Shown piece by piece: positions 1 through 64,000 of a stretch of 64,000 nucleotides of DNA. The position numbers were made by a program, and so were the translations under genes. Position 1 is the first letter of the stretch, and each line of letters opens with the position of its first letter. Location of the stretch: positions 158,287 to 222,286 of the forward strand of contig NZ_JAQQTG010000002.1 in the NCBI RefSeq assembly GCF_028561335.1. Direction: 5' to 3'. The notes beneath the pieces were generated by a model. That model searched no databases and was not told the origin of the DNA. It saw nothing but the letters and a program-made list of their open reading frames with translations. Source of the stretch: Aequorivita todarodis (lineage in GTDB: Bacteria > Bacteroidota > Bacteroidia > Flavobacteriales > Flavobacteriaceae).

Positions 1-277
1 TCAAAGCCATGAGCGCCTTTTCTTCCGAAGCCCTAAAGATATAACCGGGGCCGTGGGTGCGAACGTTGTCATGGATTTTATGGGCCACTTCTTCGGAAAG
101 GAGAACAGCAGCCTGACTGTCCTTGCTGTCCAAAATCTGCATATCGTTTGGATAAAGCGCTTTAAAGGAAATAGCATCCTCGGCATCCATAGTTGCATAA
201 AAGGAGGTGCCGTTTTGAGCAATTGCGGCAATTGAAAATAAAAGAAACGTAAAGAGTACTGTTGTAAATTTTTTCAT
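1..277 (-). CDS. Secreted protein, N-terminal part only (possibly M28-type peptidase)
   Basis: Reading leftward from an ATG at 277, the frame is open to the window edge, so only about 92 residues are present. They begin with a clear Sec signal peptide (MKKFTTVLFTFLLFSIAAIA, then QNG). The mature part contains MDAEDAISFKALYPND and a THGPGYIFRASEE segment. This resembles the propeptide region of secreted flavobacterial aminopeptidases, but no catalytic motif is inside the window, so the M28 suggestion is weak. The coding frame is supported by the signal peptide and the absence of stops. Two other open frames over the same bases lack these properties. Confidence 0.6.
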   Translation of the reverse strand, partial: MKKFTTVLFTFLLFSIAAIAQNGTSFYATMDAEDAISFKALYPNDMQILDSKDSQAAVLLSEEVAHKIHDNVRTHGPGYIFRASEEKALMAL

Positions 278-415
278 TGGGAAGTGTATAATGTTAATCT
301 TGTAAAAGTAAGACTTATAGCGAATTTATTCACCCTTTCTAAAAGTTTAACTATTTAAGCCATAAAATACTTCAAACTAATTGATTAGTATCTTCGTATA
401 TGTTCTTAAAACTTC

Positions 416-432
416 CCTATTTTTGAAATAGG
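416..432 (+). promoter_or_regulatory. Hairpin and TAnnTTTG-like box before sigma gene
   Basis: CCTATTT and AAATAGG form a perfect 7-bp stem around a 3-nt loop, 15 nt before the TTG start of the sigma factor gene. TATTTTTG (418-425), a match to the Bacteroidota -7 box, lies in the same bases. No TTG is found at the usual 17-23 nt upstream, so the promoter reading is uncertain. The overlap of a hairpin with the possible -7 box is the only regulatory hint seen. Confidence 0.3.
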
Positions 433-447
433 CTAAAATTTATTCTT

Positions 448-996
448 TTGGAACTACTAAATCCGGACCAATGGGTTGAAAATTATGCAGATTATCTTTA
501 CAATTACACTATTGTAAGGGTAAATGACCATATTGTGGCGCAAGACCTTATTTCTGAAACTTTCTTGGCCGGGCTTAAATCGAAAAAAAACTTTAAGGGA
601 GAAGCTTCGGAGCGCACGTGGCTTATTTCGATCCTAAAGCGAAAAATTATCGATTATTACAGAAAGATCAATTCAAAGAAAGGAAAGGCCGAGGTGCATA
701 TTTCATACCGCAACGAGGATGCCGAAGGCGATTGGCTGGAAGAAAACGCCGCCGATCCATTCGACAAAACCGCTGAGGACAAAATGGAAAATGAGGAATT
801 GGGGCTCGCTATTTTGGAGTGTTTGGACAAGCTTCCGAAAAAGCAAGCGACCATTTTCAAAAAGAAAACCATTGAAAATTTTGACACCGAAGCCATTTGT
901 AAAGAATACAATATTACGCCGTCTAACCTGTGGGTAATAATTCACCGGGCACGAAAATCAATGGTTGAATGTTTGGAAAAAAATTGGTTCAATTAG
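448..996 (+). CDS. ECF-like RNA polymerase sigma-70 factor
   Basis: The 182-residue product has the two-domain layout of ECF sigma factors. Region 2 is at about residues 10-75 (HIVAQDLISETFLAGL, then RTWLISILKRKIIDYYRK). A linker follows, and region 4 is at about 125-175 with an HTH (FDTEAICKEYNITPSNLWVIIHRARK). It would direct RNA polymerase to a small regulon. The start is TTG at 448; no ATG precedes region 2 in frame. The next gene, 5 nt downstream, encodes a small Cys/His protein that may be its partner. The regulon cannot be predicted from this window. Confidence 0.9.
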   Translation: MELLNPDQWVENYADYLYNYTIVRVNDHIVAQDLISETFLAGLKSKKNFKGEASERTWLISILKRKIIDYYRKINSKKGKAEVHISYRNEDAEGDWLEENAADPFDKTAEDKMENEELGLAILECLDKLPKKQATIFKKKTIENFDTEAICKEYNITPSNLWVIIHRARKSMVECLEKNWFN

Positions 997-1001
997 CAGC
1001 T

Positions 1002-1250
1002 ATGAAGTTTTTTATGAAATGTGACGATGCTGCACACATATGCGACAAAACCCAGTACAAAGAAGCGGGTCTTTTTGACAAATTGATGCTAAAGATACAT
1101 TTGCTTATGTGCAAATTGTGCCGCGGGTATGCAAAGCGCAACGCAAAGCTTACGGAAACCATAAAATCGGCAAATATCAAAACTCTCCACCCGGAGGAAA
1201 AACAGCGCCTGAAAACACGTCTTCAGCAAGAAGAAAATAATCGGCCCTAA
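1002..1250 (+). CDS. Small zinc-finger protein, putative anti-sigma partner
   Basis: This 82-residue protein starts at the ATG at 1002; the frame is open further upstream, but that would overlap the sigma gene. It contains C7, H12, C14 and then an H-L-L-M-C-K-L-C segment, which is the Hx3Cx2C pattern of zinc-binding anti-sigma (ZAS) factors. No transmembrane segment is present, so if it is an anti-sigma factor it is a soluble, stripped-down form. The 5-nt gap to the sigma gene implies co-transcription. The anti-sigma role is inferred from motif and position. Confidence 0.7.
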   Translation: MKFFMKCDDAAHICDKTQYKEAGLFDKLMLKIHLLMCKLCRGYAKRNAKLTETIKSANIKTLHPEEKQRLKTRLQQEENNRP

Positions 1251-1252
1251 TT

Positions 1253-2071
1253 TTAAAACTGTTCAAAGAGCACAAAGAGCAAAAGCCAAATTATGGGCAG
1301 TCCTTCCACCCAAAACGAAGCAAAATAGCGACTTTGATTGGTTTTGGAGATAACCAGCAACCAGCCCAGCAGCATACAAAAACCCAACAGACTTATAATA
1401 TAAGCCACTTCAGGACTGTCTTTAAAAAACTCCAAGGTCAGACAAACCAGCAAAACAGCCAAGCCCAATAATTTTGTGTTCCGGACGCCAAGCTGTTGTG
1501 GCAAAGTTTTAAGGTTGAGCGAATCATAGGGCACATCGCGAATTTCAAATGGCAGAATGAGCGCCACAACGATCAAGATACGCTGAAAAAAAGTTAAGAG
1601 CACATCGCCCGAAACAGCTGTTTCCGAAGCTATAAATGGCACGATCACAGTAACGCCGGCCCAAACAAACGCTACTATAAATATCTTTAATCCCGAAAAG
1701 TTTCGCAGGTTTTTATGCCTCACAAAAGGTACTGCGTAAAAAAAAGTGGCCAGACCAAATCCGGCCGTGACCAAAAGTGTGGTTATGGAAAGTCTGAATG
1801 CTATAAGAACAAGCAAAACAAAGCATATTCCCGAAAAAACCTGAATGGTCTTTAAGGAATTCGTCAAACTGCGGTGGTGCAGTCCCGCTATCTTGGCGTA
1901 TTTCACAAAATTATAGCCCGTTAAAGCGCCCAGAAAAACGAAGGCCCAAAGTTCCTTGGGAATCGTTAAACCGTACTCCAAAACCGAAACCGCCAAGAGT
2001 GCCACAACAGCCAAAGCAACGTGGATGCTACTGTTGATATAAAAAGCAAAAACACGTTTAAAAAACTTCAT
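1253..2071 (-). CDS. UbiA-like polytopic membrane protein
   Basis: About 272 residues from an ATG at 2071 (a TTG at 2089 is an alternative), with eight or nine hydrophobic segments laid out like UbiA prenyltransferases. The second Asp-rich loop is present (EIRDVPYDSLNLKTLPQQLG, with DxxxD). The first NDxxDxxxD loop is replaced by GYNFVKYAKIAG, which lacks aspartates. UbiA enzymes use both loops to bind Mg-prenyl diphosphate, so catalysis is doubtful or differs. It converges with the zinc-finger gene, with only 2 nt between the stops. No substrate can be named. Confidence 0.75.
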   Translation of the reverse strand: MKFFKRVFAFYINSSIHVALAVVALLAVSVLEYGLTIPKELWAFVFLGALTGYNFVKYAKIAGLHHRSLTNSLKTIQVFSGICFVLLVLIAFRLSITTLLVTAGFGLATFFYAVPFVRHKNLRNFSGLKIFIVAFVWAGVTVIVPFIASETAVSGDVLLTFFQRILIVVALILPFEIRDVPYDSLNLKTLPQQLGVRNTKLLGLAVLLVCLTLEFFKDSPEVAYIISLLGFCMLLGWLLVISKTNQSRYFASFWVEGLPIIWLLLFVLFEQF

Positions 2072-2169
2072 AACATCAAAAATAGCCAAAGTGTTAGTAA
2101 CCTTTACATTTAGTTGAAAAAATTAATTTTTCAGGCATTCAAAAGCAAACTATTTTAGGTTAAATATTG

Positions 2170-2177
2170 TAATTTTG
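2170..2177 (+). promoter_or_regulatory. Possible -7 box (TAATTTTG) of gcvP
   Basis: TAATTTTG matches TAnnTTTG about 90 nt before gcvP. No TTG or TTTG lies at the right spacing upstream, so confidence is low. No glycine-riboswitch-like structure was recognised in the leader. Confidence 0.25.
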
Positions 2178-2246
2178 CCACCTCTTTGGAAACTATTTAA
2201 TAATGATGGTTCACAGATTAAAAATTGAACAGTAATTAAAAAGATA

Positions 2247-2266
2247 CCCGCCTGCGCGGGCATGAC
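2247..2266. repeat. Short REP-like palindrome in gcvP leader
   Basis: CCCGCCTGCGCGGG followed by CATGAC forms a compact GC-rich hairpin in an A+T-rich leader, directly in front of gcvP. The same motif is a common dispersed element in many bacteria; its minus-strand translation reads MPAQAGI. It supplies a spurious in-frame ATG at 2262, six bases before the preferred gcvP start. Confidence 0.7.
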
Positions 2267-2267
2267 T

Positions 2268-5132
2268 ATGAACACAGATTCTTTTGCTTTAAGGCATATC
2301 GGTCCCCGGGAAAACGACCTTCCCGAAATGCTTAAAACCATTGGCGCAAGCTCTATGGACCAACTTATTTACGAAACCGTGCCAGACGATATTCTGCTCA
2401 AAAAAGCACTCGATCTGGACACCGCGATGAGCGAGCAGGAATACCTTGAGCACATCACCGAACTTTCCACAAAAAACAAGCTTTTCAAAACATATATTGG
2501 GTTAGGTTACCACCAGTCCAACCTGCCTCCCGTAATCCAACGGAATATTTTGGAAAACCCGGGATGGTACACTGCTTACACCCCCTATCAAGCGGAGATT
2601 GCACAAGGCAGATTGGAAGCTTTGCTGAATTTCCAAACCGTAGTTAGTGATTTAACCGGGATGGAGCTTGCAAACGCCTCCCTTTTGGACGAATCAACCG
2701 CCGCCGCCGAAGCGATGGCACTTCTTTATAACGTGCGTGAAAAAGAAAAAAAACAGAGCAACGCCTCGAAGTTTTTTGTTTCTGAAGAAATACTTCCGCA
2801 GACCCTTGCCGTGCTTGAAACGCGCTCCATTCCGCTTGGAATTGAATTGGTCGTTGGCAAGCACGACGATTTTGACTTTTCCGAAGGGTTTTTTGGAGCT
2901 ATCCTCCAATATCCGGGCAGAACGGGCAAAGTTCATAACTATAAAAGCTTCATTGAAAAGGCAAACAACAGCCAAATAAAAGTTGCCGTTGCCGCAGATA
3001 TTCTAAGTTTAGTGATGCTGGAATCACCGGGCCATTTTGGGGTAGATGTGGTTGTGGGAACCACGCAGCGCTTCGGCATTCCATTGGGTTACGGTGGGCC
3101 ACACGCAGCTTTCTTCGCAACAAAGGACGAATACAAACGGAGCATTCCGGGAAGAATTATCGGCGTTACCAAAGATACCGACGGCAACCGTGCCTTGCGG
3201 ATGGCGCTTCAAACCCGCGAGCAGCACATTAAACGCGACAAGGCAACTTCAAACATTTGCACTGCCCAGGTTTTATTGGCGGTTATGGCCGGAATGTACG
3301 CAGTATATCACGGCCCGGAAGGCTTGAAATACATTGCTAAAAAAGTACACAACGGCGCTGCTACACTTGCAAATGCTTTGGAGAAATTGGGCTTCGAGCA
3401 AATAAACGAAACTTATTTTGACACCATCGCCATCAAGACCGATGCTACCAAAATCAAGTTTTTGGCGGAAGCGAAGGAAGTGAATTTCTATTACCCAAAT
3501 GATGAAACGGTTTCAATCTCTATCAACGAAACCACTACGGTCAAGGATTTGAACAAAATAGTTGCAATCTTTTCCGAAGCCATTAAAAAGGATTTCCAAA
3601 AGATCACAGAACTTGAAACCGGCAATAAAATCCCAAAGGAAGTTGCCCGTAAGACCGAGTTTCTTCAACAGGAAGTTTTCAACAAATACCACAGCGAAAC
3701 CGATTTGATGCGCTACATCAAAAAACTGGAGCGCAAAGATCTTTCATTGAACCATTCCATGATTTCCTTGGGCTCGTGCACCATGAAACTGAACGCCGCT
3801 GCGGAAATGCTTCCGTTGAGCGACCCGATGTGGGGCAATATACACCCGTTCGTTCCCGTGGAACAAGCGGAAGGCTACCAGATTGTGCTCAAAAAACTGG
3901 AAAAACAACTTACCGAAATTACCGGATTTGCCGGCACATCCCTTCAACCAAATAGCGGTGCACAGGGCGAGTATGCCGGTTTGATGGTTATCCGCGCCTA
4001 TCACGAATCGCGCGGCGAGGGCCATAGAAATATCTGTTTGATTCCGGCTTCAGCCCACGGAACAAACCCCGCCAGTGCCGTTATGGCAGGCATGCAGGTG
4101 GTCGTTACCAAATCTACGGAAGAAGGAAATATTGACGTGGAAGACCTTCGCGAAAAAGCCATAAAACACAAGGACAATCTCTCCTGTTTGATGGTTACGT
4201 ATCCATCAACACACGGCGTTTATGAATCTGCCATTCGCGAGATAACCAGTATTATCCACGAAAACGGCGGACAGGTTTATATGGACGGCGCAAATATGAA
4301 CGCACAGGTTGGTTTGACCAATCCGGGTGCCATTGGCGCAGACGTTTGCCACTTGAACCTTCACAAAACGTTTGCTATCCCTCACGGCGGCGGCGGTCCG
4401 GGCGTGGGGCCTATTTGCGTTGCCAAGCAATTGGTGCCGTTTTTACCTTCAAACCCCATTATTGCCACTGGTGGCGAAAAGGCCATCACGGCTATTTCCG
4501 CAGCACCCTATGGCAGCTCGTTGGTTTGCCTGATTAGCTACGCCTATATCTGCATGCTTGGCGTAAATGGCTTGAAAAAAGCAACCCAGTATGCCATTTT
4601 GAACGCCAACTACATCAAAGAACGCCTGAACGGTCATTACGAAGTACTTTATGCAGGCGAACGCGGCCGCGCAGCCCACGAAATGATCGTGGATTGCCGC
4701 CCGTTTAAAGCGAAGGGAATTGAAGTAACCGACATCGCAAAACGACTGATGGATTACGGTTTCCACGCCCCAACGGTTTCCTTCCCAATTGCGGGAACGT
4801 TGATGATCGAGCCTACGGAAAGCGAAAGCAAAATTGCCTTGGACCAATTCTGTGATGCGATGATTTCTATCAGAAAGGAAATTGAAGCGGCGGATAAAGA
4901 CGACCCAAACAACGTTTTGAAAAATTCGCCACACACCCTGCAAATGCTCACCGCCGACACTTGGGATTTTCCATATAGCAGACAGGAAGCGGCATATCCG
5001 ATGGAATATATTTCAGACAATAAATTCTGGCCTTCAATACGCCGGGTAGATGACGCGTATGGCGACAGAAATTTGATTTGTACCTGTAACCCAATTGAGG
5101 CTTATATGGAAACGGCTGAAAGTACGCAGTAA
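2268..5132 (+). CDS. gcvP: Glycine dehydrogenase (decarboxylating), P protein
   Basis: The product has 954 residues, the length of single-chain P proteins. P protein is the PLP enzyme that decarboxylates glycine and passes the aminomethyl group to the lipoyl H protein. The N-terminus (FALRHIGPRENDLPEML) and the two-domain arrangement are typical. The PLP lysine is in NLHKTFAIPHGGGGPG (about K700). The ATG at 2268 is preferred over the ATG at 2262, because the latter lies in the REP-like hairpin. gcvT and gcvH are not in this window. A long inverted repeat of 7-mer words follows the stop. Confidence 0.97.
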   Translation: MNTDSFALRHIGPRENDLPEMLKTIGASSMDQLIYETVPDDILLKKALDLDTAMSEQEYLEHITELSTKNKLFKTYIGLGYHQSNLPPVIQRNILENPGWYTAYTPYQAEIAQGRLEALLNFQTVVSDLTGMELANASLLDESTAAAEAMALLYNVREKEKKQSNASKFFVSEEILPQTLAVLETRSIPLGIELVVGKHDDFDFSEGFFGAILQYPGRTGKVHNYKSFIEKANNSQIKVAVAADILSLVMLESPGHFGVDVVVGTTQRFGIPLGYGGPHAAFFATKDEYKRSIPGRIIGVTKDTDGNRALRMALQTREQHIKRDKATSNICTAQVLLAVMAGMYAVYHGPEGLKYIAKKVHNGAATLANALEKLGFEQINETYFDTIAIKTDATKIKFLAEAKEVNFYYPNDETVSISINETTTVKDLNKIVAIFSEAIKKDFQKITELETGNKIPKEVARKTEFLQQEVFNKYHSETDLMRYIKKLERKDLSLNHSMISLGSCTMKLNAAAEMLPLSDPMWGNIHPFVPVEQAEGYQIVLKKLEKQLTEITGFAGTSLQPNSGAQGEYAGLMVIRAYHESRGEGHRNICLIPASAHGTNPASAVMAGMQVVVTKSTEEGNIDVEDLREKAIKHKDNLSCLMVTYPSTHGVYESAIREITSIIHENGGQVYMDGANMNAQVGLTNPGAIGADVCHLNLHKTFAIPHGGGGPGVGPICVAKQLVPFLPSNPIIATGGEKAITAISAAPYGSSLVCLISYAYICMLGVNGLKKATQYAILNANYIKERLNGHYEVLYAGERGRAAHEMIVDCRPFKAKGIEVTDIAKRLMDYGFHAPTVSFPIAGTLMIEPTESESKIALDQFCDAMISIRKEIEAADKDDPNNVLKNSPHTLQMLTADTWDFPYSRQEAAYPMEYISDNKFWPSIRRVDDAYGDRNLICTCNPIEAYMETAESTQ

Positions 5133-5135
5133 GTT

Positions 5136-5213
5136 AGTACGCAGTAGTCAGTAATTATAATTCGTTCCTAAACTTACTTACGGCTTACTGACTACTGCAT
5201 ACTGAATTACTGA
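5136..5213 (+). repeat. Inverted 7-nt-period repeat after gcvP
   Basis: The left arm (5136-5154, AGTACGCAGTAGTCAGTAA) pairs with the right arm (5185-5203, TTACTGACTACTGCATACT) at 18 of 19 positions plus a G-T pair, across a 30-nt loop. Each arm is built of 7-nt words sharing AGTA or TACT at the same phase, and the right side continues to about 5213. It could terminate gcvP transcription, although no T-run follows. Confidence 0.75.
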
Positions 5214-5246
5214 ATTTTCCGTATTTTTAACAAAACTTTTCAATTT

Positions 5247-6305
5247 ATGAATGTCAAAATAACCGGTATAGGCAGTTATATTCCGAGTGAAATTGCAAAG
5301 AATGAACAATTCGGCAACCATCATTTTTACAATGAGGACGGTACCCGTTTTGGCCAAGAAAATGAAACTATTATTGAAAAGTTCAAGGCTATTACCGGAA
5401 TTGCTGAACGACGCTATATTCCCAAAAACCTAAGTACTTCAGACATTGCCTCCTTTGCGGCAGAAAATGCTATTAAAAGCGCGGGAGTAGATAAAGAAAC
5501 GCTTGATTATATTATTGTGGCGCATAATTACGGCGATGTAAAACACGGTTCGGTGCAGAGCGATACTGTGCCCAGTATTGCAACCCGCGTAAAGCACAAT
5601 CTCAAAATCCAGAATCCAACCTGTGTGGGCTACGATGTACTCTTCGGCTGTCCAGGCTGGATTGAAGGCATGATTCAGGCGTATGCATTTATAAAGGCAG
5701 GCATTGCCAAAAAATGTTTGGTCGTAGGTGCCGAAGCCCTTTCCCGGGTTGTTGACCCACACGACCGCGATTCCATGATCTATAGTGATGGCGCAGGCGC
5801 GGCGGTGGTGGAAGCTACTGATGAAGCTGGAGGAATACTCACGCATTTCAGCGCGACCTATGCCTTTGAGGAAGCGCATTTTATCTTTTTTGGCGAAAGC
5901 AACAATCTGGAGAAAAAAGACAACCGCCGTTACATAAAAATGTATGGCAGAAAGATTTATGAATTTGCATTGAACCACGTGCCAGATGCCATGAAAACCT
6001 GTCTGGATAAAAGTGGAATGGACATAGACGAGGTAAAAAAGATCTTTATCCACCAGGCCAACGAAAAGATGGACGAGGCCATCGTAACCCGTTTTTATAA
6101 ACTTTACGGCAAAACCCCTCCCGAAAAAATAATGCCGATGAGTATTGACAAATTAGGCAACAGCAGTGTGGCGACCGTTCCTACGTTATACGACTTGGTG
6201 CTAAATGGGGAGCTAAAGGGCCATTCCATCCAAAAAGGCGATGTTGTTATTTTTGCAAGCGTGGGCGCGGGCATGAATATTAATGCGATTGTTTATAAGG
6301 TTTAG
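5247..6305 (+). CDS. 3-oxoacyl-ACP synthase III family protein
   Basis: A 352-residue thiolase-fold condensing enzyme of the FabH/KAS III type. The catalytic triad is visible: Cys135 in LFGCPGWIEG, His269 in IFIHQANEKMD and Asn305 in LGNSSVATVP. The family joins an acyl-CoA to malonyl-ACP or performs related condensations. At 352 residues it is slightly longer than housekeeping FabH (about 320-330) and has an insertion near the N-terminus (NHHFYNEDGTRFGQENE). It is therefore probably a paralogue, not the essential FabH. It stands alone between repeat-bearing spacers. The substrate is unknown. Confidence 0.85.
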   Translation: MNVKITGIGSYIPSEIAKNEQFGNHHFYNEDGTRFGQENETIIEKFKAITGIAERRYIPKNLSTSDIASFAAENAIKSAGVDKETLDYIIVAHNYGDVKHGSVQSDTVPSIATRVKHNLKIQNPTCVGYDVLFGCPGWIEGMIQAYAFIKAGIAKKCLVVGAEALSRVVDPHDRDSMIYSDGAGAAVVEATDEAGGILTHFSATYAFEEAHFIFFGESNNLEKKDNRRYIKMYGRKIYEFALNHVPDAMKTCLDKSGMDIDEVKKIFIHQANEKMDEAIVTRFYKLYGKTPPEKIMPMSIDKLGNSSVATVPTLYDLVLNGELKGHSIQKGDVVIFASVGAGMNINAIVYKV

Positions 6306-6380
6306 TCCCACTAACCCCCCAAAAGGGATTTTAGCAAAACCCAAACCATAGTACTTATAACTTTTTATACATAAAAGCTA

Positions 6381-6418
6381 CAACTTTAGGCACTTACAAC
6401 TTTTCAACTTTAGGCACT
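6381..6418 (+). repeat. Direct repeat CAACTTTAGGCACT in spacer
   Basis: CAACTTTAGGCACT occurs at 6381-6394 and again at 6405-6418, with ACTTACAACTTTTCAACTTT-like words between, just before the methyltransferase start at 6425. It belongs to the 7-nt-period intergenic repeats described elsewhere in this window. Confidence 0.6.
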
Positions 6419-6424
6419 AAAAAA

Positions 6425-6961
6425 ATGTACGAAGGCAAGTTTCCGAAAAAAAGATACAAAAAAACCCTTCTTTTCCTTAACGAAGTTGTTTCTAAAGAAG
6501 AAAAGATCCTCGATTTGGGCGTTGCAAATCCATTCTCTGAAATTCTTACCAAAGAGGGTTTTAATGTAACCAATACAAGCGGCGAAGACCTCGACTTAAA
6601 CACAACAGTTGTAAAAACTGGACAATTCGATGTGGTTACGGCCTTTGAAATCTTTGAACATTTGGTTTCTCCTTTTAATGTATTGCAAGATATTCAAGCC
6701 AAAAAATTGGTAGCTTCCGTCCCTTTAAAATTGTGGTTTGCTTCGGCTTATAAAAGCAAAACCGACAAATGGGACCGCCATTACCACGAGTTTGAGGATT
6801 GGCAATTTGACTGGCTTTTGGAAAAAGCCGGTTGGCGAATCGTGAAAAGCGAAAAATTCACCAATCCCGTAAAAAAGATAGGGGCACGGCCAATTCTTCG
6901 TAAGATTACCCCGCGGTATTATTTGGTTTATGCGGAAAGGCAATCTTCTTTTAACCCTTAA
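6425..6961 (+). CDS. Class I SAM-dependent methyltransferase (small)
   Basis: A 178-residue protein with a Rossmann-type methyltransferase core. It has a SAM-binding segment (EKILDLGVANPFSEILTKEG), an acidic second-strand region (GEDLDLN) and FDVVTAFEIFEHL, the usual motif IV/V region of the Methyltransf_11/23 group. It is shorter than most full enzymes. Two more envelope or glycan-type genes follow in the same direction (a second methyltransferase and a GT2), so a role in modifying a surface polysaccharide or lipid is plausible but unproven. Confidence 0.8.
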   Translation: MYEGKFPKKRYKKTLLFLNEVVSKEEKILDLGVANPFSEILTKEGFNVTNTSGEDLDLNTTVVKTGQFDVVTAFEIFEHLVSPFNVLQDIQAKKLVASVPLKLWFASAYKSKTDKWDRHYHEFEDWQFDWLLEKAGWRIVKSEKFTNPVKKIGARPILRKITPRYYLVYAERQSSFNP

Positions 6962-6973
6962 AAAAATTGATAA

Positions 6974-7762
6974 ATGCATAAAGATTGGATTCTGCTTATC
7001 AAGAAATACACCCCAAAAGAATGGAGGTTTTTCCTTAGAAAATTAAGGCGTGGGGCATTATATATCTCACAAGTATTGTTCGGGTTGAAGATTAAAAAAA
7101 AATACTATTGTCCTATAAATGAAAAAAATTATAGAACATTTATAAAAGATGGAAAATTATTGCTTTCGCTTCATTTAGGCGCAAGGGAACGCCATCGGTT
7201 TATTTGGCATTATCTCACTACAAGTACCAAATTATTCATAGATGAAGCAAAACTGTTACATATTTCGCCAGAATATTGTTTTTATGAAAAATTAAAAGGG
7301 AAGAAGAACCTTCAATATTTCCCAGCAGATAAATTTGAGCCCGGCTACGATTATCTTTCCCTAACCAAAGATTTCGATTTATTGGATTCAGAAATACAGA
7401 CGGAACAATTTGATTTTATTATATGCAACCACGTTTTGGAACATATAGTAGATGATACAATTGCGATAACCAATTTGTTCAAACTATTGAAAAAAGACGG
7501 GACCGCCATTGTCAGCGTACCCATTTTAGAGGACGATGCACCTACGTATGAGGATTATTCAATTATTTGCCCCAAAGAACGAAAACTGCATTTCGGGCAA
7601 TGGGACCATGTGAGATATTACGGGACGGATATTAAAAATCGTTTTATAGATGCCGGATTTAATGTAAAAACCGTAAACTCCTTCGATTATTTCAATGAAG
7701 TGGGGAGAATACGGTTCGGTGTCCCCAAAAAGCAATATCTTTTCCATCTAAATAAATCATAG
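6974..7762 (+). CDS. Methyltransferase domain protein
   Basis: 262 residues. The central part contains FDFIICNHVLEHIVDDTIAI and LLKKDGTAIVSVPI, the hallmark of class I methyltransferases of the Methyltransf_11 type. The canonical glycine-rich SAM loop is poorly conserved. The Lys/Arg-rich N-terminus (MHKDWILLIKKYTPKEWRFF) could lie at the membrane surface. It follows the first methyltransferase by 12 nt, so the two are probably co-transcribed. Target unknown. Confidence 0.75.
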   Translation: MHKDWILLIKKYTPKEWRFFLRKLRRGALYISQVLFGLKIKKKYYCPINEKNYRTFIKDGKLLLSLHLGARERHRFIWHYLTTSTKLFIDEAKLLHISPEYCFYEKLKGKKNLQYFPADKFEPGYDYLSLTKDFDLLDSEIQTEQFDFIICNHVLEHIVDDTIAITNLFKLLKKDGTAIVSVPILEDDAPTYEDYSIICPKERKLHFGQWDHVRYYGTDIKNRFIDAGFNVKTVNSFDYFNEVGRIRFGVPKKQYLFHLNKS

Positions 7763-7817
7763 CTGAACACGGTTTCCAAAATAGAATTCGAAATCTCGAT
7801 TTAAGTCCAATTTTGCC

Positions 7818-8672
7818 TTGAATATCTACATCGTCATCCCCGCCCATAACGAAGAAGCACATCTTTCAAAAACGCTTCAATCCTTGGCGGAACAAACCTT
7901 TCTTCCGAAGAAAGTAGTCGTGGTAAACGATGCCTCTACCGACGGCACCCAAAAAATAATCGATCAGTTTTCAGAAGAACACCCCTTTATTAAAGGGATC
8001 TTTTTTGATTCCGAAAAACTGCACGCGCCGGGAAGCAAAGTAATAAATGCTTTTTACAAAGGTTTTGAAACTGTCAATACAGATTTTGACATTATTTGCA
8101 AATTTGATGCAGACTTGATCTTCCCAGAAAACTATCTTCAAAAACTTACCGAACACTTTCAAAAGAATCCAACTTTTGGTATGGTAGGTGGCTTTTGTAC
8201 CGTTGAAAAAAACGGCCATTGGGTTTTGGAAAATTTGACTGATAAGGACCACATTCGCGGGGCGCTGAAGGCCTATCGCAAAAAATGTTTCGAACAAATA
8301 GGCGGGCTAAAAAAATCCATGGGCTGGGACACCGTGGACGAACTCGTCGCGCAGTACCACGGGTGGAAAGTAAAGACCGATCCTTCGCTGCACGTAAAGC
8401 ATTTAAAACCTACGGGCAAAGTCTATACAAAAGCCTCAAAACACAAACAGGGCGAGGCTTTCTATAAAATGCGCTATGGGTTTTGGCTAACGCTTATGGC
8501 TTCGGCAAAACTCGCTTCCAAAAAAAGAAGTTTTTCATTTTTCGTGGATACGATGAAGGGTTTTTCCAAAGCGAAAAGAGCCAATCAGGAATTTATCGTT
8601 TCAGAAAAAGAAGGCACCTTTATTCGAAAATTGCGTTGGAAAAACATTCGAAGGAAATTGGGGATTGGTTGA
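7818..8672 (+). CDS. Family 2 glycosyltransferase
   Basis: 284 residues with a GT-A fold signature: IYIVIPAHNEEAHLSKTL at the N-terminus, VVNDASTDGT for nucleotide-sugar binding, and CKFDADLIFP with the DxD-type metal site. The acceptor region includes GGLKKSMGWDTVDELVAQ. The start is TTG at 7818, chosen because it begins exactly at the first beta strand. No membrane anchor is evident. It follows two methyltransferase genes and may act on a cell-surface glycan; donor and acceptor cannot be read from the sequence. Confidence 0.88.
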   Translation: MNIYIVIPAHNEEAHLSKTLQSLAEQTFLPKKVVVVNDASTDGTQKIIDQFSEEHPFIKGIFFDSEKLHAPGSKVINAFYKGFETVNTDFDIICKFDADLIFPENYLQKLTEHFQKNPTFGMVGGFCTVEKNGHWVLENLTDKDHIRGALKAYRKKCFEQIGGLKKSMGWDTVDELVAQYHGWKVKTDPSLHVKHLKPTGKVYTKASKHKQGEAFYKMRYGFWLTLMASAKLASKKRSFSFFVDTMKGFSKAKRANQEFIVSEKEGTFIRKLRWKNIRRKLGIG

Positions 8673-8678
8673 TTCGGG

Positions 8679-8696
8679 TCCCGATAGCTATCGGGA
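8679..8696. repeat. REP-like palindrome TCCCGATAGCTATCGGGA
   Basis: A perfect 18-nt palindrome just after the glycosyltransferase stop. The same sequence occurs inside tonB (34660-34677) and, with one change, at 18440-18457. It could serve as an intrinsic RNA hairpin here, but no T-run follows. Confidence 0.85.
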
Positions 8697-8782
8697 TTGG
8701 AATTTTGAATATAACAACATCCCCTTAACACTTCATCCCTTTTATATTCTTTATTTTTGCAGATTAAACTTATATCATCAAA

Positions 8783-9883
8783 ATGCGATTTAAATTCCCC
8801 TTCCTCCTACTTTTATTGGCCTTAACGGTAAGTTCCTGTGTTTCGGTGCAGGTAAAGGACAACACGGTTACGAACGTTTCCCGCGAAATCAAAAAACCCA
8901 AAAACATCATTCTAATGATCGGCGATGGCATGGGCCTGAGCCAGGTTTCCGCGGCTATCTATTACAAAAATGGCAAACCGAATTTTGAACGTTTCAGTAC
9001 AATTGGCTTGAGCAAAACCTCATCTGCCAGCGATCTGATTACCGATTCGGCTGCCGGGGCTACCGTTTTTTCCACAGGTGTGAAAACATATAATGGCGCC
9101 ATTGGCGTGAATAATGACACGATCCCAGTACCCACCATTGTGGAGCAGCTATCAAAAAGGGGCTTGGCCACGGGCATTGTTGCAACTTCTTCCATACAGC
9201 ACGCTACCCCTGCAAGTTTTTACGCACACGTAAAAAGCCGCAGAATGTATGAAGCGATTACCGAATTTGCCCCCGATTCCGGTGTCAACTTTTTTGCGGG
9301 CGGGGGGTTGAAATTCTTTAACCAACGAAAGGACGGAAAAGACCTTTTAGCCAAAATGGAAGCCAAAGGCTACGAGGTAATAACGGACAAACTCCCGCAG
9401 AAACCTTCTGAAAAAAACGAACTGATTCTGCTTGCCGAAGACGGAATGCCGAAGATGAGTGAGGGCCGTGGCGATTTCCTTCCAAACGCTACCAAACTTG
9501 CCTTAGAGAAATTATCGCAAAACGAAAATGGTTTTTTCTTGATGGTCGAAGGAAGCCAGATAGACTGGGGCGGCCACGACAACGATGCGGATTATCTAAT
9601 TGAAGAACTCTTGGATTTTGACAAAACCTTGGGCGTAGCCTTGGATTTTGCCAAACAAAACGGCGAAACCCTCGTAATTGTTACCGCAGACCACGAAACG
9701 GGCGGGTTTACCCTTGCATCAGATGGAAAGGATTACAATAAAATAAAGCCGAGATTTTCCACCACAGGACATTCGGGCACCATGGTTCCCGTATTTGCAG
9801 AAGGCCCCGGCGCTTCCCTTTTCAATGGCATTTATGAAAGCAACGAGATTTACCATAAAATGATGGCACTTATCGGGAAATAG
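8783..9883 (+). CDS. Alkaline phosphatase, lipoprotein
   Basis: 366 residues of the PhoA-type metal-dependent phosphatase family, which hydrolyses phosphomonoesters outside the cytoplasm. A lipoprotein signal ends at LTVSSC (Cys19). Family motifs in order are IILMIGDGMG (first metal Asp), TDSAAGAT with the nucleophile Ser89, EGSQIDWGGHDND, TADHETGG and TTGHSGTMVPVFA. It is shorter than E. coli PhoA (about 470) and lacks the extra cap insertions, as do many Bacteroidota homologues. TATTTTTG at 8752-8759 may be a -7 box. A 7-nt-period repeat follows the stop. Confidence 0.93.
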   Translation: MRFKFPFLLLLLALTVSSCVSVQVKDNTVTNVSREIKKPKNIILMIGDGMGLSQVSAAIYYKNGKPNFERFSTIGLSKTSSASDLITDSAAGATVFSTGVKTYNGAIGVNNDTIPVPTIVEQLSKRGLATGIVATSSIQHATPASFYAHVKSRRMYEAITEFAPDSGVNFFAGGGLKFFNQRKDGKDLLAKMEAKGYEVITDKLPQKPSEKNELILLAEDGMPKMSEGRGDFLPNATKLALEKLSQNENGFFLMVEGSQIDWGGHDNDADYLIEELLDFDKTLGVALDFAKQNGETLVIVTADHETGGFTLASDGKDYNKIKPRFSTTGHSGTMVPVFAEGPGASLFNGIYESNEIYHKMMALIGK

Positions 9884-9888
9884 TTCGG

Positions 9889-9930
9889 CATACTGCAACT
9901 GAACACTGAACACTGCTTACTGCTTACTGA
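9889..9930 (+). repeat. Six 7-nt words (nnACTGn) after alkaline phosphatase
   Basis: CATACTG, CAACTGA, ACACTGA, ACACTGC, TTACTGC and TTACTGA follow one another without a gap six bases after the stop codon. The ACTG core keeps a strict 7-nt period while the flanking bases vary. The words are close to those in the repeat after gcvP. Confidence 0.85.
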
Positions 9931-9998
9931 CTTTCTTAACTCACTTTTATAAAATACAATGATCTAATTTTAGTACTTTAGCCCAAGCTATCTGTTTT

Positions 9999-10736
9999 AT
10001 GAAGTATTTAGAAGATATTGGTTCCTATTTTTTGATGATTAAGAGGGTGTTTGGCAGTTTTACCAAAACATCTGTTTTAAGGCATCTTATTTTTAAGGAT
10101 ATCAACGACCTTATTATAAGCTCCCTGGCCATTGTTTCCTTTATCTCCTTTTTTGTGGGCGGGGTTGTGGCCATACAAACGGCCTTGAACATGGACAATC
10201 CCATCATTCCGGACAGCTTGATAGGTTTTGCCACACGCCAGTCGGTTATTCTGGAATTTGCGCCTACTTTCATGTCCATAATTATGGCGGGTAAGGTAGG
10301 GTCTTTTATCACCTCAAGTATAGGGTCTATGCGGGTAACGGAACAGATTGACGCCCTGGAGGTAATGGGGATCAATTCGTTGAACTATTTGGTTTTTCCA
10401 AAAATTGTTGCCTTGATGTTCTATCCCTTCGTAATTATTCTTTCCATGTTTTTAGGAATTTTGGGAGGCTGGGTTGCCGGAGTGTATGGAGGTTTTACCA
10501 GCTCTTCCGATTTTATTGCCGGGCTCCAGGAAGATTTTATTCCATATCAACTATTTTATGCGTTTTTTAAAACCACCGTATTTGCATTTATCCTTGCCAC
10601 CGTGCCTTCTTGGCAAGGTTTTTATATGAAGGGCGGCGCGCTGGAAGTTGGGAAGGCGAGTACCAATTCCTTTGTATGGACCAGTGTGCTTATTATTGCG
10701 GCCAATTATGTTATAACCCAGTTAATGCTGAGCTGA
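9999..10736 (+). CDS. mlaE: MlaE-family ABC transporter permease
   Basis: 245 residues with about five to six membrane segments and the MlaE signature region (EFAPTFMSIIMAGKVGSFITSSIGSMRVTEQIDALEVMG), which carries the conserved E-Q-I-D-A-L coupling segment. MlaE is the inner-membrane permease of a phospholipid transport complex that keeps outer-membrane lipid asymmetry. Its stop overlaps the start of the ATPase gene (TGATG), a typical translational coupling. A substrate-binding MlaD gene is not adjacent in this window. Confidence 0.93.
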   Translation: MKYLEDIGSYFLMIKRVFGSFTKTSVLRHLIFKDINDLIISSLAIVSFISFFVGGVVAIQTALNMDNPIIPDSLIGFATRQSVILEFAPTFMSIIMAGKVGSFITSSIGSMRVTEQIDALEVMGINSLNYLVFPKIVALMFYPFVIILSMFLGILGGWVAGVYGGFTSSSDFIAGLQEDFIPYQLFYAFFKTTVFAFILATVPSWQGFYMKGGALEVGKASTNSFVWTSVLIIAANYVITQLMLS

Positions 10737-11500
10737 TGATAAAGGTAGAAGACGTACATAAAAGTTTTGGTGACGAGAAAATTCTAAAAGGGATAACCAC
10801 GGAATTCGACAAGGGAAAAACAAACCTTATCATCGGTCAAAGTGGTAGTGGGAAAACCGTTTTACTAAAATGCCTTCTCGGACTCTTTAAACCTGAGCAA
10901 GGAAGAATTTATTATGAAGACAAGGCCATCCAGGATATGGATGATGAGCAGCAACGCAAGCTACGCGAGGAAATTGGGATGCTTTTCCAAGGCGGAGCAC
11001 TTTTCGATTCCATGAATATTGAAGAAAATGTGATGTTCCCTTTGCGCATGTTCACCAAACAGAAAAAAGCCGATATGCTTGCAAGGGTAAACGAAGTTTT
11101 GAAACGCGTTAACCTTGAAAACGTGAACAAAAAATTTCCCGCAGAAATCTCCGGGGGAATGCAAAAGAGGGTTTCCATTGCACGGGCTATCGTGAACAAA
11201 CCAAAGTTTCTGTTTTGCGACGAGCCCAACTCCGGTCTCGACCCAAAGACGGCAACCTTGATAGATACCCTGATCCAAGAAATTACCCATGAATATGATA
11301 TCACCACCGTTGTAGTAACGCACGATATGAACTCGGTGATGGAAATAGGCGAAAAGGTGGTCTTGCTGAAGGACGGAAAACTTGTTTGGCAAGGCACCAA
11401 TCAGGAAATCTTCAAGACCGATAACGAAGACGTGACCAACTTTGTGTATTCTTCCGATCTTTTCAAGAAAATTCGCGATGTCCAATTAAAGGAAGGGTAA
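10736..11500 (+). CDS. mlaF: MlaF-family ABC transporter ATPase
   Basis: 254 residues from the ATG at 10736, which overlaps the mlaE stop by one base. The frame continues upstream inside mlaE, but the product proper starts at MIKVEDVHKSFGD. Walker A is GQSGSGKT, the signature is SGGMQKR, Walker B is FLFCDEPNSGLD and the switch His is in VVVTHDMNS. It powers the MlaE permease. The gene converges with the DUF389 gene, leaving 3 nt between the stops. Confidence 0.95.
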   Translation: MIKVEDVHKSFGDEKILKGITTEFDKGKTNLIIGQSGSGKTVLLKCLLGLFKPEQGRIYYEDKAIQDMDDEQQRKLREEIGMLFQGGALFDSMNIEENVMFPLRMFTKQKKADMLARVNEVLKRVNLENVNKKFPAEISGGMQKRVSIARAIVNKPKFLFCDEPNSGLDPKTATLIDTLIQEITHEYDITTVVVTHDMNSVMEIGEKVVLLKDGKLVWQGTNQEIFKTDNEDVTNFVYSSDLFKKIRDVQLKEG

Positions 11501-11503
11501 TCC

Positions 11504-12940
11504 TTAAGGATATTCCGAAACCTGAAGGGTATCCAGTTTCAATTTAAATTTAAGCCAAGCTTCAATTTTCTTCAAGTCGGCTCTTCGCTCCCGGGAAGGC
11601 ACGTTCTTTTTCCAGCGGATGTTTATAACTGGAAGCGTATCGGTTTTTTGAAAGTTTGTGGTAATTTTATTGGAATAACTGAAAGTTTCAACACCTTCAT
11701 AATTAATTTTCAGTTCTTCACTCAACTCCTTGAAAGGAACATTTTGAACTTTCATCAAGGCGATTTCATTTTCCAAAAAACGAATCTTTTCGTCCTTGTT
11801 CTGAATCAATTTTTCATTCTTGACATAGAGATCTTCGAGTATGCCAGCCTTAATTTCACCTGAAAGCTTGGCAGATATTTCACCACTTTGGTCTGCACCT
11901 TGGTATATTCGCAAATGTGTTTGCTCCAGCTTCTCTGTTTTCTCCAGTTCTGAAAGCCATTCGTTTATCTTATTCTGTGGAACGGGACGCCCAATTAAGT
12001 AAACATCTATGTTTTTAGATTTATAGTCTTGCGTGAATTTCACTACTTCCGCACCTTCATATTTAATGATGTTCTTTACAAATTCTTTGGTCTTATTCTC
12101 AAAAACCTGTTGGTCCAATAATTTAACAAACAACCAAATGCTTGGCACAATAACGGCAATAGCAATTAAGGAAGCAATTTGGGCAGTCCGTCTTCGTCTT
12201 TTGCTATTGGCATAGCGCACCAGAGGAAAACGCAATATTTTTGAAACGATAAATGTGGAAAGCGCAATAAAAACCGCATTAATGCTAAATAAATACAACG
12301 CACCCCCTGCATAGGAAGCATTGCCAACAGCCAAACCATAGCCCACAGTACACAAAGGCGGCATTAAGGCAGTGGCAATTGCCACCCCAAAAATAACACT
12401 CGCAATAGTGCCACTCTTTGTTTTTGCCACAATCAGTCCCAAACCGCCAAAAATAGCTATCAAAACATCCAAAATTGTAGGATAGGTCCTTGCTATAAGT
12501 TCTGGGGTCTCTTCCGTTAGCGGCGAAAGTTTAAAATACAGAAAAGCCGTGAGTACGCTCAGAAAAACCATTACGCCCAGGTTCATCATGGACCGTTTCA
12601 AAGTATCAACATCGTTGATGGCAACGGAAAGTCCAACCCCCACAATCGGGCCCATCAATGGCGAAATAAGCATCGCTCCAATCACCACGGCGGTGCTACT
12701 AACGTTTAACCCGATAGATGCAACGAATATGGAGAAAATAAGGATCCAAGCCGTATGCCCCTTAAAGGAAATATCCTTTTTTACCGCTTCAATCGTGGCA
12801 TCGCGGTCGGAATCGGTTTGGATATCAAAAAGCTCTACCAAGAATTTTTTGATGCTCTCCCAAGTGTTGAGCTTTACCTGATCAAATTCCTCTTCGTTTG
12901 GGGTTATCTTTATATCATTTTTATTCTCCGTATTCTCCAT
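11504..12940 (-). CDS. DUF389 / TIGR00341 family membrane protein
   Basis: 478 residues. A cytoplasmic N-terminal part leads into about five to six membrane helices with the conserved DUF389 segment (VVIGAMLISPLMGPIVGVGLS) and TALMPPLCTVGYG. The C-terminal half (about 280-478) is soluble and partly charged, with likely short coiled-coil stretches (LIQNKDEKIRFLENEIALMK). The function of the family is not established. It starts directly after the manC stop (TAG at 12941-12943), so the two form an operon. Confidence 0.88.
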   Translation of the reverse strand: MENTENKNDIKITPNEEEFDQVKLNTWESIKKFLVELFDIQTDSDRDATIEAVKKDISFKGHTAWILIFSIFVASIGLNVSSTAVVIGAMLISPLMGPIVGVGLSVAINDVDTLKRSMMNLGVMVFLSVLTAFLYFKLSPLTEETPELIARTYPTILDVLIAIFGGLGLIVAKTKSGTIASVIFGVAIATALMPPLCTVGYGLAVGNASYAGGALYLFSINAVFIALSTFIVSKILRFPLVRYANSKRRRRTAQIASLIAIAVIVPSIWLFVKLLDQQVFENKTKEFVKNIIKYEGAEVVKFTQDYKSKNIDVYLIGRPVPQNKINEWLSELEKTEKLEQTHLRIYQGADQSGEISAKLSGEIKAGILEDLYVKNEKLIQNKDEKIRFLENEIALMKVQNVPFKELSEELKINYEGVETFSYSNKITTNFQKTDTLPVINIRWKKNVPSRERRADLKKIEAWLKFKLKLDTLQVSEYP

Positions 12941-14020
12941 CTACAAATATTTTTTTCCAAATTTAATTGAAACCTCTTTCAAAAGCTCCTTTATTTCCTG
13001 CTCTTTCCGCTTCGGAAATAATAACAGTACCTCTTCTTTGTCCACTATAATATAATCTTCAACTCCATCCAAGACAACGAGTTTTTTTGAATCGGTAAAG
13101 ACCATATTGTTTTTGGAATTTTTCAGAATTGTTTCAGCATTTACAACGGAATTGCCGCTTTCGTCTTTTTTCAATTTATCGTGAAGCGCGCCCCAAGTGC
13201 CCAAATCGTTCCAATCAAAGGTGGCCCTTTTCATAAAAACATTGTCCGCCTTTTCCAGTATTCCAAAATCTATGGAAATATTTTCTGCCTCGGAATAATT
13301 TTCTTCAATAAATTGTTTTTCTTCGGAAGTATTCAAAACAGGAATCCCCTTTGAAAACAGTGAACTCATTGCGGTCAAATGCCTTTCAAAAGCCGAAACA
13401 ATGCCCTGCACGCTCCAAATGAAGATACCTGCGTTCCACAGAAAATTTCCGTCGGCAAGAAACTGTTTTGCCGTTTCATAATCGGGTTTTTCGCGGAATT
13501 GTTTCACTTTTTTAATTTCCGAGTCATCGTTTTTATCGCTTTCAATATAGCCATACCCTGTATTCGGAAAAGTAGGTTCGATACCCAGGGTCAATAAAAT
13601 ATTTTCACGTTGTGCAGCATCAAAACACGCTTGAATATCTCTTGCGAAGGCGTCCTCATTTTCAATCCAATGGTCGCTGGGGGCAACGAGCATCAGGGCG
13701 TTGGGGTTTTTCTTTCTTATTTTTAAGGCGGAAAGCAAAATACAGGGGGCGGTATTTCGCATTGCGGGCTCCAGGACTACCTGTTTTTCCGAAATTCCCG
13801 GCAATTGCTTCAGCGTAATTTCCAGATAGGATTCATTGGTAAGAATATAGATATTTTCCGAAGGGATAATCTTGTTGAGCCTTGAGAACGTTTTTTGCAG
13901 CAGCGTTTGCCCCGTGCCAAGCATATCGTGAAATTGCTTTGGAAATTCGCGCGTGCTCACGGGCCAAAACCGCGACCCGATACCACCTGCCATAATTACT
14001 GCAAAATAATCTTTGTTCAT
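12941..14020 (-). CDS. manC: Mannose-1-phosphate guanylyltransferase
   Basis: 359 residues; makes GDP-mannose from GTP and mannose-1-phosphate for glycan synthesis. The nucleotidyltransferase loop is MAGGIGSRFWPVSTREFPKQF, followed by VLEPAMRNTAPCILLSAL and VAPSDHWI, which match the GMP-type active site. It lacks the C-terminal isomerase domain of bifunctional ManC/AlgA, so it is the monofunctional form. A 7/8-nt-period repeat lies between it and the upstream SprT-like gene. Confidence 0.93.
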   Translation of the reverse strand: MNKDYFAVIMAGGIGSRFWPVSTREFPKQFHDMLGTGQTLLQKTFSRLNKIIPSENIYILTNESYLEITLKQLPGISEKQVVLEPAMRNTAPCILLSALKIRKKNPNALMLVAPSDHWIENEDAFARDIQACFDAAQRENILLTLGIEPTFPNTGYGYIESDKNDDSEIKKVKQFREKPDYETAKQFLADGNFLWNAGIFIWSVQGIVSAFERHLTAMSSLFSKGIPVLNTSEEKQFIEENYSEAENISIDFGILEKADNVFMKRATFDWNDLGTWGALHDKLKKDESGNSVVNAETILKNSKNNMVFTDSKKLVVLDGVEDYIIVDKEEVLLLFPKRKEQEIKELLKEVSIKFGKKYL

Positions 14021-14028
14021 TCAAAAAA

Positions 14029-14113
14029 GTTTAAATGTTTAGCGTTTATAAGTTTAGCGCCGGTACTAAAGATAGTTTTTAATTTAAACACCTAAACTTT
14101 TAAACTTATAAAC
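14029..14113 (-). repeat. Inverted GTTTA / TAAAC repeat between SprT-like gene and manC
   Basis: The left side (14029-14058) has GTTTA at 14029, 14037, 14044 and 14052 (steps of 8, 7, 8). The right side has TAAAC at 14085, 14093, 14101 and 14109, a strict 8-nt period that runs to the SprT-like stop codon. The two sides are inverted copies and can pair. It may end the SprT-like transcript before manC. Confidence 0.8.
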
Positions 14114-14713
14114 TCATCGACTCAAAAATTCCACCTCCGCATTCGGATTGAAAAGATACGTTCTTCCCGTGGCAACTTCCAAACATTCAAAACGTTTTAC
14201 GCGCTGTTTGCCGCGCTTAAAAATTTTGCCGTTGTACAATCTGAAATGCCCCCCAAAGGGAATCTCAAAGATATAGTTTTTATCGTTCTCTGGGTCGAAT
14301 TGTTTTAGCGCCAAAGCCAATGCCGCATCGGTATCGCTGGAGGCTTTCGGGTTTTTGAAATGGCGCGCAAGCAAAGGCAGTAGCTGGTTTGGGAAAACCT
14401 CTGGCCGCAAAAAAGGCAGCATCAAAAGCTGAAAGGTGCGCTTCCACTCCAAACCGTGCGGCTTTATGAGCCGACCGTATTTTGTAAAGGCTTCCAAATG
14501 GGCTATTTCGTGCACTAACGTAATTAAAAAACGGTATTTGTTCAAGGTAGCGTTTACGGTAATTTGGTGCTGGCCGTTTGCCATTTTCCGATAATCGCCG
14601 TGCCTTGTTACACGCTCGTTGACTATTTTCAGATGCACCTTATGGGATTTTATCATTTCAAAAACAGCGGCAACGGATGCTTGGGGTATGTATTTCTCTA
14701 AAATTTCCGTCAT
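14114..14713 (-). CDS. SprT-like zinc metalloprotease-type protein
   Basis: 199 residues with the HExxH zinc motif of the SprT/Spartan group (LVHEIAHLEAF) and a basic segment that follows (KPHGLEWKRTFQLLMLP). In the family this fold is linked to DNA-protein crosslink or other DNA-associated proteolysis, although bacterial members are poorly characterised. It lies 3 nt after the SDR gene, in the same direction, so the two are probably co-transcribed. The usual C-terminal zinc ribbon is not obvious. Confidence 0.8.
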   Translation of the reverse strand: MTEILEKYIPQASVAAVFEMIKSHKVHLKIVNERVTRHGDYRKMANGQHQITVNATLNKYRFLITLVHEIAHLEAFTKYGRLIKPHGLEWKRTFQLLMLPFLRPEVFPNQLLPLLARHFKNPKASSDTDAALALALKQFDPENDKNYIFEIPFGGHFRLYNGKIFKRGKQRVKRFECLEVATGRTYLFNPNAEVEFLSR

Positions 14714-14716
14714 AAA

Positions 14717-15397
14717 TCAAGGCGTAGTACTGGAAACCTGCAATATTTTTCCGTTGTAAAACTTATTCCCCGTAAGGGAAAAACCCATAATATATTGGGC
14801 CATTTCTGCTGCGGAAAGTGGAGCGGCAAAACCCGGGAAAGCTTCTTCGAGCATTTCGGTCTGCACCGAGCCCAAAGCCAAAACGTTGAAGGATGGGCCG
14901 GTTTCCTTGTATTCCTCGGCAAGCAATTCGGTTAAGGTTATTACCGCGCCCTTGCTGCTGCTGTAAGCGCTCAGGCCGGGAAATTTCACGCTGCCCTGCA
15001 CCCCGCCCATACTGCTGATACTCACCACATGGCCCTCTTTCTTCATAAAGGGAAGTACCGTTTTTATCAAGGAAGCCACGCCAAAAACGTTTACGTCGTA
15101 GCATCTTTTAAATTCTTCGGAAGTGATTTCGGAAAAAGGTTTGTTCACCAAAAACCCGGCGTTGTTTATTAACACATCCACAGATTTCATCCCGGTTTGA
15201 AGGTATGCCGAAAGTTTTACGATTTCAGATTCATCGGCAATATCGAATTCCAAGGCCGTAACATTCTTCAGTTTTAAATCTGAAACGGGTCTTGAATTAC
15301 GAGAAAGTGCCAAAACGTTGTGGCCGGCTACGGCAAAAAGTTTGACCATTTCAAAACCGATGCCGCGGGAAGTTCCTGTGATTATTATGTTTTTCAT
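14717..15397 (-). CDS. Short-chain dehydrogenase/reductase
   Basis: 226 residues with the classical SDR features: the cofactor loop TGTSRGIG, NNAG, the catalytic Ser in VSISSMGG and the YxxxK motif in SAYSSSKGA. ALSRNSRP after strand beta-2 suggests NADP(H) preference by its basic residue. The substrate is not predictable. It sits downstream of aceF, separated by a 28-nt perfect palindrome. Confidence 0.9.
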   Translation of the reverse strand: MKNIIITGTSRGIGFEMVKLFAVAGHNVLALSRNSRPVSDLKLKNVTALEFDIADESEIVKLSAYLQTGMKSVDVLINNAGFLVNKPFSEITSEEFKRCYDVNVFGVASLIKTVLPFMKKEGHVVSISSMGGVQGSVKFPGLSAYSSSKGAVITLTELLAEEYKETGPSFNVLALGSVQTEMLEEAFPGFAAPLSAAEMAQYIMGFSLTGNKFYNGKILQVSSTTP

Positions 15398-15411
15398 GGT
15401 TTTGTATATAA

Positions 15412-15439
15412 GTAGGCGCGCGATTAATCGCGCGCCTAC
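15412..15439. repeat. 28-nt perfect palindrome (REP family B)
   Basis: GTAGGCGCGCGATT followed by its exact reverse complement gives a perfect 28-nt palindrome between aceF and the SDR gene. A diverged copy lies at 35052-35076, downstream of exbD. Its GC content stands out sharply from the surroundings. It may stop or protect the aceF transcript. Confidence 0.85.
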
Positions 15440-15451
15440 CGAAGGAATAAT

Positions 15452-17185
15452 TTACACGAACATCGTCACGGGATTCTCAATATACTGTTTTACTGTTTGC
15501 ATAAATTTAGCTCCTGTTGCACCGTCAATTGTGCGGTGATCGCAAGCCAAAGTAACGTTCATCGTGTTGCCTACTACAATTTGTCCGTTTTTCACAACCG
15601 GTTTTTGAACGATTGTCCCCACCGATAAAATAGCCGAATTTGGTTGGTTTATAATTGAGGTAAATTCAGTAATCCCGAACATTCCCAAGTTGGAAACCGT
15701 AAACGTACTGCCTTCCATTTCCTGTGGCGTAATTTTTTTGTTGCGCGCCTTTCCGGCAAGCTCCCTTACCTGTGCGCCAATTTGTGAAAAAGTCATTTGG
15801 TCCGCAAATTTCAAAACAGGAACCAGCAACCCTTCATCAACGGCCACGGCCACGCCTATGTGGATGTGCTTGGCTATTTTGGTAACCTCTGGCGTCCACT
15901 GACTGTTTACCTGCGGATGCTTTCGGAGCGCCATCGCACAGGCCTTTATAATCATATCGTTGAAAGAAATCTTTACATCCGGGTCGGCATTTATGGCCTC
16001 GCGCGCCGCAATGGCGTGGTCCATATCCAGTTCCACGGTCAGATAATATTCGGGGGCGGTAAACTTAGATTCTGCCAAACGTTTGGCAATGGTCTTCCGC
16101 ATTTGGCTGTTCTTCACTTCCTCAAAACTTTCCGTACCCACGGGAACGTATGCTTGTCCGCCGCCAGCTGCAGGCTGGTAGTTTTCAATATCGCTTTTCA
16201 CGATACGGCCGTTCTCGCCGCTTCCGCGCACTTGGCGCAAGTTGATGCCCTTTTCCTCCGCCAATCTTTTGGCCAATGGCGACGCAAAAATGCGGCCTTC
16301 GTTTGAAGCTGCTGAGGTTTCCGATTTCTTTTCAGAAGAAGTTTCCTTTTCTTCCTTTTTTGAAGATTTTTCGGAAGTTTCTTTTTCTTCTTTTTTAGCT
16401 TCCTTTGAAGTTTTTTCTTCAGACGATTTTTCTTCGGAATCGGAAGATTTTTTTTCTTTTTTGAAGTTTTCAGCAACACCGGAAACATCCGTACCCTTGG
16501 GGCCGATGATAGCGAGCAAGGCATCAACCGGCGCCGATTCGCCTTCGCCCACGCCAATCTTTAAAAGCGTTCCGGAATAGAACGATTCAAATTCCATAGT
16601 GGCCTTATCGGTTTCTATTTCAGCTAAAATATCGCCTTCTTCCACCTTATCGCCTTCCTTTTTAAGCCAAGTGGCAACGGTACCTTCGGTCATGGTATCA
16701 CTCAATCTTGGCATGGTTATAACCTCAACGCCTTCGGGAACATTCCCGTGAAGACCGGAATCTCCTTCTTCGCTGTCATTTTTTTTCTCAGAATCCTTTT
16801 CTTTTGAATCCTTTTCGGAAGCATCATCTTTCCCATCTTTCTCTTTATCCTCCTTTTTCTCAGAAGACTTTTCTTCTTCTTTGGAATCGTCATCTTTCGA
16901 TTTCGTATCGGAAGCCTTCCCATCAATCAAATCTGAAATATCCTCGTCCTTTTTTCCAATGATAGCCAAAAGGGAATCCACGGGAGCGGTTTCGCCTTCC
17001 TTGATTCCTATGTGGAGCAGCGTGCCCTCATAAAAAGACTCGAACTCCATCGTCGCTTTATCGGTTTCAATCTCAGCAAGAATATCGCCTTCCTTTACAG
17101 TGTCGCCTACCTTTTTAAGCCAGGTGGCCACCGTACCTTCTTCCATGGTGTCGCTCAAACGCGGCATGTTTATTACTTCTGCCAT
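15452..17185 (-). CDS. aceF: Pyruvate dehydrogenase E2, dihydrolipoamide acetyltransferase
   Basis: 577 residues. Two lipoyl domains (about 1-80 and 153-230) each carry the lipoylation motif ETDKATMEFES. An E1/E3-binding domain follows (RIFASPLAKRLAEEKGINL), then the catalytic acetyltransferase domain ending with the active-site DHRTIDGATGA. The linkers are extremely rich in Lys, Glu, Asp and Ser instead of the usual Ala-Pro. E2 transfers acetyl groups to CoA at the core of the PDH complex. pdhA lies just upstream in the same direction. The E1 beta and E3 genes are not in this window. Confidence 0.96.
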   Translation of the reverse strand: MAEVINMPRLSDTMEEGTVATWLKKVGDTVKEGDILAEIETDKATMEFESFYEGTLLHIGIKEGETAPVDSLLAIIGKKDEDISDLIDGKASDTKSKDDDSKEEEKSSEKKEDKEKDGKDDASEKDSKEKDSEKKNDSEEGDSGLHGNVPEGVEVITMPRLSDTMTEGTVATWLKKEGDKVEEGDILAEIETDKATMEFESFYSGTLLKIGVGEGESAPVDALLAIIGPKGTDVSGVAENFKKEKKSSDSEEKSSEEKTSKEAKKEEKETSEKSSKKEEKETSSEKKSETSAASNEGRIFASPLAKRLAEEKGINLRQVRGSGENGRIVKSDIENYQPAAGGGQAYVPVGTESFEEVKNSQMRKTIAKRLAESKFTAPEYYLTVELDMDHAIAAREAINADPDVKISFNDMIIKACAMALRKHPQVNSQWTPEVTKIAKHIHIGVAVAVDEGLLVPVLKFADQMTFSQIGAQVRELAGKARNKKITPQEMEGSTFTVSNLGMFGITEFTSIINQPNSAILSVGTIVQKPVVKNGQIVVGNTMNVTLACDHRTIDGATGAKFMQTVKQYIENPVTMFV

Positions 17186-17196
17186 TTCTTTTATGT

Positions 17197-17231
17197 AGAT
17201 TTTAGATTTGAGATATTAGATTTTAGATTGC
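17197..17231 (-). repeat. Five AGATTnn heptads between pdhA and aceF
   Basis: AGATTTT, AGATTTG, AGATATT, AGATTTT and AGATTGC are joined without a gap (plus-strand reading) 12 nt upstream of the aceF start. Strict 7-nt period. Confidence 0.85.
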
Positions 17232-17296
17232 TGTTTTAAAAAGAATTTAAACCATCGATTCTCAAATAATACCTGCTGTTCAATGCTTAACTTTTC

Positions 17297-18295
17297 TTAT
17301 AATTTATCGGATAAAAACGGGTAATCCTCTTGCTCATAAACAGCATCGAACATTACGTTCTTTTCTGGGTACGGCGAATCTTCCGCGAACTTTTCGCATT
17401 CGTCCACCAAATCCTTCACTCTTTGGTCAATCTTTTTTATCTCGGCTTCCGTCGCCCACTTATTTTCATAAATCTGGTGAAGCACGTAGGTAATCGGGTC
17501 TTCTTCCTGCTTTTTGGCAACTTCCTCTTTGGTGCGGTAATGCTGGGCATCGCTCATGGAATGGCCTCTATAGCGATAGGTACGCAATTCCAAGAAGGTA
17601 GGGCCATCGCCGCGACGGGCGCGTTTGATTGCTTCGTCCATTTCCTTGGCTACCACTTCGGGCTTCATTCCGTCCACAGGTTTGCAGGGCATTTCATAGC
17701 CAAGTCCGAGTTTCCAAATGTCGGTATGGTTGGCGGTTCGCGCTACGGAAGTTCCCATGGCGTATCCGTTGTTTTCACAGCAAAAAACCACCGGAAGTTT
17801 CCAAAGCATGGCGAGGTTAAAAGTTTCGTGCAGCGAACCCTGGCGCACGGCGCCATCGCCCATATAGGTTAGGGTAACCGAATCCCTTTCAAAATATTTA
17901 TCGGCAAAGGCCAAACCTGCTCCAAGCGGAATCTGGCCGCCCACAATGCCGTGGCCGCCATAAAATCGGTTTTTCTTATCAAAAATGTGCATGGAACCTC
18001 CCAGACCCTGCGATGTGCCGGTGCCCTTGCCGTACAATTCGGCCATTACTTTCTTGGGGTCGGTGCCCATCCCGATAGGCTGTACGTGGTTTCGGTAGGC
18101 GGTAATCATCCTGTCCTTAGAAAGGTCCATGGCGTGGAGCGCCCCTGCCAATACGGCTTCCTGGCCGTTGTAAAGGTGTAAAAAGCCCCTTACTTTTTGA
18201 TTGATATATACTTGCGCCAGTTTATCTTCAAACTTGCGCCAAAAGAGCATGTTCTCGTACCAATCCAGATACGTTTTTTTGGTGATTTTCTTCAT
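17297..18295 (-). CDS. pdhA: Pyruvate dehydrogenase E1 component, alpha subunit
   Basis: 332 residues, the size of a separate alpha subunit. The thiamine diphosphate motif is GDGAVRQGSLHETFNLAMLW ending in ENNGYAMGTS. The phosphorylation-loop region RYRGHSMSDAQHYRTKEE is conserved. It decarboxylates pyruvate and loads E2 lipoyl groups, together with a beta subunit that must be encoded elsewhere. The product of aceF downstream is its partner. The promoter below lies in the repeat-bearing spacer. Confidence 0.95.
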   Translation of the reverse strand: MKKITKKTYLDWYENMLFWRKFEDKLAQVYINQKVRGFLHLYNGQEAVLAGALHAMDLSKDRMITAYRNHVQPIGMGTDPKKVMAELYGKGTGTSQGLGGSMHIFDKKNRFYGGHGIVGGQIPLGAGLAFADKYFERDSVTLTYMGDGAVRQGSLHETFNLAMLWKLPVVFCCENNGYAMGTSVARTANHTDIWKLGLGYEMPCKPVDGMKPEVVAKEMDEAIKRARRGDGPTFLELRTYRYRGHSMSDAQHYRTKEEVAKKQEEDPITYVLHQIYENKWATEAEIKKIDQRVKDLVDECEKFAEDSPYPEKNVMFDAVYEQEDYPFLSDKL

Positions 18296-18318
18296 TAGTA
18301 ATTTTATTGAGCGGATAA

Positions 18319-18351
18319 CAAAAGTAGTACTTTAAAAGGGAAAGCACCAAA
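18319..18351 (-). promoter_or_regulatory. Promoter of pdhA
   Basis: On the minus strand TTTG (18351-18348), 21 nt and TACTTTTG (18326-18319) match the Bacteroidota promoter TTG-N17-23-TAnnTTTG, 24 nt before the pdhA start. The -33 TTTG is the first word of a 7-nt-period array (CCAAATT-type words on the plus strand). Confidence 0.6.
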
Positions 18352-18490
18352 TTCAAAATTCCAAATACCAAAGAAATTACAAAATTCATGTTCCTATCGA
18401 AGTTTCGGGGCCAAAGAAATCTCAAATTCGGGATTTGGGTCCCGATCGCTATCGGGATGGGATTTGGAATTTGGAATTTGGAATTTGGAA
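18347..18490. repeat. Inverted CCAAATT / TTTGGAA arrays around a REP palindrome
   Basis: The left arm has CCAAATT, CAAAATT, CCAAATA and CCAAAGA (18347-18374). The right arm has four perfect TTTGGAA copies (18463-18490). Between them, at 18440-18457, is TCCCGATCGCTATCGGGA, a one-base variant of the palindrome at 8679 and 34660. The block fills most of the spacer between pdhA and cdd (18296-18569), where no gene is seen. Confidence 0.85.
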
Positions 18491-18537
18491 TTTTTTTATT
18501 AAGAATCGTATAGTTCCAAAACAAGATTTAGGGCATC

Positions 18538-18570
18538 AAAAGCTCCCCCTTCGGGAGCTGGGGGGCTTTT
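18538..18570 (-). terminator. GC-rich hairpin at the cdd stop
   Basis: AAAAGCTCCCCC and GGGGGGCTTTT pair over a short loop directly at the end of cdd. Read on the minus strand it ends in GGAGCTTTT, a weak intrinsic terminator. The sequence type (CCCCC-TTCGGGAGC-GGGGG) also resembles a dispersed REP element. Confidence 0.55.
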
Positions 18571-19052
18571 CAAAGGTATTTCGCATCAAACCCCAACGGC
18601 AGTAAATCCATAACCGAAGCCACTTTAATAATCTCGCCAGTTTCGCCCGTAAAGTAGATGTTGATGGGCGATTTCTGTTTTTGCTCATACTCTGCCAACG
18701 ACTGTCTGCAGGCGCCACAGGGGGCAATGGCCTCAGTAACTTCGTGGCTTTCGGCGCGCACGGTAATGGCGAGGTCGGTTATCGTTTCGTTCGGAAAATT
18801 GGCGCCCGCGCTGAAAACGGCAACCCTTTCGGCACAAAGTCCCGACGGAAAAGCGGCATTTTCCTGGTTGCTGCCCAAAACGATTTCTCCCGAAGCAAGC
18901 CGGAGCGCCGCCCCGACCCTAAAACGCGAATAAGGCGCATAAGCATTTTCACGTGCTTGCTGCGCCTTATTCATTAATTCTTGAATGTCTTTTGGTAGCT
19001 CTGAAACGGTTTCAAAAACTTCCAACTGAATTTCAATTTTTTGTTTTTTCAA
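18570..19052 (-). CDS. cdd: Cytidine deaminase
   Basis: 160 residues; hydrolytic deamination of cytidine/deoxycytidine in pyrimidine salvage. Zinc ligands and the catalytic Glu are in GLCAERVAVFSAG and APCGACRQSLAEY; the substrate segment YSRFRVGAAL is present. It starts with TTG at 19052, where the family N-terminal helix begins; no ATG is available. It sits beside porV and porU, an order I recall as common in flavobacteria. Confidence 0.94.
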   Translation of the reverse strand: MKKQKIEIQLEVFETVSELPKDIQELMNKAQQARENAYAPYSRFRVGAALRLASGEIVLGSNQENAAFPSGLCAERVAVFSAGANFPNETITDLAITVRAESHEVTEAIAPCGACRQSLAEYEQKQKSPINIYFTGETGEIIKVASVMDLLPLGFDAKYL

Positions 19053-19058
19053 TTTTTT

Positions 19059-19171
19059 GTTTATAGGTTTAGGAGTTTAAGCGTTTATGAGCCTACCCGC
19101 AGAAAGAAATTGAGTAAAAAGAAAACAATTTTGTTTGTCTTCACATCTAAACTTTTAAACTTTTAAACTCT
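19059..19171 (-). repeat. Inverted 8-nt-period GTTTA / TAAAC repeat between porV and cdd
   Basis: The left arm is GTTTATAG, GTTTAGGA, GTTTAAGC and GTTTATGA (19059-19090). The right arm is TAAACTTT, TAAACTTT and TAAACTCT (19148-19171), reaching to 5 nt before the porV stop. Both arms have an exact 8-nt period and are inverted to each other, which suggests a hairpin that ends the porV transcript before cdd. Confidence 0.8.
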
Positions 19172-19175
19172 TTTT

Positions 19176-20405
19176 CTAATATTCGTCGTACGTATCGCCA
19201 AAATTGAAGGTCAGGCCAAAACGAAGGGTTCCGTCCAGTGGGCTGTTTGCCAATTTAGAGGTAGAGAACAAATATGAAATGTCAATGTTGATTGCGGTAT
19301 AGCGGAAACCGGCTCCAATAGTAGCAAATTTTCTTCCTCCTTTATCATCGCTTTCGTTAAAGTAACCTCCTCTAAAGGCAAAAACGTCTTGGTACCAATA
19401 TTCAGCACCCAGAGCCCAAGTGAATTCCTTTAGCTCTTCACTAAAGCCGCCTGGCGCATCACCGAAGGATTGAAACATTCCTTTAATAAAAGTTACATCA
19501 TTTTCCTTACCCTCATATATGGCTTGGTCGGTTATTTTTGTGTCAATACCGTTTTCATAGGTACCATTTCCATTTTCATCGATGAATTCAGTTCCTCGTA
19601 TTGGAGGAGTTGGCACCAATAATTTATTGACTTCTGCCGAAACACCTATTTTGTTGTATTCGTCAAGTATGAAATCAAAACCACCTCCCAGGGCAAGATT
19701 AGTAGGCAAGAAGCTTTCAGAGCCTACTTCGTCATATTTTAGTTTTGGACCGATGTTTGAAATGTTGAATCCCATTCTCCAGCGTCCGTCAAAATCGTTA
19801 TAAGGAATTTCCTCACTTTGGTAATAACCTGCCACATCCACTGCGAAAGTATTGGCAGCAGTGGCATCACTTCTTGGGTCGCTCTGTAATTTTAGGTCAG
19901 ATCTAATATACCTACCAGCGACGGCCATGGAAAAACGCTCGCTTAATCGAAGTGAATAGGAGACGTCAAACATGAGTTCGTTTGGCTTTACTAAAAGTGG
20001 CTCTTGCTCTGCCGTTTCGCGAAGCTCTATATCGCCATTGCTGAAATAACGAAAACTTGCAGCAACCGCACTACGCTCATTCAATCGGTTGTAATAGGTA
20101 AGGTTTCCTAAGAATATATCGTTTACCAATTTGCTTAAGTAAGGCGTGTAAGTTACCCCAACGCCCTGTTTTGACAATGAAAAAGCATATTTTGCCGGGT
20201 TCCATTGTTGCGAAAAGGCATCCGCAGAAGTAGTAACCCCTATATCACCCATACCCCCCGAACGTGGATCGGCACCTATGAGAATAAATGGCACTCCAGT
20301 AGTAATAACCCTGGAGTCATCGCTATTTGGAACTATTATGGTTTCTTGGGAATGTGCCTGAAAAGCAACAAAGCCTATCAAAATTGGAATAAGTAATTTC
20401 TTCAT
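19176..20405 (-). CDS. porV: Type IX secretion outer-membrane protein PorV
   Basis: 409 residues with a signal peptide (MKKLLIPILIGFVAFQAHSQ) and a FadL-like beta-barrel sequence. The N-terminal segment VPFILIGADPRSGGMGDIGVTTSADAFSQQWNPAKYAF is characteristic of PorV/LptO. PorV binds the sorting domain of T9SS cargo and hands it to PorU at the cell surface. It lies 34 nt after porU in the same direction. TATATTTG (20429-20422, minus) in that gap could give it an additional promoter. Confidence 0.93.
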   Translation of the reverse strand: MKKLLIPILIGFVAFQAHSQETIIVPNSDDSRVITTGVPFILIGADPRSGGMGDIGVTTSADAFSQQWNPAKYAFSLSKQGVGVTYTPYLSKLVNDIFLGNLTYYNRLNERSAVAASFRYFSNGDIELRETAEQEPLLVKPNELMFDVSYSLRLSERFSMAVAGRYIRSDLKLQSDPRSDATAANTFAVDVAGYYQSEEIPYNDFDGRWRMGFNISNIGPKLKYDEVGSESFLPTNLALGGGFDFILDEYNKIGVSAEVNKLLVPTPPIRGTEFIDENGNGTYENGIDTKITDQAIYEGKENDVTFIKGMFQSFGDAPGGFSEELKEFTWALGAEYWYQDVFAFRGGYFNESDDKGGRKFATIGAGFRYTAINIDISYLFSTSKLANSPLDGTLRFGLTFNFGDTYDEY

Positions 20406-20439
20406 AAAAGTTAATTTTGAGCAAATATAATTTTAATTT

Positions 20440-23400
20440 TTAAAGGATGACGAGTTTCTCAAATTTTTCAACCCGCTGATTGGTTAACGCAGATCTTACG
20501 GTTATCTTATATACATATACCCCTTTTCCGATACGGTCGCCAAAATCGTCGCGGCCGTCCCAGGTTATATCGCGGCATAAATAACTGCCCGACGGCGGTA
20601 GGGTGGCGTTTTTGGTCCAGACCACTTTTCCGGTAATGGTAAACACCTGTACTTGCACGTCCAAGGTTTCATCGGGTCTGTTGTGGTTGAACCAAAACTC
20701 GGTATAGTTCACAAAGGGGTTTGGGTAATTTAGCACCCGGGAAATCTCAAGTTTTCCGCTGCCCGCTACAATAAACTGTATTTCGGCGGTGGAGGAATTG
20801 TTATAGACATCCCAAGCTTTCAGCGTGAGCGTATGCAGGCCGTCTTCCAAATCGCGGAATTTATAATGGGTTTTTCCTTTTGTATAATCGTCCACTTCGG
20901 CTTGGTAAAATTCATTCAAAACAAACGGATTGGATTCGTCGCCATCCAAAATTGCGACAATATCGTGGCCAATGCCACTGGCGGTATTTATCCCGTTCGG
21001 ATCTTCCAGCTTGGCAAGCAGGATTGGGGAATCGTCGGTAATTCCGCCAGAAACAAAACTTTCGTCATTCATAAAAAGCCTGATCAATGGCCCTTCGTTG
21101 TCCTCGGGGGCATTTTCATTAAGCCCACCTACATTTAATTCAAGGTTTACCCCTGTTTGGTCTTCCAGCGCATTGGTTCTTTTTGCATACATGCTCACCC
21201 TGCCCTTGCCCACAGGTATCTGTATATCACGCGGCACGACGAACTCAAATTCAAAAACACCGTTGGCAATGGTTGCTTGGCCATTGAAAAGACCTTCGCC
21301 CAAAGTCGTGAAATCCATAAAGATATTGTGATTGTCGTTGTCCAAGGTTCGGCGCATTACGTTTTTGTCGAAAATTTTAGCCTCAAGAACCCCGTTGTAG
21401 TCTGCCATTAATGTTCCCGTGGCATTTACCACTTCGCCTTCAAGTTTTATTTTGCTCAATGCCTTCAACGTATCTGTGGCTTGCGCAATTGGCACGTCGT
21501 TCAATTTTGTTAAGCGAATACTTTGTTTTGGAAAGGCGAGCGGCATTGCAGGGTCGCCAATAAAGAATATAACCCGTCTTAAAGAAGTACCCGTTATATT
21601 TTTTGCAACTCTTAGTCCTTCAGCAGGAGGACTAGGCGTTTCAACGTCATAACCGAATAGTTGATTCCCCAATTTTTTGTTTAAAGCTATTCCATCATTG
21701 ATAAATACTGCCCGCGTAGTGGTTACCAATGAAATAGCACCGCCATCTTTATTTTGATAGGTCAGCTCGCCAGCCGTAATCCGTAAAGGATTGTCAAATT
21801 TTGTGAACTCGCAAGTAACGGTTATTATGCACGGAAGTTTGTCTTTGTTCTTAAGTTCCTGCGCCGTTTCTTTGGTATAAATGGCTTCGTGGGCCAAACC
21901 ATCCTCCCCTCCGTGACCGAAATAATCTATAATGATGGCTCCGGCCTCGATAGCTGTCTTTATGGCATCATTAACCTCCGGATAGCGGTTACCGCCTGCA
22001 GAGGCTTGTTGCTGGTAAGCGTCGGAGTGTATTTTTTTTACATTAATGAAGGGTTTTCTTGCCGAAATAGTATCGCCAAGTCTATCAAGTTCAATCTCTA
22101 AATCATCCTCGCCCGGTTTGTCAACATCATCCGAAATAAGTACAAAATTGTTCCGCCAATTGCCATAGGAAGCTTTTTCGCTATACTTTATAATTTTGTC
22201 CACCATCGCATTTGCCAAGGAAACGTTATCCGCAATAATTCTTCCCATGGCAATGTCTAATCGGTCAATATCATTAAGTGGCCTTGGATCATTAGAATTC
22301 TCATAATTAGTACCCCCAATAGTGCCTTCATTCTCGTCCATATTCCCAAAGAAATCATCAGACATAAAAGAATTACTAATACTTGTGCCTAACAGGGTTT
22401 GGAAAGTAGGGACATTATTGTTATTGTTTGGGAGCCTGTTCTTATAGTCTATGGAAGCATCGCCCATTATGCCAACATACTTTATACGTTTTGATTCTGT
22501 GGAAGCATTGTAGTAAACGTATCTAATAAAATTTCGGATGGCACTTATTTCCTGTCTTCCGGAACTGAACTCTTCATAAATCTTATCGGTCGTCACCACT
22601 TTTACGTTAAGCCCTTGCAGTACTTTGTGATGCTGAGCCAATCGCAATGCGGGTTGAATAAGAAATGGAGGTGTAATAATAATATAATCTATATCTTTAA
22701 AATTACCTGATTCGTCCTTAAATATAGTTCCTTTTAAATCTTGGTTCTGAACCGCAGGTTGGGCAATTTTTACGGGAATATAGTAATCATTTGGGTTTAT
22801 CGCCACATACTTGCGTACTTCGCCAAGCGTTTGCTTAAAGGCGAAAGACGAAGCATTGCCTTCATTTTGCTTTGAAGTAATAAATTGGAAATCGGTCACA
22901 TCCCAAACCTGTGAAAACTCGGTGGCGTTGCTTATTTGATATTCTCCAACCCCCGCTAAGGTAGTCGCATTGTTATACTGAAAAGCCAACTGGCCTCCCG
23001 CGCCCTTCAATTGTCGTACGGCCCAAATACCGATATAGTCCAGATAGCCAATACTGGAGGGATTGCCGGCGTTGTTGTAAGCCAAATCTACTTTAACTGT
23101 AGCATTGTTTGCAGGAACTTCAACATCCAGAAAGTCCATGCTCAGCAAACCGCCTTCACCCAATCGTGAAAAATTAAGCGGATCCAAACTGGTACTGTTT
23201 ATGGAAATGGCCATGGAAGTATCACTTTCAGAAGCCGCAGCGGCCTTTACTATCAACCGCATCGGTTTTCCGGCAACTATATTTGGAAAATCAAAAGTAT
23301 AGCTCTGTTCGCTTTCAATATCAAAACGGTTTCCAAACCATTTTCTCCCTAATTTTGTGGGACTTATTTCGTCCTTTTCGTAAAATTGATATTCATCAAA

Positions 23401-24303
23401 CTCGTTAATATTATGTTCAACAGTGCCCGTAGGTTCCACCATTGGCCTAACACGTTTTCCCGGAGCGCCACCTGCTGTAACATAATAATAGGAGTCGTCA
23501 CTATACGGATTTATGTTAGAGTCGTTATCTCTATTATAACCATAAGTACTGGTTCCGTAAAACAATATATAATCGCCTCCGTCAAAGCTCCCGTCTTCTT
23601 CCCCTATCACTTGTATGGCATTTTCTGGAAGATCAAAAAAACGTGTATTCCTATTTAGTAGTGGCAAAGATTGCCCACCATTGCCATAAACTTTAAGACT
23701 TCTGGGGTCAATACCGTCTGAGTTCATTCCTAAACTGTTCAAAAAGTTTTTGTCCAATTTATAAACTCCCGTCTTTTCTACTTTAAATTTAAACCATTGT
23801 CCTGTAGCTAAAACCGAATTAGTGAGCGGCGGCGGATTATTGCGGCTTTGCGGGCCATACCTATAATTAACATCAAAAGAAAGTACTTTTTGGTAGCTTC
23901 CATTTCTTTTTATTATGGGCGAAATACTAAAAATAGTGTAGAGCACGTCTCTTGCCATCGTGCTGGCAATTTGGTATTCCAGTTTGTTCGGCAGTGTTTC
24001 GGGGGTAATTTTTTTTAGCTCCTCGGAAGTTACGGGGCCAAAACGTACATTGGTAACGGTTAATGAATTTCGGTCTGCAAATGCAGCGTCTTTCCACTGA
24101 GTAGTGTACAGAACAGCGTTCTTGTCCAGTTGAAGTTTCAGCCTTTCCAATGCCATCTCATTAGATGAAATGGCAGGCTTAGCACCACCAAAGGTCTCCG
24201 TAGCAGTATCGCTTCCGCCCCAATATATATTTACACTTTTTGATTGAGCCCATCCCAAAAAAGGCATCACAAACAAAACAGAAAGAAGTATCGCTTTTCT
24301 CAT
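20440..24303 (-). CDS. porU: Type IX secretion signal peptidase/sortase PorU
   Basis: 1287 residues from the ATG at 24303, where the signal peptide MRKAILLSVLFVMPFLGWAQ begins; the frame is open further upstream but reads non-signal sequence. It is a gingipain-like C25 cysteine protease. The catalytic His is in DYFGHGGEDG and the catalytic Cys in VTCEFTKFDNP. The C-terminus has its own sorting-type domain (NYPNPFVNYTEFWFNHN, then GKGVYVYKI). PorU removes the sorting domain from cargo and attaches the cargo to surface lipopolysaccharide. TATATTTG at 24328-24321 (minus) is a likely -7 box. Confidence 0.94.
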   Translation of the reverse strand: MRKAILLSVLFVMPFLGWAQSKSVNIYWGGSDTATETFGGAKPAISSNEMALERLKLQLDKNAVLYTTQWKDAAFADRNSLTVTNVRFGPVTSEELKKITPETLPNKLEYQIASTMARDVLYTIFSISPIIKRNGSYQKVLSFDVNYRYGPQSRNNPPPLTNSVLATGQWFKFKVEKTGVYKLDKNFLNSLGMNSDGIDPRSLKVYGNGGQSLPLLNRNTRFFDLPENAIQVIGEEDGSFDGGDYILFYGTSTYGYNRDNDSNINPYSDDSYYYVTAGGAPGKRVRPMVEPTGTVEHNINEFDEYQFYEKDEISPTKLGRKWFGNRFDIESEQSYTFDFPNIVAGKPMRLIVKAAAASESDTSMAISINSTSLDPLNFSRLGEGGLLSMDFLDVEVPANNATVKVDLAYNNAGNPSSIGYLDYIGIWAVRQLKGAGGQLAFQYNNATTLAGVGEYQISNATEFSQVWDVTDFQFITSKQNEGNASSFAFKQTLGEVRKYVAINPNDYYIPVKIAQPAVQNQDLKGTIFKDESGNFKDIDYIIITPPFLIQPALRLAQHHKVLQGLNVKVVTTDKIYEEFSSGRQEISAIRNFIRYVYYNASTESKRIKYVGIMGDASIDYKNRLPNNNNNVPTFQTLLGTSISNSFMSDDFFGNMDENEGTIGGTNYENSNDPRPLNDIDRLDIAMGRIIADNVSLANAMVDKIIKYSEKASYGNWRNNFVLISDDVDKPGEDDLEIELDRLGDTISARKPFINVKKIHSDAYQQQASAGGNRYPEVNDAIKTAIEAGAIIIDYFGHGGEDGLAHEAIYTKETAQELKNKDKLPCIITVTCEFTKFDNPLRITAGELTYQNKDGGAISLVTTTRAVFINDGIALNKKLGNQLFGYDVETPSPPAEGLRVAKNITGTSLRRVIFFIGDPAMPLAFPKQSIRLTKLNDVPIAQATDTLKALSKIKLEGEVVNATGTLMADYNGVLEAKIFDKNVMRRTLDNDNHNIFMDFTTLGEGLFNGQATIANGVFEFEFVVPRDIQIPVGKGRVSMYAKRTNALEDQTGVNLELNVGGLNENAPEDNEGPLIRLFMNDESFVSGGITDDSPILLAKLEDPNGINTASGIGHDIVAILDGDESNPFVLNEFYQAEVDDYTKGKTHYKFRDLEDGLHTLTLKAWDVYNNSSTAEIQFIVAGSGKLEISRVLNYPNPFVNYTEFWFNHNRPDETLDVQVQVFTITGKVVWTKNATLPPSGSYLCRDITWDGRDDFGDRIGKGVYVYKITVRSALTNQRVEKFEKLVIL

Positions 24304-24522
24304 TAGTACCATTAACGCTTCAAATATACACTTAGTATAGGGCAACATTTTAAAGTTTTTCAGCAAAATGATATTAGGATAATAATTTTAAAACTAATAC
24401 GTTTGCATACGGGATTGGTCATAAAACCATTTAAAATCCCACAGCGCAATAATAACAAAATATTATTGTGTTTTTGTCGTTAATTACTATATTGCGAACC
24501 CAATTTTATCATATTTGAATCT

Positions 24523-26193
24523 ATGATGTTAAGAAAAAACCTAGCATTAAAGCTATTTGTTACTGTAATAGCGGCCTCACTTCTTGTAGGCTGCAACAAA
24601 ACGAGAGACTATAAAAACAGTTCCCGCGCCACAGGCTGGAAGATGAACGCCAAAGAAGGTGGTTTCCAGTATGACCCAAAAGCCAAAGAACAGGAAACAG
24701 GGCCAGGCCTTGTGTTTGTTGAAGGGGGAACGTTTACCATGGGAAGGGTTCAGGACGACCCGATGCACGATTGGAACAACTCTCCAAACCAGCAGCACGT
24801 TCAATCTTTTTACATGGATGAAACAGAGGTAACCAACCTAATGTATCTTGAATACTTAGACTGGCTGAAGAAAGTTTTCCCTCCATCCGATGAAAATTAC
24901 AGAAAAATTTATGAAGGCGCAGTGCCAGATACCCTTGTTTGGAGAAACCGTTTGGGCTTTAACGAGGTAATGACCAACAACTACCTTCGCCACCCTGCCT
25001 ATTCGGAATATCCCGTAGTGGGAGTTAGCTGGATTCAAGCTGTTGAGTTCAGTAATTGGAGAACAGACCGCGTTAACGAAGCAGCCTTGGAAAGCGCAGG
25101 AATTACAGCCCGAAATGCGCGTTATGATGTGAAACCAGGCGAAACATTCAGTACAGAAACTTATTTAAACGCTCCAACATTAACCTACGGTGGCAACGAT
25201 TCCATTACCCGTGGTGGAAAAAAATCTGAAGCCATTGCCAAAAGAAGCAAAGACAGCACAAACTTATACATCGGCCGAAAAGATGGAATCCTTTTGCCGG
25301 CCTACCGACTTCCTACCGAAACAGAGTGGGAGTATGCCGCACTTGGATTAGTTGGGCTCCGTAACTACAATGTTTACAGAGGAAAGAAAAAATATCCTTG
25401 GGAAGGACAATATACCCGCTCGGGAAAAAGAAGATCCCGCGGCGACCAATTGGCCAACTTTAAACAAGGCGATGGCGATTATGGCGGTATAGCAGGCTGG
25501 AGTGATGACGGTGCCGATATTACTGCTGAAGTAAAATCTTATGAGCCAAACGATTTCGGCCTTTATGATATGGCTGGTAACGTTGCAGAGTGGGTTGCCG
25601 ATGTTTATCGCCCCATTGTTGATGACGAGTTTAATGACTTCAACTATTACCGTGGAAACGTTTACACCAAAAACGCCATAGGCGAAGATGGAAAAGTAAA
25701 AGTAGTTACTATGGACTCTATTGTTTTTGACACGTTGAGCAACGGAAAAATTGTAGCCCGCAACTTGCCGGGAGAAATTCTTCAAGTGCCGGTTGATGAA
25801 AACGAAACATACTTACGCACAAACTTCTCCAAAAGCGATAACCGCGATTATAGAGATGGAGACAAAAGTTCCTCACGATACTACCAATCTTTCGCAGATG
25901 ACGAAAGCAGTGATGGCACCCACCGTATGTACAACTCGCCAATTCAAAAAGTATATGCAGATAGCCTGGGAGAACTGGATCGTCAGTACGATAAATCTTC
26001 AAACAGGACTACTTTGATTAACAATGAAGTTCGCGTGTATAAAGGAGGTTCCTGGAGAGATCGGGATTATTGGTTAGACCCCGCGCAAAGACGTTATTTC
26101 CCACAGGATATGGCAACGGACTATATTGGTTTTAGATGTGCTATGAGCCGCGTTGGTTCAAAATCCAAAAAAGGAAAACGACCACGCAATTAG
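24523..26193 (+). CDS. gldJ: Gliding motility lipoprotein GldJ
   Basis: 556 residues. The lipoprotein signal ends at LLVGC (Cys24). The rest is a formylglycine-generating-enzyme/sulfatase-modifying fold (FVEGGTFTMGR, PVVGVSWIQAVEFSNW, RLPTETEWEYAA, YDMAGNVAEWVAD, VYKGGSWRDRDYW). GldJ is an essential component of gliding and T9SS complexes, where the fold is structural. The start could equally be the second ATG at 24526. It is divergent from porU across 219 nt and followed by murF. Confidence 0.94.
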   Translation: MMLRKNLALKLFVTVIAASLLVGCNKTRDYKNSSRATGWKMNAKEGGFQYDPKAKEQETGPGLVFVEGGTFTMGRVQDDPMHDWNNSPNQQHVQSFYMDETEVTNLMYLEYLDWLKKVFPPSDENYRKIYEGAVPDTLVWRNRLGFNEVMTNNYLRHPAYSEYPVVGVSWIQAVEFSNWRTDRVNEAALESAGITARNARYDVKPGETFSTETYLNAPTLTYGGNDSITRGGKKSEAIAKRSKDSTNLYIGRKDGILLPAYRLPTETEWEYAALGLVGLRNYNVYRGKKKYPWEGQYTRSGKRRSRGDQLANFKQGDGDYGGIAGWSDDGADITAEVKSYEPNDFGLYDMAGNVAEWVADVYRPIVDDEFNDFNYYRGNVYTKNAIGEDGKVKVVTMDSIVFDTLSNGKIVARNLPGEILQVPVDENETYLRTNFSKSDNRDYRDGDKSSSRYYQSFADDESSDGTHRMYNSPIQKVYADSLGELDRQYDKSSNRTTLINNEVRVYKGGSWRDRDYWLDPAQRRYFPQDMATDYIGFRCAMSRVGSKSKKGKRPRN

Positions 26194-26247
26194 AAATTAG
26201 AAATTAGAAAAACAGCCCTCCTGGCATACAGCTTCGGAGGGTTTTTT
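26190..26247 (+). terminator. Terminator after gldJ, preceded by TTAGAAA x3
   Basis: CCCTCC (26216-26221) and GGAGGG (26236-26241) form a stem followed by six T, a standard intrinsic terminator. Directly before it, three perfect TTAGAAA heptads (26190-26210) begin within the gldJ stop codon, another 7-nt-period tract. Confidence 0.85.
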
Positions 26248-26261
26248 AGTATATTTATTTT

Positions 26262-27542
26262 ATGAATATAGCATTGCTCCACAAACATTTTTTAAACAGC
26301 AGCGGGGTTTGTACAGACACTCGCAAAATTTCACGAGGCTGTGTCTTTTTTGCCCTTAGGGGGGAAAATTTCAATGGAAATCTATTTGCGCAGGAAGCCT
26401 TGGATAAAGGTGCAGCAAAGGTAATTGTTGATGAAGAAGCTTTTCATAAAAATACCGGGGAAACCATTCTGGTTGAAAACGTGTTACTGGCGCTGCAGCA
26501 ATTGGCCCGGTTTCACAGAGAATTTCTTGGCCTTCCCATTATTTCTTTAACGGGAAGTAACGGAAAAACCACTTCCAAAGAACTTATAAACGCGGTACTT
26601 TCCCAAAAATTTAAGACCGTTGCAACCCTGGGAAATTTGAACAACCACATTGGCGTTCCCTTAACCCTGTTGGCCATGAACAAGGAAACGAAGTTTGGAA
26701 TTGTAGAAATGGGGGCCAACCACTTGGGCGAAATAAAAATGCTGAGCGAAATAGCCGAGCCAGACTATGGCTACATTACCAATTTTGGAAAAGCACACTT
26801 GGAAGGATTTGGAAGTATTGAAGGAGTGATCCAGGGTAAAACCGAGCTCTACCAATTTCTGAAAAAACATAAGAAAAAGCTATTTGTAAACGCAAACGAC
26901 CCAAAGCAATTGGCCAATTCTGAGGGAATTGACCGCATAACCTTTGGCACGCCCCAAAGTGATTTCGATGTAAAACTGGTGGACAGCACACATCATCTTT
27001 TAGTGCAATTCAAAGGAAAACAGATCCAGAGCAACTTAGTGGGCGCTTATAATTTTGCAAACCTTTCTGCCGCAATTGCTATTGGCGCTTACTTTAAGGT
27101 TTCCCCTGAAAAAATTAAAATTGGAATTGAAGGTTATGTTCCGTCCAACAACCGGTCGCAACTGATTGCAAAAGGCACAAACACCATTTTGATGGACGCC
27201 TATAATGCAAACCCAACAAGCATGATGGCAGCTTTGGAAAACTTCAAACAGGCAAAGGGCGAAAACAAAATCATGTTTCTGGGCGATATGTTTGAACTGG
27301 GCAGGGAAGCCGAAACCGAACACCAAAACATCGTAGATTTTTTAGCTGAAAATTCTTTTGGAAATGTGTTTTTGGTGGGAAGCAATTTCTTTAAAACAAG
27401 GAGCAATGCCTCCCACATAAAACAATTTGAAACTTTTGACGGATTGAAAACTTCCATTGAAAGCAATTTACCAAAAAATGCAACAATCTTGATCAAAGCT
27501 TCCCGTGGTATGGCCTTGGAGCGGATTTTGGATATTTTATAA
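26262..27542 (+). CDS. murF: UDP-N-acetylmuramoyl-tripeptide:D-alanyl-D-alanine ligase
   Basis: 426 residues of the Mur ligase family. The ATP loop is SLTGSNGKTTSKELINAVL, and the central domain carries VEMGANHLGEI and ITNFGKAHLEGFG. DAYNANPTSM is the typical MurF Asp-Ala-Tyr-Asn motif, and FLGDMFELG is also present. It adds D-Ala-D-Ala to the peptidoglycan precursor. It lies 68 nt after gldJ, behind a terminator. Confidence 0.96.
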   Translation: MNIALLHKHFLNSSGVCTDTRKISRGCVFFALRGENFNGNLFAQEALDKGAAKVIVDEEAFHKNTGETILVENVLLALQQLARFHREFLGLPIISLTGSNGKTTSKELINAVLSQKFKTVATLGNLNNHIGVPLTLLAMNKETKFGIVEMGANHLGEIKMLSEIAEPDYGYITNFGKAHLEGFGSIEGVIQGKTELYQFLKKHKKKLFVNANDPKQLANSEGIDRITFGTPQSDFDVKLVDSTHHLLVQFKGKQIQSNLVGAYNFANLSAAIAIGAYFKVSPEKIKIGIEGYVPSNNRSQLIAKGTNTILMDAYNANPTSMMAALENFKQAKGENKIMFLGDMFELGREAETEHQNIVDFLAENSFGNVFLVGSNFFKTRSNASHIKQFETFDGLKTSIESNLPKNATILIKASRGMALERILDIL

Positions 27543-27578
27543 TTCTAAATTCAGAATTAAAAAAGTGGGCTATGTTGC

Positions 27579-27592
27579 CCCGAAGCCTCGGG
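27579..27592. repeat. Short CCCGA...TCGGG palindrome
   Basis: CCCGAAGCCTCGGG has 5-bp arms and a 4-nt loop between murF and the tRNA gene. It is weakly related to the other TCCCGA...TCGGGA palindromes. Confidence 0.4.
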
Positions 27593-27632
27593 AGAACCAA
27601 CCCTCCCCTAAAAAATATACGGGTTCCGATTG

Positions 27633-27707
27633 TGGGCCATGTTGGATTCGAACCAACGACTTCCACGTTGTCGACGTGACACTCTAAACCAACTGAGTTA
27701 ATGGCCC
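27633..27707 (-). tRNA. tRNA-Val (anticodon GAC)
   Basis: Folded by hand on the minus strand: acceptor GGGCCAT/ATGGCCC, D stem ACTC/GAGT, anticodon stem TCACG/CGTGG, a 7-nt loop TCGACAA with anticodon GAC, 5-nt variable region, and T arm GTTGG-TTCGAAT-CCAAC. Discriminator A; CCA is not encoded. Position 33, nearly always U, reads C. A T-rich stretch lies on the 5' side. Confidence 0.88.
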
Positions 27708-27722
27708 TTTTTTCTGAAGCTC

Positions 27723-27782
27723 CAAAATACAAATTCCAAATAACAAAATACAAATTAATCCAAACCTTCAAATATCAAATTT
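27723..27782 (-). repeat. CAAA words with 7-nt period after YitT gene
   Basis: CAAA recurs at 27723, 27730, 27737, 27744 and 27751, exactly 7 nt apart, and again at 27769 and 27776, with a short irregular stretch between. It lies between the YitT stop and the tRNA-Val gene. Confidence 0.75.
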
Positions 27783-27787
27783 AAAAC

Positions 27788-28768
27788 TTATTTGTCAAAT
27801 TTTTTGATGGGTTTCTTTTTTATCATTCCGCCTTTGGCATCCTTAACCGATGTCATAATGATAAACGCCTGGCTGTCTATTTTATCTATTTCGGTCTTGA
27901 GCTTGCTCATTTCCAAACGCGTGATTACAGTATATACCACATTCACGGATTTACGGGTTTCGCCTTCTTTTGCAAACCCATTTTCAGCCTTAAAAATGGT
28001 ACACCCGCGGCCCATTTTTTCGATAATTGCAAGACGTATTTCTTCGTTATTTTCAGAAATAATTGTTATTCCCATAAATTCCTCAATGCCGTCAATTACG
28101 AAATCTACCGTTTTTGAAGCGGCAAAATACGTAAGGATCGCATAGAGCGCGATTTCTGTGGAAAGAAAATAGGCCGCCGTCATAAAAATAATAACGTTGA
28201 AAATCAAGATCACGTTCCCCACGGTAAGGCTTGTTTTACGGCTAACGTATATTGCCAAAACCTCCGTTCCATCAATAATGGCGCCTCCGCGAATGGCCAA
28301 CCCTATCCCAAGGCCCAAAAACAGACCGCCAAATGCCGCAATTAATATTTTATCATCCGTGATTTGCGGGAAAGGAATTAATGCAACGGCAATGGCCAAA
28401 AACAGGATGCCCATTACACTTTTTATCGCGAACCTCCTGCCTATCGAAAAATAGGCAAGTATTAAAAACGGAAGGTTAAAGCACACCAACAAAAGCGAAA
28501 GTCCTACGCCCGTAAGCTCATTTATCATTAACGAGACACCGGTTACACCACCATCTATAAACGCATTGGGCATTAAAAATCCTTTTAGGCCAAAGGAGGC
28601 GGACAATACCCCGAGCAAAAGATAGAAAAAATCGGTAAGCTCGTGTTTTACTTCTACTTCAAGATTTGTAACGCTTTTGTCAAAAGACTCCAAAGGTTTG
28701 GCCCCCGTTTTGCTTTTTCGGCGGTTCTTTACAACGTTTACCAGTATGTTTTTGAAGATTGGATTCAA
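27788..28768 (-). CDS. YitT family membrane protein
   Basis: 326 residues. An N-terminal soluble part precedes five to six membrane helices with the YitT signature (GFLMPNAFIDGGVTGVSLMI, IRGGAIIDGTEVLAIYVSRK). A C-terminal DUF2179-type domain follows (MGITIISENNEEIRLAIIEKMGRGCTIF). Members are conserved membrane proteins of uncertain function, with some reports of roles in transport. It is divergent from the tRNA-Val(TAC) unit. A start at an internal Met is possible but unnecessary. Confidence 0.88.
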   Translation of the reverse strand: MNPIFKNILVNVVKNRRKSKTGAKPLESFDKSVTNLEVEVKHELTDFFYLLLGVLSASFGLKGFLMPNAFIDGGVTGVSLMINELTGVGLSLLLVCFNLPFLILAYFSIGRRFAIKSVMGILFLAIAVALIPFPQITDDKILIAAFGGLFLGLGIGLAIRGGAIIDGTEVLAIYVSRKTSLTVGNVILIFNVIIFMTAAYFLSTEIALYAILTYFAASKTVDFVIDGIEEFMGITIISENNEEIRLAIIEKMGRGCTIFKAENGFAKEGETRKSVNVVYTVITRLEMSKLKTEIDKIDSQAFIIMTSVKDAKGGMIKKKPIKKFDK

Positions 28769-28870
28769 GGATTTTTTAGTTTTAAAAGATGAATGAAGCC
28801 AAAGTTAAACTTAAATCGCGGTACAGCAACCAAACGTATATTTCATTTTGAATAATATTTCAAATAAATG

Positions 28871-28901
28871 TTTGGCGAAATTAAAAAGTAACTTATATTT
28901 G
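28871..28901 (+). promoter_or_regulatory. Promoter of tRNA-Val (TAC)
   Basis: TTTG (28871-28874), 19 nt and TATATTTG (28894-28901) match the Bacteroidota consensus exactly, 16 nt before the tRNA. This is the clearest promoter in the window. Confidence 0.85.
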
Positions 28902-28917
28902 CAACCGCTAACAAGAA

Positions 28918-28995
28918 GGGCGATTAGCTCAGCTGGTTCAGAGCACCTCGTTTACACCGAGGGGGTCGGGGGTTCGAACCCCTCATCGCCCACCA
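28918..28995 (+). tRNA. tRNA-Val (anticodon TAC), CCA encoded
   Basis: Acceptor GGGCGAT/ATCGCCC, D stem GCTC/GAGC, anticodon stem CCTCG/CGAGG with loop TTTACAC (anticodon TAC), 5-nt variable region and T arm GGGGG-TTCGAAC-CCCTC. Discriminator A at 28992, followed by an encoded CCA. All four arms pair. A degenerate copy of residues from about position 9 onward lies at 29286-29380, on the far side of the GIY-YIG gene. Confidence 0.95.
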
Positions 28996-29004
28996 GTTTT
29001 TTTA

Positions 29005-29033
29005 AAACCGAAGTGAAAGCTTCGGTTTTTTTA
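29005..29033 (+). terminator. Terminator after tRNA-Val (TAC)
   Basis: AAACCGAAG (29005-29013) and CTTCGGTTT (29020-29028) form a 9-bp stem, then TTTT. It ends 2 nt before the GIY-YIG start codon, so the gene is partly insulated from the tRNA promoter. Confidence 0.88.
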
Positions 29034-29035
29034 TT

Positions 29036-29281
29036 ATGAATTATTTCACTTACATACTATATTCCGCCAAACTTGACAGGTATTATATTGGATCAACGGA
29101 AGATATTTCCATCCGCTTGAAGGAGCATCTTTGGGAACACAAAGGTTTTACCTCAAAAGCGAAAGACTGGGAGTTGAAGTATTTCGAAAGCTATACCTTA
29201 AAAACTGATGCCGCTAAACGAGAAAGACAGATAAAAAAATGGAAAAGTAGAAAAATGATTGAGAAATTAATAAATCCGTAG
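29036..29281 (+). CDS. Small GIY-YIG nuclease family protein
   Basis: 81 residues; a single minimal GIY-YIG domain of the UPF0213/YhbQ-like size. The motif is YTYILYSAKLDRYYIGSTED-like (Y-I-L then Y-Y-I-G), the catalytic Arg is in SIRLKEH, and the terminal part is KRERQIKKWKSRKM. The active-site Glu may be in LKYFESY. Such nucleases cut DNA, sometimes as mobile elements. The gene lies exactly between an intact tRNA-Val and a broken copy of that tRNA; its stop (TAG, 29279-29281) is 5 nt before the copied bases begin. No other gene is in the unit. Confidence 0.85.
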   Translation: MNYFTYILYSAKLDRYYIGSTEDISIRLKEHLWEHKGFTSKAKDWELKYFESYTLKTDAAKRERQIKKWKSRKMIEKLINP

Positions 29282-29285
29282 ATAA

Positions 29286-29380
29286 AGCTCAGCTGGTTCA
29301 GAGCATCCCGAATTAACTTCGGGAGGGTCGGGGGTTCGAACCTTCCGAAGTTAATTCGGAACAGGCTCTCATCGCCCACC
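29286..29380 (+). pseudogene. Degenerate tRNA-Val copy with two inserted hairpins
   Basis: Three blocks match tRNA-Val(TAC): AGCTCAGCTGGTTCAGAGCA (20 nt), GGGTCGGGGGTTCGAACC (18 nt) and CTCATCGCCCACC (13 nt). The 5' acceptor strand is missing. The anticodon arm is replaced by TCCCGAATTAACTTCGGGA (29306-29324). The T arm is split by an insertion that contains the inverted partner TTCCGAAGTTAATTCGGAA (29343-29361). It cannot give a normal tRNA. Confidence 0.85.
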
Positions 29381-29391
29381 GGTTTTTAAGC

Positions 29392-29419
29392 ATCCCGACG
29401 AATTTGTCGGGATTTTTTT
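29392..29419 (+). terminator. Hairpin terminator after tRNA remnant
   Basis: ATCCCGAC (29392-29399) and GTCGGGAT (29406-29413) pair over a 6-nt loop and are followed by T residues. It plays the role for the remnant that the terminator at 29005 plays for the intact tRNA, and its stem belongs to the TCCCGA...TCGGGA group. Confidence 0.8.
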
Positions 29420-29481
29420 ATATATATTCATTCCTTCACATTTTAGTGACTTCAATGGTCAATTTAGTTATAAATGTCAGT

Positions 29482-29525
29482 CTGAGCTTGTCGAAGACCC
29501 CCGTGATGTGTTTCGACAAGCTCAG
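29482..29525. repeat. Inverted repeat CTGAGCTTGTCGAA / TTCGACAAGCTCAG
   Basis: 14-nt perfect arms (29482-29495 and 29512-29525) with a 16-nt spacer. The flanks (GTCAG on the left, CGTGAC on the right) partly extend the symmetry. This sequence is a familiar dispersed bacterial palindrome. It lies just downstream of folC (minus strand) and may also form a terminator-like structure. Confidence 0.85.
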
Positions 29526-29590
29526 CGTGACAACATCATTCCCAATTCACATTGAGAAAAAATTCCATAATAGGTTTATATTTTGTTCAC

Positions 29591-30808
29591 TTAAACAACT
29601 TCCGCCACTACAAAAGTACTCCCGCCAACAAAAACCAAATCATCATTTAAAGCAGCTTTGACTGCCGCTGAATAGGCTTTCTTTACGGAAATATATTCCT
29701 CTCCATTCAATCCAAAACCCTTCGCCTGCGAGAACAACAACGAAGCATCCAAACCGCGCGGAATGTTTGGTTTGCAGAAATAGTAAACTGCTTCTTTCGG
29801 AAACAAGGGCAATACGGACGCCAAATCCTTGTCGCTAACTACGCCCAAAACAATATGCAACTTTTTAAAACTTTCTTTTGAAAGCTGCTCCATCACCAAC
29901 TGCAACCCATCTTTGTTGTGGGCGGTATCACAAATCACTTTCGGATTTTCGTTCAAAATCTGCCAGCGGCCCATCAATCCTGTGTTTTTGATTGTATTCA
30001 GCAATCCGTTTTGTATGTTTTCTTCGGAAATGTTCCAGCCTTTTTTTTGAAGGATTCTTAATGTCGCCAAAACGGTTTTTATATTCCTTTGCTGATAGCT
30101 GCCCTTTAAATCTGAAGCATAGCTTGATGCATCAATTGTTTCGGCAAAAAGGATTTCAGCATTTTTTTCCGAAGCGATTTTTTCAAAAACCTGTTTTGTT
30201 TCGCGCAACGTTTCCCCAATGATTACAGGAATGCCTACCTTTATAATTCCTGCCTTTTCAGAAGCTACTTTTTCCAAAGTATCGCCCAAAAACTGCGTGT
30301 GGTCCAAACCTATATTTGTAATCACCGACACTTCCGGCGTTATTATGTTCGTGCTGTCCAATCTGCCTCCCATTCCCACTTCAACAATGGCGATGTCAAC
30401 TTTTTCATTTCTGAAATAATCAAATGCCAAGCCCACGGTCATCTCAAAAAAAGAGAGTTGGTTTTTTTCAAAATAGGGTTTATGGTTTTCAACAAATTCC
30501 GAAACGTACTTCTTCGGGATCATTTCGCCATTAATTTTTATGCGCTCCCGAAAATCCTTTAAATGTGGCGAAGTGTAAAGTCCTGTTTTATAACCAGCTT
30601 CCTGAAAAACGGAAGCCAACATATGGCTTGTGCTTCCTTTGCCGTTGGTGCCCGCCACGTGTACGCTTTTAAAATTTTTTTCGGGGTTTTTCAGATAATT
30701 GGAGAGCAAGTGGGTCGCGGTCAAATCTGCTTTGTACGCAGACTGCCCCACCCGCTGGTACATTGGCAATTGGGCGAAAAGCCACGCTATGGTTTCTGGA
30801 TAGTTAAT
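29591..30808 (-). CDS. folC: Dihydrofolate synthase / folylpolyglutamate synthase
   Basis: About 405 residues from an ATT at 30808, or 392 from the TTG at 30769. The Mur-ligase-type ATP loop is HVAGTNGKGSTSHMLASVF, followed by GLYTSPHLKDFRERI, IVEVGMGGRLDSTN and ICDTAHNKDGLQLV. It adds glutamate to dihydropteroate and folates. Upstream of the TTG the frame continues with N-Y-P-E-T-I-A-W-L-F-A-Q-L-P-M-Y-Q-R, which looks like the conserved FolC N-terminus. No ATG, GTG or TTG precedes it before an in-frame stop, so initiation at ATT is suggested. A 12-unit heptad array begins 10 nt upstream of that ATT. Confidence 0.9.
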   Translation of the reverse strand: MNYPETIAWLFAQLPMYQRVGQSAYKADLTATHLLSNYLKNPEKNFKSVHVAGTNGKGSTSHMLASVFQEAGYKTGLYTSPHLKDFRERIKINGEMIPKKYVSEFVENHKPYFEKNQLSFFEMTVGLAFDYFRNEKVDIAIVEVGMGGRLDSTNIITPEVSVITNIGLDHTQFLGDTLEKVASEKAGIIKVGIPVIIGETLRETKQVFEKIASEKNAEILFAETIDASSYASDLKGSYQQRNIKTVLATLRILQKKGWNISEENIQNGLLNTIKNTGLMGRWQILNENPKVICDTAHNKDGLQLVMEQLSKESFKKLHIVLGVVSDKDLASVLPLFPKEAVYYFCKPNIPRGLDASLLFSQAKGFGLNGEEYISVKKAYSAAVKAALNDDLVFVGGSTFVVAEVV

Positions 30809-30818
30809 GGAGAAAAGA

Positions 30819-30902
30819 GTTAGGCGTTAAGCATTAAATGTTAAGCGTTAAGTGTTAAGCGTTAGGCGTTAGGTGTTAAGTGTTAAGCGTTAGGCGTTAA
30901 TT
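30819..30902. repeat. Twelve GTTARGY heptads upstream of folC
   Basis: GTTAGGC, GTTAAGC, ATTAAAT, GTTAAGC, GTTAAGT, GTTAAGC, GTTAGGC, GTTAGGT, GTTAAGT, GTTAAGC, GTTAGGC, GTTAATT: a gapless array with an exact 7-nt period. The word is nearly the same as the perfect array at 42078-42200 (GTTAAGT when read in that phase). Confidence 0.92.
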
Positions 30903-30933
30903 GTGATTCATGAAACCTAATAATAAAAAGCAG

Positions 30934-33477
30934 TTACTTCACTATCAATTTTTTTGTGGTCTGTTTCGTTTTATCAGAAATTTTTAAATAATAAACGCCC
31001 GCCTGTAAACTTTCAACTGAAAAACGAATTTCTTTATTATTTTGAAAATTTAATTGTTTTACCATTTTTCCCATAACATCATAAACCAGTAGAGAAGCCT
31101 TTTCCGAAGCATTTTTTAGGGAAATCGTTACCATTTCGGAAGCGGGATTTGGAAACACTTTCACTTCCGAAGCGAACAAATTTTCATCGGTATCCAAAAT
31201 ATTTCCGGAAATATCAATTTTATAGGTGGAACGGCCATAAGTTGCGGCAAATAAAAACTGCGAGTTTTCGTGAATGAACAAATCGGAAACCACTGCGGAA
31301 GGCATATTTTCACCCAACACATTCCAGTTTACACCTTCATCATTTGAGGCCAAAACGCCTACGTCCGTTCCAATAAAAAGATTTCCGAAACTGTCCTGCT
31401 CAATGTCGTTCACGGGAATGTCCGGTAAACTGGTTGATATATCCACCCAGGTATTCCCGAAATCGATGCTTTTGTAAACGTGCCCAACATCTTCCCCAAA
31501 ACGATAGCCCGAAAGCGTTAAATATACCGTATTTGCGTTTTCCTTTGAAGCCAAAATTTTCGTTACCCAGCGATTTGGAATTCCCGTTGAAATTTCTGTC
31601 CAAGTTGTACCCCCATCTTGGGTTACCCAAGCTTTGCCGTCATCGGTTCCAACGTAAATAACTTGACTGTTAAATTGAGAAACGCTAATAGTGGTAATCG
31701 TTCCAAAAGTCAAGTTTCCAGTGTGCGGCCCATCGGTTAAATCGGGACTGATAGCGCTCCAATTGCCCGCCGCATTTGTGGTTTTATAAAGCCTATTTGC
31801 GCCAAAATAAAGAATTTGGGAGTTATTGGGGTCGAATGCAATGGGAGTGTCCCAATTTTTTCGGTCGCCGCTGGATATTCCGTTTGTAGCATTGGAAAAA
31901 GAACTCCCATTATTGGTTGATTTCCCCAAGGAACCATATTGATACAGTGCATAAATAACGTTGGTATTCGTAGGGTCAACCAAAGGCTGAAAACCGTCGC
32001 CGCCGTAAATGATGTTCCAATCACTCAATCCTCCAGTTTGTGTGCGGCTCGTGCTATTGTCCTGCGCGCCTGCATAGATTTTATTTTCGTTTTGCGCATC
32101 CACATACATTCTGTTGAATTGTGTTATTGGCAGTTTTAAATCTTTGGTGGCGGAAGCACCGCCATTGGTGCTGTAATAAAGGCCGCCGTCATTTCCCAAT
32201 AAAACCTCATTGGAAGCTGAGGCATTGAAAGCCATTGCGTGCTGGTCCACGTGTGCGTTCGTAAAAACGCTGCTCCAACTGTTACCGCCATTGGTCGATT
32301 TTTGTACTTCAAAATCTACATTATAGAGCACGTCTTCATCGGTCGGGTCAATAAAGATGCCGCCGAACCACCAGTGAAACCCAACATCGGTCAATTGGCT
32401 GGAATTAACAGCCGTCCAAGAATCGCCCCCATTTGTGGTTTTATAAACCCCTTGGATATTTCCATTGGCGTTGGCATAGCGTGCATAAAGCACATTGGGG
32501 TTTGATTGTGAAATATCGATACCAATCCTTCCTTTTTGGGAAGCGAGGCTTGGCAAGCCATTCATTAGTTCCGTCCAATTGGCACCACCGTCGGTAGTCC
32601 TGTAAATCCCGGAAGTTATTCCGCCGTACTGTCTTCTATTTGGTCTTCGAATTCGTTCCCAACTGGCCGCATACACAATGTTTCCGTTTGTAGGGTGAAT
32701 TGCCATATCCACAATTCCTGTGGAATCGCTCACGGCCAAAACCTGCTGCCAACTATCGCCGCCGTTTGTGGATTTATAAACCCCGCGATTGCCACTATTT
32801 CTGAACAATGGCCCCATCGCGCCCACAAAAACTGTATTGTCATCATTTGGGTCCAAAACAATTTTTCCGACGCTGCCTATATCCGGCAACCCTTTAGATT
32901 GCCACGTGGTTCCGCCATCTGTGCTTTTATGGATTCCATCGCCGTCATAAACCAAGGAGCCGCCGCCGGCGTTCACTTCGCCAGTGCCTGCGTAAATTAA
33001 ATTGTTGTTGTTTTTTGAAATTTCAATATCGCCTATGGAAAGCATTTGCTGGTCATCAAAAATGGGCGCCCAATCATTTCCGCCGTTTACGGTCTTAAAA
33101 ATTCCGCCGGAAGCAGCGCCAACGTAGTAAACCTCGGGTTGGGAAGAAGGGATTTCAATATCGGTAATACGTCCGCCAATATTCAACGGACCGCTGAATT
33201 GCCATATTTCAGTGGCCGTATTTCTGTTTGCAGCCTGCCTTTTCCATTGGATTGCTTCGGAATATGCCGAAGTATTTATTTCGCCACTGGGGTAGGCGCG
33301 CTGCATAAATAGTAGATCGAAAGGATATTTTTTCCTCCATTCGGCGGACGCGGCGTTTTTTTCTTCTGAATTTGAAGAAAATAATTTTTCGGAAGAAGCG
33401 TGTTTATCTTTTTCCAAAGAATTTTTACATCCCACAAAACAAATGGCAATAAAGAGAATAGTAGCAATACGAGGCAT
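30934..33477 (-). CDS. Secreted BNR/VPS10-like beta-propeller protein with T9SS sorting domain
   Basis: 847 residues. Repeated blades carry the BNR/sortilin-type signature (FKTVNGGNDW, HKSTDGGTTW, YKSTNGGDSW, YRTTDGGANW, QKSTNGGNSW and more), giving one or two large propellers over about 90-750. The last 75 residues form a T9SS type A sorting domain (VKVFPNPASEMVTISL, YDVMGKMVKQ, LQAGVYYLKISD). The N-terminus looks like a lipoprotein signal (AICFVGC, Cys17), unusual for T9SS cargo. Such proteins are often surface glycoside-hydrolase-like or adhesive; the ligand is unknown. Confidence 0.88.
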   Translation of the reverse strand: MPRIATILFIAICFVGCKNSLEKDKHASSEKLFSSNSEEKNAASAEWRKKYPFDLLFMQRAYPSGEINTSAYSEAIQWKRQAANRNTATEIWQFSGPLNIGGRITDIEIPSSQPEVYYVGAASGGIFKTVNGGNDWAPIFDDQQMLSIGDIEISKNNNNLIYAGTGEVNAGGGSLVYDGDGIHKSTDGGTTWQSKGLPDIGSVGKIVLDPNDDNTVFVGAMGPLFRNSGNRGVYKSTNGGDSWQQVLAVSDSTGIVDMAIHPTNGNIVYAASWERIRRPNRRQYGGITSGIYRTTDGGANWTELMNGLPSLASQKGRIGIDISQSNPNVLYARYANANGNIQGVYKTTNGGDSWTAVNSSQLTDVGFHWWFGGIFIDPTDEDVLYNVDFEVQKSTNGGNSWSSVFTNAHVDQHAMAFNASASNEVLLGNDGGLYYSTNGGASATKDLKLPITQFNRMYVDAQNENKIYAGAQDNSTSRTQTGGLSDWNIIYGGDGFQPLVDPTNTNVIYALYQYGSLGKSTNNGSSFSNATNGISSGDRKNWDTPIAFDPNNSQILYFGANRLYKTTNAAGNWSAISPDLTDGPHTGNLTFGTITTISVSQFNSQVIYVGTDDGKAWVTQDGGTTWTEISTGIPNRWVTKILASKENANTVYLTLSGYRFGEDVGHVYKSIDFGNTWVDISTSLPDIPVNDIEQDSFGNLFIGTDVGVLASNDEGVNWNVLGENMPSAVVSDLFIHENSQFLFAATYGRSTYKIDISGNILDTDENLFASEVKVFPNPASEMVTISLKNASEKASLLVYDVMGKMVKQLNFQNNKEIRFSVESLQAGVYYLKISDKTKQTTKKLIVK

Positions 33478-33565
33478 AGTATCTTTTTTTGAAGTTTAAA
33501 GATACTGAAAAATGGAAGGTTTTTTAAAATGAAATGGTTATTTGAAGGGAAGGTTCTTGATTCTA

Positions 33566-33802
33566 CTATTGGTGGTCGGAGATTTCGAAAACCACGAGAT
33601 TTCCAGCTTCTTTAATAGCAAGCCCCCGAAACTTTCCGGTAATACGAAATTGATAAATACCGTATTCTTTTGGATGCAATAATTTTAACTTTACGGTTTC
33701 ATAAAAACCCAATTCTATATAGCTACAAGCTTTGAGATATTGGGAGAGAATCTGTCGTTTTTCGCAATAATCAACAATTCCAGGTTTATTGATAACATTC
33801 AT
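33566..33802 (-). CDS. RelE/ParE-type toxin
   Basis: 78 residues with the compact RelE/ParE fold signature: LHPKEYGIYQFRITGKFRGLAI near the middle and the terminal strand NLVVFEISDHQ, the D-H at the end being typical. Family members cleave ribosome-bound mRNA or inhibit gyrase. Its ATG overlaps the stop of the preceding small gene (ATGA), so the two form a translationally coupled toxin-antitoxin pair with the antitoxin first. Confidence 0.85.
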   Translation of the reverse strand: MNVINKPGIVDYCEKRQILSQYLKACSYIELGFYETVKLKLLHPKEYGIYQFRITGKFRGLAIKEAGNLVVFEISDHQ

Positions 33803-34011
33803 TGAATTGCCCGGTTAAAATTTTCAGGACAATCATTAAATGCTTCTCTTGTTTTTTTTGCGCGTTCAATAAGTTCTTCCGTCAAAACAGTGTCCTTAAA
33901 ATCCGGATCGTTAAAATCTTCATCGTTTTTTGCCAAATACTGTAAGAATTCAGAAAATCCCTCAAAATGGGTTTTTTGCAATTTTCCATTTTTAATGGTT
34001 ATTGTTGTCAT
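33799..34011 (-). CDS. Antitoxin of the RelE/ParE-type pair
   Basis: 70 residues, acidic (NDEDFNDPDFKDTVLTEELIERAKKTREAF), encoded first and overlapping the toxin gene by 4 nt (ATGA). No HTH or ribbon-helix-helix is evident, so its DNA-binding mode is unclear. Assignment as antitoxin rests on size, charge and gene order. The pair lies between the BNR protein gene and tonB, with no signs of a larger mobile element. Confidence 0.75.
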   Translation of the reverse strand: MTTITIKNGKLQKTHFEGFSEFLQYLAKNDEDFNDPDFKDTVLTEELIERAKKTREAFNDCPENFNRAIQ

Positions 34012-34085
34012 AATTTGTGACTTTAAACTTTTATAAAGATAGTAAATTTTAAATTTTGAAGTGGTAGCGAAAAAGTACCGATTTT

Positions 34086-34919
34086 CTATTCAGAAAGACT
34101 GAATTTGTAGATAATCTTTCCAATCTGCTTTGCAGGTGCCTTATCGTCAGCATTGAATTTAGTTGCCAAAGCAGCACGTTTTGCGGGTTCGGTAAGACAT
34201 CGGGAATTGTTGGTGGTGCCGCGTACGCCGGGAGTGGCACTAATTACTTTTCCGCTTCGGTCAACTTCAATGCTCACAACCACGGTTCCGGCTTCGTTGC
34301 AATCCTGAATAAACTTTTCTTTATTTAAAGCTTTTCTTCCGCCGAGCAAATAATTGCCGTCTCCGTCCAATCCCTTTCCGGTGCCGTAATAACTATTCGC
34401 ATTGGGATCGCCATCTGGGCTACCTTTGTCTCCGGGATTGTTGTCGTTGCCCTCGCCTCCTTTTGCGGTGCCGTCACTTTTCGGGCCGTTCAAAATACTG
34501 GAAAGCGCATCTGTGGTGGATTTATCGGGTTTTGGGTCTGGTTTTTTGACCTCTTTTTTGGGTTGTTCTTTTACGGGAGTTTCCGTTTGCTGTTTTTTGG
34601 GTTTTTCTTTTTTAATTACCGGCGCATCTTCGTTATCCTGCGTTACCACTTCTTCTTTTTCCCGATAGCTATCGGGATCAGATTTTGGTTGTGAAACGGG
34701 CTGGGCAGTAGTTTTTTGAGGCGCCGATTGTATTTTTTCAGTGGGCTGAATGTTTCCACTTCCAGTTTCCGTTGTGCCAAAATTAACCGCTATGCCCTGC
34801 TCCAATGGCGGATCCAGATACTTCATTCCCACATAAAACAAAAGAATAAGAATGATTACATGCACGATTACCGTGATGATCATACTTTTTCTTTTATGTT
34901 CGGTATCTAATAAATTCAA
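34086..34919 (-). CDS. tonB: Energy transducer TonB
   Basis: 277 residues. One N-terminal membrane helix (about 12-33, IITVIVHVIILILLFYVGM), then a long periplasmic linker rich in Pro, Lys, Glu and Gln, a Gly/Asn/Asp-rich part (about 150-185) and a C-terminal TonB-type domain (VSIEVDRSGKVISATPGVRG...GKIIYKFSLSE). It transmits proton-motive force from ExbB/ExbD to outer-membrane receptors. The start is TTG at 34919, supported by the N-terminal TEHKRKS segment; this codon lies inside a heptad array. The linker segment SDPDSYREK is encoded by an inserted REP palindrome. Confidence 0.9.
   Translation of the reverse strand: MNLLDTEHKRKSMIITVIVHVIILILLFYVGMKYLDPPLEQGIAVNFGTTETGSGNIQPTEKIQSAPQKTTAQPVSQPKSDPDSYREKEEVVTQDNEDAPVIKKEKPKKQQTETPVKEQPKKEVKKPDPKPDKSTTDALSSILNGPKSDGTAKGGEGNDNNPGDKGSPDGDPNANSYYGTGKGLDGDGNYLLGGRKALNKEKFIQDCNEAGTVVVSIEVDRSGKVISATPGVRGTTNNSRCLTEPAKRAALATKFNADDKAPAKQIGKIIYKFSLSE
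34660..34677. repeat. REP palindrome inside tonB
   Basis: The perfect palindrome TCCCGATAGCTATCGGGA, the same as at 8679-8696, lies within the tonB reading frame and is exactly 18 nt (6 codons). It encodes D-P-D-S-Y-R-E in the flexible linker, so the frame and the protein are kept. Confidence 0.9.
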
Positions 34920-34987
34920 GATTTAAAATTTAAGATTCAAGATTCAAAGTTTGGGGTTTGGGGTTTGGGGTTTGGGGTTTCAGGTTA
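34918..34987. repeat. AAGATTn and GGGGTTT heptads at tonB start
   Basis: AAGATTT, AAAATTT, AAGATTC, AAGATTC, AAAGTTT, then four perfect GGGGTTT and CAGGTTA, an unbroken 7-nt period over 70 nt. The phase starts on the tonB start codon itself. This shows a change of word within one array without loss of period. Confidence 0.9.
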
Positions 34988-35051
34988 AAAATTGTGAAGT
35001 TTTTAAAATCAAAATACTTTCTTTTTTTAAAAAAACTATTTTCAAAATCTG

Positions 35052-35076
35052 GGCACGCGATAAATCGCGAGCCTAC
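35052..35076. repeat. Diverged copy of the 15412 palindrome
   Basis: GGCACGCGATAAATCGCGAG followed by CCTAC is a variant of the 28-nt palindrome at 15412-15439, located just after exbD. Confidence 0.7.
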
Positions 35077-35091
35077 TGGATACTGCAAACT

Positions 35092-35484
35092 TTAATTAGG
35101 CCTCACGGCAAGTACTACTTTGAAGTCGTTTCTATTTGCAATATCCATCACGAAAACAGCATCTTCAATAGGTACGCCCTCTTCGGCACGAAGAATCACC
35201 GTAGGTTCTTCCTCCCCTGCGAGTGCTTTTTTTAGTTCGCTTTCAATGCTGTATTCACTAACGCGTTCCTTATTTACGTAATAGGCGCCATCTTTGGAAA
35301 TGCTCACCGATGCTTTCTGCACATTGCTGGTTTTCCCTTTTGCCTTCGGAAGTATCAAATCCAGGGCATCCGGTGTAATCGCTGGCGAAGTTAACAGGAA
35401 AAACACCAACAACAGAAAAACAATATCTGTCATGGAACTCATGCTGAATTCGGCACTTACTTTATTTCTTCCTCTTAGATTCAT
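35092..35484 (-). CDS. exbD: Biopolymer transport protein ExbD
   Basis: 130 residues with one membrane helix (about 18-38, MTDIVFLLLVFFLLTSP with the essential Asp20-type residue) and a periplasmic domain ending VFVMDIANRNDFKVVLAVRPN. It forms the proton-driven motor with ExbB. Its ATG overlaps the exbB stop (TAATG), and tonB follows about 170 nt downstream behind repeats. Confidence 0.93.
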   Translation of the reverse strand: MNLRGRNKVSAEFSMSSMTDIVFLLLVFFLLTSPAITPDALDLILPKAKGKTSNVQKASVSISKDGAYYVNKERVSEYSIESELKKALAGEEEPTVILRAEEGVPIEDAVFVMDIANRNDFKVVLAVRPN

Positions 35485-36182
35485 TAAGCAGGCTCATTTA
35501 ACATGTCAAGAAAATCTACTGCTGTGGCTTCCATTTGGTGCACCACTTTATCGGTACGCACCACCAAATGGTTGTAGCCCATATAGGCAATAATACCCAC
35601 GATCAATCCTGCAACGGTTGTGGTCATTGCGGTATAAATACCTTCGGCAAGGCTTCCCATCTCAGCTTGTCCGCTACTGGTGGCCAATTGGTGAAAAGCC
35701 AAAACCATCCCGATTACCGTTCCCAAGAAACCGATCATAGGCGCTGCCCCGGCAATTGTAGCCAAAACGCTTACGTTTTTTTCAAGTTTATAAACTTCGA
35801 GGCGACCGGCGTTTTCAATGGCCGTATTTATATCTTCCAAAGGGCTCCCAATTCTGGAAATTCCCTTTTCCGTTAAATGCGATACCGGCGTATTGTTTTG
35901 GGCGCAAAGTACTTTGGCGGCTTGGATATTGCCTTTGGCCACATGGTCGCGAATTTGGTTCATAAAGTTCCCGTCCATTTTGGAGGCCGCTTTTATGGCG
36001 AAAAGCCGTTCAAAATAAATATATACTGCCACAAAAAGAAGCACAAAAAGTACCGCGATAATTATTTGGCCGGCAACGCCTCCGGTCAATAAAAGATCCA
36101 TGATGGAAAGGGTTTTCTCCTGGGCAACTGGTTCAAGATCTTGCGCAACTTCAGCGCCCTCTTGAATAAAGAAGTTTAACAT
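35484..36182 (-). CDS. exbB: MotA/TolQ/ExbB proton channel protein
   Basis: 232 residues with three membrane helices. The conserved region is ATIAGAAPMIGFLGTVIGMVLAFHQLA followed by GIYTAMTTTVAGLIVGIIAYM, the ExbB/TolQ channel signature. It anchors ExbD and TonB and conducts protons. The extended acidic N-terminus (EGAEVAQDLEPVAQEKTLS) is typical of flavobacterial ExbB. First gene of the exbB-exbD-tonB group on the minus strand. Confidence 0.93.
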   Translation of the reverse strand: MLNFFIQEGAEVAQDLEPVAQEKTLSIMDLLLTGGVAGQIIIAVLFVLLFVAVYIYFERLFAIKAASKMDGNFMNQIRDHVAKGNIQAAKVLCAQNNTPVSHLTEKGISRIGSPLEDINTAIENAGRLEVYKLEKNVSVLATIAGAAPMIGFLGTVIGMVLAFHQLATSSGQAEMGSLAEGIYTAMTTTVAGLIVGIIAYMGYNHLVVRTDKVVHQMEATAVDFLDMLNEPA

Positions 36183-36230
36183 AAAAAAGGTTTTGTTTTA
36201 GTGAATAACGAAATTAGGTTTCAGAAATTG

Positions 36231-37610
36231 TTATGCATTGTGAAATAGCACTCTTTCAATAAAAAGAAATACCCCAGCCCCGGCAATAAAACCGATAAAG
36301 GCAAGCCAGGCTATCTTTTTAAGATACCAGATAAAGTCTATTCGCTCCATTCCCATGGCGGCCACACCAGCGGCTGAACCGATGATGAGCATACTTCCAC
36401 CCGTTCCGGCAGAATAGGCAATGAAATGCCACAGGACGGAATCAATCGGCAAATCGTACATTCCCATAGAAGCCGCAACCAGTGGCACGTTGTCTATTAT
36501 GGCAGATAAAATACCAAGTAAAATAACCACGACATCCTGATTTGGAATAGCACTTTGCAACACTTCGGCAAGATAGCGGAGGGTTCCTACTTCTTCCCCA
36601 TTAACCACACCATATACAAGGCTTTCAAGCCCTGCAACGGCCATTAAAATTCCGAGGAAGAAAAGAATACTTGAAATTTCAATACGCGACAAAGCTTTAT
36701 GTGCAGAATACAGATGCCTTCTTTCCTTGCTGAAATCTTCCTCTGGGTGAATATATTCTGAAACCAACCACACCACGCCCAATGCAAGCATCATACCCAT
36801 ATAGGGCGGCAAATGGGTCAAGGTTTTAAACACGGGAACGGAAACAATCATACCAAGCCCCAGAAAAAGCATGGTTTTACTGCTTAAAAGCGCTTCCTCT
36901 TCTTTATCTTCACGGGCATCAACATCAATATTTCCGCGGAAAGCGGGCATGTAGCTCGCAATAACAAACGGTAGGGCAAAACACACAATAGAAGGGATAA
37001 CCACATATTCTATTAAACCAGCGGCAGATACTTTTTTGGCTATCCACAACATGGTTGTTGTTACATCGCCAATGGGAGACCATGCCCCGCCGGCATTTGC
37101 GGCAATAACCACCATAGCGGCGTACCAAAGCCTATCTTCCCTTCTGTGAATCAACTTTCTTAAAAGTGTGATCAATACGATGGTTGCGGTAAGGTTATCA
37201 ATAATTGCGGAAAGGAAGAACGCCAGTATCCCGATAATCCACAAAAGCTTTCTTTTGCTCTTGGTCTTAACAGCACTTTTCAATACTTCAAAGCCACGAT
37301 GAAGATCGATAATCTCAACGATGGTCATCGCTCCAATTAGGAAAATAAGGATTTCGGCGGTTTTTCCCAAATGGTGAAGCAACGTGCCCTCAAAACCCTC
37401 CATGGCGTGTTCACCGCCACTCAAAAAATTAAATGCCTGTTCCTCGGTATTGATTACATCAAACCAACCACTTGTGAAACCTATGGCCAAAACCGCCCAA
37501 ATCAAGGAGGCCATGATAAGCGCAGGAACGGTTTTATCTAGTTTTAATGGGTGCTCCAGCGTTATGGAAAGATACCCGATTACGAAAATTAAAATGATTA
37601 TTGATGCCAT
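36231..37610 (-). CDS. nhaD: Sodium:proton antiporter NhaD
   Basis: 459 residues, about 12 membrane helices. Conserved ion-transporter-superfamily segments are present (FFLSAIIDNLTATIVLITLLRK, ANAGGAWSPIGDVTTTMLWI, LSAIIDNVPLVAASMG, GTGGSMLIIGSAAGVAAMG). NhaD exports Na+ (and Li+) in exchange for H+, which fits a marine or saline habitat. It starts 21 nt after the gdh stop, so the two probably share a transcript. The exbB gene follows after 48 nt. Confidence 0.92.
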   Translation of the reverse strand: MASIIILIFVIGYLSITLEHPLKLDKTVPALIMASLIWAVLAIGFTSGWFDVINTEEQAFNFLSGGEHAMEGFEGTLLHHLGKTAEILIFLIGAMTIVEIIDLHRGFEVLKSAVKTKSKRKLLWIIGILAFFLSAIIDNLTATIVLITLLRKLIHRREDRLWYAAMVVIAANAGGAWSPIGDVTTTMLWIAKKVSAAGLIEYVVIPSIVCFALPFVIASYMPAFRGNIDVDAREDKEEEALLSSKTMLFLGLGMIVSVPVFKTLTHLPPYMGMMLALGVVWLVSEYIHPEEDFSKERRHLYSAHKALSRIEISSILFFLGILMAVAGLESLVYGVVNGEEVGTLRYLAEVLQSAIPNQDVVVILLGILSAIIDNVPLVAASMGMYDLPIDSVLWHFIAYSAGTGGSMLIIGSAAGVAAMGMERIDFIWYLKKIAWLAFIGFIAGAGVFLFIERVLFHNA

Positions 37611-37631
37611 ACTATAGTTGATTACAGTTAA

Positions 37632-38858
37632 TTATATTAATTGTTTCAGTGCAATTTCAAAAGCGGTTTTACTGATGTTTCTCTTGGTACTGTTGTTATC
37701 AAATGTATTTTGGATCGCATTTTTGATGGTAATGGAAGTATCGTTGAAAATGGCCTCATCCGTCATTTGTACTTTGCGTTCCATAAAATAGGCAAAAACG
37801 CGCGCCATCCCGCAGTTGCTCACAAAATCCGGTATCAAACTAACGCGCTCATCGGTATATTCCATTATGGGGCCGAAGAAAATTTCCTTATCGGCAAATG
37901 GTACGTTTGCGCCACAGCTTATAACCTCTAAACCTGTCTCAATCATTTCAGAAATCTGCTCCTTTGTAATCAAGCGCGAAGCGGCACAGGGCGCGAATAT
38001 CTCCGTTTCCAATTTCCAGATTTTTTCGTTTATCTCATCAAAAGGAATCATGTTCTCGGCAACTAAAGTGTTCCCGTTTTTCTTAAGAAACAATCGTTTT
38101 ATTTCCTCAAAGGAAAAACCTTCCTTGTTTATTATTCCACCATCGCGGTCAATAATACCAACAACCTTGGCTCCCATTTGCGAAAGATAATAGGCCGCAG
38201 CGGCACCCACGTTTCCAAAACCTTGCACAATGGCGCGTTTTCCTTTTACGTTTCCGCCGTAAATATCGTAATAATGGCGAACAGCCTCGGCAACGCCATA
38301 GCCTGTGATCATATCGGCGACGGTATATTTCCGGGAAACATCGGGTGAGAAATTTACGTTCTCCAACACTTTTATGACCCCTTGGCGCAACTGGCCAATT
38401 CTGTTGATTTTATCGGCTTCCGTTGGCGAAAAATGGCCATTGAAAACCCCTTCCTGCGGGTGCCAAACGCCACTCTGCTCGGTCATGGGGATCACTTCGT
38501 GGATTTCATCAACGTTTAAATCGCCACCCGTGCCATAATACGCTTTCAATAAAGGTGAAACGGCTTTAAACCAACGTTCCAAAACCCCTTTTTTTCGCGG
38601 GTCTGACGGGTCAAAGTTGATACCGCTTTTGGCCCCACCAATTGCCGGCCCGGCCACGGTAAATTTCACTTCCATTGTTTTGGCGAGCGAGAGCACCTCA
38701 TTGGCATCAAGCCCTTTTCGCATACGCGTTCCGCCCCCCGCAGCACCACCGCGCAGGGAGTTGATGACTGTCCAGCCTTCGGCCTCGGTTTCGGGATCAT
38801 TCCAATGAAAAACTATTTCGGGATCTTTTTCTTCGTACTTTTTGAGTAATTCCTTCAT
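37632..38858 (-). CDS. Glu/Leu/Phe/Val dehydrogenase
   Basis: 408 residues from the ATG at 38858 (MKELLKKYEEKDPEIVFHW). The frame is open 77 codons further upstream, but those codons run through a REP-like element and are not protein-like. The catalytic Lys is in IGGAKSGINFDPSDP, the glycine-rich NAD loop is VQGFGNVGAAAAYYLSQMG, and CAASRLITKEQ is present. It is an amino-acid dehydrogenase; the exact substrate (Glu or Leu/Val) cannot be told from the sequence. Followed by nhaD. Confidence 0.92.
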   Translation of the reverse strand: MKELLKKYEEKDPEIVFHWNDPETEAEGWTVINSLRGGAAGGGTRMRKGLDANEVLSLAKTMEVKFTVAGPAIGGAKSGINFDPSDPRKKGVLERWFKAVSPLLKAYYGTGGDLNVDEIHEVIPMTEQSGVWHPQEGVFNGHFSPTEADKINRIGQLRQGVIKVLENVNFSPDVSRKYTVADMITGYGVAEAVRHYYDIYGGNVKGKRAIVQGFGNVGAAAAYYLSQMGAKVVGIIDRDGGIINKEGFSFEEIKRLFLKKNGNTLVAENMIPFDEINEKIWKLETEIFAPCAASRLITKEQISEMIETGLEVISCGANVPFADKEIFFGPIMEYTDERVSLIPDFVSNCGMARVFAYFMERKVQMTDEAIFNDTSITIKNAIQNTFDNNSTKRNISKTAFEIALKQLI

Positions 38859-39008
38859 TAAATGTGGAGAGTTAAGGCACTGCTTCGCTAAGCTCCGTAG
38901 TGTGAGGACAAATATAAAAAACTTGTGAGGGGTTTGTATTTTTTTTGGATAAAATTTAAGGAGCCATTTTCTCGAAGGAATATTTTGGATTGAACGGATG
39001 CTTACCCA

Positions 39009-39045
39009 CCCCGCCCTCCGGGCACCCCTCCCTTTCAGGGCGGGG
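39009..39045. repeat. CCCCGCCCT...AGGGCGGGG REP-like hairpin
   Basis: 9-nt perfect arms (39009-39017, 39037-39045) around a 19-nt spacer, with CCCTCC words in it. It resembles a widespread repeat type of Bacteroidota spacers and creates the false upstream extension of the gdh frame. Confidence 0.7.
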
Positions 39046-39103
39046 AACGTTTTTAATCTAAACTTACCTTGAGGAAGTAACACGAACAAAAAAAATCCAG
39101 AAC

Positions 39104-39135
39104 AAAAAATCCTCCAAAAATTACTTTTGAAGGAT
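39104..39135 (-). terminator. Terminator of the small lipoprotein gene
   Basis: ATCCTCCAAAA (39109-39119) and TTTTGAAGGAT (39125-39135) form a near-perfect stem; on the minus strand it is followed by TTTTTT. It lies 27 nt after the lipoprotein stop. Confidence 0.75.
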
Positions 39136-39162
39136 GCTATAAAATAGATTATTTAAAATTAG

Positions 39163-39588
39163 TTACTCGGGCAACTTCACATATCTTTCTGCACATATCT
39201 CGTCGCAGCCCGTGCTTCCGTCAGCAACAATAAATGACAATAAAAGTTTTCCTTCTTCAAAAGTGAAGGCATATTGAATGAGGTTGCCGTTATCGCATAC
39301 CAATGAAATAATATCCATATTAAAGTTCTGTGACGAGTCTTCCGTAATTGCATAAGTTCCCGACGCACATTCTATTGAGCTATCTAAAACTTCAAAAGTA
39401 TCGTCATTTTTAAAAATAATGGTTTGCCCATTTTCAATGGGGGTCACATACCTGTTGGCTCCATCGCTTCCAATCAAAGCCTCTGCTTTCCAATTTCCAG
39501 TTATGGAATTTTCTTCTTCTGTTTTATCACTTTTGCTACAGCCAAATAGCACAACACCAAGCACCAAAATATATAATAGCTTTTTCAT
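39163..39588 (-). CDS. Small lipoprotein, lipocalin-like
   Basis: 141 residues from the ATG at 39588; the frame is open upstream but the signal peptide begins here (MKKLLYILVLGVVLFGC, lipid Cys17). The mature protein contains SITGNWKAEALIG near its start and a beta-rich remainder with GQTIIFKNDDTFEVLDSS, which is the pattern of flavobacterial lipocalin-like lipoproteins. Four further cysteines (SIECASG, LVCDN, GCDEICAE) may form disulfides. Ligand unknown. Confidence 0.8.
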   Translation of the reverse strand: MKKLLYILVLGVVLFGCSKSDKTEEENSITGNWKAEALIGSDGANRYVTPIENGQTIIFKNDDTFEVLDSSIECASGTYAITEDSSQNFNMDIISLVCDNGNLIQYAFTFEEGKLLLSFIVADGSTGCDEICAERYVKLPE

Positions 39589-39674
39589 AATTTTTGAGAA
39601 TTTATTTATTAGGAATACTAAAATAAAAAAAAACAAATAAGTCCGATAAAAAGGGTGGAAATATCTCGAAAAAA

Positions 39675-40733
39675 TTAATAATAAATTTTCCCCGAAGAAT
39701 GATCCTCCAACGCCCCAGTTACACTCGCCAAACAATTTACCTCGTCGCGCAATTTCAACACACCCAAAAGTCCAAAAATAAGCGCTTCCTTATATTCCAC
39801 AATTTCTGGGGAAGGAATAATAACCTCAACCGGAGCGCAATTTTTCAGCCTTTCAATCAAAAAAGAATTGTATGCGCCACCGCCGGTTATCAATACGGAA
39901 GCATTATCTGAAAATTGATTGGCAAGCTGCAGGGCAATATGTTCCGTAAACGTCCGCAAAATAGCTTCGGAAGAAATTCCGGAAGCGTCCAACAGTGGGA
40001 AGATTTGCGCTTTTACCCATTCCAAACCCAAGGATTTAGGCGGTTCTTCCGCATAAAAAGAAAGCGAGTTCAATTTTTGAAGCAATTCTTCATTCACTTT
40101 ACCCGAAGCGGCCAGTTTTCCGTCTTCGTCAAAATCCTGCCCGAGTTTTTCGGCGTAATTGTTTAAAACGATATTCACCGGACAAATATCAAAAGCAATC
40201 CGTTCGCCATTTTTTTCAAAAGAACAATTCGCAAAACCGCCCAAATTCAAACAATAATCGTATTCCGGAAACAGCAAGCGATCGCCAATGGGCACCAGCG
40301 GCGCGCCCTGTCCGCCCAACTCCACATCCTGCACCCGAAAGTCGCAAACCACGGTTTGCCCGAGCATTTTTGAAATGCGCGGCAGATTGCCAATTTGGTA
40401 GGTCAATCCTTTTTCGGGGCGGTGCAAAATGGTGTGGCCGTGACTACAGATTGTGTCAATTTCAAGAATGTTGTATTTTCTTATAAATTTTGAAATTTCT
40501 TCGGAAAGTTTTTCGGTGTATTTAAAATCGAGCCGCTCCAGTTTTTCTTCGGAATAGTTGATGGCTTCGCGAAGTTCATCTTTCCAAAAAGAGGAATAGG
40601 GAACGGTTTCGGCAGCGAGGATTTCAAACTTCCATTTTGCTTCGGAATACGTAAAAACAATTTCCGCCAAATCAATCCCATCCAGCGAAGTGCCGCTCAT
40701 TACGCCAACAATATGATATTTCTGTTTTTTCAA
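39675..40733 (-). CDS. anmK: Anhydro-N-acetylmuramic acid kinase
   Basis: 352 residues. ATP-binding motifs are GVMSGTSLDGIDLA at the N-terminus and VLITGGGAYNSFLIERL near the C-terminus; VVCDFRVQDVELGGQGAPLVP contains the catalytic Asp region. The enzyme phosphorylates and cleaves 1,6-anhydroMurNAc in cell-wall recycling. It is divergent from the acyl-CoA dehydrogenase across a repeat-filled 195-nt spacer. Confidence 0.94.
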   Translation of the reverse strand: MKKQKYHIVGVMSGTSLDGIDLAEIVFTYSEAKWKFEILAAETVPYSSFWKDELREAINYSEEKLERLDFKYTEKLSEEISKFIRKYNILEIDTICSHGHTILHRPEKGLTYQIGNLPRISKMLGQTVVCDFRVQDVELGGQGAPLVPIGDRLLFPEYDYCLNLGGFANCSFEKNGERIAFDICPVNIVLNNYAEKLGQDFDEDGKLAASGKVNEELLQKLNSLSFYAEEPPKSLGLEWVKAQIFPLLDASGISSEAILRTFTEHIALQLANQFSDNASVLITGGGAYNSFLIERLKNCAPVEVIIPSPEIVEYKEALIFGLLGVLKLRDEVNCLASVTGALEDHSSGKIYY

Positions 40734-40777
40734 ATAATTTTAATTTACAGATATGAAAGATACATTTGAAAAGCTTG

Positions 40778-40867
40778 AAATCCCAAATTACAAGCACCAA
40801 ATTCCAAAACATTTTTTTTTTGGAATTTGGAATTTGAGATTTGGTGCTTAAATGTTATTTGGGATTT
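40778..40867. repeat. Inverted heptad arms between anmK and acyl-CoA dehydrogenase
   Basis: The left arm is AAATCCC, AAATTAC, AAGCACC, AAATTCC (40778-40805). The right arm is TTTGGAA, TTTGGAA, TTTGAGA, TTTGGTG, CTTAAAT, GTTATTT, GGGATTT (40819-40867). Each is in 7-nt steps, and TTTGGTGCTT and TTTGGGATTT of the right arm match the reverse complement of the left. It occupies a divergent promoter region, so it is not simply a terminator. Confidence 0.88.
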
Positions 40868-40890
40868 GCTTTATTTTTAAAGTACATTTG
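40858..40890 (+). promoter_or_regulatory. Promoter of acyl-CoA dehydrogenase
   Basis: TTTG (40858-40861), 21 nt, TACATTTG (40883-40890) fit the Bacteroidota consensus. The -33 TTTG is formed by the last words of the heptad array. Confidence 0.6.
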
Positions 40891-40928
40891 CAATTCTTTA
40901 AAACGAACTTTTCTCAAAAATAAAGCCT

Positions 40929-42071
40929 ATGGATTTCAACCTATCCGAAGAACAAATGATGATCCGCGATGCCGCTCGCGATTTTGCCCGCACCGAATTG
41001 CTTCCGGGCGTTATAGAGCGCGATAACCTGCAAAAATTCCCGACGGAACAAGTCAAAAAAATGGGCGAGCTCGGTTTCCTCGGAATGATGGTGGATCCAA
41101 AATACGGCGGGGGCGGAATGGATACCGTTAGTTACGTTTTGGTAATGGAAGAACTCAGCAAAATAGATGCTTCCTGCTCTGTAATTGTTTCCGTAAATAA
41201 TTCCTTGGTTTGTTACGGCCTTGAAAAATATGGCTCCGAAGACCAAAAACAAAAATATCTTACAAAACTGGCCATGGGCGAAAAGCTGGGTGCCTTCTGC
41301 CTTAGCGAGCCGGAAGCGGGTAGCGATGCCACTTCGCAAAAAACTACCGCAATTGACAAAGGCGACCATTACATTTTGAATGGCACCAAAAACTGGATCA
41401 CCAACGGGGGGACCGCAGATTATTATTTGGTAATCGCGCAAACCGATAGAGAGAAAAAACACAAGGGCATCAATGCTTTTATTATTGAAAAAGGCTGGGA
41501 AGGTTTTGAAATTGGCCCCAAGGAAGACAAACTCGGCATCCGCGGAAGCGATACGCATTCGTTGATTTTTAACGATGTGAAAGTTCCAAAGGAAAACCGA
41601 ATTGGGGAAGATGGTTTCGGCTTTACATTTGCGATGAAAACCCTTTCCGGAGGACGCATTGGGATTGCCGCCCAAGCTTTGGGGATTGCCGCCGGAGCTT
41701 ATGATTTGGCTCGTGAATATTCCAAGGTGCGAAAAGCTTTTGGCACCGAAATTTGCAACCATCAGGCCATCGCCTTTAAACTCGCCGATATGTACACCAG
41801 CATTGAAGCTGCGCGCCATTTGGTGATGAAAGCGGCTTGGGACAAAGACCAAGGCAACAATTACGATATGAGTGGCGCCATGGCAAAATTATACGCCAGC
41901 CAAGTAGCTATGGATGTTTCTGTGGAAGCGGTCCAGGTTCACGGCGGAAATGGTTATGTGAAGGAATATCACGTAGAACGCTTGATGCGCGATGCGAAGA
42001 TCACACAGATTTACGAAGGAACCTCTGAAATACAGAAGATTGTTATTTCTAGGGGGCTTTTGAGGGATTGA
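40929..42071 (+). CDS. Acyl-CoA dehydrogenase
   Basis: 380 residues, the standard length of short-chain acyl-CoA dehydrogenases. FAD and substrate motifs: GAFCLSEPEAGSDA, LNGTKNWITNGGTADYY, LSGGRIGIAAQALGIAAGAY, and VHGGNGYVKEYHVERLMRDAK. The catalytic base is the Glu in IYEGTSEIQK. It oxidises acyl-CoA to enoyl-CoA and passes electrons to ETF. Butyryl- or short-branched-chain substrates are likely by length but not certain. A perfect heptad array follows 6 nt after the stop. Confidence 0.94.
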   Translation: MDFNLSEEQMMIRDAARDFARTELLPGVIERDNLQKFPTEQVKKMGELGFLGMMVDPKYGGGGMDTVSYVLVMEELSKIDASCSVIVSVNNSLVCYGLEKYGSEDQKQKYLTKLAMGEKLGAFCLSEPEAGSDATSQKTTAIDKGDHYILNGTKNWITNGGTADYYLVIAQTDREKKHKGINAFIIEKGWEGFEIGPKEDKLGIRGSDTHSLIFNDVKVPKENRIGEDGFGFTFAMKTLSGGRIGIAAQALGIAAGAYDLAREYSKVRKAFGTEICNHQAIAFKLADMYTSIEAARHLVMKAAWDKDQGNNYDMSGAMAKLYASQVAMDVSVEAVQVHGGNGYVKEYHVERLMRDAKITQIYEGTSEIQKIVISRGLLRD

Positions 42072-42077
42072 TAGGCT

Positions 42078-42200
42078 TTAAGTGTTAAGTGTTAAGTGTT
42101 AAGTGTTAAGTGTTAAGTGTTAAGTGTTAAGTGTTAAGTGTTAAGTGTTAAGTGTTAAGTGTTAAGTGTTAAGTGTTAAGTGTTAAGTGTTAAGTGTTAA
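42078..42200. repeat. Perfect TTAAGTG heptad array, 17 copies
   Basis: Seventeen identical TTAAGTG units without a single mismatch (42078-42196) plus TTAA, then an A-run. It lies between the convergent acyl-CoA dehydrogenase and porin genes; the remaining spacer to 42313 is A+T-rich without other features. The perfection suggests recent expansion. Confidence 0.97.
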
Positions 42201-42313
42201 AAAAACGAATATTCTTATCCATGACAGTTAATTATATAAAGAAAAGACATTTTTTTTACACTTAAAAGAGCTTATTTCTTAGGATTTTTATTTAAGAGAT
42301 TATTTTACTTTGC

Positions 42314-44197
42314 TTACAGGAAGAAATTCCAAACCAACCCAAATCGCAGCACATTATCGCGATACGGATAGCCCGGCGCGGCAAAATATTCGTTCTTTCC
42401 GCCAAAGAGTGCGGTAAAGTTTTCATAAATAAAGTAAATGCGTGTCTGCCGAATTTTGGCATTGAAGAAAATATCCACCAACGGAAACCCGCCCAATTCC
42501 TGATCGTTCTGCACATAAAACTCTGCCAGCACTGGATCGTAGGCGTTCATATTATATTGTGTGAAGTATTTAAAAGTAACACCCGTCTGCATAAACAAAG
42601 CACGCTTAAACCAATGGTCCTCAAAATAAAGCGAGTTTCGGGTAATGAGCTGTGGCACATTAAAAACCATTTGGCCGCTTAACACCTGCTGGTACATCAA
42701 CGTGTTGTCTAATCCAAAATGCCCGAACTTAAATTCCTTTTCGGCCTTTACTTTTAAATAATCTACCCGTTCCGAAGCCTGCAATGGCGTAGGAGTGCTG
42801 TCGTTGGCCTTTATTCCGAAGTATGCGTAATCGTCAATTCCCGTGTAGCTCACGGAAGCATTCCCGAATTTTTTGGTATTGATTTCAAACTTCAGTTCTT
42901 GGGTTTTTACATTGTTCAGCTCGGTTTTCCAATTGTAGTTTTGGTAATCGCTTTGGTACAATTGAAAATTGAAATTTGGCGCTACGGAATGCACGGTTAT
43001 AGAAGCCTTGGCATTATAATCTTCATTCAAATCATACGATGCTGCGCCTTGCAGATAATTGCCATCATAATCGCCGGCCACGTTTATCGCCCCTTTTCCG
43101 CTGAGCTTAAACCCGCGATATTCCTTTTCATAAGCCGCCCCGGCTTCAATGATGTTTCCTTTTATTCGGTTGGGAATACGTTCTTCATCAAGTATTAAAA
43201 CCGAATTATACCCATAATTAAAATCGGTATAACCTGCCCAAGCCGTAATTTTTCCGATGAGGGAATTATTGAAATCGGCATAGGCCTTCACATTGAAATC
43301 CTCCAGTTTTGTTTCCGTTTCCAAATTGCTGCTTTCATACGAAGGCCCAAAAGCACTGTACGGCGCACTTTGAATATATCTAAAAAATTTATCCTCATAA
43401 CTCAGCACATTTCCAATGGTAAGCACCGAATATCCCGTGCTGTCGCGCTGGCTGAGCAGTTCGTAGTAATGGTCGCCATAAAAACGCAGGCCTTCCAGTT
43501 TGTTTTCGGCATTTTCAAAATTTACGTCCAACCTGCCCCGGTCCCTAAATTCGGGGTCGTCGCTTATGAAAAGCTGCAACGAGTTATCGGTCAGCCCGCC
43601 GTTCTCTTGGTTATAAATGTCCTGGGCCGCCACGTGGGCACGGGCAACATAGCGCTTGCTTTTGGTGTGATAGTTTGAGGTGAATAGAAAATTACCCGTG
43701 CTCGTTAAAATATGTTGGTACTTCCCGAGCGAGCGGACCCCTTTATAGCCAATTGAAAAATTGAATTGCGGCGAAGTGTTCACCGTAAAAAAAGCATCCA
43801 ATTGTTGCCCTTGCTCATAAGCGGTCTTAAAATAAAGCTCGGTAAGCGGCGTGGGCACGTTGAAATAATTCACACCCGCTATTTCTTTATAATTGAAATG
43901 GTGCGACTGCGCGGCAAAAAGCGGTTTCAAGTTTAATCTGTCGAAGGAATAGGCAAGCGAATTGTACGTCTGCCCCACGTTTGAAAACTGAAGCAGCTCA
44001 AAATTGTCCTTTCTTAAATAATTGAATTTATATTTTTTGTGAATGGAAAGTGTCGTATCCACAAAAGTAGTATCGCGGGCGGTCGAAATGATTTTGTAAT
44101 AATCAATCGGCGGTTTTTCCTTTTTTGCGGAAGGAGTTTGCGAAAACACAGTTGCCGAAGCAGAGATAATAAGAAGGAGCAAAAGTGTCTTTTTCAT
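42314..44197 (-). CDS. Putative outer-membrane porin (Porin_10 type)
   Basis: 627 residues with a signal peptide (MKKTLLLLLIISASATVFSQ) and alternating aromatic/hydrophobic strands through the C-terminus, ending in a Phe-rich strand (VLRFGLVWNFFL) typical of beta barrels. The segment HKKYKFNYLRKDNFELLQFSNVGQTYN matches the conserved start of the Porin_10 putative porins of Bacteroidota. Substrate unknown. TACCTTTG at 44225-44218 (minus) may be its -7 box. Confidence 0.85.
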   Translation of the reverse strand: MKKTLLLLLIISASATVFSQTPSAKKEKPPIDYYKIISTARDTTFVDTTLSIHKKYKFNYLRKDNFELLQFSNVGQTYNSLAYSFDRLNLKPLFAAQSHHFNYKEIAGVNYFNVPTPLTELYFKTAYEQGQQLDAFFTVNTSPQFNFSIGYKGVRSLGKYQHILTSTGNFLFTSNYHTKSKRYVARAHVAAQDIYNQENGGLTDNSLQLFISDDPEFRDRGRLDVNFENAENKLEGLRFYGDHYYELLSQRDSTGYSVLTIGNVLSYEDKFFRYIQSAPYSAFGPSYESSNLETETKLEDFNVKAYADFNNSLIGKITAWAGYTDFNYGYNSVLILDEERIPNRIKGNIIEAGAAYEKEYRGFKLSGKGAINVAGDYDGNYLQGAASYDLNEDYNAKASITVHSVAPNFNFQLYQSDYQNYNWKTELNNVKTQELKFEINTKKFGNASVSYTGIDDYAYFGIKANDSTPTPLQASERVDYLKVKAEKEFKFGHFGLDNTLMYQQVLSGQMVFNVPQLITRNSLYFEDHWFKRALFMQTGVTFKYFTQYNMNAYDPVLAEFYVQNDQELGGFPLVDIFFNAKIRQTRIYFIYENFTALFGGKNEYFAAPGYPYRDNVLRFGLVWNFFL

Positions 44198-44245
44198 TCT
44201 TTAAATAAACTTTCGGGCAAAGGTATATTTTTTTTGGCTGAAAGG

Positions 44246-44316
44246 GTTATTGTGTTATTGAGTTATTAAATACATTTAAACCATCCTTTTTCAATAACTG
44301 AATAACTTATTAACTT
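44246..44316. repeat. Inverted 8-nt-period GTTATT / AATAAC repeat
   Basis: The left arm is GTTATTGT, GTTATTGA, GTTATTAA (44246-44269). The right arm is AATAACTG, AATAACTT, ATTAACTT (44293-44316). The arms are inverted and both keep an 8-nt period, in the divergent spacer between the porin and rnhB genes. The right arm overlaps TAACTTTG (44311-44318), the likely -7 box of rnhB. Confidence 0.8.
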
Positions 44317-44322
44317 TGCGGC

Positions 44323-44922
44323 ATGCTCAAGTCAAAAATAAACCCCAATCTCTTGGAATGCGGGACAGACGAAGCAGGCCGAGGCTGCTTAGCCGGACCT
44401 GTTACTGCCGCTGCAGTGATTCTTCCCGATAATTTTCAGCATCCTTTTCTGAATGATAGCAAGCAACTTGCAGAAAAAAAACGATTGGAACTGAAAGCTA
44501 TTATTGAGCGCGAAGCTATTTGCTATAAAGTGGTTCACGTAATGATGGACGAGATTGACGAGATAAACATCCTAAACGCTTCCATTTTGGGAATGCACCG
44601 CGCCATAGAAGGACTGTCGTGCGCTCCCCAGTTTATAGCCATTGACGGCAACCGCTTTAAACCTTTTGGGAAAACACCTTTTGAATGTGTGGTAAAGGGT
44701 GACGGAAAATTTCTGCACATTGCGGCTGCCTCCATTTTGGCAAAAACCTATCGCGACGAATATATGACGGCGCTCCACAATGATTTTCCGCAATACAATT
44801 GGAAGCAAAACAAAGGCTATCCCACCAAAGAGCACCGCGAGGCAATCCGCAACAACGGAACGACTATTTTTCACAGAAAAAGCTTCAAACTGCTTCCCGA
44901 ACAACTGAAATTCCCTTTATAA
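44323..44922 (+). CDS. rnhB: Ribonuclease HII
   Basis: 199 residues. Catalytic motif at the N-terminus: [22 protein letters not shown] (Asp and Glu of the acidic site); AIDGNRF and [22 protein letters not shown] carry the remaining acidic residue and the conserved helix. It removes RNA, including single ribonucleotides, from DNA. Ends in [18 protein letters not shown] substrate-binding sequence. A possible promoter lies in the repeat just upstream. Confidence 0.95.
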
Positions 44923-45058
44923 AAATTCTTGCCTCCCTCAAAATTGGCTGCAACTCCTAAAATTCCCGTTCAGCCCCAATAATACGCCGTTCACAATTTT
45001 ATATTTAAAATTTTTTAATAGTTGGTTTAATTTTAAAAAAAAAAGAAAAACTACTATT

Positions 45059-46444
45059 ATGAAAACAACTATACTCACACTTTTCATGTTTGTGGCTATA
45101 TGTACTGCAAAAGCCGCAGAACTTTTGGTTCCCTCGCAATATGCAACTATTCAGGAAGCCATTGTGGCAGCATCGCCTGGAGATGTTATTATCGTTTCAA
45201 ACGGTATATATGTTGAAAATTTAGATTTTTTGGGCAAGGCCATTACGGTTACCAGCAATTTCCATACTACGGGCAATGTAAATGATATCCTAAACACCAT
45301 CATTGACGGAAGCCAACCAATCGACACGGATTTCGGCAGCTGTGTGAGGTTTGCCAATAACGAAACCGAAACTTCCGTTTTAAAAGGTTTTACCATCACG
45401 GGTGGCAGTGGCACCAAAACATACAACCCAGCAGAAAACCGCTATTTTAGGACAGGTGGCGGTATTTTAATTGACCACGCCTCTCCTACCATAATCCACA
45501 ATATAATCCGAAACAACGCCTGCGTTGCCGAAAGCGGTGTGTTTGGCGCAGGTGGCGGAGGGATCCGCATGGGGTTTGGGCAGCCCGTGATAGAAAACAA
45601 CGTTATCAAAAACAATCTGGGCGGCTATGCCGGAGGTATTATGATTGCCTATTGCGGCGGAACTGTTTTAAGAAATAACCTCATAGCATATAACCTTGCA
45701 ACAGGTTCATTTAACGGCGGTGGCGGCGTATATGTAGATTGGGAGCCGATAACCCTGGAAAACAATACCATTGTAAAAAATCATTCTGACGATAAAGGCG
45801 GCGGGATCATCTCTACGGGTACCAGCACCGTCATCGTTAATTGTATAATCTATGGCAATACCGCCACCAACGGTTTCCCGCAAATCTTCAAACGTTTTGG
45901 AGGAGGGAACGCCACCCTTACCTATACCGCCATTGAAGGTGGCTTTGACGGAACGGGCGATGAAGAGGGAATGATCACCGACGACCCCTTGTTTGAAGAT
46001 ACAAATAGCTTTTACCTTACTCCATCTTCGCCTTGTATAGACACTGGAAACCCCGATCCGCAGTACAACGATGTGGAGGATCCATCAAATCCTGGGAATG
46101 CTTTATTTCCAGCCATGGGCACGCTTAGAAATGACATGGGCGCCTATGGGGGGCAAGGCTCCGCGGTAATTCTTGGCATACCTGAACATGAAGTGGATCC
46201 TGAAAGAATACGGGTTCAATATGTTAATCCGTATAATAACGAAGGGCTTTATATTATTTCAAAAGAAGTAGCCCATATAAACCTACAATACATTTCGATA
46301 GATGGAAAAATACTTTTCCAGAAGCAAGACCTCCCGTTAAACCCCGGGAAAAACCTAATTCCATTGGAAATCAGTACCTCTGGATTGTTGCGCATAACCC
46401 CGACCAAAGGAGCGCCCATAATACTAAAACTTATTAAAAAATAA
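45059..46444 (+). CDS. Secreted right-handed beta-helix protein
   Basis: 461 residues. Signal peptide (MKTTILTLFMFVAICTAKAA), then VPSQYATIQEAIVAASPGDVIIV, which opens many parallel beta-helix (pectate-lyase-like) proteins. Coils with repeated NNxIxxN turns follow (IIHNIIRNNACV, VIENNVIKNN, VLRNNLIAYN, TLENNTIVKN). The last 65 residues (LQYISIDGKILFQ...GLLRITPTKGAPIILKLIKK) resemble a worn T9SS sorting domain. Catalytic residues were not identified; it may bind or cleave a polysaccharide. A LytTR regulator follows 65 nt downstream. Confidence 0.8.
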   Translation: MKTTILTLFMFVAICTAKAAELLVPSQYATIQEAIVAASPGDVIIVSNGIYVENLDFLGKAITVTSNFHTTGNVNDILNTIIDGSQPIDTDFGSCVRFANNETETSVLKGFTITGGSGTKTYNPAENRYFRTGGGILIDHASPTIIHNIIRNNACVAESGVFGAGGGGIRMGFGQPVIENNVIKNNLGGYAGGIMIAYCGGTVLRNNLIAYNLATGSFNGGGGVYVDWEPITLENNTIVKNHSDDKGGGIISTGTSTVIVNCIIYGNTATNGFPQIFKRFGGGNATLTYTAIEGGFDGTGDEEGMITDDPLFEDTNSFYLTPSSPCIDTGNPDPQYNDVEDPSNPGNALFPAMGTLRNDMGAYGGQGSAVILGIPEHEVDPERIRVQYVNPYNNEGLYIISKEVAHINLQYISIDGKILFQKQDLPLNPGKNLIPLEISTSGLLRITPTKGAPIILKLIKK

Positions 46445-46509
46445 TTATTCTTACATAGAGTTACCCGATTTCATTTTTTGCATCGGCCCCTTTCCGGTAA
46501 TTTTATGCT

Positions 46510-46941
46510 ATGGCTAAAAACTACCGTTCCCGATACGATACAAAAATCATTGTCATTCTGGCAACGATTCTTCAAAATGATGCAAAAACGGCCCATAATC
46601 CCGCTCAGCACAAGTCCCGGTTTTTTACACAGATCAACCATTCCATCTTTTGCATTCCGGTGGAAGAGGTGCTCTGCTTTATTTTTGAGGATGGCGCAAC
46701 AATCCTAACAACAACCTCAGGCCGTAATTATATTGTAAAATACAGTTTGGAAAGTTTGGAAACCTTATTGGATCCGCAATATTTTTTCAGGATAAACAGA
46801 AGGTGTATCGCAAACATCGATAGTTTCAAAAAGATAAATATTCTCTCCAAAAGCAGAATAGAACTCGTTTTAAGAAATGGCTCCAAAGAAATACTCAGTC
46901 GGTCCAAAAACGCTGCTTTCAAAACCTGGCTTGATTGTTAG
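46510..46941 (+). CDS. LytTR DNA-binding regulator without receiver domain
   Basis: 143 residues. The C-terminal about 100 residues form a LytTR domain (IPVEEVLCFIFEDGATILTT, SLESLETLLDPQYFFRINRRCIANIDSFKKI). The N-terminal about 40 residues are too short for a response receiver or membrane sensor. LytTR domains bind direct repeats upstream of promoters. It may control its own cluster or the neighbouring beta-helix gene; this is inferred from position only. The ATG at 46510 is chosen because the ATG at 46505 is in another frame. Confidence 0.88.
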   Translation: MAKNYRSRYDTKIIVILATILQNDAKTAHNPAQHKSRFFTQINHSIFCIPVEEVLCFIFEDGATILTTTSGRNYIVKYSLESLETLLDPQYFFRINRRCIANIDSFKKINILSKSRIELVLRNGSKEILSRSKNAAFKTWLDC

Positions 46942-47041
46942 CCATGTTTTCCACCCCCTCGGCCAAATCTTGTTGAAAACCCGTCAATAAACTATTTCAA
47001 CTAATTATAGAACCATCACTTTTCCTTGCTATTTTTGTGTT

Positions 47042-49495
47042 ATGGGAAAAATTCTGGGGAAACTTTTTGCGCTTTTACTTTTCGTAGCGATCTTTTTGGG
47101 AGTTTTTGGGGCTTGCGACAAAACCCCGCCAAAAACGGGCACTCTGATGGATTTCGTTCCAGAAAATACGTCCGTGGTCTTTAAGATTTCAAATTTTGAA
47201 AATCTGCAGGCCGATATTGAAAATAATTCGCTGCTTTCCAAATTTGAAAAAACAGTGCCTTATTCCTTTTTTACCGAAAAGAAGGCATTGCTGAAGAAGC
47301 TGCACCCCAGCTCGCAAAGCCTTTTCTGTATAAATGAAGTGAATGATTCCGTTTCGGCATTTACCTTTATTTCAAAACAGACGAAGCACCTTTTTCAGAC
47401 AGATTCCATCAAAAATAGAACTATTGAAACTTTAACGTTGGACGGCCAATCATTCCAACGGATTACCATTGACAAGGAAATTGCATATTCCGCGACCATA
47501 GACAGCGTTTTTGTGGTTTCATCTTCGCAACAGCTGTTGCAGGATATTTTAAATAGAAAAACCGAACGCGATGAAACCTTTAAAAAAGTTTTCAATCTGC
47601 CGTCTTCAAACGGTTTTACGGCTTTGATCCGCGGAAACAAAGTGGCGTTGAACGATTCCAAAAAAGTTGCTTTCACTTCTTGGAGCGCCCTGGACGTTGC
47701 TATTGCCCCAGAAGCTTTTACAGCTACCGGAATCACTTTGGCAACAGACACCATCCCGCAACTTTTAAACGTTTTTGAAGGACAAGTGCCACAGCAAAAC
47801 GACGTTTCGGCTTTGGTGCCTTCGGATGCGCTGGGCGCTGTGAGCTTTACGTTTAACGATGCTGAAAAATTCCAAAAAAACCTGCGGAACTTCCGTGGCG
47901 AAAAAAAAGCCGTGCAAACCACAGGGATTTTCGGCTCCGTTAGTGAAGTTGGCTCCATTCAGTTTAAAACAGAAACCGCAATCTTCATAAAAAGTATTGA
48001 CGCCTCCCTAACGGGTGATGCCCTGGCGCGCTATGTTTCGGCAAAGAGTGAATTTCGTGAGATTAAAATAAGCAGTTTCAGCGAACCGCAGTTGTTCCAA
48101 AAAACCTTTTCGCCTTTTATAAATTCCGAAAAGGCACATTTTGTTTTCCAACTGGATAATTTCTTTGTTTTCACGGAAAGCGAAACTACCGCACAGCAGC
48201 TAATCAGCGATTTTCAGAATAACAATACGTTAAAAAACACTTCCTATTTTGAAAATACCGCAACCGATTTGAGCACGGCTTCTTCCCTATTGATCCTTAA
48301 AATGAAGGGCGAATTTTCGGAAGCTATTGCAGGGTTTTTCAACGCCAAAAGCAAAGCAGCGATACAAAATATCTCGTTCGATGAATTTCCACTGGCTGCC
48401 CTGCAATTAAGTTATGACAGAAATTTTGCGCATCTAACCTTAAGTTGCAAAGAAGCGGGCACAGCAGCAAAGAGCATCTCGGGAACGGTTACTGAAAAAT
48501 TCAGCTTAAAACTTGAAAATGCCGTGCTGGGCGATCCCCAGCTAATTGAAGGCCATAACGGAAGCAGCTATATTGTAGCGCAGGACATTGGCAACAAACT
48601 CTATTTTATTTCAGAAAACGGAAAAATTCTTTGGACCAAAAACCTCGGCTCGGCCATTTTGGGCAACGTGAAGGAAGTTGAAATTTCAGGCAGTAAACAC
48701 ATTGCCTTTGCCACGAAAGAAGCATTCCATATTTTGGACCGAAACGGAAAAGAAGCAAAACCGTTCCCCATAAAATTCAAGGATGAAGTTACCCAGCCAC
48801 TTTCCGTCTTTGATTATGACAACAACCGCAATTATCGGTTTGTGGTCGTACAGGGAAAAGAAATGTTGATGTACGACAAAAATGGCAAGACCGTGAAGGG
48901 TTTCGGCTTCAACAAAGCGAAAAGTACTATTGTGCAATCGCCCGTGCATATTAGGATGGGCAATAAAGATTACATCGTGGTTGCCGAAGAAAGCGGAAAG
49001 CTCAACATTTTGAGCCGTGTGGGAAAACCCCGGGTTACGGTTTCAAAAAACTTCAATTTTTCTGAAATACCGATTGCGGAAGAAGACAATACTTTTGTTG
49101 TGATTACGAAGGAAAATACCAAGGAACGCATTTCCCAAAACGGAAAGGTTTCATCGCAAAAGTTGGATGTTGGCAGCAATTACTGGTTTGCTATTTTAGA
49201 AAACACAAAAGTAACCTTGGACGACAACAAGCTCCGGATAAATGGAAAACTTGCGGAACTCCCGCTTGGGCTATACACAAGACCACGACTCTTCAACGTG
49301 AAGCAAAATAGCTACGTTACCATTACGGAAACCCAAGAAAAAAAGGTTTATGTTTTTGATAAAAATGGCGAGCCTCTGAATGGGTTTCCCGTTTATGGCA
49401 CCTCTGCGGCTTCAATGGATGCCAGCAATGGAAAAAGCTCTAAAAATCTTGTGGTCAAGGGAGAAGCAGATACTGTTTTAATGTATTCCTTATAA
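47042..49495 (+). CDS. Large lipoprotein, uncharacterised, propeller-like C-terminus
   Basis: 817 residues. Lipoprotein signal ends at VFGAC (Cys25). The first half (to about 470) resembles DUF3352-type surface proteins in composition (LMDFVPENTSVVFKISNFENL); the second half has repeated short beta segments (NKLYFISENGKILWTKNLG, KEAFHILDRNGKEAKPFP, KEMLMYDKNGKTVKGF), suggesting a PQQ-like propeller. I do not recognise a function. It follows rnhB after the beta-helix/LytTR pair. TATTTTTG lies 5-12 nt before the ATG. Confidence 0.75.
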   Translation: MGKILGKLFALLLFVAIFLGVFGACDKTPPKTGTLMDFVPENTSVVFKISNFENLQADIENNSLLSKFEKTVPYSFFTEKKALLKKLHPSSQSLFCINEVNDSVSAFTFISKQTKHLFQTDSIKNRTIETLTLDGQSFQRITIDKEIAYSATIDSVFVVSSSQQLLQDILNRKTERDETFKKVFNLPSSNGFTALIRGNKVALNDSKKVAFTSWSALDVAIAPEAFTATGITLATDTIPQLLNVFEGQVPQQNDVSALVPSDALGAVSFTFNDAEKFQKNLRNFRGEKKAVQTTGIFGSVSEVGSIQFKTETAIFIKSIDASLTGDALARYVSAKSEFREIKISSFSEPQLFQKTFSPFINSEKAHFVFQLDNFFVFTESETTAQQLISDFQNNNTLKNTSYFENTATDLSTASSLLILKMKGEFSEAIAGFFNAKSKAAIQNISFDEFPLAALQLSYDRNFAHLTLSCKEAGTAAKSISGTVTEKFSLKLENAVLGDPQLIEGHNGSSYIVAQDIGNKLYFISENGKILWTKNLGSAILGNVKEVEISGSKHIAFATKEAFHILDRNGKEAKPFPIKFKDEVTQPLSVFDYDNNRNYRFVVVQGKEMLMYDKNGKTVKGFGFNKAKSTIVQSPVHIRMGNKDYIVVAEESGKLNILSRVGKPRVTVSKNFNFSEIPIAEEDNTFVVITKENTKERISQNGKVSSQKLDVGSNYWFAILENTKVTLDDNKLRINGKLAELPLGLYTRPRLFNVKQNSYVTITETQEKKVYVFDKNGEPLNGFPVYGTSAASMDASNGKSSKNLVVKGEADTVLMYSL

Positions 49496-49604
49496 AAAAT
49501 AGCCTGCGTTAATTCCCTGGCTATTAAAACAGTTGCAAAAATATACTGCTTGATCGCTGCAAATTTGCTACCTTGTAATTCCAATTTATCTATCCCCGCA
49601 AAAA

Positions 49605-52397
49605 GTGAAAAGAGCAATATTCTTCCTCCTATTGTTATGCTTTGGGGTTTCCGCAAAATCCCAGGATTTTGCCCATGGATTAAAGTTGCTGGAAAAAGCC
49701 GAGAACCTCAACCAAGAAAAGGTTTGGGACAGCGCATATACTTCAGCCAAAGAGAGCTTGGCCATTTTCGAAAACCTTAAAAACGATTCATTGGTAGCGC
49801 AAGCCGCTATGGAATTGCTTTATACCACCAGCCACATACACTACACAGAACAGGCCCAATATTTTGACCTTGCAAAGCAAGCCGCGCTGAAAGCCCAAAA
49901 CCCAAAACTTTTGGCCGAAGTTTATTATATGAAGGGGCGAACACTATATGAAAATAAGGAAATGGGCCAAGCTCAACCCTATTTTTTTAAAGTGGATTCC
50001 TTGGCCAACAAACACGGTTTTTTAAATGAAACCATCGTAAAAGCCTTGATGGCGCGGTCTGAAATTTCACGCATCACGTTTACCCACGAAGGGGTTGAGC
50101 AGGGCCACGACCTACAGATGCAGGCACTTGAACTGGCCAAGAAACTAAATTCCGAAGAACTCATAAACGACCTCTATCTGCGTTTGGCCGATATGAACGG
50201 ACTGATAGAAAACTATCCCAAAGCCAAAGAATATGCGGATCTGGCGTTTAATTACTATAAAAAAGAAGACAATGTTGAACGAATGGCGCGTGTGTACCTG
50301 GTTTATATGAATTATTACTACGCAGTTGACGATTACACCAGTGCCGGAAAAAAGCTGGAAGAAGGCATTGAATATCTTTCCAGGAAAGACAATCCCGAAC
50401 AATTGGCAAGTATGCTCACGGCTTACGGCACCTATTTCCGGAAACGCAGAAATGATTGCGCAAACGCCTTGGTGCAGTTTGAAAAGGCCAAAACAATTTA
50501 CGACAGCATCCATCTAAAATTGAGCGACCGCTATATGTATCTTATGGAGGGGATGGCGCTGTGCTATGCCGAAACAAAAAACTTTGAAAAAGCCTATGTT
50601 TTCTATCAAAAAGCATATGAAACCAAGCGCGATTTGGTAAAAAAGGCAAATAATGAATTCACCCGCGATCTGGAAGCCAAATATCAAAGTGAAAAAAAAG
50701 AACGGCAAATTGCACTGCTCGCCTCCCAAAAGCAACTGGCCGAACAACAAAAGAAAAATGAACGCCTGCTGTTTTTGGGAGGGCTATTTCTTTTACTCAT
50801 TACCAGTGCGTTTTTCTTTTTTCAATTTAGAAACCGTCAAAAAACAAATGGAAAACTTAAGGAAATCGATAAGGCAAAATCTACTTTTTTCGCGAATATT
50901 TCGCACGAGTTCCGCACGCCGCTTACGCTTATCAATGGCCCCATAGAAGATCAGCTCGCTTCCACAAAACTGTCAAAAAACGATCGGAAAAATCTCAACA
51001 TGGCCTTGCGCAGCGTGCAAAGATTAAAGGATTTGATAGACCAATTATTGGCGCTCTCAAAACTGGAAAGCAAAAATTTAAAACTTCAAGTACAGCAAGC
51101 CAACCTTCCACAATTTTTATTGGCCCAAGCAGAGGCATTTGGTTTTAGTTGTTCCGAAAAAAACATAACCTATACCCTACAGATTGAAAAAGATGAAATT
51201 GTGGATTGGTTTGATAGAGATGTGATTGAAAAAATAGTTTACGACCTCATCAGCAACGCCATAAAATATACTCCAGATCAAGAATCCATAACCGTGAAAG
51301 GCCTCAGGAAAGATGGCATCTATGAAATCAGGGTCCAAAATTCCGGAAACTATATAAAACCCGAAGAGCGGGAAAAAATATTTGAGCGGTTTTATAAATC
51401 GAATATCGTAAGTCCCGGCGCAGGCATAGGGCTTGCCCTAACCAAAGAGCTTACGGAGCTGCACCACGGAAGTATTTCGATGACCAGCGAAGAAGATGGA
51501 CTGACTGAATTTACGGTGAAAATACCCATTGACAAAGATGCTTTTGAGAGCAGTGAAATTTTTTGTGCAGCAATTTCAAAAACAGGAGATGCCGCCCCAA
51601 TACAAGAACAATTTGGACTTGAAAAAACCATTGTAGCGCCCGAAGATGCCCCCATACTCTTGGTGGTCGATGACAACCAGGATATCCGCGCCTACGTAAG
51701 CTCCATTTTTGAAAACACCTATCACGTTCTCTGTGCCAAAGATGGGAAAGAAGGATTTGAAATGGCACTGGAATATGTGCCCGATATTGTAATAAGCGAT
51801 GTTATGATGCCCGAGGAAGATGGTTTTGGGCTTACCAGACATTTAAAGGAACATCAGCTTACCTCGCATATTCCCGTGATTCTCCTTACCGCAAAAAACC
51901 AGGTGACCGCAAAACTGGAGGCTATGGGCATAGGGGCCGATGCCTATGTAACCAAACCTTTCAATCCGCAGTTGCTTCGGGCAAATGTGGACAACCTCAT
52001 TGAAAACCGAAGAAAACTGCAGCAGCGGTTCGCGCAGGAAGTTATTTTAACACCAAAGGATATTGCCGTTTCTTCGGAAGACGAAAAGTTTTTGGAAAAG
52101 CTACAAAAAGTACTTGACGATCATTTGACCAATGCCGATTTTTCTGCAGATGCTTTTAGCGCAGCAATGGGCGTGAGCCGCATGCAACTGTACAGAAAAT
52201 TAAAAGCGCTCACAGGCCAATCCTCAACAGAATTCCTTCGTTCGCAACGTTTAAAGTTGGCTGCAACTTTATTAAAAACCAATAAAATTTCCATTTCCGA
52301 AATTGGTTATACCGTTGGCTTTAACGATCCCTCCTATTTTACAAAATGTTTCAAACAGGAGTTTGGCTGTTCCCCTTCGGAATACCTTTCAAAATAA
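49605..52397 (+). CDS. Hybrid sensor kinase/response regulator with AraC output
   Basis: 930 residues from a GTG, with all steps of a two-component system in one protein. Signal peptide; TPR-rich periplasmic sensor (about 25-360); a membrane helix (about 388-408); HisKA with phospho-acceptor His434 in ISHEFRTPLTL; HATPase (KIVYDLISNAIKYTPDQ, GAGIGLALTK); receiver (ILLVVDDNQDIRAYV; phospho-Asp about 732 in DIVISDVMMPEEDG); AraC-type HTH at the end (about 845-929). Such hybrids in Bacteroidota often sense polysaccharides. A small secreted-protein group follows. Confidence 0.95.
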   Translation: MKRAIFFLLLLCFGVSAKSQDFAHGLKLLEKAENLNQEKVWDSAYTSAKESLAIFENLKNDSLVAQAAMELLYTTSHIHYTEQAQYFDLAKQAALKAQNPKLLAEVYYMKGRTLYENKEMGQAQPYFFKVDSLANKHGFLNETIVKALMARSEISRITFTHEGVEQGHDLQMQALELAKKLNSEELINDLYLRLADMNGLIENYPKAKEYADLAFNYYKKEDNVERMARVYLVYMNYYYAVDDYTSAGKKLEEGIEYLSRKDNPEQLASMLTAYGTYFRKRRNDCANALVQFEKAKTIYDSIHLKLSDRYMYLMEGMALCYAETKNFEKAYVFYQKAYETKRDLVKKANNEFTRDLEAKYQSEKKERQIALLASQKQLAEQQKKNERLLFLGGLFLLLITSAFFFFQFRNRQKTNGKLKEIDKAKSTFFANISHEFRTPLTLINGPIEDQLASTKLSKNDRKNLNMALRSVQRLKDLIDQLLALSKLESKNLKLQVQQANLPQFLLAQAEAFGFSCSEKNITYTLQIEKDEIVDWFDRDVIEKIVYDLISNAIKYTPDQESITVKGLRKDGIYEIRVQNSGNYIKPEEREKIFERFYKSNIVSPGAGIGLALTKELTELHHGSISMTSEEDGLTEFTVKIPIDKDAFESSEIFCAAISKTGDAAPIQEQFGLEKTIVAPEDAPILLVVDDNQDIRAYVSSIFENTYHVLCAKDGKEGFEMALEYVPDIVISDVMMPEEDGFGLTRHLKEHQLTSHIPVILLTAKNQVTAKLEAMGIGADAYVTKPFNPQLLRANVDNLIENRRKLQQRFAQEVILTPKDIAVSSEDEKFLEKLQKVLDDHLTNADFSADAFSAAMGVSRMQLYRKLKALTGQSSTEFLRSQRLKLAATLLKTNKISISEIGYTVGFNDPSYFTKCFKQEFGCSPSEYLSK

Positions 52398-52454
52398 AAA
52401 TCCATACCCACTGAAAAGGGCCTCAAAATCAGCTTTGTTACATCTGTTATAGTT

Positions 52455-52673
52455 TTGGTTACAATAATCACAGCCATTTTTATCTCTTCACTTTATTTTT
52501 ACTTCACCTTTTCCCCAATTATGAAAAAAACAAAACAATATTCAGGCAACCTGGGGATTGTACCGGGAAAACAGATTTATTTGAACATCAATAATCTGGC
52601 AAATGGCATATATACTTTAAAAATAATGCTCAACAATAAAGTGATAAAAGAAGTAACCTTTAAAAAAAAATAA
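52455..52673 (+). pseudogene. Probable remnant of a T9SS sorting domain
   Basis: 72 codons from 52455 or 50 from an ATG at 52521 (MKKTKQYSGNLGIV). The end, IYLNINNLANGIYTLKIMLN followed by NKVIKEVTFKKK, has the look of the last strands of a T9SS type A sorting domain, but the rest of that domain and any cargo are absent. It is either a small secreted gene or a decayed fragment. Confidence 0.45.
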
Positions 52674-52691
52674 CCTTTAAAATCGAACAGT

Positions 52692-53012
52692 ATGAAAACC
52701 ATTTTAACGATTATCTGTATTGGCATCACCGGTTTTTGCAACGCACAATTTTTGGACAAATTGGGCGACAGAGCCGCAAATGCCGTAGAGCGCACCGTGG
52801 AAAGGCGCGTTGAGAGAGAAACCACAAAAAGTACGGACCGTGTGCTGGACACCATCGTGGATGCCCCCAAAAAGAAAAAGGATAAAAAAGAAAAAAAGAA
52901 AAAGAAAGCTTCCGGGAAAAATATAATAGGGGGCGATCCCGATGAAGACAATTCAAATACTTCGGGTACACAAAATAGTGATGCGACCAAAAAAGCCGAC
53001 GATGAAGGCTGA
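52692..53012 (+). CDS. Small secreted charged protein
   Basis: 106 residues: signal peptide (MKTILTIICIGITGFCNAQ), a charged helical part (FLDKLGDRAANAVERTVERR) and a Lys/Glu-rich run (KKKKDKKEKKKKKASG) with an acidic tail. The helix part is like the start of flavobacterial OmpA-like proteins, but no OmpA domain follows; the gene ends cleanly with a stop. It could be a shortened relative. Function unknown. Confidence 0.7.
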   Translation: MKTILTIICIGITGFCNAQFLDKLGDRAANAVERTVERRVERETTKSTDRVLDTIVDAPKKKKDKKEKKKKKASGKNIIGGDPDEDNSNTSGTQNSDATKKADDEG

Positions 53013-53074
53013 AAAACGCTATAGACTTCAGACTAATTTCTAAAACAATTATTTATCAAAAAAATCAATTCCCT

Positions 53075-53761
53075 ATGAAAACATGGATCAATACCTTCGC
53101 TTTACTTTTTATTAGCTGCATTGCGGTCTCACAGAACGATTGCAACAAATTCTATCCGCTTAACGAAGGAACTAAATTTCAAATCACGGTGTACGACAAC
53201 AAAGAAAAGCCGGCTGCCGTAATAGATTACAATGTGGTAAATGTAAGAAAATCCGGGGGTGATAAAATTGGAACGATCAACTCGAAGATGAGCGATGGAA
53301 AGGGAAAGCAAATCGCGGACACCTCTTTTGACGTAAGCTGTAATGGAGAAGTGGTTTCCATAGATTTTAAATCCCTTATCAATCCGCAGATTTTTGAACA
53401 ATTTGGCAATATGGATTACGAAATATCGGGCGCCAATATGGAATGGCCCAACGAACTTACGGTAGGTCAGGAGCTGCCTGACGCAACGATGGACATGAAG
53501 ATAAACATGAGCGGTATAAACATGAACATGACGGTAGAAATTACAGACCGAAAAGTAATTGGGAAGGAAACCATTACATCGCCAGCGGGCAGTTTCAACT
53601 GTTTTGTTATAACCTATACCACAAATATGAAGATGGGCATGAGCCAACGCTCCACTTCAAAACAGTGGGTCGCCGAAAAAATAGGCACCGTTAAATCTGT
53701 AAATTACGACAAAAACGGTAAAGTTACCGGCAGTAGCTTGCTTACCAAATTTGAAGAATAA
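53075..53761 (+). CDS. TapB/DUF3108-like secreted protein
   Basis: 228 residues with a signal peptide (MKTWINTFALLFISCIAVSQ) and a beta-rich mature part: YPLNEGTKFQITVYDNKEKP, CNGEVVSIDFKSLINPQI, VTGQELPDATM-like and KQWVAEKIGTVKSVNYDKNG. This is the pattern of TapB-like/DUF3108 proteins, which are periplasmic or surface proteins of uncertain role. It follows the small charged protein by 62 nt, in the same direction, and ends at a bidirectional terminator. Confidence 0.75.
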   Translation: MKTWINTFALLFISCIAVSQNDCNKFYPLNEGTKFQITVYDNKEKPAAVIDYNVVNVRKSGGDKIGTINSKMSDGKGKQIADTSFDVSCNGEVVSIDFKSLINPQIFEQFGNMDYEISGANMEWPNELTVGQELPDATMDMKINMSGINMNMTVEITDRKVIGKETITSPAGSFNCFVITYTTNMKMGMSQRSTSKQWVAEKIGTVKSVNYDKNGKVTGSSLLTKFEE

Positions 53762-53782
53762 TTTATCTGAAAAAAAGCCATA

Positions 53783-53812
53783 AAAAAACCGCCAGCATTT
53801 TGGCGGTTTTTT
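53783..53812. terminator. Bidirectional terminator
   Basis: AAAAAACCGCC and GGCGGTTTTTT pair perfectly over an 8-nt loop, with A- and T-runs on both sides. It separates two convergent genes and serves both. Confidence 0.93.
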
Positions 53813-53841
53813 AGGTTAAGTGGATAATTGATTGTGGGGAT

Positions 53842-56800
53842 TTATTGTTTGATAATCTGTTTTGTGATGGCGCCCATATCTGTACTGATTTTTACAAAAT
53901 ACACTGCGCTTTGCAAGGAACTCAAATCTATTTGATAATAGGTATTGCTCGATAAATCTACGCGCTTAAGACTTCTTCCGCTTACGTCAAAAATTTCCAA
54001 AGTGCTTACTTTCGCTTCAGGCGATATAATGTTCAGCAAACTGCTCGTTGGGTTTGGAAACACAGAAACCTTATCTAATGCACTTGTAGCATCTCCCAAA
54101 ACTTCATTGCTTCTAAACTGTAATGTAAAACGACTGTTATACGTTCCCTTTTCAGCTTTGAAGGTGTAGCTTTCCTGTGATAGATTGGTTGTTATATTGC
54201 GCTCATTGTCTATTAAGAACACGGTTACATTATCAAAAGAAGGCCCCTGAATATCTTTTATGGAAATGGTGTATTCAAGATTTTCGTCCAACAAACTGGA
54301 GAAACCCATAAGTACCTTTGCCCCATCCTCAAATACCTCGCGGCTCTGGATGCCCAATTCCTTACTGCCATCGTCAAAATGTGTGTACAGCGAAAGTACC
54401 GTTGCCAATCTTCGGCTGTCATAGCCTTCATCCATTCCCGCAGTGGTCAAGGTAGAAAAGCCAATAAGTGTATTGTTCTGCATTTGATACTGATCGTTCT
54501 TAACCTGTACCCAAATCCTATTATTGCCATCTACCAATGGGCGGTTAGCGGTATTGTTATGTCCAGTTACTCGCATAGCGTTTGAAAACGTGGCAACCCC
54601 AGCTGCGGTTGCTTTAATTCCAAATCCCTGCCCTGTGGAAATATATCCGCTTGGATCAGTCTGCGTAGGGTCTGACGGAGCAGGCGTACCTCCCATTAGG
54701 TTATACATGGAAATATCTTCCATACTGAAATTCATAGTGTATGCGCCTGGCAATAATGGACTTGGCGGGGTGTTTGGATTCCAGAAATATACTTCATTAA
54801 CCATAGCATTGGCATTAATAAAATCAACAGCGCTGATGGCCGATGGATATGGATTGGCCAATACATTGGGGCTACTGTTTCTGCTTCCGTTGTATTTTAC
54901 GGTAAAAGCAACATCACCTGTGTTTAGCGTTCCTTGTTCAAAGGTCATATCATAGGTTTTATTGCCATCATTTCCATTTAATTGTGGCCGGGCAATATAT
55001 CCTTCGCCAGGGTTTATGGCCCCGGTGTAATTAACCCAGTTATCATAGTTGTCATCGGCAAAGTTTTCGGCAAGCGGAAACTGTGCGGCCACATCGGGAT
55101 TGGGAACAAAGTTTTCCGTAAGGTGGTTCAGGAACATATACGAATTTCCAAAGGCACCATTTCGGGTCTCTGCCGTCATGGGGCTTCCCATTACCACAAA
55201 TACCCTGGGCACCATATAGGGCGTGGTATAGTTAACATTAATGGTTCCGTTGTTGGTTACCACGGCATTGTCAGCTTCCTGGACCACGCTTCCTTTGTGC
55301 TGTACTATCAGGTTTCCGTTAACGGTAATGTCTTTGGTAACCTTCAGATAATCTTCCGCAGCTACGGTAAGGGTTCTATTGGCATCCACTTGACAGGTAC
55401 AGGCATCTATACTTCCTTTTGCCGAAGTATCATAATCTTGGCTGATACGTGCATTGGAGCCTGCATGTGGAGCGCCGTTGTTCCAAGCATTGCTGATGTA
55501 ACGTGTGGTTGGGGCCACTACTGTAACTGTTGCGGTACAAGTAGATTTGTTGCCATAGTCGTCTTCCACGGTAAAATCAACAAGGTTAGGGCCTAGTTCG
55601 TGACAGGTAAAAGTAGTCTTGCTGATGGTCCTTTTTACGATTCCCTTATTATCTGTTGAACCATTGTCAAGCATATTGGCCGTAATGGTAACCGAGCCCG
55701 AATTCGTTAGGGTAGCGGTAATGTTTTTGCATATTGCAACGGGGTCTGTGTTGTCATAATTGGGATCTTTCAGAAGAAAAAATCCACGCGTGTAGTCGCT
55801 TACCAATAGGTTACCACTTTCAAAATAGGGGTATATATTCCAGACTCCGTGGAAGTTTGCGCTGTTTGCCTCCGGATAAGTATCGAAGGAATTTATTTCA
55901 GTCATAACACCACTGGCGATATCCGAAATTTTTATTATTCGCACCCCAGCTTCATAATTAGCAAGGTAGAATCGGTTTTTACGAACATAGCCATTATGGT
56001 CTATTGCCGCAGTTGGGCCATAGTAAGTAAATTTCAAGGTAGGGGCATCCAGGTCGTTAAAATCAAAAACAAGCGTTCGCGTATTGAATCCATTGTGAAC
56101 TTCATCTTCTTCATCTCCAAGTATAAAATAACGCTCATCTTCCGTAAACCACCCTTGGTGTGTATAGTTATAATTGCTGTATGAAAGGGAAGAAATTTTT
56201 ATGGGATTATTTTTATTGGTAATGTCCATAATAACCACCTTAGATTCATTGCTTCCAATAAGTATTTCCCGGCCTTGATAATCAGGGTCAGGGCCGTGGT
56301 AAACAATGACTTGGGCATCATGGGTATAGCCGTCCCCAGAATATCCCCCGGCGTTGGTAGGATTTGTAGGGTTTTGGATATTAATGAAATGGGGGCCGCC
56401 ACTGTAAAGGCCAGAACCCACAACATAGGCATACCCTGTTTCTTCGTTTATTACAATATTGTGTGATTTTCCGAAGGCACCGTAATGCGCATCTTCACTA
56501 AATGTGCGACTGGGATTGGCACTTAAACCTCTTAACCTCGTGAGATCAAAAACCTGCATACCATGACCATTTGCTTCACTTACGATAAATGCATGGTTGT
56601 TATAGGTTTTGATATCGCGCCACAAACTACTGGAGCTATTGTGTGATCTTAACTTTCCGAGATTCTTTGGATTGGTTGGGTTTGAGATATCAATAAAGAC
56701 GGTACCGTTGTTCACTCCCATCAATGCGTATTCCTTTCCTGTTTGTGGGTCCGTCCAACCCCAGGAATCATTTCCGCTTGTGGCGCCCATGGACGAAAGT

Positions 56801-56925
56801 GAAATGAAGGATTGTAGCGTAAGCCCATTGCAGGGATAACTTCCCGCACTACCTCCCGAACATGGAGTTTGGGCTGCCATGAACGCAAAGTTCATTAAAA
56901 CAGCAAAGAATAATATTTTTTTCAT
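53842..56925 (-). CDS. Choice-of-anchor B protein with T9SS sorting domain
   Basis: 1027 residues, signal peptide at the start. The first about 400 residues form the choice-of-anchor B propeller region (SWGWTDPQTGKEYALMGVNNGTVFIDISNP; HNIVINEETGYAYVVGS; THDAQVIVYHGPDPDYQGRE), followed by an HYR-like domain (DPVAICKNITATLTNSGSVTI), a long beta-rich part and a T9SS type A domain (VSVFPNPTSSLLNI, LQSAVYFVKI). Probably a surface protein. Last gene of a four-gene operon after three tandem paralogues; 36 nt separate it from the third. Confidence 0.92.
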   Translation of the reverse strand: MKKILFFAVLMNFAFMAAQTPCSGGSAGSYPCNGLTLQSFISLSSMGATSGNDSWGWTDPQTGKEYALMGVNNGTVFIDISNPTNPKNLGKLRSHNSSSSLWRDIKTYNNHAFIVSEANGHGMQVFDLTRLRGLSANPSRTFSEDAHYGAFGKSHNIVINEETGYAYVVGSGLYSGGPHFINIQNPTNPTNAGGYSGDGYTHDAQVIVYHGPDPDYQGREILIGSNESKVVIMDITNKNNPIKISSLSYSNYNYTHQGWFTEDERYFILGDEEDEVHNGFNTRTLVFDFNDLDAPTLKFTYYGPTAAIDHNGYVRKNRFYLANYEAGVRIIKISDIASGVMTEINSFDTYPEANSANFHGVWNIYPYFESGNLLVSDYTRGFFLLKDPNYDNTDPVAICKNITATLTNSGSVTITANMLDNGSTDNKGIVKRTISKTTFTCHELGPNLVDFTVEDDYGNKSTCTATVTVVAPTTRYISNAWNNGAPHAGSNARISQDYDTSAKGSIDACTCQVDANRTLTVAAEDYLKVTKDITVNGNLIVQHKGSVVQEADNAVVTNNGTINVNYTTPYMVPRVFVVMGSPMTAETRNGAFGNSYMFLNHLTENFVPNPDVAAQFPLAENFADDNYDNWVNYTGAINPGEGYIARPQLNGNDGNKTYDMTFEQGTLNTGDVAFTVKYNGSRNSSPNVLANPYPSAISAVDFINANAMVNEVYFWNPNTPPSPLLPGAYTMNFSMEDISMYNLMGGTPAPSDPTQTDPSGYISTGQGFGIKATAAGVATFSNAMRVTGHNNTANRPLVDGNNRIWVQVKNDQYQMQNNTLIGFSTLTTAGMDEGYDSRRLATVLSLYTHFDDGSKELGIQSREVFEDGAKVLMGFSSLLDENLEYTISIKDIQGPSFDNVTVFLIDNERNITTNLSQESYTFKAEKGTYNSRFTLQFRSNEVLGDATSALDKVSVFPNPTSSLLNIISPEAKVSTLEIFDVSGRSLKRVDLSSNTYYQIDLSSLQSAVYFVKISTDMGAITKQIIKQ

Positions 56926-56961
56926 AGTTGAAATTTTATTGATTAAATGGGTTTGGTTATT

Positions 56962-57783
56962 TTATTCCAAAAAGGTAAATTCTACAGTACAAGGTTTATC
57001 GACGCCTATATAGCCACGGCCGGGACCTGTTTCCGGGTCGTCAAAATCATCGCCAACTACCATGTCAAATTCTAACGTAAAAGGATATGAGACCCCCGCT
57101 GTCAGATTAAGATATAAAGTAAGTTGGGTATCGTGCGGAAATTGCTCAAAAAAGGTTCCGCCATTAATAGCGGCGTTGTGCATGGAATAGGAATGGCTGT
57201 ACGTTAAATAATTGGTGCCGTTAAATTTGAACCGGAATAGACCTTCCTGTGTGGCCATCTGGATTTTGTTGGGCGAAACAGCTGGCTTAACCTTTCCCGC
57301 CCCCAGTTGTTGGTTCACTTTAACTTTATACATACCGGTATAAATCGGGGTAAAGGAATTATCTCCCGGCGCAAAATTGTTAATATACACCCAGTTTGAT
57401 GCAGGGTCATTATACGCTTTGCTTCCAAGGGTTACTCTTTGTTGCAAAGGGGTTTGTTTATAAATTTCATAATCTTCCCGCATGTATTGGGGAATCCATC
57501 GGGTGCCGTCCCAAACGTAGATTCCGGGCGATACATCGTTTGCTGTGTTTGTATTAAAAATGGCAGTTCCAGCCACCAACGGCCCACCATTGGGATTGAT
57601 TACTGGGGCTGCAAAACTTGTAGCTGTAAGTGCCGCTTTCGGAAAAACCAAACCCGCAGCATTGTTGTTCTGCAAATCCAGCATCCCTTTTGGCGCAACT
57701 GTACCCACGCCCACTTGCGCATTGATGAATGCCCAAGAGAACAATAAAGCTAAGTATATTCCTATTTTATATATACGTTCCAT
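56962..57783 (-). CDS. Secreted tandem paralogue 3
   Basis: 273 residues, third of three related genes. Signal peptide, then QVGVGTVAPKGMLDL, a sequence common at the start of flavobacterial surface proteins, then APVINPNGGPLVAGTAIFNT and PGIYVWDGTRWIP. The C-terminal half (about 130-273) has strands that may form a jelly-roll, ending in GRGYIGVDKPCTVEFTFL. No sorting domain is present, so it may be exported by another route or stay in the periplasm. Function unknown. Confidence 0.85.
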   Translation of the reverse strand: MERIYKIGIYLALLFSWAFINAQVGVGTVAPKGMLDLQNNNAAGLVFPKAALTATSFAAPVINPNGGPLVAGTAIFNTNTANDVSPGIYVWDGTRWIPQYMREDYEIYKQTPLQQRVTLGSKAYNDPASNWVYINNFAPGDNSFTPIYTGMYKVKVNQQLGAGKVKPAVSPNKIQMATQEGLFRFKFNGTNYLTYSHSYSMHNAAINGGTFFEQFPHDTQLTLYLNLTAGVSYPFTLEFDMVVGDDFDDPETGPGRGYIGVDKPCTVEFTFLE

Positions 57784-57802
57784 ATTCTGGGGTTTTTTTT
57801 TG

Positions 57803-58642
57803 TTATTCTTTTAAATAGGTAAATTCAACGATACAGGGAATGTCTTGGCCTACATAACCTCTTCCGTCCCCATTTCCGCCACCGTTATTCCCGTTATTAA
57901 GATATCCAATAAGTAATGCCGGATCCGGGTCGGGATATTGATCAAATTCCAATGAAAATGTATAAATGGTGCCCGCAACTAAATTTACGTAGATCGTTTT
58001 ATAAACTTGGGCAGAAATATTTCTAAACTGTGTGCCTCCCCCAATGTAATTATTGTAAGTAGAATATGATTTTGCGTGTACCAAATATGGGGTTCCATTA
58101 AAAGTGAATCTAAAATCACCCTCAAATAAGCCTACATTTATATCCCCATTATTATACATTGATCCACCTCCATAATTCAGTTTCAAATCAATTTTATACT
58201 GGCCTGTGTATTTTGCAAAGAACGTCTTTGGCGCAATTTTGGGAAAACCAGGTACTTCCACGAATGAAGCATCGGACCTAATTCGTAACGCACTGGTCTG
58301 TTTAAAACCTTCCACCTGTCTTTTATAGTAATGGCGCACCCATATGCTACCGTCCCAAGAATAAATGCCCGGTTCCACATCAAAGGAGCCGTTGCTGGTT
58401 GTATTGGTGTTATAGACTGTAGTCCCTACCTCCAAAGGATCGGTAGTTGGGTTAATTACGGGAGCTTCCGAATTGGTAGCGATAAGTGCCACACTTGGGT
58501 AAACCACCCCATATTGTGTACTTTCTATATCAAGCACTCCTTTTGGGGCTGCTGTTCCAATACCGACCTGGGAAATTGCAGAGCCTGTGGTCAGTAAAAG
58601 CAAGAAGGCTGTTTTATAAAAAAATAAGTAGTTTTTTTGCAT
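57803..58642 (-). CDS. Secreted tandem paralogue 2
   Basis: 279 residues with the same layout as the genes before and after it: signal peptide, QVGIGTAAPKGVLDIES, EAPVINPTTDPLEVGTTVYN, PGIYSWDGSIWV and the end GDGRGYVGQDIPCIVEFTYL. Clear divergence between the three copies argues that they are old duplicates, not assembly errors. It is 12 nt after paralogue 1 and 19 nt before paralogue 3. Confidence 0.85.
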   Translation of the reverse strand: MQKNYLFFYKTAFLLLLTTGSAISQVGIGTAAPKGVLDIESTQYGVVYPSVALIATNSEAPVINPTTDPLEVGTTVYNTNTTSNGSFDVEPGIYSWDGSIWVRHYYKRQVEGFKQTSALRIRSDASFVEVPGFPKIAPKTFFAKYTGQYKIDLKLNYGGGSMYNNGDINVGLFEGDFRFTFNGTPYLVHAKSYSTYNNYIGGGTQFRNISAQVYKTIYVNLVAGTIYTFSLEFDQYPDPDPALLIGYLNNGNNGGGNGDGRGYVGQDIPCIVEFTYLKE

Positions 58643-58654
58643 CTTTTTCTTCTT

Positions 58655-59458
58655 TTAGTTTCCTATATAAGTAAATTCAACAGAGCAAGGCACGTGATCG
58701 GGAATACCAATAAAGCCTCGGCCATCACCCGAATTTCCGCTGTTTTCAAACCCTGTCGCCGGATCCATATCAAAAGTTAAATTAAAAGGATAAGCCGTAT
58801 TTGCACTCAGATTAAGGTATTCTATGATGAAAGTTTGTTGCCAAATGGCATAATAGCGCGTCCCAAAAAGCGTACAATTTGTTTTTGCCGGAATGTTATA
58901 GGTATTGCCATTGATGGTAAATGCAAAATTACCCGTTTGAGAGGCCACATCCATTTGTGGGGAAGCATCGCTCAAATAGCCACCACCAAAATTTACGCTG
59001 ACCTCCATTTTATAGGGACCGCTGTATTTTGGGGTAAATGTTTGATTCATGCCCGGAATGTATTCCACTCCAGCACCGGAACTAGGCCGAAATCCTGCTG
59101 GTGGATTAAGAGGCTGTTTAAAAATTTTCGTTTCCTTTTTTGTGAATTTGTTCTGCCATTCCGTACCGGTCCATACATAAATACCAGGGAAAACAGCATT
59201 GATTCCCGAAGTAGTTGCGGTATTATAAACCACGGTTCCAGGAACAATGGCTCCACCTTGTGGGTTTTGGACGGGCGCCTGTACAATTTTGGAAGTGAGT
59301 GCTATGCGCGGAAGCACAATTCCTTGATTGGTTCCGTTTACATCAAGTATTCCATCTGGAGTAGTAGTATTGATCCCTACTTGGGCGTAGGTAACACTAG
59401 AAGCCAAGAAAAGAGCGGCCACAAAAGCTGGCCACAGCGTAGGTAGTTTTATTTTCAT
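58655..59458 (-). CDS. Secreted tandem paralogue 1
   Basis: 267 residues; first gene of the operon, with signal peptide (MKIKLPTLWPAFVAALFLAS...YAQ) and the family features QVGINTTTPDGILDVNG, QAPVQNPQGGAIVPGTVVYN, PGIYVWTGTEWQ and GDGRGFIGIPDHVPCSVEFT. The shared C-terminal half with FTPKYSGPYKMEVSVNFGGG may be a jelly-roll (C1q/TNF-like) fold; this is a guess from strand pattern. Confidence 0.85.
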   Translation of the reverse strand: MKIKLPTLWPAFVAALFLASSVTYAQVGINTTTPDGILDVNGTNQGIVLPRIALTSKIVQAPVQNPQGGAIVPGTVVYNTATTSGINAVFPGIYVWTGTEWQNKFTKKETKIFKQPLNPPAGFRPSSGAGVEYIPGMNQTFTPKYSGPYKMEVSVNFGGGYLSDASPQMDVASQTGNFAFTINGNTYNIPAKTNCTLFGTRYYAIWQQTFIIEYLNLSANTAYPFNLTFDMDPATGFENSGNSGDGRGFIGIPDHVPCSVEFTYIGN

Positions 59459-59485
59459 GATTTGGGGTTGTTGAAAATATTAACG

Positions 59486-59518
59486 CAATAGTATGACAAA
59501 ATTTCGATAAAGTGCAAA
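59486..59518 (-). promoter_or_regulatory. Promoter of the four-gene operon
   Basis: On the minus strand TTTG (59518-59515), 21 nt, TACTATTG (59493-59486), one mismatch from TAnnTTTG. It lies 28 nt before the start of paralogue 1. The rest of the 219-nt spacer is A+T-rich; TATCTTTG at 59665-59672 is the likely -7 box of the ACC deaminase-like gene. Confidence 0.6.
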
Positions 59519-59677
59519 TTTTATTGACAAAAAGTTAAAAAAATTAACAAATAAAGGCTTAATTATCAGTTGTTTCTTACAAAATTCTCTTTGAAAGTTA
59601 AAACTTTAGGGTTTTTTTGCAAGAACGGACCAAAAGATATTTCCTAATAACTTCGTGCATTATCTATCTTTGCAATA

Positions 59678-60601
59678 ATGTTCCCATTTTTAACCCATGC
59701 CGCCTTACCCTCTGTTGAAATAGACCTTTCAAAATTTGGAATTGCAGGCTATTCTCTGGTTCTTAAGCGCGAAGACCTATCGCATCCTTTTGTTTCCGGC
59801 AACAAATTCCGAAAACTGAAATACAACCTCGAAGCGGCCCGCGAACAGGGCCACAACACCCTATTGACATTTGGCGGGGCTTTTTCAAACCATATTGCCG
59901 CAGTGGCAGCTGCGGGCAAGGAATTAGATTTTAAAACCGTCGGAATTATTCGCGGCGAAGAGGTTAAAAATAAAGTCTCGGAAAATCCGACCCTCTCTTT
60001 TGCCGAAAATTGCGGTATGCAGTTGCATTTTATTTCGCGCGAAGCATATAGAAGTAAAGACGAGACCGATTTCATAAATAATTTGAAAGAACAATTTGCC
60101 AATTACTATCTTTTGCCCGAAGGCGGCACCAATGCATTAGCCGTAAAGGGCTGTGAGGAAATTTTAACCGAAACAAATCTGTCTTTTAATTATATCTGTG
60201 TTCCCGTTGGCACCGGCGGCACTATGGCCGGACTGGTAAAAGCTTCAGATGAAAGCCAACAAGTTGTGGGATTTTCGGCTTTAAAAGGAACTTTTCAAAC
60301 GGCTGAAATTGAAAAATATACCTCCAAAACAAATTTTGATATTACAGACGCCTACTGTTTTGGCGGCTATGGCAAAATAGATACCGATTTGGTACGTTTC
60401 ATTAATGAGTTCAAGGAAAAGACAAACATTCCACTAGATCCAGTCTATACCGGAAAAATGATGTTTGGCACTATGGATCTTCTAAAAAAGGGGTATTTCA
60501 AAGAAAATAGCCGTATTTTTGCGGTCCATACCGGAGGCCTGCAAGGCATTGCCGGAATGAACCAGAAATTGAAAAAGAAAAACCTACCCATAATTGAATA
60601 A
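59678..60601 (+). CDS. ACC deaminase / D-cysteine desulfhydrase family enzyme
   Basis: 307 residues of the PLP fold type II group. The PLP Lys (about K43) is in FVSGNKFRKLKYNLEAAREQGHN-type sequence (S-G-N-K-F-R-K-L-K), followed by TFGGAFSNHIAA and the phosphate loop VPVGTGGTMAGL. The family cleaves 1-aminocyclopropane-1-carboxylate or D-cysteine to ammonia and a keto acid; which one cannot be told. The glucosaminidase gene follows directly. Confidence 0.88.
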   Translation: MFPFLTHAALPSVEIDLSKFGIAGYSLVLKREDLSHPFVSGNKFRKLKYNLEAAREQGHNTLLTFGGAFSNHIAAVAAAGKELDFKTVGIIRGEEVKNKVSENPTLSFAENCGMQLHFISREAYRSKDETDFINNLKEQFANYYLLPEGGTNALAVKGCEEILTETNLSFNYICVPVGTGGTMAGLVKASDESQQVVGFSALKGTFQTAEIEKYTSKTNFDITDAYCFGGYGKIDTDLVRFINEFKEKTNIPLDPVYTGKMMFGTMDLLKKGYFKENSRIFAVHTGGLQGIAGMNQKLKKKNLPIIE

Positions 60602-60602
60602 C

Positions 60603-61439
60603 ATGATTGGCAGAACCGTTACCCTTCTTCTTATTTGTATTATTTGCTTTGGCAGTTGCAAATCGAAAAAAACAGCTACTACCCACAAAAAGAAACACAG
60701 AACCGAACGCGTGGTTCGGGTAAAACAGCCTATTAAGGAAAAGGATACGAAAGCAGAAGAGCCCGATGTTGTGGTGGTTCCCGTAAACATTCCATACAGT
60801 GAGCGCGTAGCCAATTATATTAACGAATTCAGCGATATTGCCAAAGAAGAAATGCTTCAGTACGGAATTCCCGCCAGCATCACCCTTGCCCAAGGGATAT
60901 TGGAAAGCGGTGCTGGGGCGGGAGAACTTACTTTAAAGGCCAATAACCATTTCGGAATTAAATGCCATACGGGCTGGGAAGGCGATACCGTATATCACGA
61001 TGACGACGAACGGGGCGAATGTTTCAGAAAATATAACGACCCAAAATACTCCTACAGGGACCATTCTTTGTTTTTAACACAACGCAGCCGCTACCGAGAT
61101 CTCTTCAAACTTCGGAAAGACGATTACAAAGGTTGGGCAAAGGGCTTGCGAAAAGCTGGCTATGCCACGGACCCCAAATATCCCGACAAGCTTATTGGTA
61201 TTATTGAACGCTACAATCTAGAGGCATTTGACGAGGAGGTTTTGGGCAAAAAAGTGAGCACCACAAACCCCGACGATTCTAAAATAGGCACCTATTCAGT
61301 AAAGCCCGGCGACACGCTTTACAGCATTTCAAGGCGTTTTAACCTGACGGTGGAAACCTTAAAAGAGTACAACGGACTTCGAAATAACGATATATCCATA
61401 GGCCAGGTTTTATATCTCCACCCAGTAAAAAATCAGTAA
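60603..61439 (+). CDS. Glucosaminidase with LysM domain, lipoprotein
   Basis: 278 residues from the ATG at 60603, one base after the preceding stop. Lipoprotein signal (IICFGSC); then a basic, Thr-rich linker; the N-acetylglucosaminidase domain (about 80-220: [72 protein letters not shown]). The C-terminal LysM repeat is [20 protein letters not shown] with the end GQVLYLHP. It would cut peptidoglycan glycan strands at the cell envelope. Confidence 0.92.
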
Positions 61440-61512
61440 AAAGTTTTCAGTCGCAGTCGCGGTTTTAAATATTTTTTCTTCAATTATTAATACAAATTTC
61501 TTAAAAATTAAT

Positions 61513-62802
61513 ATGAAATATCAAAGAAGCAGTTCCCTTTTCGCAGAAGCCCAAAAAGTTATTCCCGGCGGCGTTAACTCACCGGTTCGTGCTTTTAAAG
61601 CCGTTGGTGGCACACCCATTTTTGTTGAAAAGGCAAAAGGAGCTTACCTATATGATGTTGATGGCAACAAACTGATTGACTATATAAATTCGTGGGGGCC
61701 GATGATTCTGGGCCATGCACACGAACCCGTGGTAAACGCCGTTGTGGAAAAAGCACAAAAGGGAACTTCCTTTGGGATGCCTACGGAAATTGAAACCGAA
61801 ATCGCCGCGCTTGCAGTATCCATGGTCCCGAATATTGACAAAATCCGTTTTGTAAACAGCGGCACCGAAGCTTGTATGAGCGCCGTGCGGTTGGCACGTG
61901 GATTTACAGGAAAAGATAAAATCATAAAATTCGCAGGGTGTTACCACGGACATAGCGACTCGTTCTTAATTCAGGCGGGAAGTGGTGCCGTTACTTTCGG
62001 AAGCCCAAACAGTCCCGGCGTTACCGAAGGAACTGCAAAAGATACACTCTTGGCAACCTACAACGATTTAAAAAATGTGGAAGAAGTAATTGCCGCCAAC
62101 AAAAACGAAATAGCATGCATCATCCTTGAGCCCGTTGCAGGAAATATGGGCTGCATCCCTCCTGCCAAAGGGTTTTTGGAAGGCTTGCGAAAACTTTGCG
62201 ACGACAATAACATTCTTTTAATTTTTGACGAAGTAATGACCGGTTTCCGCCTTGCCGCTGGCGGGGCGCAGGAACTTTTCGACGTGAGGGCCGATATTGT
62301 AACCTTCGGAAAAGTGATCGGCGGCGGATTGCCCGTGGGCGCCTTTGCAGCACGAACAGAAATTATGGATTATTTGGCTCCCATTGGCCCGGTTTATCAA
62401 GCGGGAACCTTAAGCGGAAATCCACTGGCGATGGCTGCTGGTTTGGCTATGTTGAGGGAGTTGGATGAAAATAAGGAAATTTTCAACTCCATAAATAAAA
62501 AAACCGAATACCTTCATAAAGGTTTGGATAAAGCACTTTCATCGGAAAACGTCAAGTTCACGATTAACCGTATCGGTTCCATGATTTCGGTACATTTCTC
62601 AGAAAAACCCGTAATCGACTTTGCTTCTGCCGCGGAAGCGAACAACGAAAATTTTAAAAAATTCTTCCACGGATTGCTGAATGAGGGTATTTATATTGCG
62701 CCCAGTGCTTTTGAAACTTGGTTTATCTGTGATGCACTGAGTTATGAAGATTTGGATGCAACCATTAGAGCTTGCGGAAAAGTGGCGAAAATCTTGAAAT
62801 AG
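61513..62802 (+). CDS. hemL: Glutamate-1-semialdehyde 2,1-aminomutase
   Basis: 429 residues. PLP Lys267 in [15 protein letters not shown], with [18 protein letters not shown] before it and the N-terminal [13 protein letters not shown]. It converts glutamate-1-semialdehyde to 5-aminolevulinate, the first committed precursor of heme in the C5 pathway. The length fits the family, and no gene of the pathway lies next to it. Transcription converges with the small secreted proteins downstream. Confidence 0.96.
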
Positions 62803-62856
62803 ACAAGGAAACCTCAGAAGCGCAGAGCATACAGCGCTGTTTTTAACTTATAAAAA

Positions 62857-62886
62857 AAGGCCCTTTTTAAATTTAGAAAGGGCCTT
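62857..62886 (-). terminator. Terminator between hemL and the Spy/CpxP-like genes
   Basis: AAGGCCCTTT (62857-62866) and AAAGGGCCTT (62877-62886) form a 10-bp stem. On the minus strand a run of T follows (TTTTTTTATAAG), so it ends the 62908-63255 gene; on the plus strand no T-run follows. Confidence 0.8.
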
Positions 62887-62907
62887 GACTTTAAATATAA
62901 TTAATCA

Positions 62908-63255
62908 CTAATTATTCATTTTGAGCCATTTGGCGTATTGGTCTGCAGTCAAGGTTTTTTTCATTGACTCCTTTAACTGGTCGTCCAGTTTTTTCTTTTC
63001 GGCAATTACCGTGGCACTTTTAGCGTCTTTGCCATCCACATTTTTTTGATAGCCAACTTCCTTTGCTACAAGCGCCCTAAATACGGCACGGCTTTGGTCT
63101 CCATTTAGGCCCAATGCTTCCGTAAGATTTGCAGTTTCGGTTTTGGCAATTACCTCTGGCCTGCTTTTATCTTGGGACAGCTCTTGGGCAGAACTTGTTT
63201 GAACGCCCATAAACACGGTTGCCACAAATGCAAATACTGTTAGTATGTTTTTCAT
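62908..63255 (-). CDS. Small secreted helical protein, Spy/CpxP-like
   Basis: 115 residues: signal peptide (MKNILTVFAFVATVFMGVQTSSAQ), then an alpha-helical, charged chain (EALGLNGDQSRAVFRALVAKEV, KKLDDQLKESMKKTLTADQYAKWLK). The end LTADQYAKW is like the LTxxQ motif of Spy/CpxP-type periplasmic chaperones. Role in envelope stress is possible but not shown. GTTACTAATGTAAC (63278-63291) and TACTTTTG (63331-63324, minus) lie upstream. Confidence 0.7.
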   Translation of the reverse strand: MKNILTVFAFVATVFMGVQTSSAQELSQDKSRPEVIAKTETANLTEALGLNGDQSRAVFRALVAKEVGYQKNVDGKDAKSATVIAEKKKLDDQLKESMKKTLTADQYAKWLKMNN

Positions 63256-63277
63256 TGTTTTAAATTTTTAATTTTAG

Positions 63278-63291
63278 GTTACTAATGTAAC
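63278..63291. promoter_or_regulatory. Small palindrome GTTAC-TAAT-GTAAC
   Basis: 5-nt perfect arms around TAAT, 23 nt upstream of the start of the small secreted protein gene. It could be an operator, but it is short and occurs only once here. Confidence 0.25.
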
Positions 63292-63348
63292 TATTTTGTA
63301 TCTAACTAAAACAATAACCGCACCAAAAGTATCAATTTTAAGAATATT

Positions 63349-63777
63349 TTATTGATGGGACTTTCTTTCCATTGTTGCTTTAGGCCTTGATTTATCCCGC
63401 CTATGGTCTTGTTGAAGCTCCCATTTTGTCATTTGTTCTTCAGTAAGAATTTCCTTTAGCTCCTTCTTCATTGCGATGCGACGATCCAGCATAGCGCTTT
63501 TGGCTTCGTATTTTTGGGTATCGGTCATTTCTTTCCAATTTTCTGGGCGTTCCGGTTTTTCATTTTCCACTTTTAAAATAAGTTGTTTCACTTTTTGTTG
63601 TTGTGAAGCGGTGAGATCTAAAGCCAATGTCATTTTTTTTGTTTTTAGATCGGCTCTTTGCTCGGGGGTGAGCTTTGCTTTCATCTCTTTGCGGTTTTCT
63701 TTTCTTTCAGCATTCCTGTTTTGTGCATTTACCGCAAAAGTGGCCAGGGCCATAAAGATTAGCAGTACTTTTTTCAT
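63349..63777 (-). CDS. Spy/CpxP-type periplasmic protein
   Basis: 142 residues: signal peptide (MKKVLLIFMALATFAVNAQ), then a highly charged helical chain with LTPEQRADLKTKKMTLALDL and LTASQQQKVKQLILKVENEK, both matching the LTxxQ signature of the Spy/CpxP family, and LTEEQMTKWELQQ near the end. The members bind unfolded proteins or metals in the periplasm. It lies 93 nt upstream of the other small gene, same direction, and may share its regulation. Confidence 0.82.
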   Translation of the reverse strand: MKKVLLIFMALATFAVNAQNRNAERKENRKEMKAKLTPEQRADLKTKKMTLALDLTASQQQKVKQLILKVENEKPERPENWKEMTDTQKYEAKSAMLDRRIAMKKELKEILTEEQMTKWELQQDHRRDKSRPKATMERKSHQ

Positions 63778-63876
63778 AGGTTTTATTTTTAATGTTTAAC
63801 AATACTATGACGTTGGAATTTTGAATAGGTTTAACCTGTTGTTTACGGAATAATAAATTTATTTTAAAAAACAAAG

Positions 63877-63903
63877 AAGCCGTCTCAAAACCTGGGGCGG
63901 CTT
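63877..63903. repeat. Orphan hairpin in spacer after the Spy-like gene
   Basis: AAGCCGTC (63877-63884) and GGCGGCTT (63896-63903) pair with one G-T, followed by TTTCT on the plus strand. No plus-strand gene ends here. It may be a REP element (GCCGTCTCAAAA-type) or end an unseen short RNA between 63780 and 63870. Confidence 0.5.
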
Positions 63904-63968
63904 TTTCTATTAAAAAGCTTGCTTAAAAATTGGTTATTTTTTATCTTTAAGTACTGACAATCAAAGAT

Positions 63969-64000
63969 ATGAATACCAATTTTCAATCCTACAACCAACA
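63969..64000 (+). CDS. Start of a further gene, cut by the window end
   Basis: ATG at 63969 (MNTNFQSYNQ...) is open to the window edge, only ten codons. Direction and product cannot be judged from this; it may be a real start but is not certain. Confidence 0.3.
   Translation, partial: MNTNFQSYNQ

Follow-up and report, generated by a model that had tools for sequence, protein, structure and literature searches.

The spacers between genes of Aequorivita todarodis carry tandem repeats whose unit length is constant while the repeated word changes from site to site. The window analyzed here is a 64,000-nucleotide stretch of contig NZ_JAQQTG010000002.1, in which an earlier note had listed fourteen such sites and proposed either slippage-driven growth or spacing-dependent binding or bending. 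Genes were called by a longest-ORF rule (at least 90 aa) with no trained gene finder, and arrays were sought in the remaining gaps, extended by a 10-nt flank, with a detector of our own (lag-match score of at least 12; gaps below 20 nt dropped). Tandem Repeats Finder (TRF) was the sole published tool applied to the arrays.

The 40 window gaps (7,035 nt) contained 12 arrays, 10 of period 7 and 2 of period 8, and none of any other period. Dinucleotide shuffling of the same spacers (100 shuffles) gave means of only 0.02 period-7 and 0.04 period-8 arrays, and the same detector found none in the 57.8 kb of coding DNA of the window. Raw lag-7 identity was 0.335 in spacers versus 0.251 in coding DNA. 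The lag-7/8 enrichment thus survived shuffling, one of the comparisons named beforehand on which it might fail, and the arrays of the window are confirmed as real. Such arrays were also present in two single-contig genomes and are therefore not an artefact of short-read assembly alone.

Ten of the fourteen listed sites passed the detector (9889, 14029 by its right arm, 17197, 18347, 19059 by its right arm, 26190, 30819, 34918, 40778 and 42078), and three more (5136, 27723 and 44246) were recovered by TRF and a lower threshold. At 6381, neither TRF nor the low threshold gave a tandem array in this genome. The five-copy TGGAATT array at 18458-18493 was absent from the earlier list. Coordinates below refer to the window, forward strand.

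5186..5215, TACTGAA (ACTGNNN words), period 7, after gcvP (TRF; low threshold only)
about 5137-5157, weaker inverted arm of the 5186..5215 array
9898..9929, period-7 array changing from ACTGAAC to ACTGCTT in phase (TRF and detector)
14029..14059, left arm, GTTTANN words of 7 or 8 nt (TRF, period 15)
14085..14123, right arm, period-8 TAAACNNT words, inverse of 14029..14059 (detector and inverted-partner test; the called end extends about 10 bases into the next gene)
17196..17229, TAGATTT, 4.9 copies, period 7, before the PDH E2 gene (TRF and detector)
17186..17296, the entire 111-nt spacer, only 3 nt here in 24 of 28 Aequorivita genomes
18349..18372, left arm, period-7 AAATTCC words (detector and inverted-partner test)
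18458..18493, right arm, TGGAATT, 5.1 copies, inverse of 18349..18372 (TRF, detector and inverted-partner test)
19031..19062, left arm, 8-nt words, overlapping the TTG predicted as start codon of gene 18570-19052 (TRF, period 16)
19148..19172, right arm, TAAACTTT, 3 copies (TRF and detector)
26188..26210, AATTAGA, 3.3 copies, across the gldJ stop codon (TRF and detector; only low threshold without the flank)
27723..27757, weak period-7 CAAATTN array adjoining a tRNA gene (TRF; low threshold only)
30819..30899, mixed TTAAGCG, TTAGGCG and TTAAGTG words, 11-12 units (TRF and detector)
34914..34947, ATTCAAG-type array (detector)
34949..34986, GTTTGGG array in phase with 34914..34947 (TRF and detector)
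40819..40843, TTTGGAA array, its inverse arm lying at about 40782-40809 (TRF, detector and inverted-partner test)
42078..42200, TTAAGTG, 17.6 copies, perfect (TRF and detector)
44246..44267, left arm, GTTATTGA, 2.8 copies, period 8 (TRF; low threshold)
44293..44316, right arm, AATAACTT, 3 copies (TRF; low threshold)

The switch of words without loss of phase that had been noticed at 34918 is true, the starts of the two arrays lying 35 nt (5 x 7) apart. The fixed period with a free word was likewise borne out by the window and by counts in a larger part of the genome. In 856 kb of the genome, which included 95.2 kb of spacers, there were 86 period-7 and 22 period-8 arrays versus 12 of all other periods, the former together 108, or about 1.1 for every kb of spacer; about 1 period-7 array was expected from shuffles of those spacers, and 773 kb of coding DNA contained 4. 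The 108 arrays used 66 words. Identical-word pairs between different spacers numbered 46 (47 if one within-spacer pair is counted) versus 8.6 expected, with a maximum of 18 in 300 shuffles, and TTAAGTG in at least three copies was found at seven places on six contigs.

Outside this genome the distribution was patchy. The loci of 61 other Flavobacteriaceae held one such array in 74 kb. Many arrays were found in five further genera, where densities are biased upward because these were sampled around matches to one word, TTTGGAA. Arrays of TTTGGAA occurred in 13 of 149 family genomes (reversed control, 2) and CTYTGYGN in 44 of 296 genomes (reversed control, 3). Word overlap with other genera was weak, 4 common words versus 1.3 expected (p = 0.023) after exclusion of AAATTCC, the word by which those genomes had been picked; 84% of the other genera's words differed by at most one change from a word of this genome, as did 78% of shuffled words. 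Co-directional spacers of this genome held 90 arrays in 54.7 kb, divergent spacers 8 in 17.7 kb and convergent spacers 7 in 9.9 kb. In other Aequorivita this enrichment was not repeated, with 45 arrays in 63 kb of co-directional, 22 in 28 kb of divergent and 7 in 17 kb of convergent spacers. Loss of the hairpin nuclease SbcD was rejected as a cause: SbcD had no match in this genome, yet it exceeded the cut-off in no more than 20 of the 149 family genomes and was present in 2 of the 13 genomes with TTTGGAA arrays. SbcD, the sole polymerase or repair gene tested, had no link to the array trait.

Comparison of orthologous spacers, a check that the earlier note had proposed, bore the arrays out in part: an array of score at least 12 was present in 23 of the 142 spacers orthologous to the fourteen sites, and none reached threshold in 119. 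An array was found in 8 of 18 spacers for 18458..18493, and relatives differed in copy number at the TTTGGAA array 40819..40843. For 9898..9929, a 68-69 nt form made up 12 of 17 spacers and had an array in none, and two of the other five had one. Spacers were at most 10 nt long in 6 of 18 cases for 14085..14123 and in 9 of 18 for 19148..19172, which had no array of score 12 in any of the 18. No array was found in the 17 spacers for 26188..26210. At the E1-E2 junction, two separate genome pairs had spacers of 110-111 and 148-166 nt. With at most 31 candidates scored per genome, the full-length 17197 insert matched at one junction, in two genomes only, and its array part matched in at least 24 of 28 genomes. 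Among the matches listed, a few weak ones extended about 20 nt beyond the array.

Of 79 imperfect arrays taken from 13 genomes (orthologous arrays included), 63 had smaller differences between adjacent units than when the order of their units was shuffled, and this nearest-neighbour excess survived a detector-matched control (mean -0.52 versus -0.14, p = 6e-11). The distance between units at lags 1-4 was 1.29, 1.59, 1.94 and 2.05, versus 1.20, 1.39, 1.41 and 1.43 in the control. Two close relatives gave clean whole-unit indels, +7 (a complete ATTACTG spacer) and +14 (a CTCTTTT array). At flank identity of at least 96%, array indels of at least 2 nt numbered four (2, 7, 7 and 14 nt), of which one 7 and the 14 were clean by eye, a very small set; outside arrays, 7 nt accounted for 1 of 26 indels of at least 2 nt and 14 nt for none. 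Array indels of 77 and 247 nt also appeared at flank identity of at least 94%. Spacers with N were dropped from this comparison (4, or 5 at the 94% cut), and the spectrum at greater divergence was discarded because the alignments were too noisy. In one insert compared between two species, each arm differed by one unit (8 nt left, 7 nt right), and the stretch from the right arm to the start codon differed by a single 1-nt indel.

Because units most resemble their nearest neighbours, growth by replication slippage is likely, and the recurring words, the nearest-neighbour likeness and the two whole-unit differences point to unit-by-unit slippage with copying of words rather than to a protein that reads one word. 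From the sequences compared, it is probable that the arrays grow in whole steps of 7-8 nt by slippage and that words pass between sites by template switching. Slippage during replication would add or remove whole units; a slipped unit of 7-8 nt would be too long for good recognition by mismatch repair. Template switching between arrays would copy words from site to site, and switching to the other strand may give rise to the inverted arms. Selection would act mainly by purging genes of arrays and translation starts of structured copies. Start codons in this genome were faced by the G-poor strand and stop codons were followed by the G-rich one, an observation that fits such selection and was not significant elsewhere. 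A polymerase step may underlie the unit itself, which would match the DNA stretch contacted by polymerase according to Mrazek's idea as cited in PMC4679880. Slippage-driven growth is thus the better fit of the two ideas in the earlier note, in agreement with unit likeness and whole-unit indels, although slippage alone leaves unexplained both the 110-166 nt spacers at a junction that measures 3 nt in most relatives and the words common to several genera (TTTGGAA, CTYTGYGN). A speculative and rather improbable proposal is that a DNA synthesis activity peculiar to this lineage produces the periodic sequence where genes meet, unit by unit and jumping between strands, and seeds new junctions from a phylum-wide stock of words.

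Mobile inverted-repeat elements of the MITE or REP kind, inserted between genes and with the heptamer arrays as arms altered after landing, would account for the insertion-like E1-E2 junction (3 nt in 24 of 28 genomes, 110-111 and 148-166 nt in the two pairs). They would also account for the inverted arms and for the CTYTGYGN octamer hairpins, whose arms and loop are common to four spacers here and whose arm pattern recurs across the phylum. The two inverted arms noted at several sites are real but a minority: 22 of the 93 arrays with enough remaining spacer to be tested, among the 108 in 856 kb, had an inverted partner of score at least 12 in the same spacer, versus 0 in the shuffle control (mean of five shuffles), and 8 of 93 had a direct match of that score. 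However, the other 71 had no inverted partner at threshold, beyond a few weak matches the 17197 insert recurs only as its array part (at most 31 candidates scored per genome), and TTAAGTG arrays at different places had no common flanks. Conserved ends or body were not found in the one insert examined (the loop-sharing CTYTGYGN hairpins may differ), and no target duplication was established by eye at one junction. An origin as mobile elements is therefore unlikely. Intrinsic terminators or structured RNAs are an extremely improbable general explanation, even though some array pairs, such as 18347/18458 and 40778, can form hairpins. Structure was no stronger in array spacers (median z -1.62, n = 62) than in the others (median z -1.05, n = 65 out of 67 picked at random from 250; p = 0.81), which upholds the earlier argument that terminators cannot explain all arrays; the arrays do not generally act as hairpins or terminators. 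An excess of self-complementarity between spacer halves was likewise absent from 67 array spacers (p = 0.82), a test superseded by the array-centred one above. At 26190 a separate downstream hairpin with a T run is conserved in relatives that have no array, and Rfam gave two tRNAs only in the window.

A role as selected leaders, in which G-poor period-7/8 sequence would keep starts open in bacteria with no reliance on Shine-Dalgarno pairing and G-rich arms after stops would pair back or aid coupling, was suggested by strand. With arrays of equal C and G, and those near both or neither codon, dropped, 19 of the 23 arrays that lay within 15 nt of a start but not of a stop had the C-strand (G-poor) and 4 the G-strand, whereas near stops the G-rich strand was found in 18 and the C-strand in 9 of 27 (p = 6e-4 for the strand rule). 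With the array flipped in silico, structure increased in 22 of 24 leaders (mean from -3.8 to -10.1 kcal/mol), and MacGregor (PMC4679880) described TAACTGA in forward orientation ahead of starts and in reverse behind a stop. Other Aequorivita stretches gave no significant strand rule (p = 0.61), nor, with few arrays, did named loci and other genera (p = 1). Moreover, array-free spacers before starts already lean to C over G (149 to 94, ties dropped), native arrays were not less structured than shuffled ones (-3.8 versus -2.9), and there is no array at threshold in 119 of the 142 orthologous spacers; the leader role is doubtful. The sharp 7/8 period with free words would suit a protein that recognizes the spacing and not the word. 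The decay of unit likeness along arrays argues against selection on a common pattern, and the turnover among orthologues, with related loci nearly array-free, goes against such a protein as well; binding of cold-shock proteins to heptamers is only suggested, and in other bacteria, in PMC4679880. Spacing-dependent binding or bending, the other idea of the earlier note, is accordingly very unlikely.

These arrays belong among repeats already described. Cyanobacterial short tandemly repeated repetitive sequences are tandem heptamers between genes, with few fixed words per strain. The arrays here are likewise intergenic tandem heptamers and differ by their many words; a tandem-heptamer probe paper is among the references of PMC3542288. 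Although the earlier note knew of no named family that fits, the class is known from heptamer simple repeats, which are slightly in excess in Bacteroidetes (PMC4060949), and from TAACTGA in Aequorivita (PMC4679880). Simple sequence repeats (LSSRs) of 5-11 nt, heptamers foremost, were surveyed by Mrazek in 2007, as cited in PMC4679880 and PMC4692102. In Mrazek and Huang 2014 (PMC4060949), the heptamer median, on a scale of -4 to +4, is 0.75 in Bacteroidetes, where hexamers and octamers are at 0; it is 0 in most phyla, higher in Chloroflexi, Deferribacteres and Planctomycetes and, by growth temperature, highest in psychrophiles (1.27). As in heptamer LSSRs, the arrays have one fixed unit length beyond chance, with heptamers commonest and mostly intergenic, and both are lineage-specific with slippage proposed. 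LSSRs were counted as perfect runs of at least 3 units, whereas many arrays here are imperfect, with words that drift unit by unit. The TAACTGA repeats (MacGregor 2015, PMC4679880) are also heptamers adjoining start or stop codons and patchy across genera, Aequorivita being named, and a relative has shorter array-free spacers. They have one fixed word, with related heptamers rare in the main genome studied; in contrast, TAACTGA was the modal word in none of the 108 arrays here. The GGGNATC and GGGGA(C/T)T heptamers of Xanthomonas and Nostoc (PMC4692102) are also partly inverted pairs, variable in length and sequence and largely intergenic, but within a genome they are of a single G-rich word type that can potentially form quadruplexes. 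In the present set 9 of 66 words, in 11 of 108 arrays, contained a GGG or CCC tract, so that a G tract in each unit is not a general feature.

The arrays are an unusually word-diverse form of this known bacterial repeat class, and what is new is the unrestricted vocabulary, the greater likeness of neighbouring units and the spread of words between sites without their flanking sequence. They also counsel caution, in that not every heptamer word deserves the name of regulatory motif. The preference of bacterial tandem repeats for 7 nt has been an open point since the 2007 survey, as cited in PMC4679880 and PMC4692102. With dense arrays, dozens of words and relatives with or without each array, step size, birth and spread are directly measurable in this genus.

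Dispersed intergenic arrays of 7- or 8-nt units, as proposed in the earlier note, were recovered in two ways. Tandem Repeats Finder reported numerous arrays of period 7 or 8 at the sites listed in that note, and our own lag-match detector (threshold 12) placed 12 arrays, every one of period 7 or 8, in the 40 window gaps between predicted ORFs. This excess persisted against shuffled window spacers, which gave 0.02 period-7 and 0.04 period-8 arrays; in the 57.8 kb of window coding DNA the detector found neither period. The window lies on contig C12 in a genome of 3.33 Mb, and across 856 kb of that genome 90 of 546 gaps of at least 20 nt contained a period-7/8 array. The 86 period-7 and 22 period-8 arrays of this set stand against 12 of all remaining periods, and therefore reflect a sharp period, not an overall excess of repeats. 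About one period-7 array was expected from shuffles of the set, and 773 kb of coding DNA held four. Short-read collapse was ruled out as the source, since two single-contig relatives carry arrays (7 period-7 and 5 of other periods in 16.4 kb; 13 period-7, 2 period-8 and 1 other in 22.9 kb).

The strongest mechanistic clue is the order of units along an array. Among 79 imperfect arrays of at least 5 units from 13 genomes, adjacent units were more similar than under shuffled order in 63. Because the detector is itself biased toward adjacent likeness, exchangeable synthetic arrays were passed through it as a control (2,370 trials, 1,356 usable arrays). The mean adjacency effect was -0.52 in real and -0.14 in synthetic arrays, and unit likeness fell steadily with distance in the former but reached a plateau in the latter; the units therefore look like copies of their neighbours. 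Words drift in phase along arrays such as those at 30819 and 34918, and the word switch without phase loss reported at 34918 was seen.

Orthologous spacers were compared among 28 genomes of one genus, Aequorivita (Flavobacteriaceae), the window's own included. The nearest named relative is A. vladivostokensis (92-93% identity in dihydrolipoamide acetyltransferase), and family searches named gcvP, the PDH E2 gene and gldJ among the window genes. For the 14 sites of the earlier note, an array was present in 23 of 142 comparisons and absent from the remainder. At 17197, before the PDH E2 gene, the junction is 3 nt in 24 of 28 genomes. The window's genome and A. vladivostokensis have in common a spacer 110-111 nt long, and a different spacer, bearing inverted arms, is shared by two other genomes (148 and 166 nt). 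The latter pair are one unit apart in each arm (8 nt in the left, 7 nt in the right), and their bases from right arm to start codon differ by a single 1-nt indel. In a close-relative pair (flanks at least 96% identical), 5 of 51 spacers held arrays; the clean length differences were a single 7-nt unit and a pair of units (14 nt together); another two array indels lay in poorly aligning stretches. At window 6305-6425, a short AATTCAG array occurs in 4 of 8 orthologous spacers, 3 of 8 are at most 10 nt, and the window's genome has an unrelated 119-nt spacer. Spacer 18295-18570 is near-identical in two other genomes, G026 and G012 (347 and 346 nt), unlike their other, strongly divergent spacers, which hints at possible recombination. 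SbcD (TIGR00619) was not matched in the window's genome, nor above cut-off in 129 of 149 family genomes searched likewise.

An inverted partner arm lay within the same spacer for 22 of 93 arrays in the window's genome. There, where a start but no stop codon lay within 15 nt, the sense strand was C-rich and G-poor in 19 of 23 arrays; where a stop but no start codon did, it was G-rich in 18 of 27 (p = 6e-4); the contrast was not significant in other Aequorivita stretches, the named loci or other genera. Four spacers of the window's genome carry octamer hairpins, CTTTGCGN x3 with CGCAAAGN x3, that have arms and loop in common; in two other genomes such arms frequently flank other palindromes, as if nested. 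Within or adjoining AAATTCC words, a CCTGCCTG...CAGGCAGG palindrome occurs at four spacers and CCCGAT...ATCGGG at two, including window 18295-18570.

Octamer hairpins and palindrome spacers in the window's genome (G000; C11-C13, contigs).
G000:C11:130059-130118 (locus L213), octamer hairpin
G000:C12:99846-99868, octamer hairpin
G000 C12:24505, CCTGCCTG...CAGGCAGG palindrome
G000 C12:111046, CCTGCCTG...CAGGCAGG palindrome
G000 C11:73490, CCTGCCTG...CAGGCAGG palindrome
G000 C13:45238, CCTGCCTG...CAGGCAGG palindrome

The array trait is patchy across taxa and not unique to the genus. Eighty named loci around one gene comprised 19 in-genus loci (one labelled Flavobacteriaceae only; 27.9 kb), with 18 period-7, 2 period-8 and 2 other-period arrays, and 61 others (74 kb), with one period-7 array and four of other periods. 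Five further genera, chosen and sampled around TTTGGAA x3 matches, yielded 31 period-7 arrays in 47 kb, 26 with a different modal word. Of 149 family genomes, 13 had TTTGGAA x3 (2 for the reversed control) and 4 had TTAAGTG x3 (control, 0); the octamer CTYTGYGN x3, the hairpin arm pattern, occurred in 44 of 296 phylum genomes and 30 of 140 genera (control, 3). In the accessible parts of the literature, heptamer repeats have a median of 0.75 (scale -4 to +4) over 34 Bacteroidetes genera, where hexamers and octamers score 0; among growth-temperature classes, heptamers score highest in psychrophiles (Mrazek and Huang 2014, PMC4060949). Likewise in accessible text, MacGregor (2015, PMC4679880) describes TAACTGA arrays, citing Mrazek's polymerase idea and naming Aequorivita sublithincola and, as in our comparisons, a relative with shorter, array-free spacers; the heptamers of Xanthomonas and Nostoc include inverted pairs (Rehm 2015, PMC4692102), as here. 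Among the top-listed papers of a search covering mainly open-access journals, we recognised none on the free-word, nearest-neighbour form.

Of the two ideas in the earlier note, slippage gains from unit order and whole-unit differences, and spacing-dependent binding is disfavoured: unit likeness decays along arrays and orthologous spacers are mostly array-free. Structured RNA is likewise disfavoured, as are terminators, since at 26190, the gldJ stop codon, where 0 of 17 orthologous spacers hold an array, relatives retain a separate hairpin downstream that has a T run. Slippage and template switching alone leave unexplained the 110-nt spacer at a 3-nt junction and the recurrence of some words across genera. 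For both, a mobile element retains some weight, though we consider it improbable overall: queried against the genus, the first 17197 insert matched 24 of 28 genomes, nearly all within its array part, and full-length matches, among those listed, were confined to this junction of two genomes. Words are therefore dispersed and flanks are not. TTAAGTG arrays compared at separate places had no common flanks, and identical words across different spacers numbered 46 pairs against 8.6 expected in the window's genome. Arrays would grow by slippage, 7-8 nt per step, and words would pass between them via template switching; this combination is probably what explains the period, free words, drift, decay, turnover and gene avoidance of the arrays.
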